The position numbers were made by a program, and so were the translations under genes. From positions 1-41,071 of IMG/VR virus record IMGVR_UViG_3300009129_000029: DNA of 41,071 nucleotides. The stretch is one strand, 5' to 3'. Numbering within the stretch: the first letter of the stretch is position 1; every line of letters begins with the position of its first letter. This DNA is from a virus. The notes under the pieces were generated by a model. It did no database searches. It was not told where the DNA came from and was given only the letters and a program-made list of their open reading frames with translations. Below, one piece after another: positions 1 through 41,071 of the stretch.

Positions 1-84
1 TTTCATTATTTCTTCTACCATAGCCTTGTCATATAACGGGTATGCTTCTCGCAATAACTCTCGCAGGTATTGGTACTTTGACAT
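1..84 (-). CDS. N-terminal fragment of an unidentified protein
   Basis: An open frame of 28 codons starts at an ATG at 84-82 and runs off the window edge. It reads MSKYQYLRELLREAYPLYDK and continues, a charged, probably helical start that I do not recognise. The start is well supported: an AAAGGAG ribosome site lies 5 bases upstream, and a putative promoter element sits at 105-134. It is the last visible gene of the leftward gene run. Function cannot be given from 28 residues. Confidence 0.7.
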   Translation of the reverse strand, partial: MSKYQYLRELLREAYPLYDKAMVEEIMK

Positions 85-104
85 TATTTCTCCTTTGTCA
101 TCCA

Positions 105-134
105 GTTAGACGTATAGCCTATACGTTTTATTCA
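105..134 (-). promoter_or_regulatory. Putative promoter element, copy 1 of 2
   Basis: Read on the minus strand, this stretch holds TGAATAAAA, then 10 bases, then ATACGTCTAAC. The same two blocks, with 9 bases between them, recur at 32158-32186 upstream of the exported protein gene. In both cases a gene with a strong ribosome site starts 20-30 bases downstream. Here TTGATT-N17-TATACG could also be read as a weak sigma-70 promoter. The role as promoter is inferred from position and repetition. Confidence 0.5.
110..126. repeat. 17-nt perfect inverted repeat
   Basis: The sequence ACGTATAG-C-CTATACGT is a perfect palindrome around one central base. It overlaps the putative promoter element upstream of the gene starting at 84, so it could be an operator. 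The second copy of the promoter element at 32158 keeps only one half of this palindrome. No binding protein can be assigned. Confidence 0.5.
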
Positions 135-177
135 ATCAAAGAGAGGAAAATTTTCTGGCGAAGTTTCGCTCTGAGAT

Positions 178-846
178 TTATATTATCCTCGAATCTTTAT
201 CCATGTTCTCAAACAGTGCGCCGATGCCACTCTCGCCGCTTATCCACTTGTCGGGTGTGCCGAAGTCATGTGAAGGGGATACAACCTCCCAACCATTAAC
301 CTTTAGAGATGGTTCGTGAAGTGTGACAGGTACAGTTAAATAAACTCGACGCCCAACATTTGAGATTTGTTGACACAAAACGCTACGCTCGCCGCCGTTA
401 ATATGATTCAAGCTATCCCACTCATGCCGCAGCACCATCCACAAGCCACCGGAATCAGGAGTGAAGTGTTTGTGAAGACCATGACGCCTTTGCATCCGTA
501 CCATCGCCCCAATACCAAGACCGAGTGCCTTGATATTGGCGTAGTAAAGGCTGCGCCATGCAGCATTTTTCATTATCGCTGTCTCTCTGTCATGCTCTAG
601 TACCACGCAAGTCCTTCGATTGTGACCCAGCGTATGACAATAGGTGCAACTGCGGGGCATCTTGGCTCGCACAGATGCGCTCTTAGATATGGATGCACGA
701 TTAGCATTATACTCTTTAACTATGGGGTGACTCTCGCCGTGAACCTCTTTGATGCGTTCAATATCTGCGTGCAGTTGTGGGCATGTCTGTCGGTTATGTC
801 CCTTCGTGTGGCAATAGCTGCACACCACTGTTTTTCCGCTGCTCAT
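178..846 (-). CDS. Tandem zinc-knuckle protein
   Basis: The 222-residue protein has two CCHC zinc knuckles of the form C-x2-C-x4-H-x4-C: residues 9-22 (CSYCHTKGHNRQTC) and about 67-80 (CTYCHTLGHNRRTC). The linker is helical and charged. The remaining 140 residues match nothing I know, except a basic, aromatic stretch after the second knuckle. Zinc knuckles usually bind single-stranded nucleic acid, so an RNA- or ssDNA-binding role is likely but inferred. The start at 846 follows GTGAAGG. A 27-base gap separates it from the upstream gene, so it is probably cotranscribed with 874-1146. Confidence 0.75.
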   Translation of the reverse strand: MSSGKTVVCSYCHTKGHNRQTCPQLHADIERIKEVHGESHPIVKEYNANRASISKSASVRAKMPRSCTYCHTLGHNRRTCVVLEHDRETAIMKNAAWRSLYYANIKALGLGIGAMVRMQRRHGLHKHFTPDSGGLWMVLRHEWDSLNHINGGERSVLCQQISNVGRRVYLTVPVTLHEPSLKVNGWEVVSPSHDFGTPDKWISGESGIGALFENMDKDSRII

Positions 847-873
847 CCTTCACTTTCCATTAGCTAATGTACA

Positions 874-1146
874 CTAAGTAGTTTCTCGGAGATTCTTTAT
901 CCCGATTCCTTTTCCCTGCACAATGTTGTGCGTGTCTGCATATTTCTCGTATATTTCTTCGATGAACCATGTGAAGTGTGCATTACTCTTCCAAGGATAA
1001 TATACCTCGTAGGAGCAGGGCTTGTCGCCGTACTTATCTTTTAGAGTCTCAATATCTCCCGGCATCAAAGTGTCTGCTAAGTCCTCGGGGTAGACCTCAA
1101 CAATGACGATCTTCTGCCCTCTTGTGTTCTTTGCTGTCTTTCCCAC
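874..1146 (-). CDS. Unidentified 90-residue protein
   Basis: The start is a GTG at 1146-1144 that shares its first base with the TAG stop of the HAD phosphatase gene, so translation is probably coupled. The product is 90 residues, mixed charge, with no signal peptide or membrane segment. The C-terminal half contains an aromatic cluster (YEVYYPWK and WFIEEIYEKY). I do not recognise the family. The coupling to the phosphatase gene is the only clue to function. Confidence 0.65.
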   Translation of the reverse strand: MGKTAKNTRGQKIVIVEVYPEDLADTLMPGDIETLKDKYGDKPCSYEVYYPWKSNAHFTWFIEEIYEKYADTHNIVQGKGIGIKNLRETT

Positions 1147-1940
1147 TATACACCGCCGGGAGGCGAAGACTTGCTACGCTTCATCTTTGGCTTCTTATGA
1201 CCCTTGCCACCACCGGTATCCTTGTTGTCACCCTTGCCAATCAAGTCTTTCTTATGTCCTGCGTGCTGCCTTCTCATTCTGGTTTGAAACTCTCCGTGAT
1301 CCAACTCTGGATCTTTGTCCTCGTCCATGCCCTCTGCATAGTGGACAAGGCGCGTGACAATGGTTACCTCGGGATATTCTCGCTTCAACTCATCGACTGC
1401 TGCGATATTCTTTGGCGAGTCATCGAAGAACAAAACGTCCTTAGCTCCAAGGTTAATAATCTCATTCTCGATCCATTCCTTCTTTGCGTATGGATCGCTG
1501 GTGCCTAACGTGATCATCTCAAACATGCTGCCATCAATGCCCAACACACCCTCAATGAAGCCCATAATATCGTTGGCTGCAGCGTCAGCCCGTGCGGTCA
1601 GGATTGCGATCTTCCTGCCTGCACCATCGCGCATCTCCGCATCGACAACCTTCTGCATAATCCGTGCAACCTGCTCCACCTGTCGAGGATTGATGAGCCT
1701 ATCAAACTCACTGAAATCGAACACCTCGCCCTTTTCGTTGATGTATTCTCTAGTTGCTGGATTATATTCTGCGATGGGTTCATACACCGCGTACTCGGCT
1801 GGCGACAATCTAAACTCTGTCCCGTCTGCTCGGGTCACCATAACGTCTGCATCAGTCACAGCCAGCGTATCATCAAAGTCGAACACTCTTAGCTTAGACT
1901 CATTAAGAAAATGATTCCATGTATCGAGATGTTTCTTCAT
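1146..1940 (-). CDS. HAD-superfamily phosphatase with leader and basic tail
   Basis: The 264-residue protein carries the HAD catalytic motif DFDDT at residues 21-25 (nucleophile Asp21, acid Asp23), motif II in AILTARAD and motif III in FFDDSPKN, so it should be a Mg-dependent phosphohydrolase. Substrate is not evident. The cap insert between motifs I and II is about 90 residues. The last 40 residues are Gly, Lys and His rich, suited to nucleic acid or polyanion binding. Residues 1-15 (WNHFLNES) fit a leader shared with several other proteins here, so the enzyme may be packaged in the virion. The ATG at 1940 has GGAG 8 bases upstream and starts 3 bases after the stop of the preceding gene. Confidence 0.8.
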   Translation of the reverse strand: MKKHLDTWNHFLNESKLRVFDFDDTLAVTDADVMVTRADGTEFRLSPAEYAVYEPIAEYNPATREYINEKGEVFDFSEFDRLINPRQVEQVARIMQKVVDAEMRDGAGRKIAILTARADAAANDIMGFIEGVLGIDGSMFEMITLGTSDPYAKKEWIENEIINLGAKDVLFFDDSPKNIAAVDELKREYPEVTIVTRLVHYAEGMDEDKDPELDHGEFQTRMRRQHAGHKKDLIGKGDNKDTGGGKGHKKPKMKRSKSSPPGGV

Positions 1941-1943
1941 AGT

Positions 1944-4900
1944 TTACTCCGCTTCTTTAATAATCCTTCTTATTTTAGCACGTAATTTTGCTTCTGTCAA
2001 GACTTTCTTTAAGTGTGCCACTCGCTCAAGCCGTGGAGTGTGGTCAAAGCCTCTGCGCTGCCTCTTGCGTTGCAGCAAATCCTCAATCTCTTCTTCGGTA
2101 GGCTTGCGACCACCAAATGCTATCGTCAACTCCTCAATAGCAGCCAGCCGCATTCGCAGATTTTCAGCTTCTTGAGGAGTAATGCCCATCGCTGCTGCGG
2201 CTCCCGCATCTCGGGATCCTCTGGCGTCGGTGCCTAATGGTGCTGCGTCACCCATGCCTAGCTGGTTCATAATCTCTTTGCGCCATGCTGCAACCTCTTC
2301 TTCGGAAGGGTCTTCGCCGTGGTTCGCTCTCCAGCGACTCTTGGCTAGCTTCAATTCATATTCAAGCCGCTTCTCATCTCTCTCTTCCTTTGTCCCAAAG
2401 AATTTATCTGTGATCTCTGGCTTGGCGTGACGCCTGAAGTCTACCTTATTGATGATTGCGCCTGCTACGCCCGCTTGGGTCATCCACTCTCTCACCATCC
2501 GTTCCCACGCCGAAGGCAGATGATTCTGCTGATCCCACTGGACGTAGACACCGTTGCTCATTCCGCGCAACAGTTTCTCGACCACAACCTCTTTCTCATA
2601 CACACTCATGTCGCTCCAAGTGTTGCCGGATGACCACCACTCGACAATCGCCTTGTTGTGGTTCATCGTTTCAGGGGTTCTAGTCTCGTAGGTAAACTTT
2701 GATAGAACCTTCTCGCTCAGTTCCATAGCTATGTTGCCGCTAAGATATTCTTTCTCCAACTCTGCTGCGATTTCAAGATTAGGCTCAATGACAAACTCTT
2801 GTGTCACCTCCTTCGCTGCTTGCAGAATCATGTCCATGTGTTCGTCCACAAACTCAACAAAGTGGAACGCGCCAGCCAACTCTTCCTTGGAGTCTTTGCT
2901 AGTAGCTATGATCCTGAACCTGAGATAGATTGGCACCTCTGCTGCTTCCCGCTGGTCGGCAAGGCCAAATTTCAAGCCAATCTGCACGTCCTTGGCAAAG
3001 TCCACTCCCTCGTATGCTGGTCTTGCGTACTTGTCTCCGAATGGAAGATCGATCTGCTTCTCTGAATAGTTATTCGCTGCAGCTTCCAGCTTCTTTAGTT
3101 TCTCCGCAAAGAAACGAGCAAAGGATGAGTTAGTGTCAGGTCCGACCCAGACCACGTTGCGGTCTTTTCTGCCTGCGATTCCTCGGGCTATCACATCATT
3201 GAATCTATTGTCGTGCATTAATTGGCGACTGATGGATGCATAGTTAAAGTTTGAGTGCTTGGTCAGCCAGTACAGCTTCTGTTTAGGAAGGTTAATGTCT
3301 AGCGGCACCTCTGGGTCTGCGTTGTGGTGTCCCACGCCTAGATTAAACCAGATCTCGCCTGACGGATCGTCATCGTCGTCATCTCCAATGATATTAAAGT
3401 TCTTGAGTCTTTCTTCAAAGTCTTCAATCTCGCTATTGGTATTGTCCCACGCGCTAGCCTTTGCGTAACCTTCCTCAACCAGTTTCTTTCTGACAATCTC
3501 GTAGAACCGGTCGTACTTGCCGTCTAACTCTCGCATATAATCTAAGAAATAGTCGGCATCGTCGGGGGTTCTGCAATCCTCGCAGTTAAAGTTGTAAGTG
3601 ATCTGCAGAGCGCCCTCATCGGTATGTTCAAAGTACACCTCTTCTGGATACTCGCTGGGGAGGTCGAGAATCCTATTCTCGAAATCGCGCAGGTCAGCGC
3701 CCCCAGTGGGTATGTCATATGTCGCGTGAACATCGTTGCCCTCACCATCGTCGCCCCAGCCAAGCGGGATTGTTAGCGTCAGCGTGCCGTCTGCCCAAAC
3801 GTGGGGCTCCTGCCCCCAATCATCATCATTAACGTGTGCGCCGAAGGATGTGTGTTCCAACTCGTTGTTGGCTTGGTCGTTAAGATCGTCAATGGCATTG
3901 TTGTATTCCTCTGCCATTTGGTCGTACTGATCTTCTTCCTCGCCTTCTGAATCGTGGTGTACGTTAACGCCGAAAGGGAACGGGTCATCCAAGCCCTCGC
4001 CTCTGCCCGGTCTAAAGAACATGCTAAGGATCTCGCCATCTCTGGTGTCGCCATAGCTGCCACCGTAGCGTGTAAGGTAGTCTAGCTGCGGTATGAAATA
4101 TGTGGTTGCCTCGCCCTTGCCAGTCTCGGGATCGGTGTCTCCCAACTCTTGAGCGAATATCTCCTTCTGCTTGTCCCACACAAACTCTCTGACTGCGCCG
4201 ACAAAACCGGGCGTGCCACTGCCATACGTTCTGCTCTCGGGCGCCGCAAAGGTTAGTTCGTTGGGATGATCGACGTACTTTCTAAGTCTAACGCGAGACT
4301 TTACTCCGATGCCGGGTACATCGCGGTCATTATCCCTGAAAATCTCTTCATCGTCAAGGTCGCCAATATCTCTCGGGTCTGGTGCTCGGGTGGCTTCTTT
4401 ACTATGCTTCTCAAGTGCAGCTTTATATTCTTCTTCAGATGTGATTCCTTCGTATGGCTTGAAACCTCTTTCTCCCGTGTTTCGACGAGCCTCGGCATCA
4501 TCATAGTTTTTAATGTACTGCTTAAATAACTCAGGGCTGATGTTTAGCTCTTTCGCTTTGGAGATCAGTGCCACCTCCTTGAATTTCTCTGGCTTTGCTG
4601 CCATCTCAACCCGCTTGTCAAGATCGCGCCACCACTTTGTGCCGTGGTTAGACCTAGCCCACACCCACAATAGCACCAACGCGCCCTCGGGACTGCCCGT
4701 GTCATAGTCCTGACGAATCTGCGTGATTCTCTCAGCTTGGCTCATCGTGTCGTACATTCTGTCCAGCTTCGCAATCGGTCTTTCTCTCTCCTCAGAAGGA
4801 GTTAAAAGTTTATTAAGTTCTGCCTCTGTGACTGCGTACGCGATAGGACCGTGACCTTTCGCCTCTTGCACAGCACAATGGAAATACTCGCTACCCTCGC

Positions 4901-5729
4901 TGTGGCATGAGTGAATGTTGCTAATGTCGCTCATGCGTAGTACGTCGATGGGGTGACGCGACAGGATGACGTGCATGTTCTGCGACTTGTCCTCAATCAG
5001 CCCTTGAGAGATTTTCTTGTGGTTGTTGTCTTTCGTATAGTGCGTCTGGTTCTTAGCCCACCACTGCGCGGAACCCTCGGGAACCTCGCCCTTCTTCTCA
5101 AGACCACCAATGATCTTGTTGATGCCCTGCTTCTGAACCTTAGTAATCGTCTCGCCCGCTCTCGGTCCCTTGGGAATGACCTGTTCGACTCGGCGCTCCA
5201 TAGTAAGATCGGCTACGTCAATCTCAACCTCATACTCGCCGCCGCCGTCAGCAGCAAGGCGTTGGCGCTTCTGCTTTACCTTCTTTGTGGGGAATTGACG
5301 ACCATGCGCATCGATTTGTCCTGCTTCCCATGCCTTCCATTCTTCTTTGGTTGGCTCCCACATCGCGTCTGTTTCTGGGTTGCGTCGTTGACCGGTTTCG
5401 GTTGTCTTCTCATAGTTATAAATACTGCGGTAGCGTTCCCGCATAGTATCGCTAATCGGAGGCAACCAGCCTGCAGCCTTGACCCCTCGCAGGATCGCTT
5501 TGAGCATGCGAGTGTCGGCACTGTCCATCGGGAAAGTAACGCGCATGTTCTCGCCAAAGATTTCATTGAAATCATAGGCTAGCCCATCTGTCTCACGCAT
5601 CCAGTCATAAATCTTGTTAGCAGTCTGCGCAGAGATTTCATTCATAATCTCGCGGCTCTCGTTGAGAGTCAGGGGCTTTATGCTTTGTGCGAACCGATGC
5701 CAGTTCTCTAGAATAGTTTTATAATCCAT
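1944..5729 (-). CDS. Very large virion-like protein, paralog of 37640-40015
   Basis: At 1261 residues this is the largest gene in the window. Its start (ENWHRFAQ, then LTLNES at about residues 20-25) fits the shared leader, ending in an LxE site like those cut by T4-type prohead protease. A central block with HPIDVLRMSD, SCHSEGSEYF and AVQEAKGHGPIAY, followed by SRVRLR and YGSGTPGF, is repeated in the same order in the 791-residue protein. Much of the middle is acidic with Asp runs. The C-terminus (KLRAKIRRIIKEAE) is basic and helical. No enzyme motif is recognised. Packaging or injection with the DNA is a hypothesis. The ribosome site is weak, and the gene starts 18 bases after its upstream neighbour. 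Confidence 0.8.
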   Translation of the reverse strand: MDYKTILENWHRFAQSIKPLTLNESREIMNEISAQTANKIYDWMRETDGLAYDFNEIFGENMRVTFPMDSADTRMLKAILRGVKAAGWLPPISDTMRERYRSIYNYEKTTETGQRRNPETDAMWEPTKEEWKAWEAGQIDAHGRQFPTKKVKQKRQRLAADGGGEYEVEIDVADLTMERRVEQVIPKGPRAGETITKVQKQGINKIIGGLEKKGEVPEGSAQWWAKNQTHYTKDNNHKKISQGLIEDKSQNMHVILSRHPIDVLRMSDISNIHSCHSEGSEYFHCAVQEAKGHGPIAYAVTEAELNKLLTPSEERERPIAKLDRMYDTMSQAERITQIRQDYDTGSPEGALVLLWVWARSNHGTKWWRDLDKRVEMAAKPEKFKEVALISKAKELNISPELFKQYIKNYDDAEARRNTGERGFKPYEGITSEEEYKAALEKHSKEATRAPDPRDIGDLDDEEIFRDNDRDVPGIGVKSRVRLRKYVDHPNELTFAAPESRTYGSGTPGFVGAVREFVWDKQKEIFAQELGDTDPETGKGEATTYFIPQLDYLTRYGGSYGDTRDGEILSMFFRPGRGEGLDDPFPFGVNVHHDSEGEEEDQYDQMAEEYNNAIDDLNDQANNELEHTSFGAHVNDDDWGQEPHVWADGTLTLTIPLGWGDDGEGNDVHATYDIPTGGADLRDFENRILDLPSEYPEEVYFEHTDEGALQITYNFNCEDCRTPDDADYFLDYMRELDGKYDRFYEIVRKKLVEEGYAKASAWDNTNSEIEDFEERLKNFNIIGDDDDDDPSGEIWFNLGVGHHNADPEVPLDINLPKQKLYWLTKHSNFNYASISRQLMHDNRFNDVIARGIAGRKDRNVVWVGPDTNSSFARFFAEKLKKLEAAANNYSEKQIDLPFGDKYARPAYEGVDFAKDVQIGLKFGLADQREAAEVPIYLRFRIIATSKDSKEELAGAFHFVEFVDEHMDMILQAAKEVTQEFVIEPNLEIAAELEKEYLSGNIAMELSEKVLSKFTYETRTPETMNHNKAIVEWWSSGNTWSDMSVYEKEVVVEKLLRGMSNGVYVQWDQQNHLPSAWERMVREWMTQAGVAGAIINKVDFRRHAKPEITDKFFGTKEERDEKRLEYELKLAKSRWRANHGEDPSEEEVAAWRKEIMNQLGMGDAAPLGTDARGSRDAGAAAAMGITPQEAENLRMRLAAIEELTIAFGGRKPTEEEIEDLLQRKRQRRGFDHTPRLERVAHLKKVLTEAKLRAKIRRIIKEAE

Positions 5730-5747
5730 GAGCCGTTCCCGCAGTAA

Positions 5748-6107
5748 TTAGTATGTATTCTGCTCTCCATCCTCAAACGTGATGATAGTCTTGTTTGCAG
5801 GATGGGGTTCAACATGGACCTTTAGAAAGTCTCCCAAGCTGTCGAAAATAGCGATACCGCCTCTGGGTGGTGGATACAGCCAGTGAATGATGCAGTGACC
5901 TGATGCCAATTCGACACCCTCGATTACCACGCCCTCTCCTGATACGCCTGTCTCATCGCTCTGCCTACACACGGTAAACGTGCGGATACCCCGTGGGGCT
6001 AGCTTCGGTGGTGGCTTTGGTTTTAGGTTCTCTGCGATATCGCCTATATCGTCCGCACTGACCATTTCAATGACATCATCATCATCATCGTATTCAGTAT
6101 TGCTCAT
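5748..6107 (-). CDS. Unidentified 119-residue protein with acidic N-terminus
   Basis: I start this gene at ATG 6107 (MSNTEYDDDDD), which has GGGAG 11 bases upstream and lies 2 bases past the stop of the preceding gene. A longer open frame to 6221 exists but would run far into that gene. The first 30 residues are acidic, then comes a Pro/Lys stretch (KPKPPPKLAPRG) and a compact part rich in beta-prone residues ending FEDGEQNTY. No family is recognised. Confidence 0.7.
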   Translation of the reverse strand: MSNTEYDDDDDVIEMVSADDIGDIAENLKPKPPPKLAPRGIRTFTVCRQSDETGVSGEGVVIEGVELASGHCIIHWLYPPPRGGIAIFDSLGDFLKVHVEPHPANKTIITFEDGEQNTY

Positions 6108-6109
6108 TG

Positions 6110-6430
6110 TTACGCATCTCCCACTGGCGTCAGGTTGCGAAGCAAGCTGTCCTGCAACTCGTCCGTAATGGATTTCATTATAGCCTTCTCCGCTTCCTTC
6201 ATCTCGTCCATGTGTTGCCATAATAAGATATTCTCATCCTTGATCGCCTCTAGAGCGTCTGCCAGTTTTTTATTGTTTAGTCTCAAGAGTTCAACTTGGT
6301 ATCTCAACTCATGGTTCTCACGCTGGAGAGAGGATCCTGATTTTACCCTCTGCCATGCCTGCTTCAAAATCCGTACAGGCAATAGCAGTCCGTCTTTTGC
6401 CATCCTTATCACCCATTGAAAAAGTTTCAT
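6110..6430 (-). CDS. Coiled-coil protein with amphipathic N-terminus
   Basis: The 106-residue product begins with an amphipathic or weakly hydrophobic helix (MKLFQWVIRMAKDGLLLP), followed by a long heptad-like coiled coil (NHELRYQVELLRLNNKKLADAL onward). The start at 6430 has AAGGA 10 bases upstream. It overlaps the preceding gene by 113 bases in another frame, which is much longer than any other overlap here, so the true start could be further in. It may be a small membrane-associated or oligomerising protein. Function is unknown. Confidence 0.6.
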   Translation of the reverse strand: MKLFQWVIRMAKDGLLLPVRILKQAWQRVKSGSSLQRENHELRYQVELLRLNNKKLADALEAIKDENILLWQHMDEMKEAEKAIMKSITDELQDSLLRNLTPVGDA

Positions 6431-6539
6431 AATAGTGTTCCTTATGTATATCGCTGTTGAGCATTCCAAACCCAACCCAAAACTTGTCGATAATAACATG
6501 CTTTACGTCGCCAATTTGAATCAATGTGCCCACACTCAC
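6318..6539 (-). CDS. Unidentified 73-residue protein, GTG start
   Basis: The frame starts at GTG 6539-6537, overlapping the TGA of the upstream gene as GTGA, with a GGGG-rich ribosome site. The product (VSVGTLIQIGDVKHVIIDKF onward) looks like a small beta-rich domain and ends in a short basic and acidic tail. Its 3' part overlaps the coiled-coil gene 6110-6430. The coupled start and protein-like composition argue that it is real. No family is recognised. Confidence 0.6.
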   Translation of the reverse strand: MSVGTLIQIGDVKHVIIDKFWVGFGMLNSDIHKEHYYETFSMGDKDGKRRTAIACTDFEAGMAEGKIRILSPA

Positions 6540-6916
6540 GGCGTCAACCCCACAGGGTTTCCCCAACGAACAATGTTAAGACCCTTGATTTTTGCCAAAT
6601 CTGTCATTAAATAGCGCCGAACCCAATACCTAGGCGACAGATCAGAGTTAAGCTCAAACTTAATAATATATCGATTAAACCAGTATTCGTCAGTAGCGCG
6701 AGCACGACTGACATGCCCAGCGCGAGCAGGATCAGTAACGGTCGTCACGCGCTCAATCGAACGAATATCGTCGAGCGTCTGATCTTTGTTGCCGCCTTTG
6801 GTCTTGCTGATGCGCACATCTACCTCGATTTCATAACTGCGCTGGATATATGTTGGGTCTTCGTCCTCTTTGAGAAGCCTAAACCACTTGTCTGTTGCTC
6901 TGCTTGATTCGTGCAT
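6536..6916 (-). CDS. Unidentified 126-residue phage protein
   Basis: I place the start at ATG 6916 (MHESSRATDKW) because it follows the stop of the phosphomannomutase gene. AAGGAG lies 15 bases upstream and the motif ACTATTTAT sits 3 bases before the ATG. The protein is soluble. Its central part (VTTVTD, ARAGHVSRARATDEYWFNRY) and C-terminal part (WVRRYLMTDLAKIKGLNIVRWG) give the impression of a conserved small phage protein seen in T4-like marine phages, but I cannot name it. A longer start at 6976 would overlap the upstream gene. Confidence 0.7.
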   Translation of the reverse strand: MHESSRATDKWFRLLKEDEDPTYIQRSYEIEVDVRISKTKGGNKDQTLDDIRSIERVTTVTDPARAGHVSRARATDEYWFNRYIIKFELNSDLSPRYWVRRYLMTDLAKIKGLNIVRWGNPVGLTP

Positions 6917-6919
6917 GTA

Positions 6920-6928
6920 ATAAATAGT
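6920..6928 (-). promoter_or_regulatory. ACTATTTAT motif, copy 1 of 4
   Basis: The minus-strand 9-mer ACTATTTAT lies 3 bases before the ATG at 6916, as ACTATTTAT-TAC-ATG. The same 9-mer is found only at 10661-10669, 16894-16902 and 40033-40041, always in a short gap before a gene. Read on the plus strand it is AATAAATA, close to the T4 late octamer TATAAATA but pointing against the genes. Its role is unproven. Confidence 0.45.
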
Positions 6929-6939
6929 TTGCTCCTTGC

Positions 6940-7677
6940 TTAAATGCTCTTTAGTAGTTGCGCTGTGTCTTTCCATGATTCAACAGGATGAACATTTCCG
7001 AAAACCCTCTTGCGTACAGCTTCTGCTATGGCATAATCGTTGCCGGGATATTCAATTCTATCCCCCACAAAGTGTATTATAGCATCCTGAGACAGTTTTT
7101 TAAAATGTTCTCTGATTACCTGTGATTTGTCGCGCCCTTTGTTAAAAATGTCAATGCTGACTGCGCCGCCGATGACAAAATCGCATTTGGGGTGCTTTTT
7201 CCGCAATTCCTTGACGATAGCCTGTCTCTCTTTGTGTTCCGCATCGTATGCGGCATACTCGTCGCGCTGGTCCTGTGTCGCGTTTCTGCCCACGATTGAG
7301 AAATTGATCATGCCAGTCCTGCCTTCGTGGTGCTTGCCTGTCTTTGTGGGATATTTGGAATTAGCAACTTCCAAGTCTAGATCCAATAAGAGTTCTCTGG
7401 ATGGCTCAAACTTGTGCTCATATTCATGAAACCATGCCCGCTCCTCGTCCTTCTTTCTCCTGTAATATACGTTGCCCATGCACGCGAACACACCCTCTAT
7501 ACGGTCCAAGACCTCGGGACTCAGTTGCTCAGCCAGACGCACAAAGCTGCCGCCCGAAACCAAATAAACCTCTTTGCCCTCCAACCATTCAAAAAATTGG
7601 CGCCGAAAAATTTGCACAGCCTTCTGTTTTGGGGGGGTCAAAGTTCCGTCCACATCAAACAAGTATATTTTTCTCAT
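6940..7677 (-). CDS. Eukaryotic-type phosphomannomutase
   Basis: Interconverts mannose-6-phosphate and mannose-1-phosphate, on the way to GDP-mannose. At 245 residues it matches the usual length of the alpha-PMM family (HAD type IIB), not the larger bacterial ManB. The catalytic DVDGT is at residues 8-12 (Asp8 and Asp10). The PMM core signature is visible as EGRTGMINFSIVGRNATQ followed by DQRDEY. IGGAVSIDIFNKGRDKSQV and FVGDRIEYPGNDYAIA complete the HAD-IIB metal site. The start at 7677 overlaps the stop of the cupin gene by ATGA, so the two mannose genes are translationally coupled. Family assignment is firm; the in vivo role in the phage is inferred. Confidence 0.9.
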   Translation of the reverse strand: MRKIYLFDVDGTLTPPKQKAVQIFRRQFFEWLEGKEVYLVSGGSFVRLAEQLSPEVLDRIEGVFACMGNVYYRRKKDEERAWFHEYEHKFEPSRELLLDLDLEVANSKYPTKTGKHHEGRTGMINFSIVGRNATQDQRDEYAAYDAEHKERQAIVKELRKKHPKCDFVIGGAVSIDIFNKGRDKSQVIREHFKKLSQDAIIHFVGDRIEYPGNDYAIAEAVRKRVFGNVHPVESWKDTAQLLKSI

Positions 7678-8027
7678 CTATTATAGTCATCCTGCAACCT
7701 AACCACATCGTCGATCTCTGCGGTACTGACCTCTATTAGTGTCACGTCTTCCTTGTCGGCACAGTAACGGTGAATGAGTCCCGGTCGAATACGCTGACTC
7801 TCGCCCTCTTTCAGCACGATTCTGATGCCTGTCTCTGTATCAATGTATTCGTGGTGTGGTCCCATCTCTAGCAGCAGAGAGCCTTTGAGTACATAGATCG
7901 TCTCGTCCTTCTCTTCATGATATTGGAGGGATAGTCTGTGACCCGCATTGATATGCAGAATCTTTCCCAAATACCTATCAGTGATTGCCCACCGATCTTC
8001 GTAGCCCCAAGGCTTCTCTACTCTCAT
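7674..8027 (-). CDS. Cupin of the mannose-6-phosphate isomerase type II family
   Basis: The 117-residue protein is a single cupin like the C-terminal domain of bifunctional ManC/AlgA enzymes (phosphomannose isomerase). It opens with the family hallmark VEKPWGYED. Metal ligands are in the cupin motifs: SLQYHEEKDETIYVLKG (His, His-equivalent and Glu) and the later IRPGLIHR (His). It should supply mannose-6-phosphate to the coupled phosphomannomutase. It lacks the guanylyltransferase domain, so GDP-mannose formation needs another enzyme. The ATG at 8027 is one base past the preceding stop. A related sugar-phosphate isomerase or epimerase activity is possible. Confidence 0.85.
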   Translation of the reverse strand: MRVEKPWGYEDRWAITDRYLGKILHINAGHRLSLQYHEEKDETIYVLKGSLLLEMGPHHEYIDTETGIRIVLKEGESQRIRPGLIHRYCADKEDVTLIEVSTAEIDDVVRLQDDYNR

Positions 8028-8028
8028 G

Positions 8029-8229
8029 TTAGAACTCGTATGTTTGTGTGTCTGTTTCGTCTGGCTCTGGCTTGATTACGCCGCCGTCTACCAATGCAGT
8101 GAGGAGCGTAGCCACGACTCCCTCAAAATATGACAGCCGCTGCTCTAAAGTTTCCACCTCAGAGGTTAATGTTTGACAGTGGCGTGTCAATAACTCTACC
8201 TGATTCTCCCACATGTCTCTGGTGTTCAT
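8029..8229 (-). CDS. Short coiled-coil protein
   Basis: The 66-residue product has a regular heptad coiled coil over residues 6-50 (NQVELLTRHCQTLTSEVETL onward) and an acidic, disordered tail (KPEPDETDTQTYEF). AGGTGA precedes the ATG at 8229, three bases after the upstream stop. Function is unknown. It could be an oligomerisation partner of a neighbouring protein. Confidence 0.65.
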   Translation of the reverse strand: MNTRDMWENQVELLTRHCQTLTSEVETLEQRLSYFEGVVATLLTALVDGGVIKPEPDETDTQTYEF

Positions 8230-8232
8230 GTC

Positions 8233-8406
8233 TCACCTATAAACCGGGACTCGCACGAAGAGGATGTAGCCCTCCCGCTTCTTCCAGTTGTTCTCTTTGG
8301 TGTATAACTCCTTGGCTTCGCTGCTTGAGTTCGCAGTCACTGAGCCAAGATCTGTATACTTCTTAGTCTTGCTGTTATATTCACTGATTTGAAATGTTTC
8401 TTTCAT
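8233..8406 (-). CDS. Unidentified 57-residue protein
   Basis: The start at ATG 8406 (MKETFQISEYNSKTKKY) has GGAG 6 bases upstream, and that ribosome site overlaps the stop of the membrane protein gene. An in-frame upstream ATG at 8430 is less likely because it lies inside that gene. The product is small, basic and soluble, with an Ala/Glu helix (SSSEAKELYTKENNWKKR) and a beta-like C-terminus (GYILFVRVPVYR). No family is recognised. Confidence 0.65.
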   Translation of the reverse strand: MKETFQISEYNSKTKKYTDLGSVTANSSSEAKELYTKENNWKKREGYILFVRVPVYR

Positions 8407-8407
8407 A

Positions 8408-8758
8408 TTATCTCCAAAATAGCTGCACACCCATGATGCAGAATGATAAGGCGATGCAAATCATCGTCTTAGTTGTAAACATGCTCTCCTCTAGTAAGAG
8501 CCATGTAAGTACCGGGAACACAAGGTATGAGCATGCAAATCCCATGAATCGGGCTGACCATGCCTCCCCTGTCTCCTCAAAAATGTAGCGGGTCGCCATC
8601 CAGAAACTCAACCCAACAGGGATAGAGTAGATGCCGACCGCCAGTAAAGGTTTATCTTTCCACCATTCCCACGCAAACTGGGAATTCAGTTGGAACCATG
8701 CGCAAACATGCCCAAGAAAGAAAAAACCAAGCCCATAAAAAAAGTTAACACTAGGCAT
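8408..8758 (-). CDS. Four-helix membrane protein, DMT-like
   Basis: The 116-residue protein is mostly hydrophobic with about four membrane segments, near residues 3-22, 36-56, 68-88 and 94-113. The pattern LTWLLLEESMFTTKTMICIA resembles half of a drug/metabolite-transporter (EamA-type) unit, and small proteins of this kind occur in marine T4-like phages. Whether it transports anything is unknown. Its ATG at 8758 overlaps the peptidase stop by 8 bases and has GGAG upstream. Confidence 0.7.
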   Translation of the reverse strand: MPSVNFFYGLGFFFLGHVCAWFQLNSQFAWEWWKDKPLLAVGIYSIPVGLSFWMATRYIFEETGEAWSARFMGFACSYLVFPVLTWLLLEESMFTTKTMICIALSFCIMGVQLFWR

Positions 8759-9242
8759 TCTTGCTCCATTCTAAATATTTGTAAAGTGCGCTGGTTACCA
8801 TCGAGTGCCATACGCTGTCGTCAATTGGGATCTGAAAATCCTCTGCTATCTCTCGACCCTTCTCCCAAGCCATCACTTCTTCTCTCAGGGTGTCAATCTT
8901 GTGTGCGCGGGTGGCGCGTCTACCGTTAACAACTGCAGCCGGGTAGCGGCGTTTGTGATCTCTCTCACATTCTCGCAACAGCACATGCCCTGCCTCATGC
9001 AGCAAAAGATATAACTGGCGCTGACGAGTGACACGGTTGTTTACCACAATGAAATCACCGGGAACAATGCCTCGACGGTCATGGAACAACGCTGTTTCAC
9101 CATCGCGTTCAAACACAACTTGTAACTCATACTCTATCTCTAAAAAACTTACGATTCTTTCGATGTATTCTTTATAAAGTGCTGTTCCGCTTGGCTCGTT
9201 GTCTTCTCTTCTTTTCGCAAGGCTCACAGTCTCCATCTTCAT
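8751..9242 (-). CDS. HExxH zinc-peptidase-like protein
   Basis: The 163-residue protein has a clear zinc-metallopeptidase helix, LYLLLHEAGHVLLREC, with an HExxH motif (HEAGH). A downstream Glu in REEVMAWEKGREIAEDF is the likely third ligand, as in the ImmA/IrrE (COG2856) family. It might cleave a regulatory protein such as a repressor, but the substrate is unknown. The start is uncertain: ATG 9242 or 9236 overlaps the previous gene by about 70 bases, and no start codon lies closer to its stop. Family placement rests on the motif and overall length. Confidence 0.75.
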   Translation of the reverse strand: MKMETVSLAKRREDNEPSGTALYKEYIERIVSFLEIEYELQVVFERDGETALFHDRRGIVPGDFIVVNNRVTRQRQLYLLLHEAGHVLLRECERDHKRRYPAAVVNGRRATRAHKIDTLREEVMAWEKGREIAEDFQIPIDDSVWHSMVTSALYKYLEWSKNA

Positions 9243-9489
9243 CCATCCCTAAGTGTTCTTTTAATTCTGGCAAACCGCCAATTACTTCTTCATCCCCATT
9301 TATATCGCACTTCACAACCAAAGGCAAGGCTGGCCACCTATATTTTTTGCCAACAAATACCTGCATCTCTGGGCTCTTGTCCATAAAGGTTAGTGCATAC
9401 TCATAACCTGACTTGTCCAAAGTCTTGACGGATACAATAGTCAGCGGATCATGACCTGTTCCGTACACTTGGTAAAACATTACTGCCAT
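9172..9489 (-). CDS. Glutaredoxin-like protein lacking the N-terminal CxxC
   Basis: The 105-residue protein follows the glutaredoxin layout: a first strand (MFYQVYGTG), helix with DKSGYEYA, the cis-Pro region WPALPLVV, and the final IGGLPELKEHLG. The redox motif CPxC expected after the first strand is absent (GHDPLTIVSVK). Instead a CEPC pair sits in the basic C-terminal tail. It is therefore unlikely to be a normal glutaredoxin, and may bind a partner or metal. The gene starts 2 bases past the upstream stop. The fold assignment is by pattern only. Confidence 0.55.
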   Translation of the reverse strand: MAVMFYQVYGTGHDPLTIVSVKTLDKSGYEYALTFMDKSPEMQVFVGKKYRWPALPLVVKCDINGDEEVIGGLPELKEHLGMDEDGDCEPCEKKRRQRAKRNSTL

Positions 9490-9491
9490 TC

Positions 9492-9788
9492 TTATCCCTT
9501 TAACAACTGTTGAGTAGATATGTTTAGCTTATCCTCAATCAGTGTGATGCCGCCGACGACCACGATATCCATACCACCGTTGCCTCGGCTCATTTGAATC
9601 TTAGTAAACTCTTGGCGTGCGTCCAAACCTTCCGGCAAGCTGCCTTCTTGTAAGAGCGAAGATGCTCGGGCGTCTGGGCGCAAGCATACAACATAATCTG
9701 GATTCACTATGACTTCGCGGAGAGTCCACTTGTCCTTTGTTCTTTGGGTGGGCTGTTCATAAAGTTCCACCAGTTTAATTCCCTTCAT
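9492..9788 (-). CDS. Unidentified 98-residue protein
   Basis: The ATG at 9788 overlaps the upstream TGA as ATGA. The product MKGIKLVELYEQPTQRTKDK continues into a beta-rich middle (TLREVIVNPDYVVCLRP) and a segment GGMDIVVVGGITLIEDKLN. There is no membrane segment and no recognised motif. It belongs to the run of small coupled genes between GroEL and the mannose genes. Confidence 0.65.
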   Translation of the reverse strand: MKGIKLVELYEQPTQRTKDKWTLREVIVNPDYVVCLRPDARASSLLQEGSLPEGLDARQEFTKIQMSRGNGGMDIVVVGGITLIEDKLNISTQQLLKG

Positions 9789-10039
9789 CGTACTTCCTCC
9801 TTATAAGGGTAGACATGTCTTTTATTAGCGTTCATTCTGCGACCCTGAACAAATACGATCACCGTATCTGACAGTTCATCTATTACTACTCCGGTAGTTG
9901 GAGCCTCTGTTTTCATAGGGATTCCCGTATCCTGTCCGGTCGAGGACCACAGAACAACGTTCGATGGGATATGTACCAAGTCGCCAATAACAAATTTAGG
10001 GTTATTCACTTGTGACTGATATGTTTTCTTCACTGCCAT
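9785..10039 (-). CDS. Small beta-barrel-like protein (84 residues)
   Basis: The start chosen is ATG 10039 (MAVKKTYQSQVNNPKF), with AAGGAAA 7 bases upstream. It overlaps the previous gene by 38 bases. The region FVIGDLVHIPSNVVLW and TGVVIDELSDTVIVFVQGRR resembles small SH3- or KOW-like barrels that carry many phage accessory proteins, but this is only an impression. No function can be assigned. Confidence 0.65.
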   Translation of the reverse strand: MAVKKTYQSQVNNPKFVIGDLVHIPSNVVLWSSTGQDTGIPMKTEAPTTGVVIDELSDTVIVFVQGRRMNANKRHVYPYKEEVR

Positions 10040-10307
10040 CAACGTTTCCTTGTATTGCGTTGTTATATCCTGAGAGCAACGCCGATGCGTCTTCAAGCCT
10101 CTGGTCGATAGAGGCAAGCTTCTTGCGAGTATCATCAATAACTTTCAGGATCTCTTCGCCCTTTAGCACGTCGCGTACCGAACCATCGTCAATCGCGCCA
10201 ACGTGGTTGGACAAGATCAGCAAGGCTTTGCCACTGTCTCTCATAAATTCAGTAATCAAGCCGGGAATGTTTTCCAACTCTTCTGAATAAGTGATGTTAA
10301 CTCTCAT
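10002..10307 (-). CDS. Coiled-coil protein of 101 residues
   Basis: The ATG at 10307 has GGAG 5 bases upstream. The protein begins MRVNITYSEELENIPGLITE and continues with helices, including a heptad stretch (DDTRKKLASIDQRLEDASAL). The C-terminus is acidic and polar. It resembles small phage proteins of unknown role. The 3' end overlaps the next gene by 38 bases. Confidence 0.65.
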   Translation of the reverse strand: MRVNITYSEELENIPGLITEFMRDSGKALLILSNHVGAIDDGSVRDVLKGEEILKVIDDTRKKLASIDQRLEDASALLSGYNNAIQGNVDGSEENISVTSE

Positions 10308-10327
10308 CTATACTCCAATAGATACTG

Positions 10328-10657
10328 TTACGGGGTTGTGATCATTCCCCAAATGCTATTCATAACTAGTGCTATCGTCAAACTTACGATAGACCACACA
10401 ACCTTAGTGTTACTAGCCTTCCACGACTCCAACTGAACAATGCGTGCTTCAAGCTGGGCATGTCTGGCGTACAGCCCCTTGTCAGGGTTGTACATTGCCT
10501 CTTTAATCTTAGAAATGTCATCAGCCATGCCGTCGATATCAACCTTGATACCTTCGATGCCATTACCCAACACATCGATCTTAGCGCCCAATCCGGTAAT
10601 CGACTGAGTTAACTCTATCATCATAGCGTTGGTCATATTTTGAAAATCGTCGCTCAT
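10328..10657 (-). CDS. Membrane-anchored coiled-coil protein
   Basis: The 109-residue protein has a long N-terminal coiled coil (residues about 5-80) with a YNPDKGLYAR element, then a single C-terminal membrane segment (VVWSIVSLTIALVMNSIWGM). This layout resembles XhlA-type and related phage membrane proteins that accompany lysis or entry. No ribosome site precedes the ATG. Instead the 15 bases after the groEL stop are almost entirely ACTATTTATAAC, one of the four copies of that motif. Function is inferred only from topology. Confidence 0.7.
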   Translation of the reverse strand: MSDDFQNMTNAMMIELTQSITGLGAKIDVLGNGIEGIKVDIDGMADDISKIKEAMYNPDKGLYARHAQLEARIVQLESWKASNTKVVWSIVSLTIALVMNSIWGMITTP

Positions 10658-10660
10658 GTT

Positions 10661-10669
10661 ATAAATAGT
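10661..10669 (-). promoter_or_regulatory. ACTATTTAT motif, copy 2 of 4
   Basis: The 9-mer fills the gap between the groEL stop and the next ATG (ACTATTTAT-AAC-ATG). The plus-strand reading at 10660-10667 is an exact T4 late octamer TATAAATA, but it points against the genes. With the motif this close to the ATG, it cannot be a normal -10 element for that gene alone. Confidence 0.45.
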
Positions 10670-10672
10670 TCA

Positions 10673-12253
10673 TCAGCCAACAACTGCATGACTAGTTGTT
10701 AACAAAGTGCCGGCTGCGGAAGCAGCGTTCTGCAGTGCGCACCTTGTAACCTTTACGGGATCAATCACCCCTACTGCGATCAAATCGCACATGGCTCCAG
10801 CGTAGAAATCCCAGCCTTCATTGGCTGACCCAGCCAGCACTCTCTCTGTCACAAGATCCGCGCTCTGCCCTGCGTTCTTTGCCATCTGTCGCAGCGGAGC
10901 GAACACTGCATTCTTTACAATCTCAATGCCAGCACTCTGCTCGTCGGTGGGGGCTTCAACTGATAGATTGCTTGCGGCACGGATTAGGGCTACGCCACCA
11001 CCGGCAACGATCCCCTCTTGCTGTGCAGACCTGACTGCCTCTAGAGCATCTTCAATTCGATGACGCTTCTCGGTCATTTCGATTTCGGTAGCCGCTCCAA
11101 CCTTAATAACTGCAACACCACTAGCCAGCCGAGTGATGCGCTCTTGGATCTTCTCGCACGCATGCAAGTCTTCCGTCTCCTTCAACTCTACCTTAAGATT
11201 TTCAATCTTCTCTTCAATCTTCGTGTAGTCTCCTGCGCCACCAGCGATAGTGGTGGAGCCCTTGGTGATCTCAATCGTCTTACATGTGCCAAGATGTTCA
11301 AGTGTCACATCAGACGGAGACATGGCATCAACCTGCGAGACATAGGTGGCGCCCACAGACAGTGCAAGATCCTGCATGATGTTCGTGCGATCCTCTCCGT
11401 AGCGTGGCGCCTTGATGGACGCAACCTTAATACCTGAGTTCATTTCCTGACGGCGAACCGCGTTCATAATCAGAGCAGCCAGTGCCTGCCCCTCTACCTC
11501 GTCAGCAACAATAATAAGTGGTCGGGTGCTGCGGTCAGCAATCTCCAACACTGGCAAAATCTCATCCACTCTCTCGATCTTGGCATCAGTCACCATGATT
11601 AGCGGATTCTCATAGCGTACATGGCGACGGCGCGGGTCGGTGATGAATGCAGTGGCTGTGTAGCCTGACGCAAACCTAAAGCCTTCGATCAGATCCAAGC
11701 TAGTCTCCAAGCTGCGAGCCTCTTCAACTGTCACGGCTCCATCCTTGCCGACGCTATCAACCGCAGTGGCTACGATGTTGCCTAGGGTGCGGTCGTTGTT
11801 GGCAGAGATAGTTGCAACGTGGGCAATGTCTTCCTTACTCCGAATCGGCTGCGCCATCTCTTGCAGGTTAGTAACGATGCCATCGACAGCTAGACCGATG
11901 CCGCGTTGCAGTTCAATCGGTGACATGCCTGCGACCAGATATCTCTGCGACTGGTTCAGAATAGCGCGAGCTAACACGGTTGCGGTGGTAGTGCCATCAC
12001 CAGCAGAGGCGTTGGTCTGTGCCGACACCTGTTTGATGACCTGTGCCCCCACATTCTCAAATGGATCTTCTAAGTCCACATAGTTAGCGACAGTCACACC
12101 GTCTTTAGTAATCACCGGGTTGCCATTCTCTGTTTTCAGGATGACGTTCCTGCCACGGGGTCCAAGCGTTGCCGCTGTGTAATCAGCCAACAAGTTAACC
12201 CCTGTTAGAATCTTCTTGTTTAACTCAGTACCCTTACAAAATTGCCTAGGCAA
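10673..12253 (-). CDS. groEL: Phage-encoded GroEL chaperonin
   Basis: The 526-residue group I chaperonin folds proteins in an ATP-driven double ring with a GroES-type lid. It has the ATP-site motif GDGTTT at residues 85-90 (Asp86) and the catalytic Asp in HRIEDALEAVRSAQ, followed by VAGGGVALIRA. The usual C-terminal Gly-Gly-Met repeat is missing; it ends in SHAVVG. Translation starts at a TTG at 12253-12251 with AGAGG 6 bases upstream. A perfect sigma-70 promoter lies just ahead. A GroES-like gene is present 15 kb upstream, so a phage-specific chaperonin pair is likely, perhaps for folding capsid or tail proteins. A short hairpin lies at the 3' end. Confidence 0.95.
   Translation of the reverse strand: MPRQFCKGTELNKKILTGVNLLADYTAATLGPRGRNVILKTENGNPVITKDGVTVANYVDLEDPFENVGAQVIKQVSAQTNASAGDGTTTATVLARAILNQSQRYLVAGMSPIELQRGIGLAVDGIVTNLQEMAQPIRSKEDIAHVATISANNDRTLGNIVATAVDSVGKDGAVTVEEARSLETSLDLIEGFRFASGYTATAFITDPRRRHVRYENPLIMVTDAKIERVDEILPVLEIADRSTRPLIIVADEVEGQALAALIMNAVRRQEMNSGIKVASIKAPRYGEDRTNIMQDLALSVGATYVSQVDAMSPSDVTLEHLGTCKTIEITKGSTTIAGGAGDYTKIEEKIENLKVELKETEDLHACEKIQERITRLASGVAVIKVGAATEIEMTEKRHRIEDALEAVRSAQQEGIVAGGGVALIRAASNLSVEAPTDEQSAGIEIVKNAVFAPLRQMAKNAGQSADLVTERVLAGSANEGWDFYAGAMCDLIAVGVIDPVKVTRCALQNAASAAGTLLTTSHAVVG
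10679..10700 (-). other. Hairpin at the 3' end of groEL
   Basis: AACAACT (10679-10685) and AGTTGTT (10694-10700) form a perfect 7-bp stem with an 8-base loop, inside the last codons of groEL. No T-run follows, so it is at most a weak terminator or an RNA-stability element. It lies directly upstream of the ACTATTTAT motif. Confidence 0.35.
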
Positions 12254-12277
12254 TATACACCTCTCATATTATGGTTT

Positions 12278-12306
12278 ATTATACCCCAACTACACGGGGT
12301 TGTCAA
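12278..12306 (-). promoter_or_regulatory. Consensus sigma-70 promoter of groEL
   Basis: On the minus strand TTGACA (12306-12301) is followed by a 17-base spacer and TATAAT (12283-12278), a perfect match to the bacterial housekeeping promoter. The spacer contains the dyad CCCC-GTGTAGTT-GGGG. The promoter lies between the 650-residue gene and groEL and is 25 bases from the TTG start, so the host RNA polymerase can transcribe groEL strongly. Confidence 0.85.
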
Positions 12307-12312
12307 ATTGTT

Positions 12313-14265
12313 TTATTCAGAACCTTCGGTTTCTTTTGTGAGCGTGGTGACAATCGTATTGCCATCGTTGATCGCTTCTTTGGCATAGCCTGCGGCATGG
12401 TCCCGCCGCTTTGAACTGAAGTATTTTCCGATGTTCGTAGCAAAACCTTTTGTTGTTTCCAACAGAGTCATCACATCGCCTTCCATCTTCTCGATATAGA
12501 TGTCAGCACACTTGTTGATGTTGTCAGACGACAAGTTGAGGATACCATAGAACTGAACAGTGGCTAGCTTTCTCATGTTAGTCATCTCGGTTCTAGTGAT
12601 CGTCCACTGGCTACCGCCTTCCTTACCTGACTCAGCGAGAAGCCTTTCTTCTGCCATCAGTCGCTTTTCTCTTTCGTGAAACTCTCCGAAGAAAGATTCC
12701 GAAACCTGTTGGGCTGCAGCGTACGCCTTATCATAAGCCCGCTTCAAGCCCTTAACTGTCTTCTCATCAGTAATCTCTGGATGCTTCGCCAACCAAGCCT
12801 CAAAGCTTCCCTTGCCGGTTGCAGCATCGGACTCTGCTTGCTCTGCAGCTTCAAGCCCCATGCCCTGTACGCGGGCTGCTTTGTCAAACTTATCTCTCTT
12901 TTTCTGTGGGTTAGGTGGCAGCGCTGCGGCTTCGTCAAAGTTTCCTTCGGCGTCTAGGTTCTTATAGAACATGCCCCTGCCCTTTGTGTAGCCCGGTGTT
13001 TGTTGAAGGATCTGGAACATCTGTAGCTTCCACTCGGGAGAGTCATTCCAGTTTTTAATGTGTCCTGCCAAAGTCGGACCCATTTTACCGAGAAGAGCCT
13101 TCTCATTATTAGACTCGCCCATGATATCTATGAAGTTGTTGCGATCAATAATAAAATCCCAGATTGCCAACTCAGAAACATTATCGCCCTCGACATTCTT
13201 TCGAGCGATAAGGTACTTAATCTGTGGGACGCCAGAGCCGCCGCGAATAAACAGATAGTCTACAAGGTTAGTAAAGCTTCCATGAATGCCTGTGTCTGGG
13301 CTAAGCAGCTTCAAACTAACTGGTTCATTGTCGCCGGTAACAAAGTCTTCAATAGGCAGCGTGCCGCCGACACGCCCAGCGATCTGCTTGCCGCCTGTGA
13401 CTGCTGCCATGAAGCCTTCAAAGACGAAGCCGGCTGAAGACTCACTATAATCGTTCAGTGTAGCCTGAAGCGCCTCGATGATCTGCATCATGTTCAACAC
13501 TGCATTGAATCTGCCGCCGCGTGCTTTGTTGATTGCCTCCTTCGGATCGATGAAGGAGTTAATATGTAGGATTCGTGATTTAATGTCTGGCTGTCTTGTG
13601 ATCGAAGCAAAGATTCTCTCAATGTCTTGGCGCGATTGGCTGCTGGGATCTCCCCAAGCCTCGTTAGGAACCAGTGAGGGGATATCAATCTTGTAACTGA
13701 AGCGACCTCCCTTCTTTCTCTCATTCATCTGCTGCATGCCGCGTGCATCTTGCATCGACTGTTGGGTAAGCATTGCCCGAAGATCCTCTTCCTCGATGCC
13801 GCTGTCAGCAAGAAGCTTAATAGCTGCAACCATGTCAGAGTCTACGCCAAGCATTAGAAGCTGACGATAGATCTCTTTCCACTGCTCGGGAGGTAGCCTG
13901 CCCTCTGCGATGTTCCCTCCGCCAGACGAAGGCGAGCCTCTGGTGGCGAGTCCTTGTGGATCATCGAAGTGAAGCATCACCGAATCAACCATCGCTGGGT
14001 CAGGTGCGCCCATGACTTGAGCGACGACCCGTTCAATTGTGGGGCGATCATTCTCAGCGCCGAGTGGCACCTTTGTCGCGATCATCTCAGGGTTAATGTT
14101 TGTATCAAAGCCTGCCGGGTCCGAACGGGATGCGATATCGGGATATGAATCTCCGATAGTCTCCTCGATCATCTCAACCAACATCTCAAAGCTTACTGAT
14201 GCAGCCGGTGCCTTGGTTGTGGCGAAGTAGCTCTCGATGAGCCTGTCTAATTCTTTGTTTGCCAT
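12313..14265 (-). CDS. Unidentified 650-residue protein, possible virion nuclease-like
   Basis: The N-terminus (MANKELDRLIESYF) has an LxE site (LIE-S) near residue 11, like other leader-bearing proteins here. The middle contains FVFEGFMAAVTGGKQ, LPIEDFV and PVSLKLLS: Glu, Asp and SLK spaced as in restriction-endonuclease-like folds. This suggests, but does not show, a PD-(D/E)xK core at about residues 280-330. The C-terminal third is helical and ends acidic (TKETEGSE). It starts 7 bases after the lysin stop with no good ribosome site. Function is unknown. Confidence 0.7.
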   Translation of the reverse strand: MANKELDRLIESYFATTKAPAASVSFEMLVEMIEETIGDSYPDIASRSDPAGFDTNINPEMIATKVPLGAENDRPTIERVVAQVMGAPDPAMVDSVMLHFDDPQGLATRGSPSSGGGNIAEGRLPPEQWKEIYRQLLMLGVDSDMVAAIKLLADSGIEEEDLRAMLTQQSMQDARGMQQMNERKKGGRFSYKIDIPSLVPNEAWGDPSSQSRQDIERIFASITRQPDIKSRILHINSFIDPKEAINKARGGRFNAVLNMMQIIEALQATLNDYSESSAGFVFEGFMAAVTGGKQIAGRVGGTLPIEDFVTGDNEPVSLKLLSPDTGIHGSFTNLVDYLFIRGGSGVPQIKYLIARKNVEGDNVSELAIWDFIIDRNNFIDIMGESNNEKALLGKMGPTLAGHIKNWNDSPEWKLQMFQILQQTPGYTKGRGMFYKNLDAEGNFDEAAALPPNPQKKRDKFDKAARVQGMGLEAAEQAESDAATGKGSFEAWLAKHPEITDEKTVKGLKRAYDKAYAAAQQVSESFFGEFHEREKRLMAEERLLAESGKEGGSQWTITRTEMTNMRKLATVQFYGILNLSSDNINKCADIYIEKMEGDVMTLLETTKGFATNIGKYFSSKRRDHAAGYAKEAINDGNTIVTTLTKETEGSE

Positions 14266-14272
14266 GTATTAA

Positions 14273-15220
14273 TTAGTCCTCTATTTCCTCTTTAACCTCA
14301 TTGGCTATAGCCAAAAGATCCAAACCTGCACAATCAATCTTACGTCTGGTCAGATGATAGTGGCTTATAAATCCTTTAAACTTCCCAAGCGCTGCCTGAT
14401 TGTCAACGCGGGTGCTAGTCTGACCGTCCCTCTCTGGCACGTCTAGCGGAATCCCGATACCCTCATGGACTGCTTTCCACAAGGCTTTGAGTGCTCTGAT
14501 CTGTACCGGGTAGAAGTCCAGAAACGGATCTAGTTTATTGCCATGGACCCACGCCGCATCTTGTATTGGACGCTCGCCAAACCCATTCTTCTTATACCAA
14601 CTCTGATACTTGGTGTAGTATGCGTTGCTAATCTCTACGCCGATAGACTTGTGATTTACTTTACCGTTGCCGGCATGCCATGCGCCGTGCTGTGTGTCTA
14701 ATAGCTGATAGATTGTGCCGTCGTTGTCGATGCAGAAGTGTACCGAGATCCCTCGGCGACCCAATACCAGTGCGCATGATTCAGAAGACAGGCACACGTC
14801 CCAATGATTGACGAAGATGGTGGGCTTGCGATCAGGCTTGCCAGCATAGTCATAATAGCTGTTCTCGTCACAGTCTAGTCCCAAGGGCTCATCCCACAAG
14901 ACTACCCTATCCCAATCAATCTCCAAGAACTGTCCGTTGTGAACGATATACTTCGTGTCTCGGCAGGCTTTGTCGCCGCGCATATAAGGTGACTCATGCG
15001 GAATATGATCTGAAATCTCTGCTTCGCGCTCAGTCCAGATTCTCCTATACGTCGCAGGACCGACCAGCCCATCGGCAGTCAGCCCCATCCCTCTCTGCCA
15101 CTCCTTAACAGCTTCAACAAGATCGTCGTCATTATATTCGCAGCCGAACCATGATGGTTTCCAGCCCAACGAGTCTTGTGAAGATTTATTATAAAATACT
15201 TTGTCCACAGCCATGTCCAT
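14273..15220 (-). CDS. Peptidoglycan amidase lysin with PG-binding domain
   Basis: The product has an N-terminal peptidoglycan-binding domain (DDDLVEAVKEWQRGMGLTAD, then GLVGPATYRRIW) and a C-terminal amidase_2 domain. Zinc ligands are visible as His in FVNHWDVC, His in QHGAWHAGN and the ISHYHLTRRKIDCAGLD region. It should cut the N-acetylmuramoyl-L-alanine bond to release progeny or aid entry. There is no signal peptide, so it needs a holin; membrane genes nearby are candidates. I chose ATG 15220, downstream of the ClpP stop; starts at 15214, 15259 or TTG 15265 are possible. Confidence 0.85.
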   Translation of the reverse strand: MDMAVDKVFYNKSSQDSLGWKPSWFGCEYNDDDLVEAVKEWQRGMGLTADGLVGPATYRRIWTEREAEISDHIPHESPYMRGDKACRDTKYIVHNGQFLEIDWDRVVLWDEPLGLDCDENSYYDYAGKPDRKPTIFVNHWDVCLSSESCALVLGRRGISVHFCIDNDGTIYQLLDTQHGAWHAGNGKVNHKSIGVEISNAYYTKYQSWYKKNGFGERPIQDAAWVHGNKLDPFLDFYPVQIRALKALWKAVHEGIGIPLDVPERDGQTSTRVDNQAALGKFKGFISHYHLTRRKIDCAGLDLLAIANEVKEEIED

Positions 15221-15233
15221 AAGGTTAATAATA

Positions 15234-15896
15234 TCAGACGATAATATCTGCGATACCATACTCAACAGCTTCTGACGCTGAGAGATAAATGTTCACCTTT
15301 CTTTCCAACAGTTTCTTAAGAGTCCGCTTGGTCAGGCTAGTCTCTTTAACCAGCGCCTCCATGTATGTATCTTGAGAGTTTCTAATCTCTTCCATCTCAT
15401 TCTCTAGATTGTGAATCGAGCCGTGGTTGCCACCAATGACCGAATGAATCATAACGCGACAGTTCGCGCCAATCTTTCGCTTGCCCTTGGTACCAGCAGC
15501 AAGCAGTAGCACGCCAGCAGACATGACCTTGCCAAGCCCGAAGGTGTGAATCTCACAGTCCTTCTGGATTACGCGCATCACATCATACAACGCGAACATA
15601 TCGTCAGCACTGCCACCGTAGGTAGAGATGATCATCTCCATCGGCTCCCATACTTCCTTGCCTTCTTCATCTTCAGACTTGCCCGAATGATGTAAGACCA
15701 GTAGCCCGCTCAACGTTTCGCGGGACTTGCGCTCGTCAATGTCTCCATAAAGACCAACAACGCGCATCTCTTCATCTGGCACATCAAGCCCTAGGGCTGC
15801 AGCCAACTGCTCAGCCGACACTTCTTCTCCGACTAGTTCTTCTTCTTTCTCTTCCTTTTTCTCATTATCAGCTTTCTTTCTCGGTGCCATCAACAT
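15234..15896 (-). CDS. ClpP-like serine protease 1
   Basis: The 220-residue protein is a ClpP/crotonase-fold protease with a charged 40-residue N-terminal extension (KKADNEKKEEKEEE). The nucleophile Ser126 is in GKVMSAGVLLLAAG and His151 is in RVMIHS. At the third triad position the expected Asp is Asn202 (ERKVNIYLSASEA), so activity may be altered or depend on a partner. In phages such proteins can serve in capsid maturation as well as proteolysis. The ATG at 15896 overlaps the upstream TAA as TAATG, with AAGGA 8 bases upstream. A second ClpP-like gene is at 20905-21516. Confidence 0.85.
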   Translation of the reverse strand: MLMAPRKKADNEKKEEKEEELVGEEVSAEQLAAALGLDVPDEEMRVVGLYGDIDERKSRETLSGLLVLHHSGKSEDEEGKEVWEPMEMIISTYGGSADDMFALYDVMRVIQKDCEIHTFGLGKVMSAGVLLLAAGTKGKRKIGANCRVMIHSVIGGNHGSIHNLENEMEEIRNSQDTYMEALVKETSLTKRTLKKLLERKVNIYLSASEAVEYGIADIIV

Positions 15897-16270
15897 TACA
15901 ACTTCCTTCTGTTTTCTTGAAAATGCTTAACAGCGCCGTTCCAGTCATTAAATTGAACCTGACGCCTGAATACAGCAGGGTACGAAGACAGATAGTTGTC
16001 AACTGCTACCCTCTTCCACCTTTCGTACTCGTAATCATCTACGTTTCTCTGCCGAGTTGCGGTGGCTGAGTCTCCGAGATCTTCTGCGATACGGTATTTC
16101 ATTGCGCGAACGAACTCAACGTCTTCCGCAACTGAAACCATCAACTTTAATGTTTGTAGTCCGGTCTTCTCGACAAGCAACGCCACTCTTCCTAAGTGCA
16201 TTAAGTTTGCGAGAGTCCAGCCCAGCATATATCCGATAAGCCCTGCTAGACCTAACGATGCATACCCCAT
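15896..16270 (-). CDS. Membrane-anchored 124-residue protein
   Basis: The protein has a hydrophobic N-terminal segment (GLAGLIGYMLGWTLANLM) at about residues 7-24, likely a membrane anchor, then a helical cytoplasmic part with many charges (DDYEYERWKRVAVDNYLSSY). The start is excellent: GGAGGTAGA-ATG at 16270. It follows a strong hairpin at 16285-16323. It is coupled to ClpP-like protease 1. Function is unknown. Confidence 0.7.
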   Translation of the reverse strand: MGYASLGLAGLIGYMLGWTLANLMHLGRVALLVEKTGLQTLKLMVSVAEDVEFVRAMKYRIAEDLGDSATATRQRNVDDYEYERWKRVAVDNYLSSYPAVFRRQVQFNDWNGAVKHFQENRRKL

Positions 16271-16284
16271 TCTACCTCCAATGT

Positions 16285-16323
16285 AACACTACCCTATAGT
16301 ATACACTATAGGGCAGCAGTGTT
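16285..16323. other. Two-part hairpin between genes
   Basis: The core CCCTATAGT (16292-16300) pairs with ACTATAGGG (16305-16313) around a 4-base loop ATAC, and AACACT (16285-16290) pairs with AGTGTT (16318-16323) outside it. On the minus strand no T-run follows, so it is not a classic terminator for the upstream gene; on the plus strand AAAATAAAAT follows. It may be an RNA processing or regulatory element ahead of the 124-residue gene. Confidence 0.6.
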
Positions 16324-16351
16324 AAAATAAAATATTATACAACCGAAACCC

Positions 16352-16852
16352 CTACTTGCGGGTCTTAGCTGCAGCAACGAGGCGAGCGGCAACGCGGCGA
16401 GCAACTTCGTTAACCATATCTTCATCGGAAGTGATGGTAACGTTGTCTGCTAGCTCTTGCATAAGTGGCTCTTCTTCCTCGTCGGGTGGAAGTTCCTCAT
16501 CACCGGCGACCGGTGCTAACTCCTCTCCCTCGGGGGCTTCTTCTTCGCCACCTTCCATGCTTACGTCTGCGCCCTGCTTCTGGAGTGCTGCAACAATGTC
16601 GGAAACTAGTTCTTCGGCGTCAACCTCAACTGTGTCGCCCATGGGCTCTTCGGGCATTTCTTCTTCTGGACCTTCATCGCCGGGGAGTTCTTCTTCTCCA
16701 GCCATGGGGTCTTCTGCGCCCATTCCCATTTCGTCGTCACGTTGATATGGTCCTTCGCTAAGGAACTCGTCTGTGAACTTAGACTCAATCTCAGCCAGAC
16801 GCATAAACCTGCGGGTGACGGATTCGTTCAAAATTAGCTTTTTCTTGCTCAT
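16352..16852 (-). CDS. Highly acidic scaffold-like protein
   Basis: The 166-residue protein starts MSKKKLILNESVTRRFMRLA, a basic leader with an LNE-S site, followed by about 100 residues dominated by Glu, Asp, Pro and Gly, then a basic helix (NEVARRVAARLVAAAKTRK). This layout (basic end, acidic middle, LxE site) is like phage prohead core or scaffolding proteins and proteins packaged in the head, which is my best guess. There is no enzyme motif. AGGAG lies 12 bases before the ATG, and the ACTATTTAT motif is 41 bases upstream of the start. Confidence 0.75.
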   Translation of the reverse strand: MSKKKLILNESVTRRFMRLAEIESKFTDEFLSEGPYQRDDEMGMGAEDPMAGEEELPGDEGPEEEMPEEPMGDTVEVDAEELVSDIVAALQKQGADVSMEGGEEEAPEGEELAPVAGDEELPPDEEEEPLMQELADNVTITSDEDMVNEVARRVAARLVAAAKTRK

Positions 16853-16893
16853 TGCTTTATAATCTCCTAATATATATTATGAAGGCTTCGATA

Positions 16894-16902
16894 ATAAATA
16901 GT
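16894..16902 (-). promoter_or_regulatory. ACTATTTAT motif, copy 3 of 4
   Basis: The 9-mer is in the 70-base gap upstream of the acidic scaffold-like gene, followed by TATCGAAGCC. It is the copy farthest from its gene (41 bases before the ATG), with room for a transcription start and a ribosome site, so it is the best candidate of the four for a true promoter element. Confidence 0.5.
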
Positions 16903-16922
16903 CTATTCAATGTTAAACGGCG

Positions 16923-17177
16923 TCATCTATTAAATAAAAAGTCTTTCAAGTACGCTGCACGGAGAGATATCTTTTGGAGTGCCCTTTTCTCCAACTGCTG
17001 TATCCTTGCTGGCGTGTACCCTAATCTCTTGGCGACCTCTTCCAAGGTCATTGAACCATTCTTGTGAACCGCGATGAGAGTACAGTTACAATCCTCTGAG
17101 TATTCGATCCATAATCGACAATCCTTTTCTTCACAATCTTTATTTTCTTTGAGACACTGCCTTGCGCAGCGCCTCAT
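16923..17177 (-). CDS. Sigma-70 region 4-like protein with Cys cluster
   Basis: The 84-residue protein has a Cys-rich N-terminus (Cys4, 8, 15, 20, 30 and 32) followed by a helix-turn-helix close to sigma region 4: MTLEEVAKRLGYTPARIQQ, then LEKRALQKI. Region 4 contacts the -35 element and RNA polymerase, so the protein could recruit the enzyme to phage promoters or act as an anti-host factor. Four of the Cys are spaced for zinc or an iron-sulphur cluster. It lacks regions 2 and 3, so it is not a full sigma factor. It overlaps the upstream gene as ATGA. Confidence 0.75.
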   Translation of the reverse strand: MRRCARQCLKENKDCEEKDCRLWIEYSEDCNCTLIAVHKNGSMTLEEVAKRLGYTPARIQQLEKRALQKISLRAAYLKDFLFNR

Positions 17178-17446
17178 CTCACGCCCTTCACTTCTTCTGC
17201 CACAATCATAGCCTGATGCAGCTTAGAGATCGTGGCATAGCCATCAATGACATTAACATGGTCACATCGATGCCAAGCCTCTTCGTCAAATTCTGGTGGC
17301 GTAGGGGTGGTCCATTTAATCTTATGCCATCTCCAAGGTGGAAGCGGCGGGCTGCTTTCACGCAACTCTGATTCGACAATCACCCCATAATAAGGCGGGG
17401 TCGTTTGCCTATTCCAACATACAATTCTGCCTCTAAAGTCCTTCAT
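17174..17446 (-). CDS. Unidentified 90-residue Trp/Pro-rich protein
   Basis: The protein (MKDFRGRIVCWNRQTTPPYY onward) has the look of a small phage beta-domain: GVIVESELRE, a Pro-rich PPLPPWRW segment, then KIKWTTPTPPEFDEEAWHR. Similar small proteins occur in T4-like marine phages, without known function. The ATG at 17446 has GAGGA upstream and overlaps the previous gene by 14 bases. Confidence 0.7.
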   Translation of the reverse strand: MKDFRGRIVCWNRQTTPPYYGVIVESELRESSPPLPPWRWHKIKWTTPTPPEFDEEAWHRCDHVNVIDGYATISKLHQAMIVAEEVKGVR

Positions 17447-17759
17447 GTTCTTCCTCTATCATATCAAAAATATTCTCAATCTCGCTTGAGTTAAGCGCTA
17501 GTTTACTAGACAACTCTTTACCTTTTTCCTTCAGCTTCTTCGACTTAGCCTGCTTGTTTTTGCTTTGGCTACTCTTCCTTAACTTTAATGTTTCAATAAA
17601 ATCTTCAAACTCTTCTTCTTGGTTCAAGTACGCCTCGATGCATCCCCGAAAGAAATCAGACTGCTTGATACCATCGTAGTGCAGCCGGATGCGCAGCTTA
17701 GCATGAACCTGATCGTTCTCTCTGAATACTACTCTCTTATTGTAGAATTCTTCGGACAC
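17433..17759 (-). CDS. Ribbon-helix-helix-like protein
   Basis: The 108-residue protein has an N-terminal part of the form strand-helix-helix (KRVVFRENDQVHAKLRIRL, then GIKQSDFFRGCIEAYL) like RHH DNA-binding proteins. A Lys/Ser-rich linker (KSSQSKNKQAKSKKLKEK) and an acidic C-terminal helix follow. A role in DNA binding or gene regulation is plausible. It starts at GTG 17759, sharing a base with the IMPDH stop (TAGTG). Confidence 0.6.
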   Translation of the reverse strand: MSEEFYNKRVVFRENDQVHAKLRIRLHYDGIKQSDFFRGCIEAYLNQEEEFEDFIETLKLRKSSQSKNKQAKSKKLKEKGKELSSKLALNSSEIENIFDMIEEEHEGL

Positions 17760-18784
17760 TATTTCAGCCCCAAAATGTGAGTGTTCGACTCTCGGATCCC
17801 TGCGGCAGTCTGGCGTGTGAACACAGCCTTGGACTGCAACTCAGCCAGCGTGCGTGAGCCGGAATATGAAAAGCCGCTGCGTACACCGTTGTCCAATCCA
17901 TACAGAATATCCCTCACTTGCCCCTTGCATGGAAGAATCGTAGAGATTCCTTCAAGCGACGATGCAGAGCCGCGCCAATCCTTCTGCGCCTCTTCGGATG
18001 CCATGCCTCGGTAGGTTTTGTGCGGGTGCCCATCAATGTAAATGATCTCTCCCGGTGCCTCTCTCGTTCCCGACAGAAGCGAGCCAACCATCACACAATC
18101 TGCGCCAGCCGCAAGAGCCTTCACCATATCACCGCTGTTGCGAATACCACCGTCAGCAATAATCGAAACATCTCTGTCGGTCTTGCTGCAATCAATGACC
18201 GTCTGCAAGCCGGGGTGTCCGTGACCGGTCTGGATTCGTGTAGAGCAGATAGAGCCGCCGCCAATATTGCAGCGAACAGAATCAGCGCCCCAATCAGACA
18301 GCGCGTTGATACCATCGAGCGTAGCCACGTTGCCCGCCATAATGTGAACAGTGTCACCGAATGTATCTCTGAGTTGTTTTAGTGCAGTCTCCATCAGCAT
18401 GTGGTGACCATGGGCTACATCAACACATAAGATTTTTGTACCCATTGCAACCAGCGCCTTCGCCCGGTCGTGATAGTCTCCGGTCACGCCGATAGCCGCA
18501 GCCTTCATGCCGGTAGTGATCTTCCTAACCATCTTGGACTGGTCATCAGTCGTGCAGTAGCGGTGGATGATACCCAAGCCGCCGGCTTTATTCATTGCTA
18601 TTGCCATGGCTGGTCCTGTGACCGTATCCATTGGTGACGAGATAACAGGCAAGCGGAACCTGATAGGTCTAGAGTGCCTGCCTCCGAGTGTTGTGCTAAC
18701 GTCAATCTCTTGCCGGCTTCTAATGTCTGAGTATTGTGGCACCAGCAGTACATCATCGTATGTCAAGCTAACTAAGGTTCTCAT
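17759..18784 (-). CDS. guaB: IMP dehydrogenase-like enzyme without CBS domains
   Basis: The 341-residue TIM-barrel protein carries the active Cys180 in GGGSICSTR. The barrel start [14 protein letters not shown], the phosphate-binding loops [10 protein letters not shown] and MVGSLLSG, and the C-terminal [10 protein letters not shown] are those of IMP dehydrogenase. TREAPGE after the second loop also fits IMPDH rather than GMP reductase (which has a Gly-Gly variant there). The regulatory CBS pair is missing, so it should make XMP from IMP without that feedback control. It is coupled by ATGA to the zinc protein gene in the dUTPase operon. GMP reductase remains a minor alternative. Confidence 0.85.
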
Positions 18785-19044
18785 AGTTCTCCCTTTTCAT
18801 ATTTCTCAACTACGCGCTGGGCTGTTCCCCAGCAGTCAGGGCAGTACAGGCGTACGATGCCCTCTTTCTCTCGCACAACCACGTTCCACTTCGATAGCAT
18901 CTTTCGATCCTTCTTGTCAAACGCAGTCTCGCACATCAAGCACTCATCCGGCAACTGAGAATATATATTCATCTTGTCGGCTAAGTCTGGATTGCCGTGA
19001 CTCTTTTCCGCTTTGGCGGCTGCACGGCGTTGCTTGCGGTTCAT
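18781..19044 (-). CDS. Small zinc-finger protein (MNRKQRRA type)
   Basis: The 87-residue protein starts with the basic MNRKQRRAAAKAEK and holds two Cys pairs: CLMC and, about 30 residues on, CPDC, forming a probable zinc ribbon around WNVVVREKEGIVRLYC. Similar small proteins occur in T4-like marine phages. The role is unknown, possibly nucleic-acid binding. It overlaps both neighbours by 4 bases. Confidence 0.75.
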   Translation of the reverse strand: MNRKQRRAAAKAEKSHGNPDLADKMNIYSQLPDECLMCETAFDKKDRKMLSKWNVVVREKEGIVRLYCPDCWGTAQRVVEKYEKGEL

Positions 19045-19523
19045 CGGGTCAGTGCTCCCATTATTGGCGGAGCCGCACTCAGACGCTTTCGGAAGACCAC
19101 GACGGCTGAAGGAAACGGCGCGGAGTTTTGACTGTCGCCAAACTTGAGCCGACCCTTGATGAAGTATACATACTCAGCCTTCATCACATAATCGTGCCAG
19201 TACTTCGTGTCTGTCCGTGCTGGAATCAACATGACAACCTTAGTGTTTTCATCTGCCTCGGCAGACTCATAGCCCTTGCGAATCCACTGATCAATACCAC
19301 GACCATAGGGAGGATTGACAAAGACAGTGTGACCAGCCCAATCCTTAGTAAGTCCGTCCTCCGCTTCCGTATAGAAGTTGGCGCACTTAGTGTTGTGTGG
19401 AGTGGCACAGGGATCCAAGTCGAACGGACCAAATCGCCAGTTCAGTTTGTCAAAGAAATCCTGTGGAGTTGCCCACTCGCCTGTCTTGGATGAAAATAAT
19501 GTTTGCTGTGTTGCTGTGTTCAC
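19041..19523 (-). CDS. Phage-type DNA N6-adenine methyltransferase
   Basis: The 160-residue enzyme fits the phage Dam family: WATPQDFFDKLNWRFGPFDLDPCATP opens the fold and VNPPYGR is the catalytic NPPY motif. The C-terminus with FGDSQNSAPFPSAVVVF is also family-typical. It should methylate adenine, probably to protect phage DNA from host nucleases. It starts at GTG 19523, overlapping the cytochrome stop as GTGA. A second adenine methylase of another class is at 34491-35336. Confidence 0.9.
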   Translation of the reverse strand: MNTATQQTLFSSKTGEWATPQDFFDKLNWRFGPFDLDPCATPHNTKCANFYTEAEDGLTKDWAGHTVFVNPPYGRGIDQWIRKGYESAEADENTKVVMLIPARTDTKYWHDYVMKAEYVYFIKGRLKFGDSQNSAPFPSAVVVFRKRLSAAPPIMGALTR

Positions 19524-19852
19524 TTGCTCACCTTAAGAGTTTTTAAATATGCGACCATTTGATCTAACTGTGTCCCTGTCCATCCGGCTCCAATGGGAGG
19601 CATCAGAGGTGACTTGCCGACCGACGCGCCGCCAGCAGCAATCGCTGTCCGTACTTGCTGGTCGGAGCGCGATGCCCAAAAGCTTGCATCCTGAAAGCTA
19701 GCGGGCTTGACAGGGAGAGAAGCAGAAGCAGGTCCATCGCCTGCTCCGAACTCCCCATGACAGCCGGCGCACTGAACCTCGTAGTCTGAGGCAGCATCAG
19801 CGTGAGCCATTGTGGAGCCGCCGAGAAAAAATATGATAAGTACTCTACTCAC
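19520..19852 (-). CDS. Periplasmic class I cytochrome c
   Basis: The 110-residue protein has an N-terminal signal peptide (MSRVLIIFFLGGSTMAHADA), the heme-attachment motif CAGCH at residues 28-32, and a likely Met84 axial ligand in SPLMPP. A final helix (LDQMVAYLKTLKV) is typical of small class I cytochromes. It should be exported, receive heme from host maturation, and carry electrons in the periplasm. The start is GTG 19852 with GGGAG 7 bases upstream, overlapping the dUTPase stop by 8 bases, so it is firmly inside a phage operon. The electron partners are unknown. A c-type cytochrome is rare in phage genomes. Confidence 0.9.
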   Translation of the reverse strand: MSRVLIIFFLGGSTMAHADAASDYEVQCAGCHGEFGAGDGPASASLPVKPASFQDASFWASRSDQQVRTAIAAGGASVGKSPLMPPIGAGWTGTQLDQMVAYLKTLKVSK

Positions 19853-20306
19853 CAGTACTCCCTAACGCGCCGTCGCCACGGTCACTGATGGTGATCGGAT
19901 ACCAACCATATAGATCGTCATCACCTCGACGTTCAAGTGCGCGGAAGTGAACAACCGGCACCATAACTACCTGTGCGATCTTTGAGTGCGATTCAATAAC
20001 TTGATCGGTCGATCCAATGTTATGAAGGTTAATAAATACCTCGCCGTCATAGCCTGAGTCAATCACACACGCTCCAACGATGAGGCTGCGTTTCGCTGCC
20101 ATACCTGAACGGTTCTTAACTTCCAGCATGTAGCCGTACGGGATTCCAAACCGCAGACCGGTGGGCAGGATTGCGCTCGCGCCGGACTTGATAGTGATCG
20201 GCTTGTGGTCCACGGGGCTGAAATGAATATCCAGCCCCGCATCGGACGGGTTTGCTCGGGAGGGAGGGTGAACGTTAAAGTGCGTACGGCACCATTCGAT
20301 CATCAT
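19845..20306 (-). CDS. dut: dUTP diphosphatase
   Basis: The 153-residue protein has all five trimeric dUTPase motifs: DAGLDI, NRSGMA, GACVIDSGYDGEV, KIAQVVMVPV and the C-terminal SDRGDGALGSTG. It hydrolyses dUTP to dUMP and pyrophosphate, feeding dTMP synthesis and keeping uracil out of DNA. The ATG at 20306 overlaps the upstream stop as TAATG. It is in the promoter-led operon that starts at 20599. Confidence 0.95.
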   Translation of the reverse strand: MMIEWCRTHFNVHPPSRANPSDAGLDIHFSPVDHKPITIKSGASAILPTGLRFGIPYGYMLEVKNRSGMAAKRSLIVGACVIDSGYDGEVFINLHNIGSTDQVIESHSKIAQVVMVPVVHFRALERRGDDDLYGWYPITISDRGDGALGSTGE

Positions 20307-20599
20307 TATTCGTCTCCATCAGGGTTGGCTGCAGTTGCCAGCACACTGTACGTTTCATAGAGTGCGTCAAGATCGACCTCACCCTTCATGAGTCGGTATG
20401 CCTTAACAGCAACGCTCATTTCTTCACGGGTCAGCCAGCCTTGGCGCCGGTAGTCGTTGCGAAGTTCGCGGCGGTGTTCCTTGTATGGCTCCATCGCATC
20501 TTCAATGGTCTTAAGTGAGCGAATATACTCAATAATATATCGCTGTCGTCTCGCTTCTGCCTTAGAGATTACAGGCGTGGGCGTGTTGTCGTCATTCAT
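20306..20599 (-). CDS. Unidentified 97-residue helical protein
   Basis: The first gene of the dUTPase operon. The ATG at 20599 (MNDDNTPTPVISKAEARRQR) has a strong AAAGGAG site 6 bases upstream and lies just after a sigma-70 promoter; an in-frame start at 20662 would sit on the promoter and is rejected. The protein is charged and helical (IEDAMEPYKEHRRELRNDYR). No family is recognised. Confidence 0.75.
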   Translation of the reverse strand: MNDDNTPTPVISKAEARRQRYIIEYIRSLKTIEDAMEPYKEHRRELRNDYRRQGWLTREEMSVAVKAYRLMKGEVDLDALYETYSVLATAANPDGDE

Positions 20600-20633
20600 T
20601 TTGTGCTCCTTTGAATGAGTGGTTAGTATGTAT

Positions 20634-20662
20634 ATAATAGCAGCTAACTGCGCTGCTGTCAA
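20634..20662 (-). promoter_or_regulatory. Sigma-70 promoter of the dUTPase operon
   Basis: TTGACA (20662-20657) follows immediately after the stop of the membrane gene; a 17-base spacer leads to TATTAT (20639-20634). The spacer is the dyad GCAGC-GCAGTTA-GCTGC, which suggests an operator, and recalls the CCCC/GGGG dyad in the groEL promoter spacer. The first gene starts 35 bases downstream. Confidence 0.8.
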
Positions 20663-20896
20663 CTACTTTTTATCTTTTTCGTTCCTGTGATGCAGGTGGT
20701 GACGTAACTCTATAATGTTATCTCGTAAAAAGCCATCGTCTGGGTTCTGAGCGTATGCCTGTTCGTAGTCTCTCATCATTTCATCAATAAGGCGTTCGCT
20801 TCGTTTAAGACGTACGCGAGCCAACACTATTCCCGCCAACAAAAAGACGAAGAACAGCACAAACCCCGCACTGGTGATCAAGAAAAATGCTTCCAT
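20663..20896 (-). CDS. Single-pass membrane protein
   Basis: The 77-residue protein has one hydrophobic helix (FLITSAGFVLFFVFLLAGIVLA) at about residues 4-25 followed by a charged tail with His-rich HHLHHRNEKDKK. Orientation and role are unknown; it could assist lysis or membrane attachment. The ATG at 20896 is 8 bases past the ClpP-like stop, with no good ribosome site. Confidence 0.65.
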   Translation of the reverse strand: MEAFFLITSAGFVLFFVFLLAGIVLARVRLKRSERLIDEMMRDYEQAYAQNPDDGFLRDNIIELRHHLHHRNEKDKK

Positions 20897-20904
20897 ACCA
20901 ATAA

Positions 20905-21516
20905 CTAGTCTGTTGAAAGTTTGATATCAACGTTAATATCTACCTCAAGGTGTGGGACACCAATGTGGTCTACCAAGCCGTGCTCAAGCGCATCGTCTGG
21001 TTCAAGATACCAGTCAGCGTGCCCTCGGTCATGGATTTGTTTCAAGAAATAGGTCTTGTTCTTGCCGCAGTTCTGTGCCATCATGTGGTAGACGCTCTTC
21101 TGCAGCCTCTCTGCTTCCTTGGCATCGGATTTGATCTCTTCAATCTTACCCCATGCTCCGCTTGACACGTCGTGAATCATCACTGTCGCATACGGGTCAC
21201 AGTATCTCATGCCCTTGGTGCCGAATGTCGAGAAGATTGCCCCACATGACATAGCCTTACCCTGAATGATCATGGCGACTGGCAGCTTAGAACTACGCAC
21301 GTCTGAGATCATAGACATAAGACTGTACACTGCGCCACCATAACTATCGATAACGATAGGAATGATTGGCTGACCAGTGTTGTGAGCCTTCGTCATTTGT
21401 TCTGTGAAAGCTTTAGCTGTAGTCTCGTTGAAGTTTCTCACTCTGATGACAACCGGGAAGTTGTCTCGGAGATCGTAGTCTTTTAACAGAGGACTAACGT
21501 TAATAATATGTTTCAT
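20905..21516 (-). CDS. ClpP-like serine protease 2
   Basis: The 203-residue protein has the complete ClpP triad: Ser90 in GKAMSCGAIFSTFG, His115 in VMIHDVSSG, and Asp168 in HADWYLEPDDALEHG. IDSYGGAVYSLMSM is the family substrate-groove segment. Unlike protease 1 it keeps the Asp and lacks the charged N-terminal extension. It starts 2 bases after the DnaE stop. The two ClpP-like proteins could form a mixed ring or serve distinct steps; no Clp ATPase is present in this window. Confidence 0.9.
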   Translation of the reverse strand: MKHIINVSPLLKDYDLRDNFPVVIRVRNFNETTAKAFTEQMTKAHNTGQPIIPIVIDSYGGAVYSLMSMISDVRSSKLPVAMIIQGKAMSCGAIFSTFGTKGMRYCDPYATVMIHDVSSGAWGKIEEIKSDAKEAERLQKSVYHMMAQNCGKNKTYFLKQIHDRGHADWYLEPDDALEHGLVDHIGVPHLEVDINVDIKLSTD

Positions 21517-21518
21517 GC

Positions 21519-24500
21519 TTACCCCAATAGTCTAAAGTTGTGGTGAATCGAGCGCGTGCTGAATCCCCACTTAGGATCGTAGTCCAGCTTCGCCATGTAC
21601 GGGCGATTAATCTGAACGTTGTCACCTCGCTCGGGCTTGACACCCCAGCACTTGATCTTGGTTGTCTTGTTAGACGAGTCGATGACTTCGACAATCCAAT
21701 AGATCTTACCGTGCTTAGTCTTGCGCGGAACGATCTTACGCGGAACGAACCATGCAACCTGCAGGTCAGGATCAAACTCGCCAAGCGGAGGGACGAACCT
21801 CTCTTCCAATCGTTGACGTACGCGCTCGCTGAGAACCAAGTCGAAGGGGAACACGCCGGTAAGGTCAACCTGATACTGGATCAGTTCTTCCTCGGTGAAC
21901 ACGCCCTCGTCAGCGTACGCTTCGATGTTCTCCAAGAACCGCTTCTTGTTCTTGGGTCGGTCTACTGCGACACAAGACCAGAAGTGCTTGAGTCCCGTGA
22001 ACCTCTCATCCATCAGACTGTTCAGAGCCTGACAACGAATAAGAACATCGAGTGCCTTCTTGTTCAACTTTGAATACGTGATGTTCTCGTTGAACAGAAA
22101 CTCCTCAACGTTATTAAATGGACGGTTGGCAATCACCTGTGCGATAGCTGCCTCGCCCAAGCCCTTGACCGAAGTGAGCGGCTGAATAAGCGTCTGCCCA
22201 TCCTCGCTGATTTCCCAGACCGTACCCGACTTGTTAATATCAAGCGGCGCAATCTCAAAACCATAGTTCTTAGCGACGTTGATTGCCTTTTCCTTTCGAG
22301 ACTCTGGCTCTTTGTCCAAGAAGGACGCCAGCCACTCGGCGGGATAGTAATTCATCAGCCACGCGCACTGAAACGAGAGGACCGAGTACGACACTGCATG
22401 TGACTTATTGAAGCCATAACCAGAAAAGTACTCAAAAGTATCCCACAATCTCTCAGCGTCTGCGAGCTTGATGCCCTTCTCTTGGCAACCTTCAACAAAC
22501 TTTTTATGAATAAGCGCTTTCTTATCATTCTTACCTGTTCCCTTCTTAGTAAGTAGCTTGCGAAGCAAGTTACCTTCATCAAGGGTCAAATCCTTGCCCA
22601 GCTTGTGAGCCAAGATCGCAATCTGCTCTTGGAAGATCAGGAACCCGTAAGTCTCCTGAGTGACCTCTTCCACGATTGGGTGAAGATACTTGACATACTG
22701 TGGAGCCTGCTTCGCCTCCACATAATCCTTATCAACACCGGCACTCAATGGACCGGGACGAAAGATGGAAGTGATGGCTGAGATATCAATAATACTCGAT
22801 GGCTTAGCGCGAACACAGAACTCTTGTGCTCCGTTCTCGGTGAACTGAAACACTCCTCCCCACTTGCCAGCATGAAAGACGTTTGTATACACGTCCTGAT
22901 CATCGAAGTCAATCGCGTCTGGGTGAAGGTTATTGTTGTAGAAGTCTCGTACCTGTTCAAAAGTCGGATCCTCAACGCCGTGGTGTCGCTGAAGAATATG
23001 ACGAATAGCGCCGTCGATCATTCTCAGGGTAGACAGCCCAAGGATATCAAATTTAATGAAACCCATGGGTTCAAGATGTCGAACGTTCTGCCCCTCTGAC
23101 CATGGCGTTTGCCGAACGCCGCCTGAATTAATCAGCGGCATGTACTGGTCAAGGTTCTCGGCAACCACGACGCCACCAGCGTGACGCGAGCAAGAGCGAG
23201 TCTGCCCATACAATGCGTTAACGTGTGTCTTGACGTGCGGATACTTGTTCAGGAATGCCTGCAAGGTTCCGCTAAACTCCATCACCTCTTCAAAGGTGGG
23301 CACATACACGCCCGCCTTGATGCCGTGGCGTTGCTTCGCTGGACCTGTAGCCTCAAACATCATCGTACTGGTAACTGCGTTCACCTCTGTAAACTCAATG
23401 CCATAAAACTTGGAAATATCTTTGATGAGCGACTTAAGTTGCAATGTATTCCAGTTAGAAATAGGAGCAACAGTATCCTCACCCCACTGTTCGATGAGTT
23501 CTTCCTTGAGCACCATCGGGTCAGACACATCGTAATCAATATCTGGATAGTCCGTGGCGTCAGAGCGCAGGAAACGCGAGAACAGTAGACCATACTTAAT
23601 AGGATCAATCTGTGTGATGCCCAAAGCGTATGCCACCAGCGAGCCTGCAGCCGAACCTCGACCGGGACCAGCTAGCATCTTCTCCGTAGCCTTGTCAGCG
23701 ATAGCCTTCATGGTCAGGAAATATTTGCTGAACCCTCTGTCATCAATGACCTGCAACTCTCGCTTGAGCCGATCACGATACTCTTCGTTGTCCACGAAGC
23801 CAAGGGTTTTCAGACCTTCCAGCGAATATTGAATCAGCGCTTCGGTCGCGGTATGTCCTGCTGGTACCACAAAGTCCGGTAGGCGAACGGTGTTGTCTGG
23901 AAAGAACGACTCAACCCTGTCATGAGCGATGTTATGCCCATTCTTAATCGAGCCAAGAACCAGATCATCATCATACTCAGCCCCAGCATCAGTAGAATAC
24001 TTCCGATACGACTCCCACATCTGATCGCCGTTCTTGGGGTATAGTTCATAGCCGATCTCCTCTACATCAATAGGTAGTTCGTTACTCTCATAGTCAGGCT
24101 TGGACTTGCCAAGCCAACCAAGTCGCTTATACAACTCGCGGTCCTTCCATGCGGTAGGGCTCGGGTAGTGACTGTCTGCCGTGGAGACTAGCTCAATACC
24201 AAACTCATGATGCATTTCAATGATGCACTGGTTCAGTTGGTGCTGCTCGGGAACATTGTTCCACTGCAACTCCCCATACCAGCGGTCACCAAAGATAGAC
24301 TGCATCCGGCGCGTGGTCGTACGCATACGTTCAAGGCACTCGTCCCTGTCGAATGTACGGTTGCCATCCTCGTCAGTCTCCCAGCTATGCCAGAAGTCTT
24401 GAGCGTATACGCCGCCCAAGCAAGCGGAGGATGCAATGATGCCCTCCGAATATTTCTCAAGCAGAGCATAGTCCATTCGCGGATAGCGATAGAAATTCTC

Positions 24501-24971
24501 AGGCTGATAGCTTTCGGAGATGAGTTTGAAAAGGTTATTAAGTCCTGTCTGGTTCTGTGCAACCAAGACAAGGTGAGCACGACGGCGAAGTACATCCTTC
24601 ACTGCCTTCTTGCTAGCATCCTCGTCCTCAATCGTAGTACCCGACTGAGACTCTGCCTTCTTGTTCTTTACCTTGGCTCTGGCTTCTTCATAGTCCGTTC
24701 GCCAGTCTTCGATGGAGGGAATGAAGTATGCTTCGACGCCGTAGATTGGCTTAAATTCTTTTCCCTCGGCTTGCATCTTCTTAGCATGAAGTACCTGATG
24801 GGCAAGCCCATTCATATTCCCATGGTCTGTCAGCGCCAAAGCAGTGCAGCCATTTTGATATGCAAAGTCCATGTGCTCTTGGGGGTACCCAATCGCATCG
24901 AAGATCGAACCTGCAACACTGTGAGCGTGTAGGTTTACGAACGGAATCTCGGAAGAAACGCGAGTTGTCAT
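21519..24971 (-). CDS. dnaE: Replicative DNA polymerase III alpha subunit
   Basis: The 1150-residue polymerase has an N-terminal PHP domain (NLHAHS at 13-18, TDHGNMNG at 48-55) and the C-family polymerase core. The metal-binding Asp residues are in PDIDYD at 476-481, and the third is in KFDILGLSTLR. Other family segments are GPGRGSAAGSLVAYALGIT, RHAGGVVVAE, IFQEQIAILA and FNKSHAVSYS. Length and order match a complete DnaE. It should copy the phage genome; no beta clamp, tau or exonuclease epsilon is visible here. A family A polymerase is also present at the window end. Confidence 0.95.
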   Translation of the reverse strand: MTTRVSSEIPFVNLHAHSVAGSIFDAIGYPQEHMDFAYQNGCTALALTDHGNMNGLAHQVLHAKKMQAEGKEFKPIYGVEAYFIPSIEDWRTDYEEARAKVKNKKAESQSGTTIEDEDASKKAVKDVLRRRAHLVLVAQNQTGLNNLFKLISESYQPENFYRYPRMDYALLEKYSEGIIASSACLGGVYAQDFWHSWETDEDGNRTFDRDECLERMRTTTRRMQSIFGDRWYGELQWNNVPEQHQLNQCIIEMHHEFGIELVSTADSHYPSPTAWKDRELYKRLGWLGKSKPDYESNELPIDVEEIGYELYPKNGDQMWESYRKYSTDAGAEYDDDLVLGSIKNGHNIAHDRVESFFPDNTVRLPDFVVPAGHTATEALIQYSLEGLKTLGFVDNEEYRDRLKRELQVIDDRGFSKYFLTMKAIADKATEKMLAGPGRGSAAGSLVAYALGITQIDPIKYGLLFSRFLRSDATDYPDIDYDVSDPMVLKEELIEQWGEDTVAPISNWNTLQLKSLIKDISKFYGIEFTEVNAVTSTMMFEATGPAKQRHGIKAGVYVPTFEEVMEFSGTLQAFLNKYPHVKTHVNALYGQTRSCSRHAGGVVVAENLDQYMPLINSGGVRQTPWSEGQNVRHLEPMGFIKFDILGLSTLRMIDGAIRHILQRHHGVEDPTFEQVRDFYNNNLHPDAIDFDDQDVYTNVFHAGKWGGVFQFTENGAQEFCVRAKPSSIIDISAITSIFRPGPLSAGVDKDYVEAKQAPQYVKYLHPIVEEVTQETYGFLIFQEQIAILAHKLGKDLTLDEGNLLRKLLTKKGTGKNDKKALIHKKFVEGCQEKGIKLADAERLWDTFEYFSGYGFNKSHAVSYSVLSFQCAWLMNYYPAEWLASFLDKEPESRKEKAINVAKNYGFEIAPLDINKSGTVWEISEDGQTLIQPLTSVKGLGEAAIAQVIANRPFNNVEEFLFNENITYSKLNKKALDVLIRCQALNSLMDERFTGLKHFWSCVAVDRPKNKKRFLENIEAYADEGVFTEEELIQYQVDLTGVFPFDLVLSERVRQRLEERFVPPLGEFDPDLQVAWFVPRKIVPRKTKHGKIYWIVEVIDSSNKTTKIKCWGVKPERGDNVQINRPYMAKLDYDPKWGFSTRSIHHNFRLLG

Positions 24972-24977
24972 GTACGG

Positions 24978-25184
24978 CTATGCCTCGTCAATGATGTTGT
25001 CAACGAGACGAACGAAGTCGGTAGGACCGAGATCATTACCTGCGGCACTCTCTTGAATGACGTGATAGCGCAGACCGCCTAGGCGACGTTGAATCTGGTT
25101 AATGCGACCAGCAAGGATATCGACCTTGCTCTTGAGTTGTTCGTTCTCAGACTTAAGCTGAGTTGGTGTTGGTTTAGTGGGCAT
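24978..25184 (-). CDS. Short coiled-coil protein upstream of dnaE
   Basis: The 68-residue protein has a coiled coil (LKSENEQLKSKVDILAGRIN) and an acidic C-terminus (DFVRLVDNIIDEA). The ATG at 25184 has AAGGAG close upstream. It lies 6 bases before dnaE and may assist it, but that is only proximity. No family is recognised. Confidence 0.7.
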   Translation of the reverse strand: MPTKPTPTQLKSENEQLKSKVDILAGRINQIQRRLGGLRYHVIQESAAGNDLGPTDFVRLVDNIIDEA

Positions 25185-25197
25185 TTTATTCTCCTTG

Positions 25198-26097
25198 TTA
25201 AATGTCTATGCCTATAGGATTGAGTTTTGAGACTGGTAATAAGTAGTCTGGGCGCTCAATATGCTGTGCCTCATCTGAGGCTAAAAACTTACGGTATTGA
25301 TCCCAACTCTCTAAAGAGTGAAACCACGGGACTTCGACTTTATTAGCTTCCTCCATTATAGCAGATCCAAACACAATGTCAAGTGAAAAATGACGTGCGG
25401 AGTATCTTTTTTCTATCGGGAGCCTCTTGCTCGGGTATTTCTCCCCTTCCTTCGGGGCATACCAGCCGGCGGTGCCCTTCTCTCGTACGTCGCGGCGGAA
25501 CATCTTGAAGTCCTCTCCGTCGAAGGTGAAGGGGAGCGGCTTGCCGTCGCGGATAGTCTTGCCTCGGTGTGATAGATAAAACCTGTTGTTTGATGAAATC
25601 TGCTTACGACTGGAACGCAAAAGTTGTGCGCTAAATATGCCAGTGGGAAAGGCTACAAAGAACCTGTCTGGAACAATCCATTTACTCATCCGACTAGAAA
25701 TATGATAAGCAGTGAGGGCGCCATGAAGTACGCTCCAGCCGTAACAATCGCGCTTGTCTCTGTCCTTTGGGTGTACTGGCACGTAGTAGATTGGAACCTG
25801 CTGCCTCTCTTCGCTAGGGTATCGTGACATTGTGCGATTTCTGTAGACAGGATCCTCAACCATGTCACCCAGAGTGTGTTTAATAATCGGCGCAACGTCG
25901 TCATTGCAGACAATCCAGATCGTTTCGCAGCCCGCGTATGCACATTGGACGACCGCGTGTTCGATAGCTGTATAATTTTCAGAAATCATTGCCATGCAGT
26001 TTGGAAGTCCAAGGTTAATGTTTGCAGACATGCCAGCCACCGGAATAATACCAGCAAGATGATACGAAACTGTATTTCCTTTGCCTGTCTGAATCAT
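25198..26097 (-). CDS. Nucleotidyltransferase-like protein
   Basis: The chosen start is ATG 26097 (MIQTGKGNTVSYHLAGIIPV), which overlaps the upstream stop as ATGA; a longer frame to 26172 would lie in that gene. The N-terminal part (GIIPVAGMSANINLGLPNCM, then ENYTAIEHAV and CETIWIVCNDDV) fits the GT-A fold of sugar-nucleotide pyrophosphorylases, though the Gly-rich G-x-G-T/S-R nucleotide loop is altered. A later HGALTAYH segment is also of this type. It could activate a sugar phosphate, perhaps from the mannose pathway, or modify another molecule. The substrate is unknown. Confidence 0.6.
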   Translation of the reverse strand: MIQTGKGNTVSYHLAGIIPVAGMSANINLGLPNCMAMISENYTAIEHAVVQCAYAGCETIWIVCNDDVAPIIKHTLGDMVEDPVYRNRTMSRYPSEERQQVPIYYVPVHPKDRDKRDCYGWSVLHGALTAYHISSRMSKWIVPDRFFVAFPTGIFSAQLLRSSRKQISSNNRFYLSHRGKTIRDGKPLPFTFDGEDFKMFRRDVREKGTAGWYAPKEGEKYPSKRLPIEKRYSARHFSLDIVFGSAIMEEANKVEVPWFHSLESWDQYRKFLASDEAQHIERPDYLLPVSKLNPIGIDI

Positions 26098-26981
26098 GAT
26101 GTTAATAAAACTTTGGGGATATACGGGTTGGCGGGTCGTGGAACGCCATAATGCTTGGAATTCTGTAGACATTCTCTTAAAAGGATGTGCGGCTCGACAC
26201 GATTATAAATTATAGCTGGGTGGACCGCGTAAGTGTGCATTGCTACGCGGCGCCTCTGCCTCTTGTTGAACTCAATCTTTAGGGCATAGTGTTTCGGCTT
26301 TCCGTTTGGACCGGTCCCATTGCGCGCACCACGGATGCCGACGCCCTTCATTCTCTCTATAATTCTAAAGCGGGCGTACGTCGGAGAATGCTCAAAGTCG
26401 TCAAGCTGACTTTCGTGCAGAAAAGATTCTGAACACAAGTCCTTCTTGTCTGGGTGGTGTCCATCTAGCCTCTGTGAAGGGTAAAAATATATATTTTGTA
26501 CAAAGTCTTCGGACGGGTCCATAAGCTTACTTTCGCCATGTTTCATGCCAGAGCGAACATCAAACCAGTCTACGACACAGTAATCCTCACACAGCGAAAC
26601 AATCGGGGGCATGCCTTCAATCTTGTCATCATCAAACATCCAAGCTGTTCCAAAGTTGCCCCTGACAATTCGAGATCTGTTGTTTGTGCTGACTACTAGA
26701 GCGCCGTCATCTATACGAATGCTTGCCGCGTTGTCGGCAAACGGAAGCTGCCCGCCCATCGACAGCAGCATGTAGAGGCGATTCCACAAGTCTATCTTAT
26801 ACCTTATGACACCCTTGCCCATTCCGTATGCCGATAGGTCAGTCGGAGGCAGCTTCTCATGATTCCACGGTGCAGACGAAGGGTACCCAACCACTGGCAT
26901 GCCACTATAAAAAGCATAGATCAGGGCGCTAAGGCTATAGCCCACTATAACTCCGTCCCATTGGTACCTGTGTTCTTTCAT
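26094..26981 (-). CDS. Unidentified 295-residue partner of the nucleotidyltransferase
   Basis: The N-terminus holds WDGVIVGYSLSALIYAFYSG, a strand-loop-helix like a Rossmann or FAD-binding start, although the Gly pattern is incomplete. The rest is rich in aromatic residues, with a basic stretch (RRRVAMHTYAVHPAIIYNR). It is coupled by 1-base overlap to the GroES-like gene upstream and by ATGA to the nucleotidyltransferase. It may work with that enzyme in sugar or nucleotide modification. No function is assigned. Confidence 0.65.
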   Translation of the reverse strand: MKEHRYQWDGVIVGYSLSALIYAFYSGMPVVGYPSSAPWNHEKLPPTDLSAYGMGKGVIRYKIDLWNRLYMLLSMGGQLPFADNAASIRIDDGALVVSTNNRSRIVRGNFGTAWMFDDDKIEGMPPIVSLCEDYCVVDWFDVRSGMKHGESKLMDPSEDFVQNIYFYPSQRLDGHHPDKKDLCSESFLHESQLDDFEHSPTYARFRIIERMKGVGIRGARNGTGPNGKPKHYALKIEFNKRQRRRVAMHTYAVHPAIIYNRVEPHILLRECLQNSKHYGVPRPANPYIPKVLLTS

Positions 26982-27253
26982 TAGGCGAGCGAGGCTAGCA
27001 CATAATTCTCCAGAATCAAAAGATACTTTGAGCCATCGACATCTAGGTTCTTGACCATGTGCCTTTCGACCGCGATCACGTCGCCAGCAAGATAGTTGTC
27101 TTTACAATCTTCTGCTAACGCGACTACACGATAACACTCGTATTCCTTAGCAGGAGGTTTATAATCATCAGGTAGCACGAAGCCTTTGTCGTCATCGGCG
27201 ATGGTGTTGAGTTCTTCAACTTGAATGTGTCGGTTCTTTGGTGTTAATAGCAC
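26981..27253 (-). CDS. GroES-like cochaperonin
   Basis: The 90-residue protein follows the GroES/T4 gp31 layout: first strand LTPKNRHIQVEE, a mobile loop with GFVLPDDYKPP (FVL in place of the IVL tripeptide that docks on GroEL), then CYRVVALAED, YLAGDVIAVERHMV and the closing strand YLLILENYVLA. It should cap the phage or host GroEL. Translation begins at GTG 27253 with a perfect AGGAGG 4 bases upstream, right after the ribonucleotide reductase. The gene is separated from groEL by 15 kb, unlike bacterial groESL. Similar proteins are known in T4-like marine phages. Confidence 0.8.
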   Translation of the reverse strand: MLLTPKNRHIQVEELNTIADDDKGFVLPDDYKPPAKEYECYRVVALAEDCKDNYLAGDVIAVERHMVKNLDVDGSKYLLILENYVLASLA

Positions 27254-27261
27254 CGGTCCTC

Positions 27262-29241
27262 CTAGATTGTGCAGGTGTCGTTGGTGCAGAACTTAGATCC
27301 AGCACCTTCGGTTTCGGTTTCGATACGCTCAATGGGCGTGATTTTGCTTGACATTTTCTCGTACTCTTCTTTCGTGATTGCTTCATATGGAGCCTGCTTA
27401 TATCCTGTTTCTTTATATGCTAAAAACGACACTGCTTTAAGTCGAGTTTCGTACATTTCTAGAGCACCCTTGAGTGACGAGGCTTCGTGAGGCTGAAAGG
27501 TTACTGTTACTGACACAGAGTTATCAGCCCAAAAGTGCTGATACTGTGCCGCAATCTCTAACTGCTCCCACATCGACACGTCCTTCTTGCTCTTCTCAAA
27601 GTACGGCTCTTGCACTGGAAACTCCACAACCGTAGTGTTGGGAGAGTATGCATCTGGTTCCATATTATACCCTGCTTTTCTCAAATGATCAAGTAAATCT
27701 GATGTGTTTGAGAAACGAATCCTGCGAAGATAGTATTCGGACTCGGGAAAATGGATGCCGGGGGTGGAACCATTGAGCAGTGAGACTGTGCCGCTGGGCT
27801 TGATACTGGTCATGCGCACGGAGCGGGGGATACAAAGCCAGTTTGAATACTCCTCGTCCAAGTCCTGCACACGATCATAAGCCTTATCGCACCAGTCATA
27901 AACCTCACGGCGACCGTGCTTGGCAAACGCCTGAACCACGCCAGACTGCGAGAGCCCAATACGTCGGTTCTTGAGCATAATTGCGTTCGTTTCTGGCCAA
28001 TGTGTGTTCACCAGCGTAACCGTCTTGCCGTACAAGTATGCGATCTTTAGTGTCTTAAGATAGTCTTCGTAGTTCTCATGTTTGGCTGGGTACGTTTCAA
28101 CCAGACAGCACAACTCAGCGTCTTCAAGCTGCTGCTCCACACAAGGGTTGAAGCCCATAACATGACGGTCATCATCGCGTGGCTCATCTTTGAAGCGACC
28201 ACGGGTACGGGCGTTGTTCAGCCAAATGTACCCCGGCTCTCCATTCTGCTGAGACTGTTCTGCGTGCCATGTATAATCCATGCCCACCATCGCCTCAAAC
28301 GAGTTATTCGATCCCCACCGGTGAGAGTAAAGTTTGTCTTGATCATTCTTCATCGACAAATACTCTTTGTCATCATGGGCGCCAAGGGCGAGAGCAGCAG
28401 ACCTACGAACATTGCCTGCGACAACACACTTGCCAATAAGATTCTCTGTATCCACAATGTCAACAGAAGTTACAGACTCGCCGATGCGAGTATCGTAAAG
28501 TTCCTTAAGGTTATTATGTAACAGCATCAGCGGCTCATGCCCAGCAGAGGTACCACCGAAACCCTTGATGGCGGCACCAAGAGGTCGAATAGCACTGTAG
28601 TCAAAGTGAGGCACGTCATTACCAAAGTAATAGCCGTCGAGGAGGATGCGCACTGAACGTACCCAGCCCTCACGACTGTCATCAATAACATAAACATCGT
28701 CAACAAAATTGGGCTGACTAATTGTAGCGGTGCCGGCACCCTTGGTGTCAAACCCAACGCCGATGCCGACCATCAATGCATCCATGATCCACGCAAACAG
28801 ATAGCCACCTTTGGTGCTAATGTCTTTGGTGGAGCGGAACGCGCAGTTAAACAAGCCTGCGCCAGTGCGCTCCTGCACAAACTTGGTGCCCATCATCCAC
28901 AGCCCACGACCGGGTGGCGACCACTTAAGAGTGAAGAGCCTATCATACGCATCCTTAGCGGTGCGCTGAGCCTTTGCATCATTCCACTCAAGCCCCAAGC
29001 GGGCAACGTGTTGTTTTTGAATGTCAAACATTCCCTCAATAACTCGGCGGCATGTCTGATGCCACTCTTCGGTACCGGGAGTGCCCGGTGAGGATTCTTC
29101 TAGTCGTCGCGAATACGTTCTCTTAAACGTCACGTATCCCAGCGGACCCCACGGCACTTGTCGATCTCTATAGTTATCAATAAAAGATTCTGACAGTCGA
29201 AATCGACGGACTGACGGATCTCTCTCGGTTTGTTCGTACAT
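27262..29241 (-). CDS. nrdJ: Adenosylcobalamin-dependent ribonucleotide reductase (class II)
   Basis: The 659-residue enzyme resembles the monomeric class II reductase (RTPR type). The opening PWGPLGYVTFKRTYSR is typical. The active-site Cys133 (NCAF), the thiyl Cys367 in NPCVE with Asn365 and Glu369, and Cys378 are spaced as in the family (11 residues between the last two). A C-terminal Cys pair (CTNDTC) can relay reductant. It makes deoxyribonucleotides from ribonucleotides using vitamin B12, so the host must supply B12. It is coupled to the helicase gene by TAATG. Confidence 0.95.
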   Translation of the reverse strand: MYEQTERDPSVRRFRLSESFIDNYRDRQVPWGPLGYVTFKRTYSRRLEESSPGTPGTEEWHQTCRRVIEGMFDIQKQHVARLGLEWNDAKAQRTAKDAYDRLFTLKWSPPGRGLWMMGTKFVQERTGAGLFNCAFRSTKDISTKGGYLFAWIMDALMVGIGVGFDTKGAGTATISQPNFVDDVYVIDDSREGWVRSVRILLDGYYFGNDVPHFDYSAIRPLGAAIKGFGGTSAGHEPLMLLHNNLKELYDTRIGESVTSVDIVDTENLIGKCVVAGNVRRSAALALGAHDDKEYLSMKNDQDKLYSHRWGSNNSFEAMVGMDYTWHAEQSQQNGEPGYIWLNNARTRGRFKDEPRDDDRHVMGFNPCVEQQLEDAELCCLVETYPAKHENYEDYLKTLKIAYLYGKTVTLVNTHWPETNAIMLKNRRIGLSQSGVVQAFAKHGRREVYDWCDKAYDRVQDLDEEYSNWLCIPRSVRMTSIKPSGTVSLLNGSTPGIHFPESEYYLRRIRFSNTSDLLDHLRKAGYNMEPDAYSPNTTVVEFPVQEPYFEKSKKDVSMWEQLEIAAQYQHFWADNSVSVTVTFQPHEASSLKGALEMYETRLKAVSFLAYKETGYKQAPYEAITKEEYEKMSSKITPIERIETETEGAGSKFCTNDTCTI

Positions 29242-30611
29242 TATGTTTGCTTACTCCTATTAGCCTTAAAGTTTTTGTATTTTTCTTTTAAATTCTCTGC
29301 TTGTTTCTTTGCAGAGTTTTCCATGATTTCACCGGGAGTCTCGCCAGTGGGCTGAAGAATCTTGATCTTTACAGACCCCGGATCCATAAATATCGGATAT
29401 ATGAGTCCATCGGGTCCGTTTCTATTCTTGGCGACGAATACTCGTCCAGTATTGTTGTTTTTGTCGTCAATGGTTCTGGAGACAGAGAAAATAAAGTCTG
29501 CCACAAAGCACTTATTGAACGCTTCGCTGATCGACTCCATTGTAATAACTTCTGCATTTAATCCTGACCTATTGGTTTGCGATGCTGTCCACACTGGACA
29601 CTTGTTTTCTTGTGCAATCGCCCGCAACTCTTCATAGATGGATTCAAGTTCATTTCTTTTCTCTTTTTGATAAGTAACAGGTCGCAAAAGATCCCCATAA
29701 TCGACAATGATCATATCCGGCGTGATATCTCGCTTCCGCAACTTCTCCAAGTGAGTTGTTAGTGTGCGGGTGCTTGCAGATTTGGTCGGATACTCCTTAA
29801 TAATTAGTCTGCCTTCTATATCCTGCACCGTCTCATATACTAATTCTTTCAATTGAAAAAGATCACCCAAAGGTACGCCCGTCAAGCACGAATCATAGCG
29901 ATTCCCAATAGCTGATTCAGCCAACTCCAAAGTGTAGTGAATAACTGTCTTGCCTTCCTTGACCGCCTGTGACCCTAAGTGTGTGAGAACCATAGACTTT
30001 CCAGCACCTGTGGGTGCGATGACCACTCCAAGTTCGCCGGCTCCAAGCCCGCCCTTCGTGAGAGAATCAATCTCATGCCAGCCAGTTGTGACCGCATTTC
30101 TTGTTTTAAGCTGGAACCTTGCTTCAAAATCTTTCACGTAATCATGACCAAAATTATTATCGCTCCCAAGCTTGAGAGCGTCATTGATCACCGCGCTAAT
30201 CTCATCGAACGAAGAAGTCTGCAACAGCTTGACAGACTCCATCATCGCTTCCTTGAGTTTCTGCTTCCTGCAGAAGTCAAGCGATATCTCTTTAATATAT
30301 TTCCGACCCTCGACCTCAGAATTACAAATGCGCGCAAAATAGCTGCGCACCTGTTGCTTGTCGGTGTCTGTCTCTCCCTCCAACTCGGAGCGGAGGAGCG
30401 TCATCATGATCTTGGTGGAAGGGTGTACGTTATACTTGTCGCGATACGCAAACACTTGCTTCACAAACGTGCGAAGATATGATAGCTCTAAAAAATTAGT
30501 ATCCAACACCTCATGAATCTGATCCGCAAACGGACGATCTTCAAGAATAAGTTGACACAATCCCTCTTGGAAGTTCTTTCCAAATTTACTGAAACTGGGT
30601 TGTTCTGACAT
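29241..30611 (-). CDS. DnaB-family replicative helicase
   Basis: The 456-residue RecA-fold ATPase has Walker A APTGAGKS at about 199-206 and Walker B MIIVDYGDLLRP. The region QTNRSGLN and the C-terminal NRNGPDG fit the DnaB/gp41/gp4 group. The N-terminal 160 residues are helical, as in DnaB. It should unwind the replication fork as a hexamer. AGAGGA precedes the ATG at 30611. A sigma-70 promoter overlapping the end of the exonuclease gene drives it. Confidence 0.9.
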   Translation of the reverse strand: MSEQPSFSKFGKNFQEGLCQLILEDRPFADQIHEVLDTNFLELSYLRTFVKQVFAYRDKYNVHPSTKIMMTLLRSELEGETDTDKQQVRSYFARICNSEVEGRKYIKEISLDFCRKQKLKEAMMESVKLLQTSSFDEISAVINDALKLGSDNNFGHDYVKDFEARFQLKTRNAVTTGWHEIDSLTKGGLGAGELGVVIAPTGAGKSMVLTHLGSQAVKEGKTVIHYTLELAESAIGNRYDSCLTGVPLGDLFQLKELVYETVQDIEGRLIIKEYPTKSASTRTLTTHLEKLRKRDITPDMIIVDYGDLLRPVTYQKEKRNELESIYEELRAIAQENKCPVWTASQTNRSGLNAEVITMESISEAFNKCFVADFIFSVSRTIDDKNNNTGRVFVAKNRNGPDGLIYPIFMDPGSVKIKILQPTGETPGEIMENSAKKQAENLKEKYKNFKANRSKQT

Positions 30612-30629
30612 TTTTTCCTCTAGGTGCAG

Positions 30630-30658
30630 ATTATACCGCGTTCGCTACTTGTTGTCAA
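30630..30658 (-). promoter_or_regulatory. Consensus sigma-70 promoter of the helicase operon
   Basis: TTGACA (30658-30653) lies in the last codons of the exonuclease gene, with a 17-base spacer and TATAAT (30635-30630), a perfect consensus match. The helicase ATG is 19 bases below the -10. The operon continues through the ribonucleotide reductase and the GroES-like gene. Confidence 0.85.
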
Positions 30659-31610
30659 CCACAATTCGCCTCATTGTTTGAAACAACGACGACCAGTCTC
30701 CTGCGCCAAAGCCGTCTTCAATCATCATACCCTGAACCGCTGTTTTGTTGAGGAGCATTTCTGCCTCTTCAATCGCAAACCTTACCTGCCTCTTGCCCTG
30801 TGGCGAGAGCGACGGAGCATATAGCTGCATCAGCTTATAGTTCTGTGCTATCACATCTTCGTTTTCAAGAATCGAAGTATAAACTTTCAGCTTCGACTCG
30901 GATAGTTGTGAACGGCAATGTTCCATAAGGTTATTAATCGTGCAGAACTCTTCGTCTGCAAAAAATTCAAAACGCTTCTTAATTGTGCCCAAGCCAACGC
31001 CGGTAACACCCGGCAAGTTGTCTGACTTGTCTCCCGCAATAGCGCGGGCGAGCGCCATGTTATTCGGGTGGATACTGTACTCGTCCACCAGCCGCTTAGT
31101 GTTCATGATCTGCTTCTGAATCGGTCGGAACACTACAGTGTTATTGTCGCACAACTGGAAGAAGTCTTTGTCGCTGGAAACGATTACCTTCTGCCAATCT
31201 GCAAAGTGGGGAAGCTTAGAAACGTAGGCGATCACGTCGTCTGCCTCCACTGCTGGAAGCATGGTCTGAGAGATTGGCAACTCGTTTAGGTACTCAATCA
31301 GGCGGGTCTGCTGCCACACCTTATTTTCCATTTCTTCATTCTCGGAGAGGTTTCGCACATCACGGTTCAGGCGGATAGGCTTGCGCCCTTCTTTGTAGCC
31401 CTTGTTAACAGACTTGCGCTTCTGCGAGCCGCCGGCACCATCCCACGCAATCACGATATGATCTGGCTTGGTTTCGCGGACCAGTTTCTGTAGGATCTTT
31501 AGAAAACCCTTGACCCCTCCGATTGGTTGACCATTAGTCGATAGACTAGGATCAACAATATATGCGCGGAAATACATGTTCAGCGCATCAATAATCAAAA
31601 CTCTTTTCAC
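30645..31610 (-). CDS. 5'-3' exonuclease / flap endonuclease
   Basis: The 321-residue protein belongs to the Pol I N-terminal/T5 D15 family. Acidic metal sites are in IDALNMYF, AWDGAGG, AVEADDVIAY and SSDKDFFQL, and the helix-hairpin-helix is in GDKSDNLPGVTGVGLGTI. It removes RNA primers and 5' flaps. It starts at GTG 31610, with AGGAG 13 bases upstream, just below the tRNA-Leu gene. Confidence 0.9.
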   Translation of the reverse strand: MKRVLIIDALNMYFRAYIVDPSLSTNGQPIGGVKGFLKILQKLVRETKPDHIVIAWDGAGGSQKRKSVNKGYKEGRKPIRLNRDVRNLSENEEMENKVWQQTRLIEYLNELPISQTMLPAVEADDVIAYVSKLPHFADWQKVIVSSDKDFFQLCDNNTVVFRPIQKQIMNTKRLVDEYSIHPNNMALARAIAGDKSDNLPGVTGVGLGTIKKRFEFFADEEFCTINNLMEHCRSQLSESKLKVYTSILENEDVIAQNYKLMQLYAPSLSPQGKRQVRFAIEEAEMLLNKTAVQGMMIEDGFGAGDWSSLFQTMRRIVVDNK

Positions 31611-31633
31611 AGCTTGTGTGCTCCTATAAAGAA

Positions 31634-31719
31634 TGGTAGGACTGGCGGGACTCGAACCCGCATGACCTAGGGTCGAGAGATTTTAAGTCTCTTGTGTCTA
31701 CCAATTCCACCACAGTCCC
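31634..31719 (-). tRNA. tRNA-Leu (anticodon UAA)
   Basis: The minus-strand transcript starts GGGACTG and ends CAGTCCT-A-CCA, a full acceptor stem with encoded CCA. The anticodon stem-loop AGAGA-CTTAAAA-TCTCT carries UAA, and a long variable arm (CGACCCTAGGTC) and the T-loop GGGTTCGAGTCCC follow, as in type II leucine tRNAs. It lies between a terminator and the exonuclease gene. Confidence 0.95.
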
Positions 31720-31733
31720 ATTGAATAAAAGAA

Positions 31734-31764
31734 GCCTTCGGGGAGATGTAGCCTCCCCGAAGGC
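31734..31764 (-). terminator. Rho-independent terminator
   Basis: GCCTTCGGGGAG (31734-31745) and CTCCCCGAAGGC (31753-31764) form a perfect 12-bp stem with a 7-base loop. In the minus direction the stem is followed by TTCTTTTATT. It ends the transcript of the exported WxPGxW protein, 14 bases below its gene, and sits just upstream of the tRNA. Confidence 0.9.
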
Positions 31765-31777
31765 GCAGTTTTGTCAC

Positions 31778-32128
31778 CTATCGGCGACGTTGGTTATGTG
31801 CTCGGGCACGGCGTGGCGGAGTACGCTGCCAGTGACCGGGAACCCAGACAGTGCGGCGATGACGGCGGACCCAGTGACCGGGAACCCAGTTCGCATTTGC
31901 ATGCGGACGGGCAACGGGTCGATTAGGACCGAAATCACGCCCATGAACAGGGTGTGACCAGTGAGCACGATAGACGCGGGTGGCGGGAACCCACACCCAT
32001 GAAACAGACACAGCAGGCGTACCTACGGTGACAGTTGCGCGGGTGTTTGGACGATGCCGATTGTGCGCGTCTGCGGTTTGTGGGACTGCCAATGCAGCAG
32101 CCATCACGAACGTAATAAGGAATTTCAT
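31778..32128 (-). CDS. Exported basic protein with WxPGxW repeats
   Basis: The 116-residue protein has a signal peptide (MKFLITFVMAAALAVPQTADA) and a mature part rich in His, Arg, Pro and Trp. Two copies of WVPGHW (NWVPGHWVRRH and VWVPGHWQRT) resemble the YXWGXW repeat family of secreted bacterial proteins. It should reach the periplasm or outer membrane and could bind polyanions or alter the envelope. The ribosome site is excellent (GGAAGGAGG), and the gene has its own terminator and probable promoter, so it is a separate transcription unit. Confidence 0.75.
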   Translation of the reverse strand: MKFLITFVMAAALAVPQTADAHNRHRPNTRATVTVGTPAVSVSWVWVPATRVYRAHWSHPVHGRDFGPNRPVARPHANANWVPGHWVRRHRRTVWVPGHWQRTPPRRARAHNQRRR

Positions 32129-32157
32129 ATTTATACCTCCTTCCTTTTGTTCACTAT

Positions 32158-32186
32158 GTTAGACGTATGAGATCAGTTTTTATTCA
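32158..32186 (-). promoter_or_regulatory. Putative promoter element, copy 2 of 2
   Basis: TGAATAAAA and ATACGTCTAAC, 9 bases apart, repeat the layout found at 105-134. The first block overlaps the recA stop codon, so part of the likeness could be coincidence. The exported-protein ATG is 30 bases downstream. Treated as a promoter by inference. Confidence 0.5.
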
Positions 32187-33316
32187 TCCTTTTCTTCATT
32201 TTCTTCATAGAAGTCTGCAGCCTCGCCGATCCGCTTATCGAACTTCATGATGACTTCATCATCCATGATCTCCATAACGGTCTTGCGAAACTCTGGATCT
32301 TGTAGACGCTCGGTCCACTTGGAAGCTTGAAACTTTGTGCCGACAGGCTCGCCCTCTTTGTCAAGCAGCGAAAACCATGCGCCAGAACGGGCGAGTCGTG
32401 ACGAGCCGTGAATAGCATCAAACCAACTCTCCTCATCTTGGACACCGATGGCGTCACCCCAGAGGATCTTAAAGTTGCACTGGCGACCTTGGGTACCGAA
32501 GCGGGACTTCTCCAGCTTGACCTTGACCTCGGAGCCAATGCGGAAACCCTTGTCATCTGTGATGAAGCTTGCCTTAGCCTTGCGACCGGTCAGCCAGATG
32601 CGTAGCGAGTACGCATAGATCATAGCCTTGCCGCCGGGAGTCATGTACGGAGTCGTCATAGCCTCAGACGGAGAGCGCGTGATGTTGGTCTTAAGCTGGT
32701 TAAGAACAAGGAACGTGCATTGCGAGTTGGCGATAGGCACAGTCAGCTTGGACATACCCTTCGCCAGAATACGAGCCTTCACTGCCATAGACGACAGCGG
32801 GTTGAAGTCTCCCTCAACATCTGAGACAGATGGAGTGAGAGCAAGTGAGTCCCACACGAACAGCATGCGGTTGTCATTCGATCCCAACAGTTCTTCGATA
32901 GTCTCTAGAACAAACTCAACTGAGGTTGCCTGCACATACAAAAGGTTATTAAGATCGCAGCCTGCACGCTCAAGGAATGTTGGGTCAATAGCAGACTCGC
33001 TATCAAAATAGATAACGTCGATGCCCATCTTCTGGGCGTTGGCGGCTACCTGTGCTGCCATGTAGCTCTTGCCGGTGGCTTCAAGACCAGCGATCTCGAC
33101 CACCTTGCCGACAGGGATGCCAGCCAGCCGCCCACGGCAAGTAATAGAGTCAAGCCAGCGGGAGCCGGTGGGGATCCAGTCCTTCACCTCCGTTGGGTTC
33201 TCTTCGTTAAGATCGTGCGCTACGTTCTGACCAGCCTTCTTGTTGATCAGATCGCGCATTTGTGTGATGGAAAGCTTGCCAGCCCCATTGGATTTCTTAG
33301 TTCGTGCCATTCTCAA
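32180..33316 (-). CDS. recA: RecA/UvsX-type recombinase
   Basis: The protein (378 residues from TTG 33316, 376 from ATG 33310) has Walker A GLEATGKS at about 77-84, the DSESAID segment and Walker B LFVWDSLA. It should form filaments on ssDNA, promoting recombination and repair and possibly recombination-dependent replication. The C-terminus is acidic. The TTG has AGGAG at the ideal 6-base spacing, whereas the ATG is 12 bases away, so the TTG is favoured. It has its own promoter upstream. Confidence 0.92.
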   Translation of the reverse strand: MRMARTKKSNGAGKLSITQMRDLINKKAGQNVAHDLNEENPTEVKDWIPTGSRWLDSITCRGRLAGIPVGKVVEIAGLEATGKSYMAAQVAANAQKMGIDVIYFDSESAIDPTFLERAGCDLNNLLYVQATSVEFVLETIEELLGSNDNRMLFVWDSLALTPSVSDVEGDFNPLSSMAVKARILAKGMSKLTVPIANSQCTFLVLNQLKTNITRSPSEAMTTPYMTPGGKAMIYAYSLRIWLTGRKAKASFITDDKGFRIGSEVKVKLEKSRFGTQGRQCNFKILWGDAIGVQDEESWFDAIHGSSRLARSGAWFSLLDKEGEPVGTKFQASKWTERLQDPEFRKTVMEIMDDEVIMKFDKRIGEAADFYEENEEKDE

Positions 33317-33340
33317 TTTATTCTCCTGAGTTATGGTTAT

Positions 33341-33369
33341 ATATTATCATATGTATTCTGGAATGTCCA
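33341..33369 (-). promoter_or_regulatory. Sigma-70 promoter of recA
   Basis: TGGACA (33369-33364), 17 bases, and TAATAT (33346-33341) form a sigma-70 promoter with one mismatch in the -35 and two in the -10. The -35 is inside a small dyad CTGGA-CAT-TCCAG, a possible operator site. The recA start lies 25-31 bases below. Confidence 0.75.
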
Positions 33370-33381
33370 GAGGTTTTTTAT

Positions 33382-34491
33382 TTAAATCCACTGGTGGACT
33401 TTTCTGCCACCAGCGGGATAGATTGTGGCACGCAAATGCTTAATACCAAAGTTATTGCGTGCGGTGGCATATCTGGTCACTAGAGCCGGCTTATATGATT
33501 CGTCAAAATCAATAGCTGAATCCAAGCGAGCCATCATATGGTGAGCCGACAAAGTATATGCTACTTCGGGTTCGTTGTCATCTTTGGTGGCTTCTGCCCC
33601 TTCTGTTTCAAGCGTGAAAAGCCCTTGAGCCACCAAGTCACAGTTGTTAGGGGCGCCCGGTCCCGTGGGGCTATAGTCTTGCCCAAAAATGCTCATGTAT
33701 TGCAAGGCTCTATCAGAAATAATTCTGCCGATACTAAGCCCCGGTGGGTACAGTTTTCTGCCGTCTGGTGCGATCTGTAGGTGTGGCTCCAAGTCAGCAA
33801 TAAAACTTTTTACCTCGGGGTGGTTATAAATCTTCTCGCCAGCCTTGATACTCAGTCCTGACCACTGACCGAAACTTTTGGCACTGCTGCCGTCTTTGTG
33901 GGAAATATAAACTGGTGGCTTTCCATCTTTCCTGATAAGCTGAAAATCGCTTTTGGGATCTACGCCTCCGACCTTTACCGTATCTTCTATACCTATAATG
34001 TCATCATATCTTGCAACCTCTTTCCCCGACGAGTTCAGAACCTTAATAATGATCGCATCAGTGTTGGCTGCAGCAAGCGCCTTGCTTATGAGATCGGATA
34101 GCTGACCTCTTGCGGCAATCTCTTTCTTAACGTAGAAGTCTGTCCCTTTGCCGCCAAACTCAGCAGTCTTCAGCAGTTTGCCAATCGGCAGAGTGCGACC
34201 ATCGGTCGTACGAAGAGCGAAATTGCGACCCAACATCTGCCTTGCGACGGCTGCTGAAATCTCTCCCGAAGAGAGCATCTTCTTTAGTGCAGCAATAATC
34301 TCTTCGTCTCTTTCAAAAGTCACCTGCGAGCCATCAACTGCGTCGAAAGGCTCTCCGTTTTCCAACTTTTCAATAAAGCGAGCCATACGCTGTTGAGATT
34401 TCGCCAACTGGGAGAAGCTTAAAGTTGCCTCTGTGACAATCTCTTCTTTAAGGTAGTCGCGCCAGCCTTCCATGATTGGTTGCATTATCAT
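33382..34491 (-). CDS. Unidentified 369-residue protein with virion-type leader
   Basis: The start MIMQPIMEGWRDYLKEE fits the shared W-x-x-F/Y-L-x-E leader. A later part, PKSDFQLIRKDGKPPVYISHKDG, has an Asp and a K-D spaced like a PD-(D/E)xK nuclease core, and the segment SAKSFGQWSGLSIKAGEK follows. A nuclease or DNA-binding virion protein is conceivable, but I cannot show it. The ATG at 34491 is coupled by TAATG to the methylase gene. A 51-base gap with the recA promoter follows it. Confidence 0.65.
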   Translation of the reverse strand: MIMQPIMEGWRDYLKEEIVTEATLSFSQLAKSQQRMARFIEKLENGEPFDAVDGSQVTFERDEEIIAALKKMLSSGEISAAVARQMLGRNFALRTTDGRTLPIGKLLKTAEFGGKGTDFYVKKEIAARGQLSDLISKALAAANTDAIIIKVLNSSGKEVARYDDIIGIEDTVKVGGVDPKSDFQLIRKDGKPPVYISHKDGSSAKSFGQWSGLSIKAGEKIYNHPEVKSFIADLEPHLQIAPDGRKLYPPGLSIGRIISDRALQYMSIFGQDYSPTGPGAPNNCDLVAQGLFTLETEGAEATKDDNEPEVAYTLSAHHMMARLDSAIDFDESYKPALVTRYATARNNFGIKHLRATIYPAGGRKVHQWI

Positions 34492-35336
34492 TACCCTATA
34501 ATTAGTATCTCGGACGAGGATCCCATCGTTTTTTTACCGACGCATTTGCCATCGACCCACTCGACATTCTTCATGCCGTATGCCCACTCAGCAGTGACGA
34601 TCTTGCGGTTAGAATATAGATCGCGTACCTCTGGACAATCATTGTATGACATGACCCAATCGGATCTGTCGGAAAGCAAGTTATAAAGCGCCATATGGTC
34701 AAAACCCGTGTGGAGCCCCCCTGCTTGCCCGTAGAGCATCGCTGCGTCTTCAGGCAGCATGTAGGGCGGGTCAAGGTACAGGAAGGCTCTAGGGTGCCAT
34801 GGGAGGCTCGTCTGGAAGTCTGCGTAGTCTACCCTGAAATTCTCGGCGTTAAACTTACGCAATCGGTCGATGGATGACTGAGTGAATCGAGCGTATGATG
34901 CTCGCTTGGACCAGCCACCAGAAAAGGTAGCCCCTGAGAAGCTAGACCTATTGATCGCGTAAAACTTTGCAGCCTTATCGTACGAGAACATGAACGATGG
35001 ATCTCGTAGCTGTTCCCGAAAGTTAATAAAATCTTCTTTGGAGCATCCCTCTACAAGTTTAGTAATGCCCTTCTCTTCAATCTCATACTCCGTGCGCAAG
35101 GCAGCGACCTCATCAGCCAGCCTGTCATTGTCGCCACAGAGCGCTTGCCAGAACCACACAAGGGGCACCAACTTGTCATATCCAATGACTTCGGTGCCCC
35201 TTGATGCTACTGCTAACTCCACCGAACCGCCACCAAAAAACGGTGAGCATAGACGCGAAATATCCTCCGGTATGTATGGGAGGATATGCTTAACTGCCCG
35301 TGACTTACCGCCGGGGTAGCGCAATGGAGTCTTCAT
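34491..35336 (-). CDS. D12-class DNA adenine methyltransferase
   Basis: The 281-residue enzyme has the Dam-type start TPLRYPGGKSRAVKHILPYI, the cofactor motif PFFGGGSVELAVASRG, and the catalytic DPPY in LYLDPPYMLPEDA. The class (T4 Dam, DpnM) methylates adenine N6 in DNA. It starts 3 bases after the histone H1-like gene with no good ribosome site. Together with the other phage Dam it suggests extensive adenine methylation of phage DNA. Confidence 0.92.
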   Translation of the reverse strand: MKTPLRYPGGKSRAVKHILPYIPEDISRLCSPFFGGGSVELAVASRGTEVIGYDKLVPLVWFWQALCGDNDRLADEVAALRTEYEIEEKGITKLVEGCSKEDFINFREQLRDPSFMFSYDKAAKFYAINRSSFSGATFSGGWSKRASYARFTQSSIDRLRKFNAENFRVDYADFQTSLPWHPRAFLYLDPPYMLPEDAAMLYGQAGGLHTGFDHMALYNLLSDRSDWVMSYNDCPEVRDLYSNRKIVTAEWAYGMKNVEWVDGKCVGKKTMGSSSEILIIG

Positions 35337-35339
35337 AGT

Positions 35340-35513
35340 TTACGAGTTTTTGGTGTTTTGAATATCAACGCGAAGGTCTTGGGCTGCATTCTTTACTTCC
35401 TGCATAACCTTACGAACTCGCGTACCAGCGGCATTATTACCTTTCTCATAAAACTTATCATAATCGCCTCTTGCTTCTTCAAGCAAAGCGATCAATTCTT
35501 CAAGCTTATTCAT
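35340..35513 (-). CDS. Histone H1-like (Hc1-type) small protein
   Basis: The 57-residue product starts at ATG 35513 behind a strong GGAGGAAAC site: MNKLEELIALLEEARGDYDK continues to NNAAGTRVRKVMQEVKNAAQ and ends DLRVDIQNTKNS. The core KGN-AAGTRVRK-MQE is typical of the N-terminal helical part of bacterial histone H1-like Hc1 proteins. It lacks the Lys/Ala-rich tail that binds DNA in full Hc1, so DNA binding is uncertain. It may dimerise. It is coupled to the methylase gene. Confidence 0.75.
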   Translation of the reverse strand: MNKLEELIALLEEARGDYDKFYEKGNNAAGTRVRKVMQEVKNAAQDLRVDIQNTKNS

Positions 35514-35535
35514 ACTGTTTCCTCCTATAGAAAAG

Positions 35536-35612
<77 letters not shown>

Positions 35613-35622
35613 CATAAAGTGT

Positions 35623-35647
35623 GAGGCACCTGATAACCCTGTGCCTC
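35623..35647 (-). other. Hairpin between ssb and tRNA-Met
   Basis: GAGGCAC (35623-35629) and GTGCCTC (35641-35647) form a perfect 7-bp stem with an 11-base loop, 14 bases after the ssb stop. In the minus direction it is followed by ACACTTTATG, too few Ts for a strong terminator. It may be an attenuator or a processing site that separates the tRNA from the ssb mRNA. Confidence 0.5.
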
Positions 35648-35661
35648 CCTGTGGGCGGGCG

Positions 35662-36435
35662 TTATGCCCCCATCAACTCGTCAAAGGCGGCGTCAACCGG
35701 ATCTGTCGTAGCGGTCGTCGCGGTATACTTCTCAGTTTCAGAAGAAGAAGTTTCAGCACTTTGATCCCCTGACAAGTACTCATCGAGCATAGCGGACACA
35801 TCAGATGTAGTCTTACGCTCAAAGAGTCCGTCGAAGTCAGGAATGTTGTCTAGAAGTTCTGCACACCGCTCGTCACCTCCAACTGCTTCATCACATAGTG
35901 GCGAAGAGCGACGACGAGGGGTCAGCTTCGTTTGGGGGAAAGAAGCGCCCGAAGGCTTACCATAGGTAAGAACCAAATCGGTGCCACTTTGAGGATCGGT
36001 GATATCACCGTACTCAGGGTTAAGAACCAGCCCAAGCAAGGACTCGTAAGCCATCTTGCCATAGCCCCAAGCGCGAACGCCTGATTCTTCCTCGCCTCGG
36101 ACGAGAACAGGGCTGAAGAAACGCTGACGGGCGAACAGCCCCTTAGCCATCTTCTTAGCCTCGTTGTCATCGTTTGCTACACCCTCCTTCCAGAGTTGTG
36201 ATGCAAACTCGCAAACGGGACATTCATCGCCGAAGTTGCGCTTAGGACAAAGGAAGCCACGGTTCTGTCCCACGTTATAGTGGAAGTGGAACTCGCGGAA
36301 GGGGTCGCCATCTTCGGTGGGCACAATACGAATTGCTTGCTCACCGTCGTTGGGACGCCAGAACTTGTTGTCGCCGGAATCTTTATTTTGGAGAGCATCC
36401 AGCTTGGCTCTCATTTTTGACAGGTCAATTGCCAT
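35662..36435 (-). CDS. T4 gp32-like ssDNA-binding protein
   Basis: The 257-residue protein has the gp32 zinc site: His50 in REFHFHYN, Cys63, Cys72 and Cys75 (CPKRNFGDECPVC), with H-x12-C-x8-C-x2-C close to the T4 spacing. The first 20 residues are basic and could mediate cooperative binding; the C-terminus is acidic and ends DAAFDELMGA, which in this family binds partner proteins. It should coat ssDNA in replication and recombination with the RecA and helicase encoded nearby. AGAGG precedes the ATG at 36435, and a promoter and a leader hairpin lie upstream. Confidence 0.88.
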   Translation of the reverse strand: MAIDLSKMRAKLDALQNKDSGDNKFWRPNDGEQAIRIVPTEDGDPFREFHFHYNVGQNRGFLCPKRNFGDECPVCEFASQLWKEGVANDDNEAKKMAKGLFARQRFFSPVLVRGEEESGVRAWGYGKMAYESLLGLVLNPEYGDITDPQSGTDLVLTYGKPSGASFPQTKLTPRRRSSPLCDEAVGGDERCAELLDNIPDFDGLFERKTTSDVSAMLDEYLSGDQSAETSSSETEKYTATTATTDPVDAAFDELMGA

Positions 36436-36461
36436 GTTTTTTTACCTCTTGTTGTTAAAGT

Positions 36462-36485
36462 CAAAGTGACGAATTTCTCACTTTG
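36462..36485 (-). promoter_or_regulatory. Leader hairpin of ssb mRNA
   Basis: CAAAGTGA (36462-36469) and TCACTTTG (36478-36485) form a perfect 8-bp stem with an 8-base loop. It lies within a few bases of the expected transcription start and 26 bases before the ATG. T4 gp32 represses its own translation through a structured leader, so an analogous role is possible. It could instead be an operator. Confidence 0.55.
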
Positions 36486-36493
36486 CTGTATAT

Positions 36494-36522
36494 AATATAA
36501 CCTATTCTGAAGCTAAAGTCAA
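36494..36522 (-). promoter_or_regulatory. Sigma-70 promoter of ssb
   Basis: TTGACT (36522-36517), 17 bases, and TATATT (36499-36494) form a good sigma-70 promoter just past the stop of the upstream gene. The leader hairpin follows directly. Expected transcripts cover ssb and perhaps the tRNA and H1-like gene. Confidence 0.75.
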
Positions 36523-36525
36523 GGA

Positions 36526-36789
36526 TTATTTTGAACTTTCTTCAAAGGGGTTATCAACCTCGATTTCGGTCACGTTACCTTCCACTGTTTTCCAATTAAA
36601 CATGCGGAATGCATTTGTGTCCAAGTCCCAAACAAGTTCCAAGCCCTCAGACAAGGTGGACTTTCGACCAGTACCCTTAATCTGAGAAGCGATAAACTTC
36701 TCGGGAATATCTGTAATACGGACAAAGCGCATTGTTCGCGCATCTCCGTTCTTCTTCGTGAATGTACCATTATAGGCTTTCATCAACAT
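36526..36789 (-). CDS. DUF2693-like phage protein
   Basis: The 87-residue protein reads MLMKAYNGTFTKKNGDARTM, RFVRITDIPEKFIASQIKGT and a third block LVWDLDTNAFRMFNWKTVEG, which fits the short phage family DUF2693. That family has no known function. AGGAGG precedes the ATG at 36789, which shares a base with the stop of the FtsZ-like gene (TGATG). The second ATG two codons on is also possible. Confidence 0.75.
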   Translation of the reverse strand: MLMKAYNGTFTKKNGDARTMRFVRITDIPEKFIASQIKGTGRKSTLSEGLELVWDLDTNAFRMFNWKTVEGNVTEIEVDNPFEESSK

Positions 36790-37631
36790 CAGACCTCCTG
36801 TTCTTGTATCTCTGATGAATTGGCTATTAGATAGCCATAGTTGTTGTCATAGTCAGTAGAGTGAATCCGTACCGAAACGATAGTTTCATCACTTACCATG
36901 TTCGCGCTACGTTCGCGCAAAGTCGTGAAAAGATCTCCGTCTGTTTCCAGTTGTTCTTTATTGATAGCATAAATATAACATCTTTCGTTGATGGTGTCAA
37001 GAGGGAAAAACAACTTTTCTTCATTTTTTTCAATATCGACCAATCCGAACGTTGAAACGCGGGCTGTTGCCAGCGAGGTTGACGGAGTGTTATAGACCGT
37101 CTTGGTATTCAGGAAAACGTTAGTCATGTGAACCGTCCCGGCGATCAATTCATTCAGACGTTTATAGTACCCGATCACTGGAACGTTTTCAAGTATTCTT
37201 TCTATCTCTTTGTTATCGATCATGTAAAGCCTCTCAAACACTCCACTTCTTGCATACTGCTGCAACACATTTCTTACCACACGTTCGTGAAGACGGGATT
37301 CGTTGTTGAGCAAGTTGCGATCAGGCTTAATATAGAGGATGCTCACCTTGCACTTCTGCAGCTTCTCCAGAATGCGCAGCGATACGCCGGATACTCGACC
37401 TGCGCCGCAAACAACGAACAGCACCTCCGAGTCCTTGGTCAGACCCCTAAAGAATGAACGAAAGTTCAAAGGGATCGTTTCGTATTCTTCAACGTTGCCA
37501 ACTTCTGGCAATAAAAAATTTCCTTTTTCCTTCGGCAGTTCCACGTCAAGTTTATAAATCTTATACTGTGGAAACTGGGCGAATTCATCTGCGATGTTAC
37601 AGCCCGCAGCGCCTAAGCCAATGATGTTCAC
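36789..37631 (-). CDS. FtsZ/tubulin-like protein with degenerate GTP loops
   Basis: The 280-residue protein follows the FtsZ/tubulin nucleotide domain: an opening NIIGLGAAGCNIADEF (FtsZ has GVGGGGGNAV), LDV near residue 30, and a second strand-loop-helix EVLFVVCGAGRVSGVSLRIL in place of GGGTGTG. KVSILYIKPD, an ERLYMIDNKEIERIL segment and a helix NELIAGTVHMTNVF follow in the right order. The GTP signature is changed and no catalytic Asp loop is evident after the last helix, so it may not hydrolyse GTP. It starts at GTG 37631 with GAGGTGA upstream. Possible roles are a filament former, an inhibitor of host FtsZ, or an unrelated nucleotide-binding protein. Confidence 0.6.
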   Translation of the reverse strand: MNIIGLGAAGCNIADEFAQFPQYKIYKLDVELPKEKGNFLLPEVGNVEEYETIPLNFRSFFRGLTKDSEVLFVVCGAGRVSGVSLRILEKLQKCKVSILYIKPDRNLLNNESRLHERVVRNVLQQYARSGVFERLYMIDNKEIERILENVPVIGYYKRLNELIAGTVHMTNVFLNTKTVYNTPSTSLATARVSTFGLVDIEKNEEKLFFPLDTINERCYIYAINKEQLETDGDLFTTLRERSANMVSDETIVSVRIHSTDYDNNYGYLIANSSEIQEQEV

Positions 37632-37639
37632 ATGTCACC

Positions 37640-40015
37640 TCAACTATATAAAAAGTTTTTCCAGTTCTTAACGATGGACTCATTAGTAACGTCTCTTGGC
37701 GGCTCTTCGGTTCTGTCGTCGGTGGTCTGGACGTGCTCGCCCACCACCTGATTGAACACAATCTGCACTCTTGCTGCCAACTCGTCTTCGTCATCGTTAT
37801 GTTCAATCGTGACTTTCATAGCTTCAATCTGCTCTTCGCTGCTATTGTCATTGACCGCAAGCACTATGTAGAGCCTAATTATGGGGGAACCAGAGGTCGT
37901 GCGAAGCTCTGACACCTTTGTAATCATATTTGGATAATGCCTGTCATCACCCGGTGTGCCCTCTTCTGCCCATGCATGCTCCACCAATGCCTTGCGTAAG
38001 GGAACGCTAAACTCTCTGCTCATTAGAATCGTCTTAACGTCTTCGGGCGACATGTTATCGGGGTAGTCTGGGTATGCCCATACCGTAGCCTCGACACCGT
38101 AGTATTCCATGTGGTCTGCTTCTTCGGCTGTAATATCCCACTCGTATGCGGTAAACTCGCCATTGTCTACTTCAGCGCCAAAGTTGTTGAGAGCGCCGCC
38201 TTCCATGTATCCGTCGCGCTTTGCCATGCGAGACAACTCGCCCTTGACAGCATCATACATGTCGTCAACCTCGTTAACCCTAAAGCAAACATTCTCAAAC
38301 GAATCGGCGTTGTAGGTATAGCCCTCGCCACCGGTGATATAGTCCTGTTCCAGTTGTATATCCAGCGCAATCGTATCATTAGAGAAGCGGTAAAGGCGAG
38401 TGCCCCACGAAGAATCATCCATAAATCCCCATTCAAAATCGCGCAACTCATCAGCCCAATGTTCGACAACCCGGCGGCTGTCAGGAAGCTGGTTCCAATC
38501 GTCAGCGTCCCATTTAACAGTCATCTTGGCATCTACTTCTACATAATAGCCTTCGCCGCCGTCGTATGTGACCTCTCCATCAATCACACATGCTTGGTAT
38601 CGATTAGTCCAGTCCATAGCAAGGTCATTGACTCTTTCTTGCTCTGCTGCCATGGTTGACTCAAGGAAATCCATTTCTGGCAGCGAGTTTTCTGTCGCTG
38701 TGTTTTGTCCGACTCTTTCAAGACTGATTCCTGTCAGGTCGTGGATGAGTCCCTTGATATTATTATCCTCGTAAGATCCGCCAAACTTAATCCACGCGGC
38801 ATCTTCCGGCGCAGATGCAATAGTTTGTGCCTGACTCTCTTTAGCCCACTCTGCAACCCTTTTTTGAAAACCGGGGATCTTAGAGCCATACACGCGCTTT
38901 TCAGGAATGGCGACTTCAGTGCCGTCATCAAAACCCTGCATGCCGGTGGGATCGGGTGGGTACCATCGCACTTGACGCAGACGGACGCGGGAAAGCGGAA
39001 CAAAACTCATGGTAAGTCCAATGTGACTGCCGCGAATATCGTCGGCAAAAATCTCTTCGCCGGTATTAATCGCATCTTCGGCAATTTCAAGGTTATCTGT
39101 TTCTGTGGCATTCAGCAGTTCTTCTGTCCTGACCACATATGCGACTGCGCCGTGACCGTGAGCCTCTGCGACTGCGCATTTGAAATATCCTTCTGAATGT
39201 TGTTCGCGGGACGGTGGCGAATGACATGATGTGATTCGCTGGAAATCAGACATGCGGAGAATGTCTACAGGATCGCGTGTAATTATAATACTGTATCTGT
39301 CGCTGTACAGCTTGTCCATGTTCTTCTTAATATATTCGGCATTGTCCTTCCAGAAGTTTGCCATCTTCTGAGCGTCAGCCATCAGCTCTTCATGTCCCGA
39401 ATGCCATAGACCGGGATTGGGAATATACAGCGACATCTGCTTATGCAGCCGCTCCCACGATTCCATCTGCTCTGCGTTGAGAGCATCTGCAGCCTCATTG
39501 CCAGTGACGTTGCCGGGGTGACGGAGAGTGCGATCTGCCTTTTTCTGGATAATGGCAAGTAGCTCATTCTGCCTATGTGCAACATCTGCAATTTTCCCAA
39601 AGAGTTTACCGATTTTCATCTGAATCTTCTTCTTTCTCTTCTCAGGGCGGGCGCCAGTGATTGCAGCCATGATATCGTCTGTGGCAGACTTCGTTGACAC
39701 CTCTCTTTCAGCGTAAACCATGCCCTTTTCCCAATCTACCGTAAATCCTTGGTCTTGGAGTGTTTTCGCAAACTTGCCCAAATCGCTTGTGTCGTCAAAT
39801 GCTTGGAAATCGATGATAAGGCGCGTTTTACCTTCAAATAGGTCGTTGAACGCCATATCCTCCGGTTCCATCGAATCGATAGCATCTTGGATATATGAAT
39901 GCTCGTCTTCGTCGAGTTCTCGGAGCAATTTGCTCTCTGTGTACATTCTTGGCTTTTTAGCCGGTTTTCTGGCTTCAGTCAAAAAACTGCGCCAGCCGTA
40001 TTCGTCGTAATTCAT
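37640..40015 (-). CDS. Large virion-like protein, paralog of 1944-5729
   Basis: The 791-residue protein starts MNYDEYGWRSFLTEARKPAK, the clearest example of the shared leader (W-x-x-F-L-x-E-A). It shares with the 1261-residue protein the blocks AFNDLF near residue 55, RDPVDILRMSD, SCHSPP, YFKCAVAEAHGHGAVAY, SRVRLRQVRW and YGSKIPGF, in the same order. The second half is acidic with many aromatic residues. No catalytic motif is evident. By analogy with T4 Alt and internal proteins it may be packaged and injected. The ACTATTTAT motif is 17 bases before the ATG, supporting late expression. Confidence 0.75.
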   Translation of the reverse strand: MNYDEYGWRSFLTEARKPAKKPRMYTESKLLRELDEDEHSYIQDAIDSMEPEDMAFNDLFEGKTRLIIDFQAFDDTSDLGKFAKTLQDQGFTVDWEKGMVYAEREVSTKSATDDIMAAITGARPEKRKKKIQMKIGKLFGKIADVAHRQNELLAIIQKKADRTLRHPGNVTGNEAADALNAEQMESWERLHKQMSLYIPNPGLWHSGHEELMADAQKMANFWKDNAEYIKKNMDKLYSDRYSIIITRDPVDILRMSDFQRITSCHSPPSREQHSEGYFKCAVAEAHGHGAVAYVVRTEELLNATETDNLEIAEDAINTGEEIFADDIRGSHIGLTMSFVPLSRVRLRQVRWYPPDPTGMQGFDDGTEVAIPEKRVYGSKIPGFQKRVAEWAKESQAQTIASAPEDAAWIKFGGSYEDNNIKGLIHDLTGISLERVGQNTATENSLPEMDFLESTMAAEQERVNDLAMDWTNRYQACVIDGEVTYDGGEGYYVEVDAKMTVKWDADDWNQLPDSRRVVEHWADELRDFEWGFMDDSSWGTRLYRFSNDTIALDIQLEQDYITGGEGYTYNADSFENVCFRVNEVDDMYDAVKGELSRMAKRDGYMEGGALNNFGAEVDNGEFTAYEWDITAEEADHMEYYGVEATVWAYPDYPDNMSPEDVKTILMSREFSVPLRKALVEHAWAEEGTPGDDRHYPNMITKVSELRTTSGSPIIRLYIVLAVNDNSSEEQIEAMKVTIEHNDDEDELAARVQIVFNQVVGEHVQTTDDRTEEPPRDVTNESIVKNWKNFLYS

Positions 40016-40032
40016 GAATTAGCCTCTGTGCT

Positions 40033-40041
40033 ATAAATAGT
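40033..40041 (-). promoter_or_regulatory. ACTATTTAT motif, copy 4 of 4
   Basis: The 9-mer is 17 bases before the ATG of the 791-residue virion-like gene. In the plus-strand reading it is an exact T4 late octamer TATAAATA (40032-40039). The rest of the 101-base gap (40016-40116) has A/T runs but no sigma-70 promoter that I can recognise. Confidence 0.5.
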
Positions 40042-40116
40042 TAGCTAAACCGCAAATCTGAAAATTATGGCGGTGAAAAAAATTTGTAATATCGACCTTT
40101 TGGGGTGCATTTAGTT

Positions 40117-41071
40117 TCACAGGTTTAATGCCTTCATTGTACCAAAGTCTCGTCCCGCTTGGACGTTAACTTTGAAGTGGCCAAGTTCGTTCTGGCCAAA
40201 AAGGTTAATAAGTTCTGGTATCAATCCTCGGTCTTCATTAGAGAGGTCGATGACGACTGAATCATGTAAGGTGAATGCAACTCTTGACTTAAGATCTCTG
40301 AGACGTTCGCTGATTTGGATGAGCCTCCTAAGCACAACGTCCACGCAACTACTTTGAATAATGTAACTGAGAGAATGATGATGGTCGCTAGGAATGGTCC
40401 GTCCGAATCGTGTGTGGACATGTGTGCCGGTCCAATGCTCGCCAACAATTCTCTCTCTTCCGTACGTCTCTTCCAATAGTTTTCCCACAGTCTCATCACT
40501 ATTACCTAGTGAGCCAGTCATGTTTTTGCCACCGTACAGCCAGCCGAAGATTCTACGCTTCGCTTCTTGACGGTCCATGGAGCCGAAGATGTTGTCCATA
40601 TTCCACTGGTGTATGTCATCCTGTGGCTGGTCCTGCCCAGCTAGTGCCATGGCAACTCGCAACTCTGCAGCGTTGTAGTCCAACTCCAGAAACCAGTCAT
40701 TATTGGGCTTCAATATAGAACGATACTGCTTGTCCAGCGTAAGGACCGGAAATGTGCCGGGCATGTTAGTCAGACGACCGGTCTTCGTACCCCACACGTT
40801 ATACTTGCAGTACGGAGAATACTTCTGAATCTTTTTTAGAAACTTTCGTGTATCCGTCCTATGGTAGATATCCCTTATGCCGTCCATGGATATGTTTAGC
40901 TTCTGATATCGAATGTCGTCCAGCGCCTCTACCAGTTGTCTAGTAAAGTCGTAGTTTGTGGGGCGCTCGTAGGTGTCGAAGACGTGCTGGGTAATGCTGT
41001 TGCGGACCTCGCAATAGTCGAGCAGAAACCGCTCTGGCACCAAGTCAAAGAAGCAGTTCTCGGTCAAGGGA
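40117..41071 (-). CDS. polA: C-terminal part of a family A DNA polymerase
   Basis: The 3' 317 codons of a Pol I-type polymerase run from the window edge to the stop at 40117. Motif A is LELDYNAAELRVAMALAG (catalytic Asp plus the conserved Glu), motif B is AKRRIFGWLYGG, and motif C is TLHDSVV. Motif C has HDS in place of the usual HDE. The 3'-5' exonuclease domain, if any, lies beyond the window. It could fill gaps together with the D15-type exonuclease, while DnaE copies the genome, or the reverse. The true start is not visible. Confidence 0.9.
   Translation of the reverse strand, partial: PLTENCFFDLVPERFLLDYCEVRNSITQHVFDTYERPTNYDFTRQLVEALDDIRYQKLNISMDGIRDIYHRTDTRKFLKKIQKYSPYCKYNVWGTKTGRLTNMPGTFPVLTLDKQYRSILKPNNDWFLELDYNAAELRVAMALAGQDQPQDDIHQWNMDNIFGSMDRQEAKRRIFGWLYGGKNMTGSLGNSDETVGKLLEETYGRERIVGEHWTGTHVHTRFGRTIPSDHHHSLSYIIQSSCVDVVLRRLIQISERLRDLKSRVAFTLHDSVVIDLSNEDRGLIPELINLFGQNELGHFKVNVQAGRDFGTMKALNL

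What the first reader, a model, noticed from the sequence alone, without database searches (positions are those of the whole stretch)
1900..40015. Shared N-terminal leader with LxE site on six unrelated proteins, like a capsid-targeting propeptide
The HAD phosphatase (WNHFLNES), the 1261-residue protein (WHRFAQ then LTLNES), the 791-residue protein (WRSFLTEA), the 369-residue protein (WRDYLKEE), the acidic protein (LILNES) and the 650-residue protein (LIES) all carry an L-x-E near the N-terminus. The first four also share W-x-x-F/Y. T4 internal head proteins use a leader of the MKTYQEFIAEA type, and T4 prohead protease gp21 cuts after (L/I)-x-E. If the analogy holds, this is a set of packaged, possibly injected proteins including a phosphatase.
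Basis: partly seen in the sequence, partly recalled or inferred. Interest (0 to 1): 0.7.

Follow-up and report, generated by a model that had tools for sequence, protein, structure and literature searches.

The report
Packaging tag on phage-carried proteins
A short address label, matching the one phage T4 uses to load proteins into its head, sits on five proteins of this uncultured marine phage and on well over a hundred unrelated enzymes in related phages, which would point directly to the proteins such phages carry and probably inject into their hosts.

Summary
L-x-E near the N-terminus is not enriched in this window (9 proteins versus 10.0 expected), so the 650-aa and acidic proteins are not supported by it. 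The longer motif W-x-x-[FY]-[LIV]-x-E is real. The 791-aa protein has a second copy at its C-terminus.

About 36 of 52 window genes have relatives in three 187-195 kb viral records that encode T4-type gp21 protease and gp23 capsid protein. There the leader (MKLLLENWRRYLNEE) sits on proteins next to gp21 and on HAD, NUDIX and kinase-like proteins. The same DNA pattern occurs in at least 120 IMG/VR stretches, but in only 2 stretches of 257 Gb of bacterial and archaeal genomes.

Two tests show an exchangeable tag: it moves between N- and C-terminus within one family, and one locus carries the leader on different cargo in different contigs. Residue spacing equals T4 IPIII positions 4, 7 (targeting) and 8, 10 (processing).

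Best reading: a T4-type capsid-targeting sequence, greatly expanded in uncultured Far-T4-like phages. Packaging, cleavage and injection are inferred, not shown.

The parts
1899..1940 (-). N-terminal leader MKKHLDTWNHFLNE of the HAD-family phosphatase (gene 1146-1940); predicted cut after E14
   Evidence: Profile score 13.3, rank 2 of 52. Leader kept in G003, G016 and G019 orthologs. HAD homologs in G007 (MKLLLENWRKYLNED) and L183, L188, L192, L197, L229 carry the canonical leader.
5658..5729 (-). N-terminal leader MDYKTILENWHRFAQSIKPLTLNE of the 1261-aa protein (gene 1944-5729); W-x-x-F followed by a displaced L-x-E
   Evidence: Profile score 9.6, rank 3. ILENWxKF conserved in L021, L022, L013, L024 and L150.
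39974..40015 (-). N-terminal leader MNYDEYGWRSFLTE of the 791-aa protein (gene 37640-40015)
   Evidence: Profile score 7.6, rank 4. Conserved in four orthologs. Predicted isolated helix 8-14 in a disordered stretch, residues 1-35.
37643..37687 (-). C-terminal tag TNESIVKNWKNFLYS of the 791-aa protein
   Evidence: Present in 27 of 37 full-length family members. Predicted helix 779-790 after a disordered linker 762-780.
34444..34491 (-). N-terminal leader MIMQPIMEGWRDYLKE of the 369-aa protein (gene 33382-34491); a second possible site is VTE-21
   Evidence: Profile score 29.2, rank 1. Leader present in the 66% ortholog L010, absent in T4-superfamily isolate homologs. Same leader on different bodies at this locus in G016 and G020.
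6866..6916 (-).
   Evidence: Rank 5 of 52 by profile, score 2.3. The body matches residues 908-1007 of the 1165-aa leader-bearing protein at the syntenic place in G006; leader similar to G008 DMWFRYLKDD.
14230..14265 (-). N-terminus MANKELDRLIES of the 650-aa protein (gene 12313-14265): L-x-E without the W-leader; weak candidate
   Evidence: L-x-E kept in G003, G016, G020, G007 and G008 orthologs, but L-x-E alone is not enriched.
16820..16852 (-). N-terminus MSKKKLILNES of the acidic protein (gene 16352-16852): L-x-E without the W-leader; weak candidate
   Evidence: LNES/LNEA/LTEG in relatives. Resembles scaffold starts MSNLLNES in G006 and MSNLLNEA in G008. L-x-E alone is not enriched.

Best explanation
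The shared leader is a capsid-targeting sequence of the T4 type. Inferred mechanism: a short amphipathic helix with W-x-x-[FY] docks the cargo protein to the prohead core during head assembly. After the shell closes, the gp21-type protease cuts after E in [LIV]-x-E, frees the cargo from the core, and leaves it inside the DNA-filled head for delivery with the genome. The helix also works at a C-terminus. Shown here: the motif, its enrichment, its exchange between unrelated proteins and between ends of one protein, and the gp21/gp23 background of relatives. Not shown: packaging, cleavage and injection.
For: (1) An independent profile picks exactly the four W-proteins, plus a fifth, out of 52 window genes. 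(2) About 36 of 52 window genes have homologs, in broadly collinear order, in G006, G007 and G008, which encode S77/gp21 protease and gp23. (3) In those genomes, proteins next to gp21 carry the leader: G008 192702-193889 TMDAWRKFLTEA, G007 179725-181689 YEGWQRHLSEA, G007 182664-183251 IIERWDRYINED; L289 has it on both sides of gp21. (4) S77 is found in 11 of 11 leader-bearing records of at least 139 kb, and HK97-type S78 in 0 of 19 records. (5) At least 120 IMG/VR stretches hold the leader DNA pattern, against 2 stretches in 257 Gb of genomes, one of them a phage contig; 129 non-redundant carriers match 65 PHROG families and diverse Pfam enzymes. (6) In the 791 family the tag is at N only in 7, C only in 22, both in 5 of 37 full-length members. 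(7) Between a recombinase and a Dam gene that are 93-97% identical, window, G016, G020 and G003 carry different bodies; window shares only residues 1-17 with G016 and G020. (8) With only hh[ED]xW required, 52 of 73 N-termini also have [FYH]+3, [LIVM]+4 and E+6. (9) In T4 IPIII (MKTYQEFIAEA), targeting depends on residues 4 and 7 and processing on 8 and 10 (PMC9026906): the same spacing. (10) AlphaFold2 places both tags of the 791-aa protein as helices on low-confidence linkers.
Against: No virion proteomics. The window contig has no structural gene, so gp21 of this very phage is inferred from relatives. The T4 leader itself does not score with the marine profile (-24): spacing is shared, but W is Y in T4. 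The 1261-aa leader lacks the adjacent L-x-E, and the 6536-6976 start codon is uncertain. T4-superfamily isolate homologs of the 369-aa body lack the leader, so that body does not need it everywhere.
Confidence: 0.8

Rival explanations
1. The peptide is a docking tag for a different phage complex, such as the replication or transcription machinery, the phage ClpP-like proteases or an intracellular compartment, and not for the prohead.
For: Window carriers sit among replication genes. Two ClpP-like proteins (15234-15896, 20905-21516) are encoded here. A tag that works at either end fits any docking peptide.
Against: Carriers include proteins directly beside gp21. Spacing equals the tested T4 targeting and processing residues. 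An [LIV]-x-E follows the helix. No leader was found on the window's polymerase, helicase, SSB or recombinase.
Confidence: 0.1
2. The shared 5' ends are a recombination or translation-initiation feature of the DNA (mosaic gene starts), with no targeting role for the peptide.
For: Leaders are strongest at gene starts, often in tandem genes with overlapping starts.
Against: The same peptide occurs at C-termini, where neither initiation nor a 5' homology block can explain it. Conservation follows amino-acid spacing.
Confidence: 0.04
3. Chance: L-x-E and W-x-x-F are common and the reader picked matches.
For: True for L-x-E alone (9 versus 10.0 expected), hence for the 650-aa and acidic proteins.
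Against: Profile test, the genome versus viral collection contrast and N-terminal enrichment in three independent genomes (21 proteins versus about 0.9 expected).
Confidence: 0.02

Closest known systems
T4 capsid targeting sequence of internal proteins IPI, IPII and IPIII (Mullaney and Black 1996; reviewed in PMC9026906)
   Same: Short N-terminal peptide; aromatic-x-x-aromatic followed by aliphatic-x-E; carried by otherwise unrelated proteins; host phage lineage encodes gp21 (S77) and gp23.
   Different: W instead of Y; typically four extra residues (hydrophobic run plus E) before the W; also used at C-termini; spread over dozens of protein families, many of them enzymes.
T4 Alt, cut at both ends by gp21 (PMC9026906)
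   Same: Large protein carrying propeptide-like stretches at both termini, as in the 791-aa protein.
   Different: The 791 family shows no Pfam, PHROG or PDB relative; it is not shown to be an ADP-ribosyltransferase.
P1 DarB N-terminal packaging signal (PMC9024508)
   Same: N-terminal signal that sends a large cargo protein into the head.
   Different: No shared consensus among Dar proteins is reported there; here the consensus is clear and comes with a protease-type site.
Far-T4 phages (RM378, Flavobacterium phage immuto, Microcystis phage Mel-JY01)
   Same: Closest gp23 among isolate records, about 43-49%; immuto also encodes GroEL, a DnaB-like helicase and family-A polymerases.
   Different: The canonical MKLLLENWR leader was not found in the isolate collection. 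In the parts of immuto read, a protein beside gp21 has HKWQAKFLKES (W-x-x-x-F spacing) and another starts MKKSQLRQIIKEA.

Membership tests
T4-type capsid targeting sequence (CTS) | Short propeptide-sized stretch at a terminus (10-19 residues in T4) | tested here: met
   14-16 residues to E in three leaders and 24 in the 1261-aa protein.
T4-type capsid targeting sequence (CTS) | Aromatic residues at the targeting positions (4 and 7 in IPIII) and aliphatic-x-E at the processing positions (8 and 10) | tested here: met
   52 of 73 N-termini selected without these positions fit; T4 IPIII read, roles from PMC9026906. The 1261-aa leader meets only the aromatic pair.
T4-type capsid targeting sequence (CTS) | Phage encodes a gp21-type (S77) prohead protease | tested here: met
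   Met in relatives: 3 of 3 collinear large genomes and 11 of 11 leader-bearing records of at least 139 kb. Not testable in the 41 kb window, which has no structural module.
T4-type capsid targeting sequence (CTS) | Carried by proteins with unrelated mature parts | tested here: met
   65 PHROG families among 129 carriers; different bodies at one locus.
T4-type capsid targeting sequence (CTS) | Detectable sequence similarity to the T4 leader by profile | tested here: not met
   T4 IPIII scores -24 with the marine leader profile; only the spacing is shared. This is not a feature that defines the T4 CTS functionally, but it means common descent is not shown.
T4-type capsid targeting sequence (CTS) | Cargo found in the virion with the leader removed | not testable with these tools
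   Needs virion mass spectrometry.
T4-type capsid targeting sequence (CTS) | Leader sufficient to package a foreign protein | not testable with these tools
   Needs a fusion experiment.

The most novel reading that the evidence does not exclude
Uncultured Far-T4-like marine phages use one universal, end-independent packaging helix as a mobile module to load a large and rapidly exchanged set of enzymes (HAD phosphatases, NUDIX hydrolases, kinases, GNAT, zeta-like, possible ADP-ribosyltransferases and nucleases) into the head for injection, so that the tag alone lists the injected effectors of hundreds of uncultured phages.
Probability: 0.6. Interest if true: 0.8.

Novelty: new variant of a known kind. 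Interest (0 to 1): 0.64.

Why it matters
In T4 only a handful of head-packaged, injected proteins are known, and they are hard to find because their mature parts are unrelated. If this tag is what it seems, packaged proteins can be read directly from sequence in a large uncultured marine phage group. That gives a ready list of candidate host-takeover and anti-defence proteins, and a portable signal for loading proteins into phage heads. The tag's use at either end of a protein and the cargo exchange at a fixed locus would be new facts about how such repertoires evolve. No description of it turned up in the open papers searched.

Tried and rejected
L-x-E as the defining feature: rejected, not enriched. 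Treating the six as independent: rejected, two are paralogs. Finding the function of the 791/1261 family: no phage, Pfam or PHROG relative, and Foldseek against the PDB gave nothing below E 0.001. A PD-(D/E)xK nuclease reading of the 650-aa protein and of the cargo at the 369-aa locus was suggested by D...SxK patterns and a weak DpnI match (E 0.13, low-confidence model), but profile comparison, Pfam and PDB sequence search gave no support, so it stays a lead. S77 in the shorter relatives of the window: no hit, uninformative because they are fragments. Virion proteomics for immuto: the Flavobacterium phage paper checked does not mention vB_FspM phages or mass spectrometry. The first regular expressions for the second leader type were too strict and were loosened.

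Full report
What the window is. The window is a whole IMG/VR record of 41,071 bases with its main genes on the minus strand: replication and nucleotide metabolism, GroEL, two ClpP-like proteases, and several large unknown proteins. About 36 of the 52 curated genes have homologs, in broadly collinear order, in three viral records of 187-195 kb, G006, G007 and G008. Those records encode a gp21-type prohead protease (PF03420) and a gp23 major capsid protein (PF07068). The gp23 of G006 is closest, among isolate records, to Flavobacterium phage immuto, Microcystis phage Mel-JY01 and Rhodothermus phage RM378, i.e. the Far-T4 group (PMC4360716). The window is therefore very probably the replication half of a Far-T4-like phage; its own head genes are not on the contig.

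Is the observation more than chance? L-x-E alone is not: 9 proteins have [LI]-x-E in the first 16 residues against 10.0 expected from interior windows. The longer motif is. In G006, G007 and G008, W-x-x-[FYLM]-[LIVMA]-x-E occurs in the first 30 residues of 5, 7 and 9 proteins against 0.25, 0.24 and 0.38 expected from the interior rate. A 12-residue profile trained only on leaders from other contigs ranks the four W-proteins of the finding first to fourth of 52 window genes. At a score of 6 or more it finds 4 against 0.056 expected from shuffled N-termini, and 1 of 8,479 interior windows. The fifth-ranked gene, 6536-6976 (score 2.3), was not in the finding. Its body matches residues 908-1007 of a 1165-aa leader-bearing protein at the same syntenic place in G006, and G008 has a similar leader there: leader plus one domain of a larger cargo protein. 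In one search, with a slightly different training set and automated gene starts, the 791-aa window leader falls below 6, while its G003 and G016 orthologs pass.

How widespread is the leader? The same scan of 257 Gb of bacterial and archaeal genomes gave two stretches. One of these, in an Opitutia MAG, is evidently a phage contig with several further leaders. Of 129 non-redundant carriers, Pfam recognises NUDIX, HAD, zeta-type and AAA_33 kinases, M23 peptidase, GNAT, GDSL, 2H phosphoesterase and others, and PHROGs list 65 families. A kinase-like and a NUDIX carrier in G008 were confirmed separately. Residues fixed by the search pattern cannot be counted as conserved. So I repeated the count on loci fetched for other reasons, asking only for two hydrophobic residues, E or D, any residue, W: 65 of 73 have F/Y/H at +3, 54 have E at +6, and 52 have the full core.

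Is it a portable tag? Two tests say yes. First, in the 791/1261 family the tag is at the N-terminus only in 7, at the C-terminus only in 22, and at both ends in 5 of 37 full-length members. Two of the remaining three have ENW-x-KF and miss the expression by one residue. The C-terminal form (TNESIVKNWKNFLYS in the window) places the helix after an N-E. AlphaFold2 with 31 sequences (mean pLDDT 76) draws both tags as helices, residues 8-14 and 779-790, separated from the body by low-confidence stretches 1-35 and 762-780. Second, at the locus between the UvsX-like recombinase and a Dam-type methylase (93-97% identical in window, G016, G020 and G003) the intervening protein differs. Window shares only its first 16-17 residues, the leader, with G016 and G020; G016 and G020 share part of a body; G003 has another body with a divergent start MKPVLHKFRDNMRES. 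Homologs of the 369-aa body in T4-superfamily isolates lack the leader and begin near residue 22 or later.

Link to head assembly. Beside gp21 in G007 and G008 lie proteins with the leader, and in L289 both flanks of gp21 carry it. In G006, G007 and G008, MCP, scaffold-like and protease N-termini also contain L-x-E stretches (LTEG, LNES, LLTE), as in T4 gp21, gp22, gp23 and gp24. S77 protease was found in all 11 leader-bearing records of at least 139 kb and in 2 of 8 shorter ones, and HK97-type S78 in none of 19. I could not measure how common S77 is in large viral records without the leader.

Mechanism. In T4 IPIII, MKTYQEFIAEA, residues 4 and 7 govern targeting and 8 and 10 govern processing (PMC9026906). 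The marine core W-x-x-[FY]-[LIV]-x-E puts W, F/Y, L/I and E on exactly these positions. The most likely mechanism is therefore core docking by the aromatic pair, cleavage after E by gp21, retention in the head, and delivery with DNA. Motif, exchange and genomic background are shown; docking, cleavage, packaging and injection are inferred. T4 IPIII itself does not score with the marine profile (-24), so this is a variant with shared spacing and not a copy of the T4 sequence. Alt of T4 is reported to be cut at both ends (PMC9026906), a precedent for the double-tagged 791-aa protein. P1 DarB shows another N-terminal packaging signal (PMC9024508).

Verdict on the six. Supported: HAD protein, 1261-aa, 791-aa and 369-aa proteins, plus 6536-6976. 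Not supported beyond chance: the 650-aa and acidic proteins, although [LI]-x-E persists in their orthologs and the acidic protein's start resembles the scaffold start MSNLLNES, so they may still be prohead proteins with a different signal. The function of the 791/1261 family is unknown: no sequence or fold match was found.

Noticed in passing
G007 478-792, G008 7303-7824, L281 989-1228 and 6209-6718, L283 1189-1944: A second recurrent N-terminal leader, MKITKSxLKQIIKEE, occurs in the same phages and, in a related form, in cultured Flavobacterium phage immuto; the C-terminus of the window 1261-aa protein (KLRAKIRRIIKEAE) resembles it. It may be a second capsid-targeting class.
   Followed up: partly
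window 33382-34491 and the same locus in G016, G020 and G003: Cargo exchange locus between the UvsX-like recombinase and the Dam methylase: different bodies in different contigs; all show by eye a P-x-D...S-x-K pattern that might be a nuclease core, not confirmed.
   Followed up: partly
window 12313-14265: 650-aa protein: conserved E283, D307 and S-L-K 317-319 in an alpha-beta core; top PDB fold match is DpnI at E 0.13 on a low-confidence model, so a PD-(D/E)xK nuclease is only a lead.
   Followed up: partly
window 19520-19852: Small protein with a CAGCHG haem-binding motif, a likely c-type cytochrome carried by the phage; 87% identical copy in G020.
   Followed up: no
window 36789-37631: 280-aa protein with a GLGAAGCN glycine-rich start reminiscent of FtsZ/tubulin-like proteins, conserved in G006-G008; no Pfam hit.
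   Followed up: no
G008 92666-93682: Leader-bearing protein with a protein kinase-like N-terminal part (Pkinase E 9e-07); a candidate packaged kinase.
   Followed up: partly
L281 3854-5239: Leader-bearing 461-aa protein (MEKFIEDWRRYLVE) whose C-terminal half looks by eye like an ADP-ribosyltransferase; Pfam gives no support.
   Followed up: partly
window 15234-15896 and 20905-21516: Two different ClpP-like proteases in one phage, both with homologs in relatives.
   Followed up: no
window 31634-31719 and 35536-35612: Two tRNA genes, Leu (taa) and Met (cat), lie between protein genes.
   Followed up: no

What the first reader, a model, noticed from the sequence alone, without database searches (positions are those of the whole stretch)
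36789..37631. FtsZ/tubulin-superfamily-like protein with altered GTP loops
Order and spacing of strands, the Gly-rich start and the ERLYMIDNKEIERIL region suggest FtsZ/tubulin ancestry, but the GGGTGTG signature and T7 catalytic loop are not conserved. It differs from a canonical PhuZ or TubZ and could be a non-hydrolysing filament or an inhibitor of host division.
Basis: inference. Interest (0 to 1): 0.6.

Follow-up and report, generated by a model that had tools for sequence, protein, structure and literature searches.

The report
Phage tubulin lacking its catalytic loop
A gene found next to the DNA polymerase in hundreds of uncultivated bacterial viruses encodes a protein with the shape of the cell-skeleton proteins FtsZ and tubulin, but without the part those proteins use to burn their GTP fuel, so these viruses appear to carry a cytoskeleton-like protein tied to copying their DNA.

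Summary
The 280-aa ORF at 36789-37631 (minus strand) is real and under strong purifying selection. AlphaFold2 models of it (pLDDT 94) and of a distant relative (pLDDT 91) both match FtsZ, TubZ and tubulin: all 50 best PDB hits, E about 1e-9 to 1e-11. No Pfam, PHROG or cultured-phage record recognises the protein itself. A profile of 120 members matches a PhuZ profile above every shuffled control. The nucleotide side is partly kept (T1 glycines, T2 Asp, T6 Asn, H7 Asn). The T4 signature GGGTG[ST]G is degenerate, and the catalytic T7 NxDxxD is missing in 120 of 120 sequences; helix H8 is missing from both models. At least 547 IMG/VR stretches encode relatives. The gene sits between DNA polymerase A (usually overlapping its end) and a gp32-like SSB, ahead of UvsX, a 5'-3' exonuclease and DnaB. 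In an SSB-anchored sample 66 of 74 loci showed it; the other eight are cut too short to exclude it. All six 167-193 kb records have one copy, a T4-type gp23 capsid and GroEL. My reading: a guanine-nucleotide-binding, non-hydrolysing tubulin-superfamily protein working with phage replication. New variant of a known kind.

The parts
36789..37631 (-). Gene Z: 280-aa T7-less tubulin-superfamily protein (GTG start)
37596..37622 (-). T1-like Gly-rich loop, residues 4-12 IGLGAAGCN; G5, G7 and residue 10 (G/A) kept in 119 of 119
   Evidence: aligned to PhuZ T1
37545..37547 (-). T2-like Asp29 (104 of 120), aligned to the PhuZ Asp of YIDTS; same place as SaFtsZ D46
   Evidence: role of D46 from PMC8936486
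37386..37409 (-). Degenerate T4 loop, residues 75-82 CGAGRVSG (family: [GCS]G[SA]GxISG)
37242..37262 (-). Family-specific motif QxYARSG (residues 124-130); R128 and S129 invariant in 120 of 120; role unknown
37209..37220 (-). T6-like loop IDNK (138-141); N140 in 114 of 120, aligned to the Asn of FtsZ PND
37110..37169 (-). Core helix H7 (155-174); N160 (N or D in 115 of 120) at or next to the guanine-contacting position
37059..37109 (-). T7/H8-equivalent segment (175-191): short, no NxDxxD, no helix H8 in either model
37014..37037 (-). Acidic beta-hairpin DIEKNEEK (199-206), where FtsZ has helix H9
40117..41070 (-). DNA polymerase family A (runs off the window end), upstream in the cassette
37640..40015 (-). 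791-aa ORF of unknown function between polA and Z; cluster found in 16 of 92 loci, the window's close relatives
36526..36789 (-). 87-aa Sm/SH3-like (WYL_2, phrog_1086) small protein overlapping the end of Z by 1 nt; homologue in 29 loci
35662..36435 (-). gp32-like single-strand DNA-binding protein
32180..33316 (-). UvsX-like recombinase
30645..31610 (-). 5'-3' exonuclease
29241..30611 (-). DnaB-like replicative helicase

Best explanation
Z is a new, T7-less branch of the FtsZ/tubulin superfamily, a core gene of the replication cassette of a large clade of T4-type (gp23) uncultivated phages. SHOWN by computation: the two-domain tubulin-type fold, the conserved guanine side, the loss of T7/H8, and its coupling to polA and SSB. 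INFERRED: it binds GTP or GDP through T1/T2/T6/H7 but cannot supply the trans-acting catalytic loop to a neighbour, so it does not run the FtsZ/PhuZ hydrolysis cycle; it acts as a nucleotide-gated or nucleotide-stabilised scaffold or adaptor made together with the DNA polymerase, organising or positioning the phage replication complex. My confidence is about 0.95 that it belongs to the superfamily, 0.85 that it lacks FtsZ-type trans-hydrolysis, 0.4 for the replication-scaffold role; the figure given is for the whole statement.
For: Fold: (two models from largely different alignments; top 50 PDB hits all FtsZ/TubZ/tubulin). Sequence: profile-profile Z vs 10 PhuZ score 40.9, E 6e-5, against a maximum of 24.4 in 60 column shuffles; PhuZ vs FtsZ control 51.0. 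Motifs. T7 role: the T7 aspartates act on the nucleotide of the adjacent subunit, and N208L, D210N, D213N impair filaments (PMC8936486). Cassette: upstream neighbour polA in 50 loci, gap mostly -4 or -13 nt, same strand; 66 of 74 SSB-anchored loci carry Z, and in the three Z-less loci with 1.4 kb or more upstream no polA is visible either, so they are uninformative. One copy in each of 18 records.
Against: Synteny shows co-expression, not participation in replication. Related cassettes in cultured phages (Microcystis phage Mel-JY01, Flavobacterium phage immuto) replicate without Z. Nucleotide binding is inferred from a handful of residues; the T4 loop is degenerate and T1 Asn is kept in only 66 of 120. 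No coordinates were available to inspect the pocket or a dimer.
Confidence: 0.4

Rival explanations
1. Host-division inhibitor: Z is a dominant-negative FtsZ mimic. Its nucleotide (top) face docks on the T7 (bottom) face of host FtsZ, but having no T7/H8 face of its own it accepts no further subunit and caps the filament.
For: Exactly one of the two longitudinal faces is lost. FtsZ bottom-face mutants are toxic to division, and MciZ is a known FtsZ inhibitor used to argue filament polarity (PMC8936486).
Against: Takeover inhibitors tend to be small, variable accessory genes (general knowledge); Z is a fixed core gene inside the replication cassette. The T4 loop on the presumed docking face is itself changed.
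Confidence: 0.2
2. PhuZ-like dynamic filament that centres or moves phage DNA or capsids, with hydrolysis supplied by different residues (for example the acidic DIEKNEEK hairpin or invariant R128).
For: Closest profile match is PhuZ; GroEL co-occurs (16 of 19 records), as reported for tubulin-encoding jumbo phages (PMC7824862).
Against: All 10 PhuZ sequences keep a D/E/N..D..N/D T7-type motif while Z has NxDxxD in 0 of 120; no TubZ_C_2 C-terminal domain; no multi-subunit RNA polymerase in the six big records, unlike nucleus-forming jumbo phages.
Confidence: 0.15
3. Nucleotide-free adaptor: the tubulin fold survives only as a protein-binding platform for a replication protein, with no nucleotide at all.
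For: Degenerate T4; the most conserved block is the family-specific QxYARSG, not a known nucleotide motif.
Against: T1 glycines, T2 Asp, T6 Asn and H7 Asn are kept together in most sequences.
Confidence: 0.2
4. Not tubulin-related: a Rossmann-like enzyme or regulator (for example TrkA_N-like, the weak Pfam hit).
For: PF02254 TrkA_N at E 0.066 for the window protein and 0.0097 at best among relatives.
Against: The TrkA_N hit covers about 40 residues below cut-off; fold search puts tubulins first throughout.
Confidence: 0.03

Closest known systems
PhuZ, phage tubulin of phiKZ-like jumbo phages (Pfam TubZ_C_2)
   Same: Phage-encoded, single copy, tubulin-superfamily fold; best profile match through T1-S2-T2 to T4; GroEL often in the same genome.
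   Different: Z is shorter (265-290 aa against 312-344), has no TubZ_C_2 domain or C-terminal tail, no T7 catalytic motif, sits in a polA-SSB cassette, and its phages show no multi-subunit RNA polymerase.
FtsZ (Pfam PF00091 + PF12327)
   Same: Order of N-terminal nucleotide domain, H7 and C-terminal domain in the model; T6 Asn aligned.
   Different: No Pfam match, no GGGTGTG, no T7/H8; H9 replaced by an acidic hairpin; 10-14% identity in structural alignments.
TubZ (plasmid and phage partition tubulins)
   Same: Best single PDB hit by E-value for the window model (4ei7_B, 8.5e-12); mobile-element origin.
   Different: TubZ is about 400 aa with long C-terminal helices. Partner genes tubR/tubC were not looked for here and no TubZ sequence was compared.
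FtsZl1 / FtsZl2 (Makarova and Koonin 2010, PMC2875224)
   Same: Divergent FtsZ-tubulin families; in FtsZl1 the T6-H7 elements could not be identified and non-standard or no filaments were proposed.
   Different: FtsZl proteins are cellular and, as described, keep the GGGTG(S/T)G motif; Z keeps T6/H7 and loses T4/T7, and is viral.
FtsZ inhibitors that act at filament ends (for example MciZ)
   Same: One-sided blocking of the FtsZ interface is what a T7-less mimic could do.
   Different: Those are small unrelated proteins, not tubulin folds; analogy of action only, untested.

Membership tests
FtsZ/tubulin superfamily (fold) | Two-domain tubulin fold: nucleotide domain, core helix H7, C-terminal domain | tested here: met
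   TMq 0.61-0.74, all top 50 hits tubulin superfamily
FtsZ/tubulin superfamily (fold) | Sequence homology detectable above chance | tested here: met
   Z vs PhuZ profile score 40.9 against a shuffled maximum of 24.4; Z vs FtsZ 26.4 against 23.7, weak. One Z sequence matches the start of PF00091 at E 0.015
FtsZ/tubulin superfamily (fold) | T4 signature GGGTG[ST]G | tested here: not met
   0 of 120; degenerate GxGxxSG form
FtsZ/tubulin superfamily (fold) | Guanine contacts in T6 and H7 | tested here: met
   N140 114/120, N160 N/D 115/120; register
FtsZ/tubulin superfamily (fold) | T7 synergy loop NxDxxD/E | tested here: not met
   0 of 120; H8 absent from both models
FtsZ/tubulin superfamily (fold) | GTP binding, GTPase activity, polymerisation | not testable with these tools
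   Needs purified protein
FtsZ | Pfam PF00091 and PF12327 | tested here: not met
   No match in the window; 13 of 14 control genomes ring
PhuZ | TubZ_C_2 C-terminal domain (PF22334) | tested here: not met
   Absent from the six big records; phiKZ gp39 positive at 1.7e-37
PhuZ | T7 acidic motif | tested here: not met
   Pattern present in all 10 PhuZ, NxDxxD in 0 of 120 Z
PhuZ | Genome of a nucleus-forming phage (chimallin, multi-subunit RNAP) | tested here: inconclusive
   No Rpb1-type subunit in six records; a single-sequence chimallin search was empty but has little power
TubZ | tubR gene and tubC centromere repeats next to tubZ | not tested
   No such search was made

The most novel reading that the evidence does not exclude
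A tubulin-superfamily protein that has shed its GTPase-activating loop is a fixed component of the replication machinery of a large clade of T4-type phages, used as a nucleotide-gated scaffold rather than a treadmilling filament: a second, nucleus-independent use of tubulin by phages.
Probability: 0.3. Interest if true: 0.85.

Novelty: new variant of a known kind. Interest (0 to 1): 0.64.

Why it matters
Known phage tubulins (PhuZ, TubZ) are hydrolysing cytomotive filaments. Here is a family in hundreds of uncultivated virus contigs, missed by Pfam, PHROGs and by searches of about 50,000 phage records, that keeps the fold and the guanine side but loses the catalytic loop throughout, and is coupled to the viral DNA polymerase. 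If it works in replication, it would show the tubulin fold used as a static or switch-like scaffold in prokaryotic viruses, and would allow a direct test of what a tubulin does without T7. It also gives a good marker gene for the clade.

Tried and rejected
Sequence-only searches (Pfam, PHROGs, PDB with single sequence and profile) gave only weak unrelated hits (TrkA_N, ubiquilin), rejected after the fold search. tblastn with three family members found nothing in 50,697 phage records; a pattern scan of 84,980 bacterial and archaeal genomes found no relative, though that scan is limited to two short patterns. FtsZ hits in 'phage' records: the one annotated example has ftsA-ftsZ-lpxC, so it is probably mislabelled host DNA; some of these were used only as FtsZ sequences. 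The 428-aa ORF at the same junction in Mel-JY01 was suspected to be a homologue but is an SAM-lyase-like protein. hhalign with only 11 FtsZ sequences was borderline (P 0.026; 12 unrelated families scored lower) and was improved by adding PhuZ. Chimallin search had too little power. A literature search found no description of this family, but only open-licence papers are held. TubZ sequences were not fetched because the standard sources are toxin-bearing plasmids or phages.

Full report
OBSERVATION. It evolves as a protein: dN/dS about 0.08-0.13 against relatives at 71-90% amino-acid identity.

RELATIVES. A first scan of IMG/VR gave 23 loci at 38-100% identity. No relative was found by tblastn in 50,697 phage records with three different family members, nor by a pattern scan of one genome per species for 84,980 prokaryote species. 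The family is therefore viral and, as far as these collections show, uncultivated. Sample habitats are not shown by the tools; I believe many are aquatic, but that is from memory and unverified.

FOLD. AlphaFold2 with a 62-row alignment of window and locus proteins gave pLDDT 93.8, pTM 0.92. Foldseek against the PDB: best hit Bacillus cereus TubZ (E 8.5e-12), and all 50 listed hits are TubZ, FtsZ or tubulin, TMq 0.62-0.73, 9-15% identity, aligned over the whole protein. Against predicted viral structures the only two strong, full-length hits are proteins named FtsZ / cell division protein of uncultured Caudovirales and a Myoviridae sp.. A second model, of the distant relative L268 with its own 31-row alignment (pLDDT 90.8), again gave only FtsZ/TubZ/tubulin among the top 50, best E 8e-11, TMq to 0.74.

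SEQUENCE SUPPORT. Pfam and PHROGs do not recognise the protein; phiKZ PhuZ used as control is recognised. A profile of 120 sequences aligned to a profile of 10 PhuZ proteins scores 40.9 (E 6e-5), in register from T1 through T4; 60 column-shuffled profiles reached at most 24.4; PhuZ against FtsZ, as a positive control, scores 51.0. Against a small FtsZ set the score is 26.4 (shuffled maximum 23.7), in register through T4, T5, T6 and H7. One family member matches the start of PF00091 itself, at its T1 loop, at E 0.015.

ANATOMY. Kept: G5, G7 and G/A10 of T1 (119 of 119), T2 Asp29 (104 of 120), T5 Pro103 (106), T6 Asn140 (114), H7 Asn/Asp160 (115). Changed: T4 is [GCS]G[SA]GxISG-like, canonical in 0 of 120. 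Lost: NxDxxD/E in the T7-equivalent segment, 0 of 120, while all 10 PhuZ proteins keep a T7-type acidic motif; in both models the chain goes from H7 to the next long strand through about 17 residues with no helix H8. New: an acidic hairpin (DIEKNEEK) in place of H9, and an invariant QxYARS block. The mapping of single residues to FtsZ positions rests on profile alignments and element order, not on superposed coordinates; N160 may be one place off the FtsZ Asp in H7.

SURROUNDINGS. Clustering the ORFs of 92 loci gives one conserved order: structural genes, polA, Z, (small Sm/SH3-like protein), gp32-like SSB, UvsX, 5'-3' exonuclease, DnaB. polA is the immediate upstream neighbour in 50 loci, mostly overlapping Z by 4 or 13 nt, which suggests translational coupling; the small partner mostly overlaps Z by 1-4 nt. 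To avoid sampling only Z-carriers I searched with the SSB instead: 66 of 74 new loci have Z upstream on the same strand; five are cut within 1.2 kb, and three have 1.4-1.7 kb upstream but show neither Z nor polA. Whole-record searches: one Z in each of 18 records; all six records of 167-193 kb have a T4-type gp23 capsid protein and a GroEL; GroEL in 16 of 19 records overall. The window itself is a 41-kb virus record, with GroEL but, being a fragment, no gp23. The same cassette without Z exists in Microcystis phage Mel-JY01, Flavobacterium phage immuto and an uncultured 484-kb phage, so Z is a clade-specific addition to an older replication cassette.

MECHANISM. In FtsZ, T7 Asn and Asp residues act on the nucleotide of the next subunit, and N208L, D210N and D213N impair filament formation (PMC8936486). 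A family-wide absence of T7 and H8 therefore predicts no FtsZ-type hydrolysis and a changed or absent bottom interface. With the guanine side mostly kept and the gene coupled to the polymerase in a fixed cassette, I favour a non-hydrolysing, nucleotide-binding scaffold or adaptor in replication (0.4 for the whole statement). A capper of host FtsZ (0.2), a nucleotide-free adaptor (0.2) and a PhuZ-like filament with other catalytic residues (0.15) remain open. None of these was tested experimentally.

KNOWN OR NEW. It belongs to the FtsZ/tubulin superfamily by fold, but it is not FtsZ (no PF00091/PF12327), not PhuZ (no TubZ_C_2, no T7), and differs from FtsZl1/FtsZl2, which are cellular and keep T4 (PMC2875224). 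The open-licence literature searched held no description of it. I rate it a new variant of a known kind.

Noticed in passing
window 10673-12253 (-): Phage GroEL (phrog_5725, E 4e-140); GroEL is present in 16 of 19 records of this group, including all six of 167-193 kb.
   Followed up: partly
window 21519-24971 (-): A second DNA polymerase, 1150 aa (phrog_405, E 2e-226), in the same record as the polA-type polymerase of the Z cassette.
   Followed up: no
window 37640-40015 (-): 791-aa ORF with no confident family match, inserted between polA and Z in the window's close relatives only (cluster in 16 of 92 loci).
   Followed up: partly
window 36526-36789 (-): 87-aa Sm/SH3-like protein (WYL_2 below cut-off, phrog_1086) overlapping the end of Z by 1 nt; present in 29 of 92 loci.
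   Followed up: partly
window 15234-15896 and 20905-21516 (-): Two separate proteins that match both head maturation protease and ATP-dependent protease (ClpP-like) families.
   Followed up: no
window 34491-35336 and 35536-35612 (-): D12-class adenine methyltransferase and a tRNA-Met lie between the SSB and UvsX genes; a tRNA-Leu lies at 31634-31719.
   Followed up: no
L180:5598-6881: In Microcystis phage Mel-JY01 an ORF just upstream of the SSB, annotated hypothetical, matches the S-adenosylmethionine lyase family (PF23780, E 4e-10).
   Followed up: no
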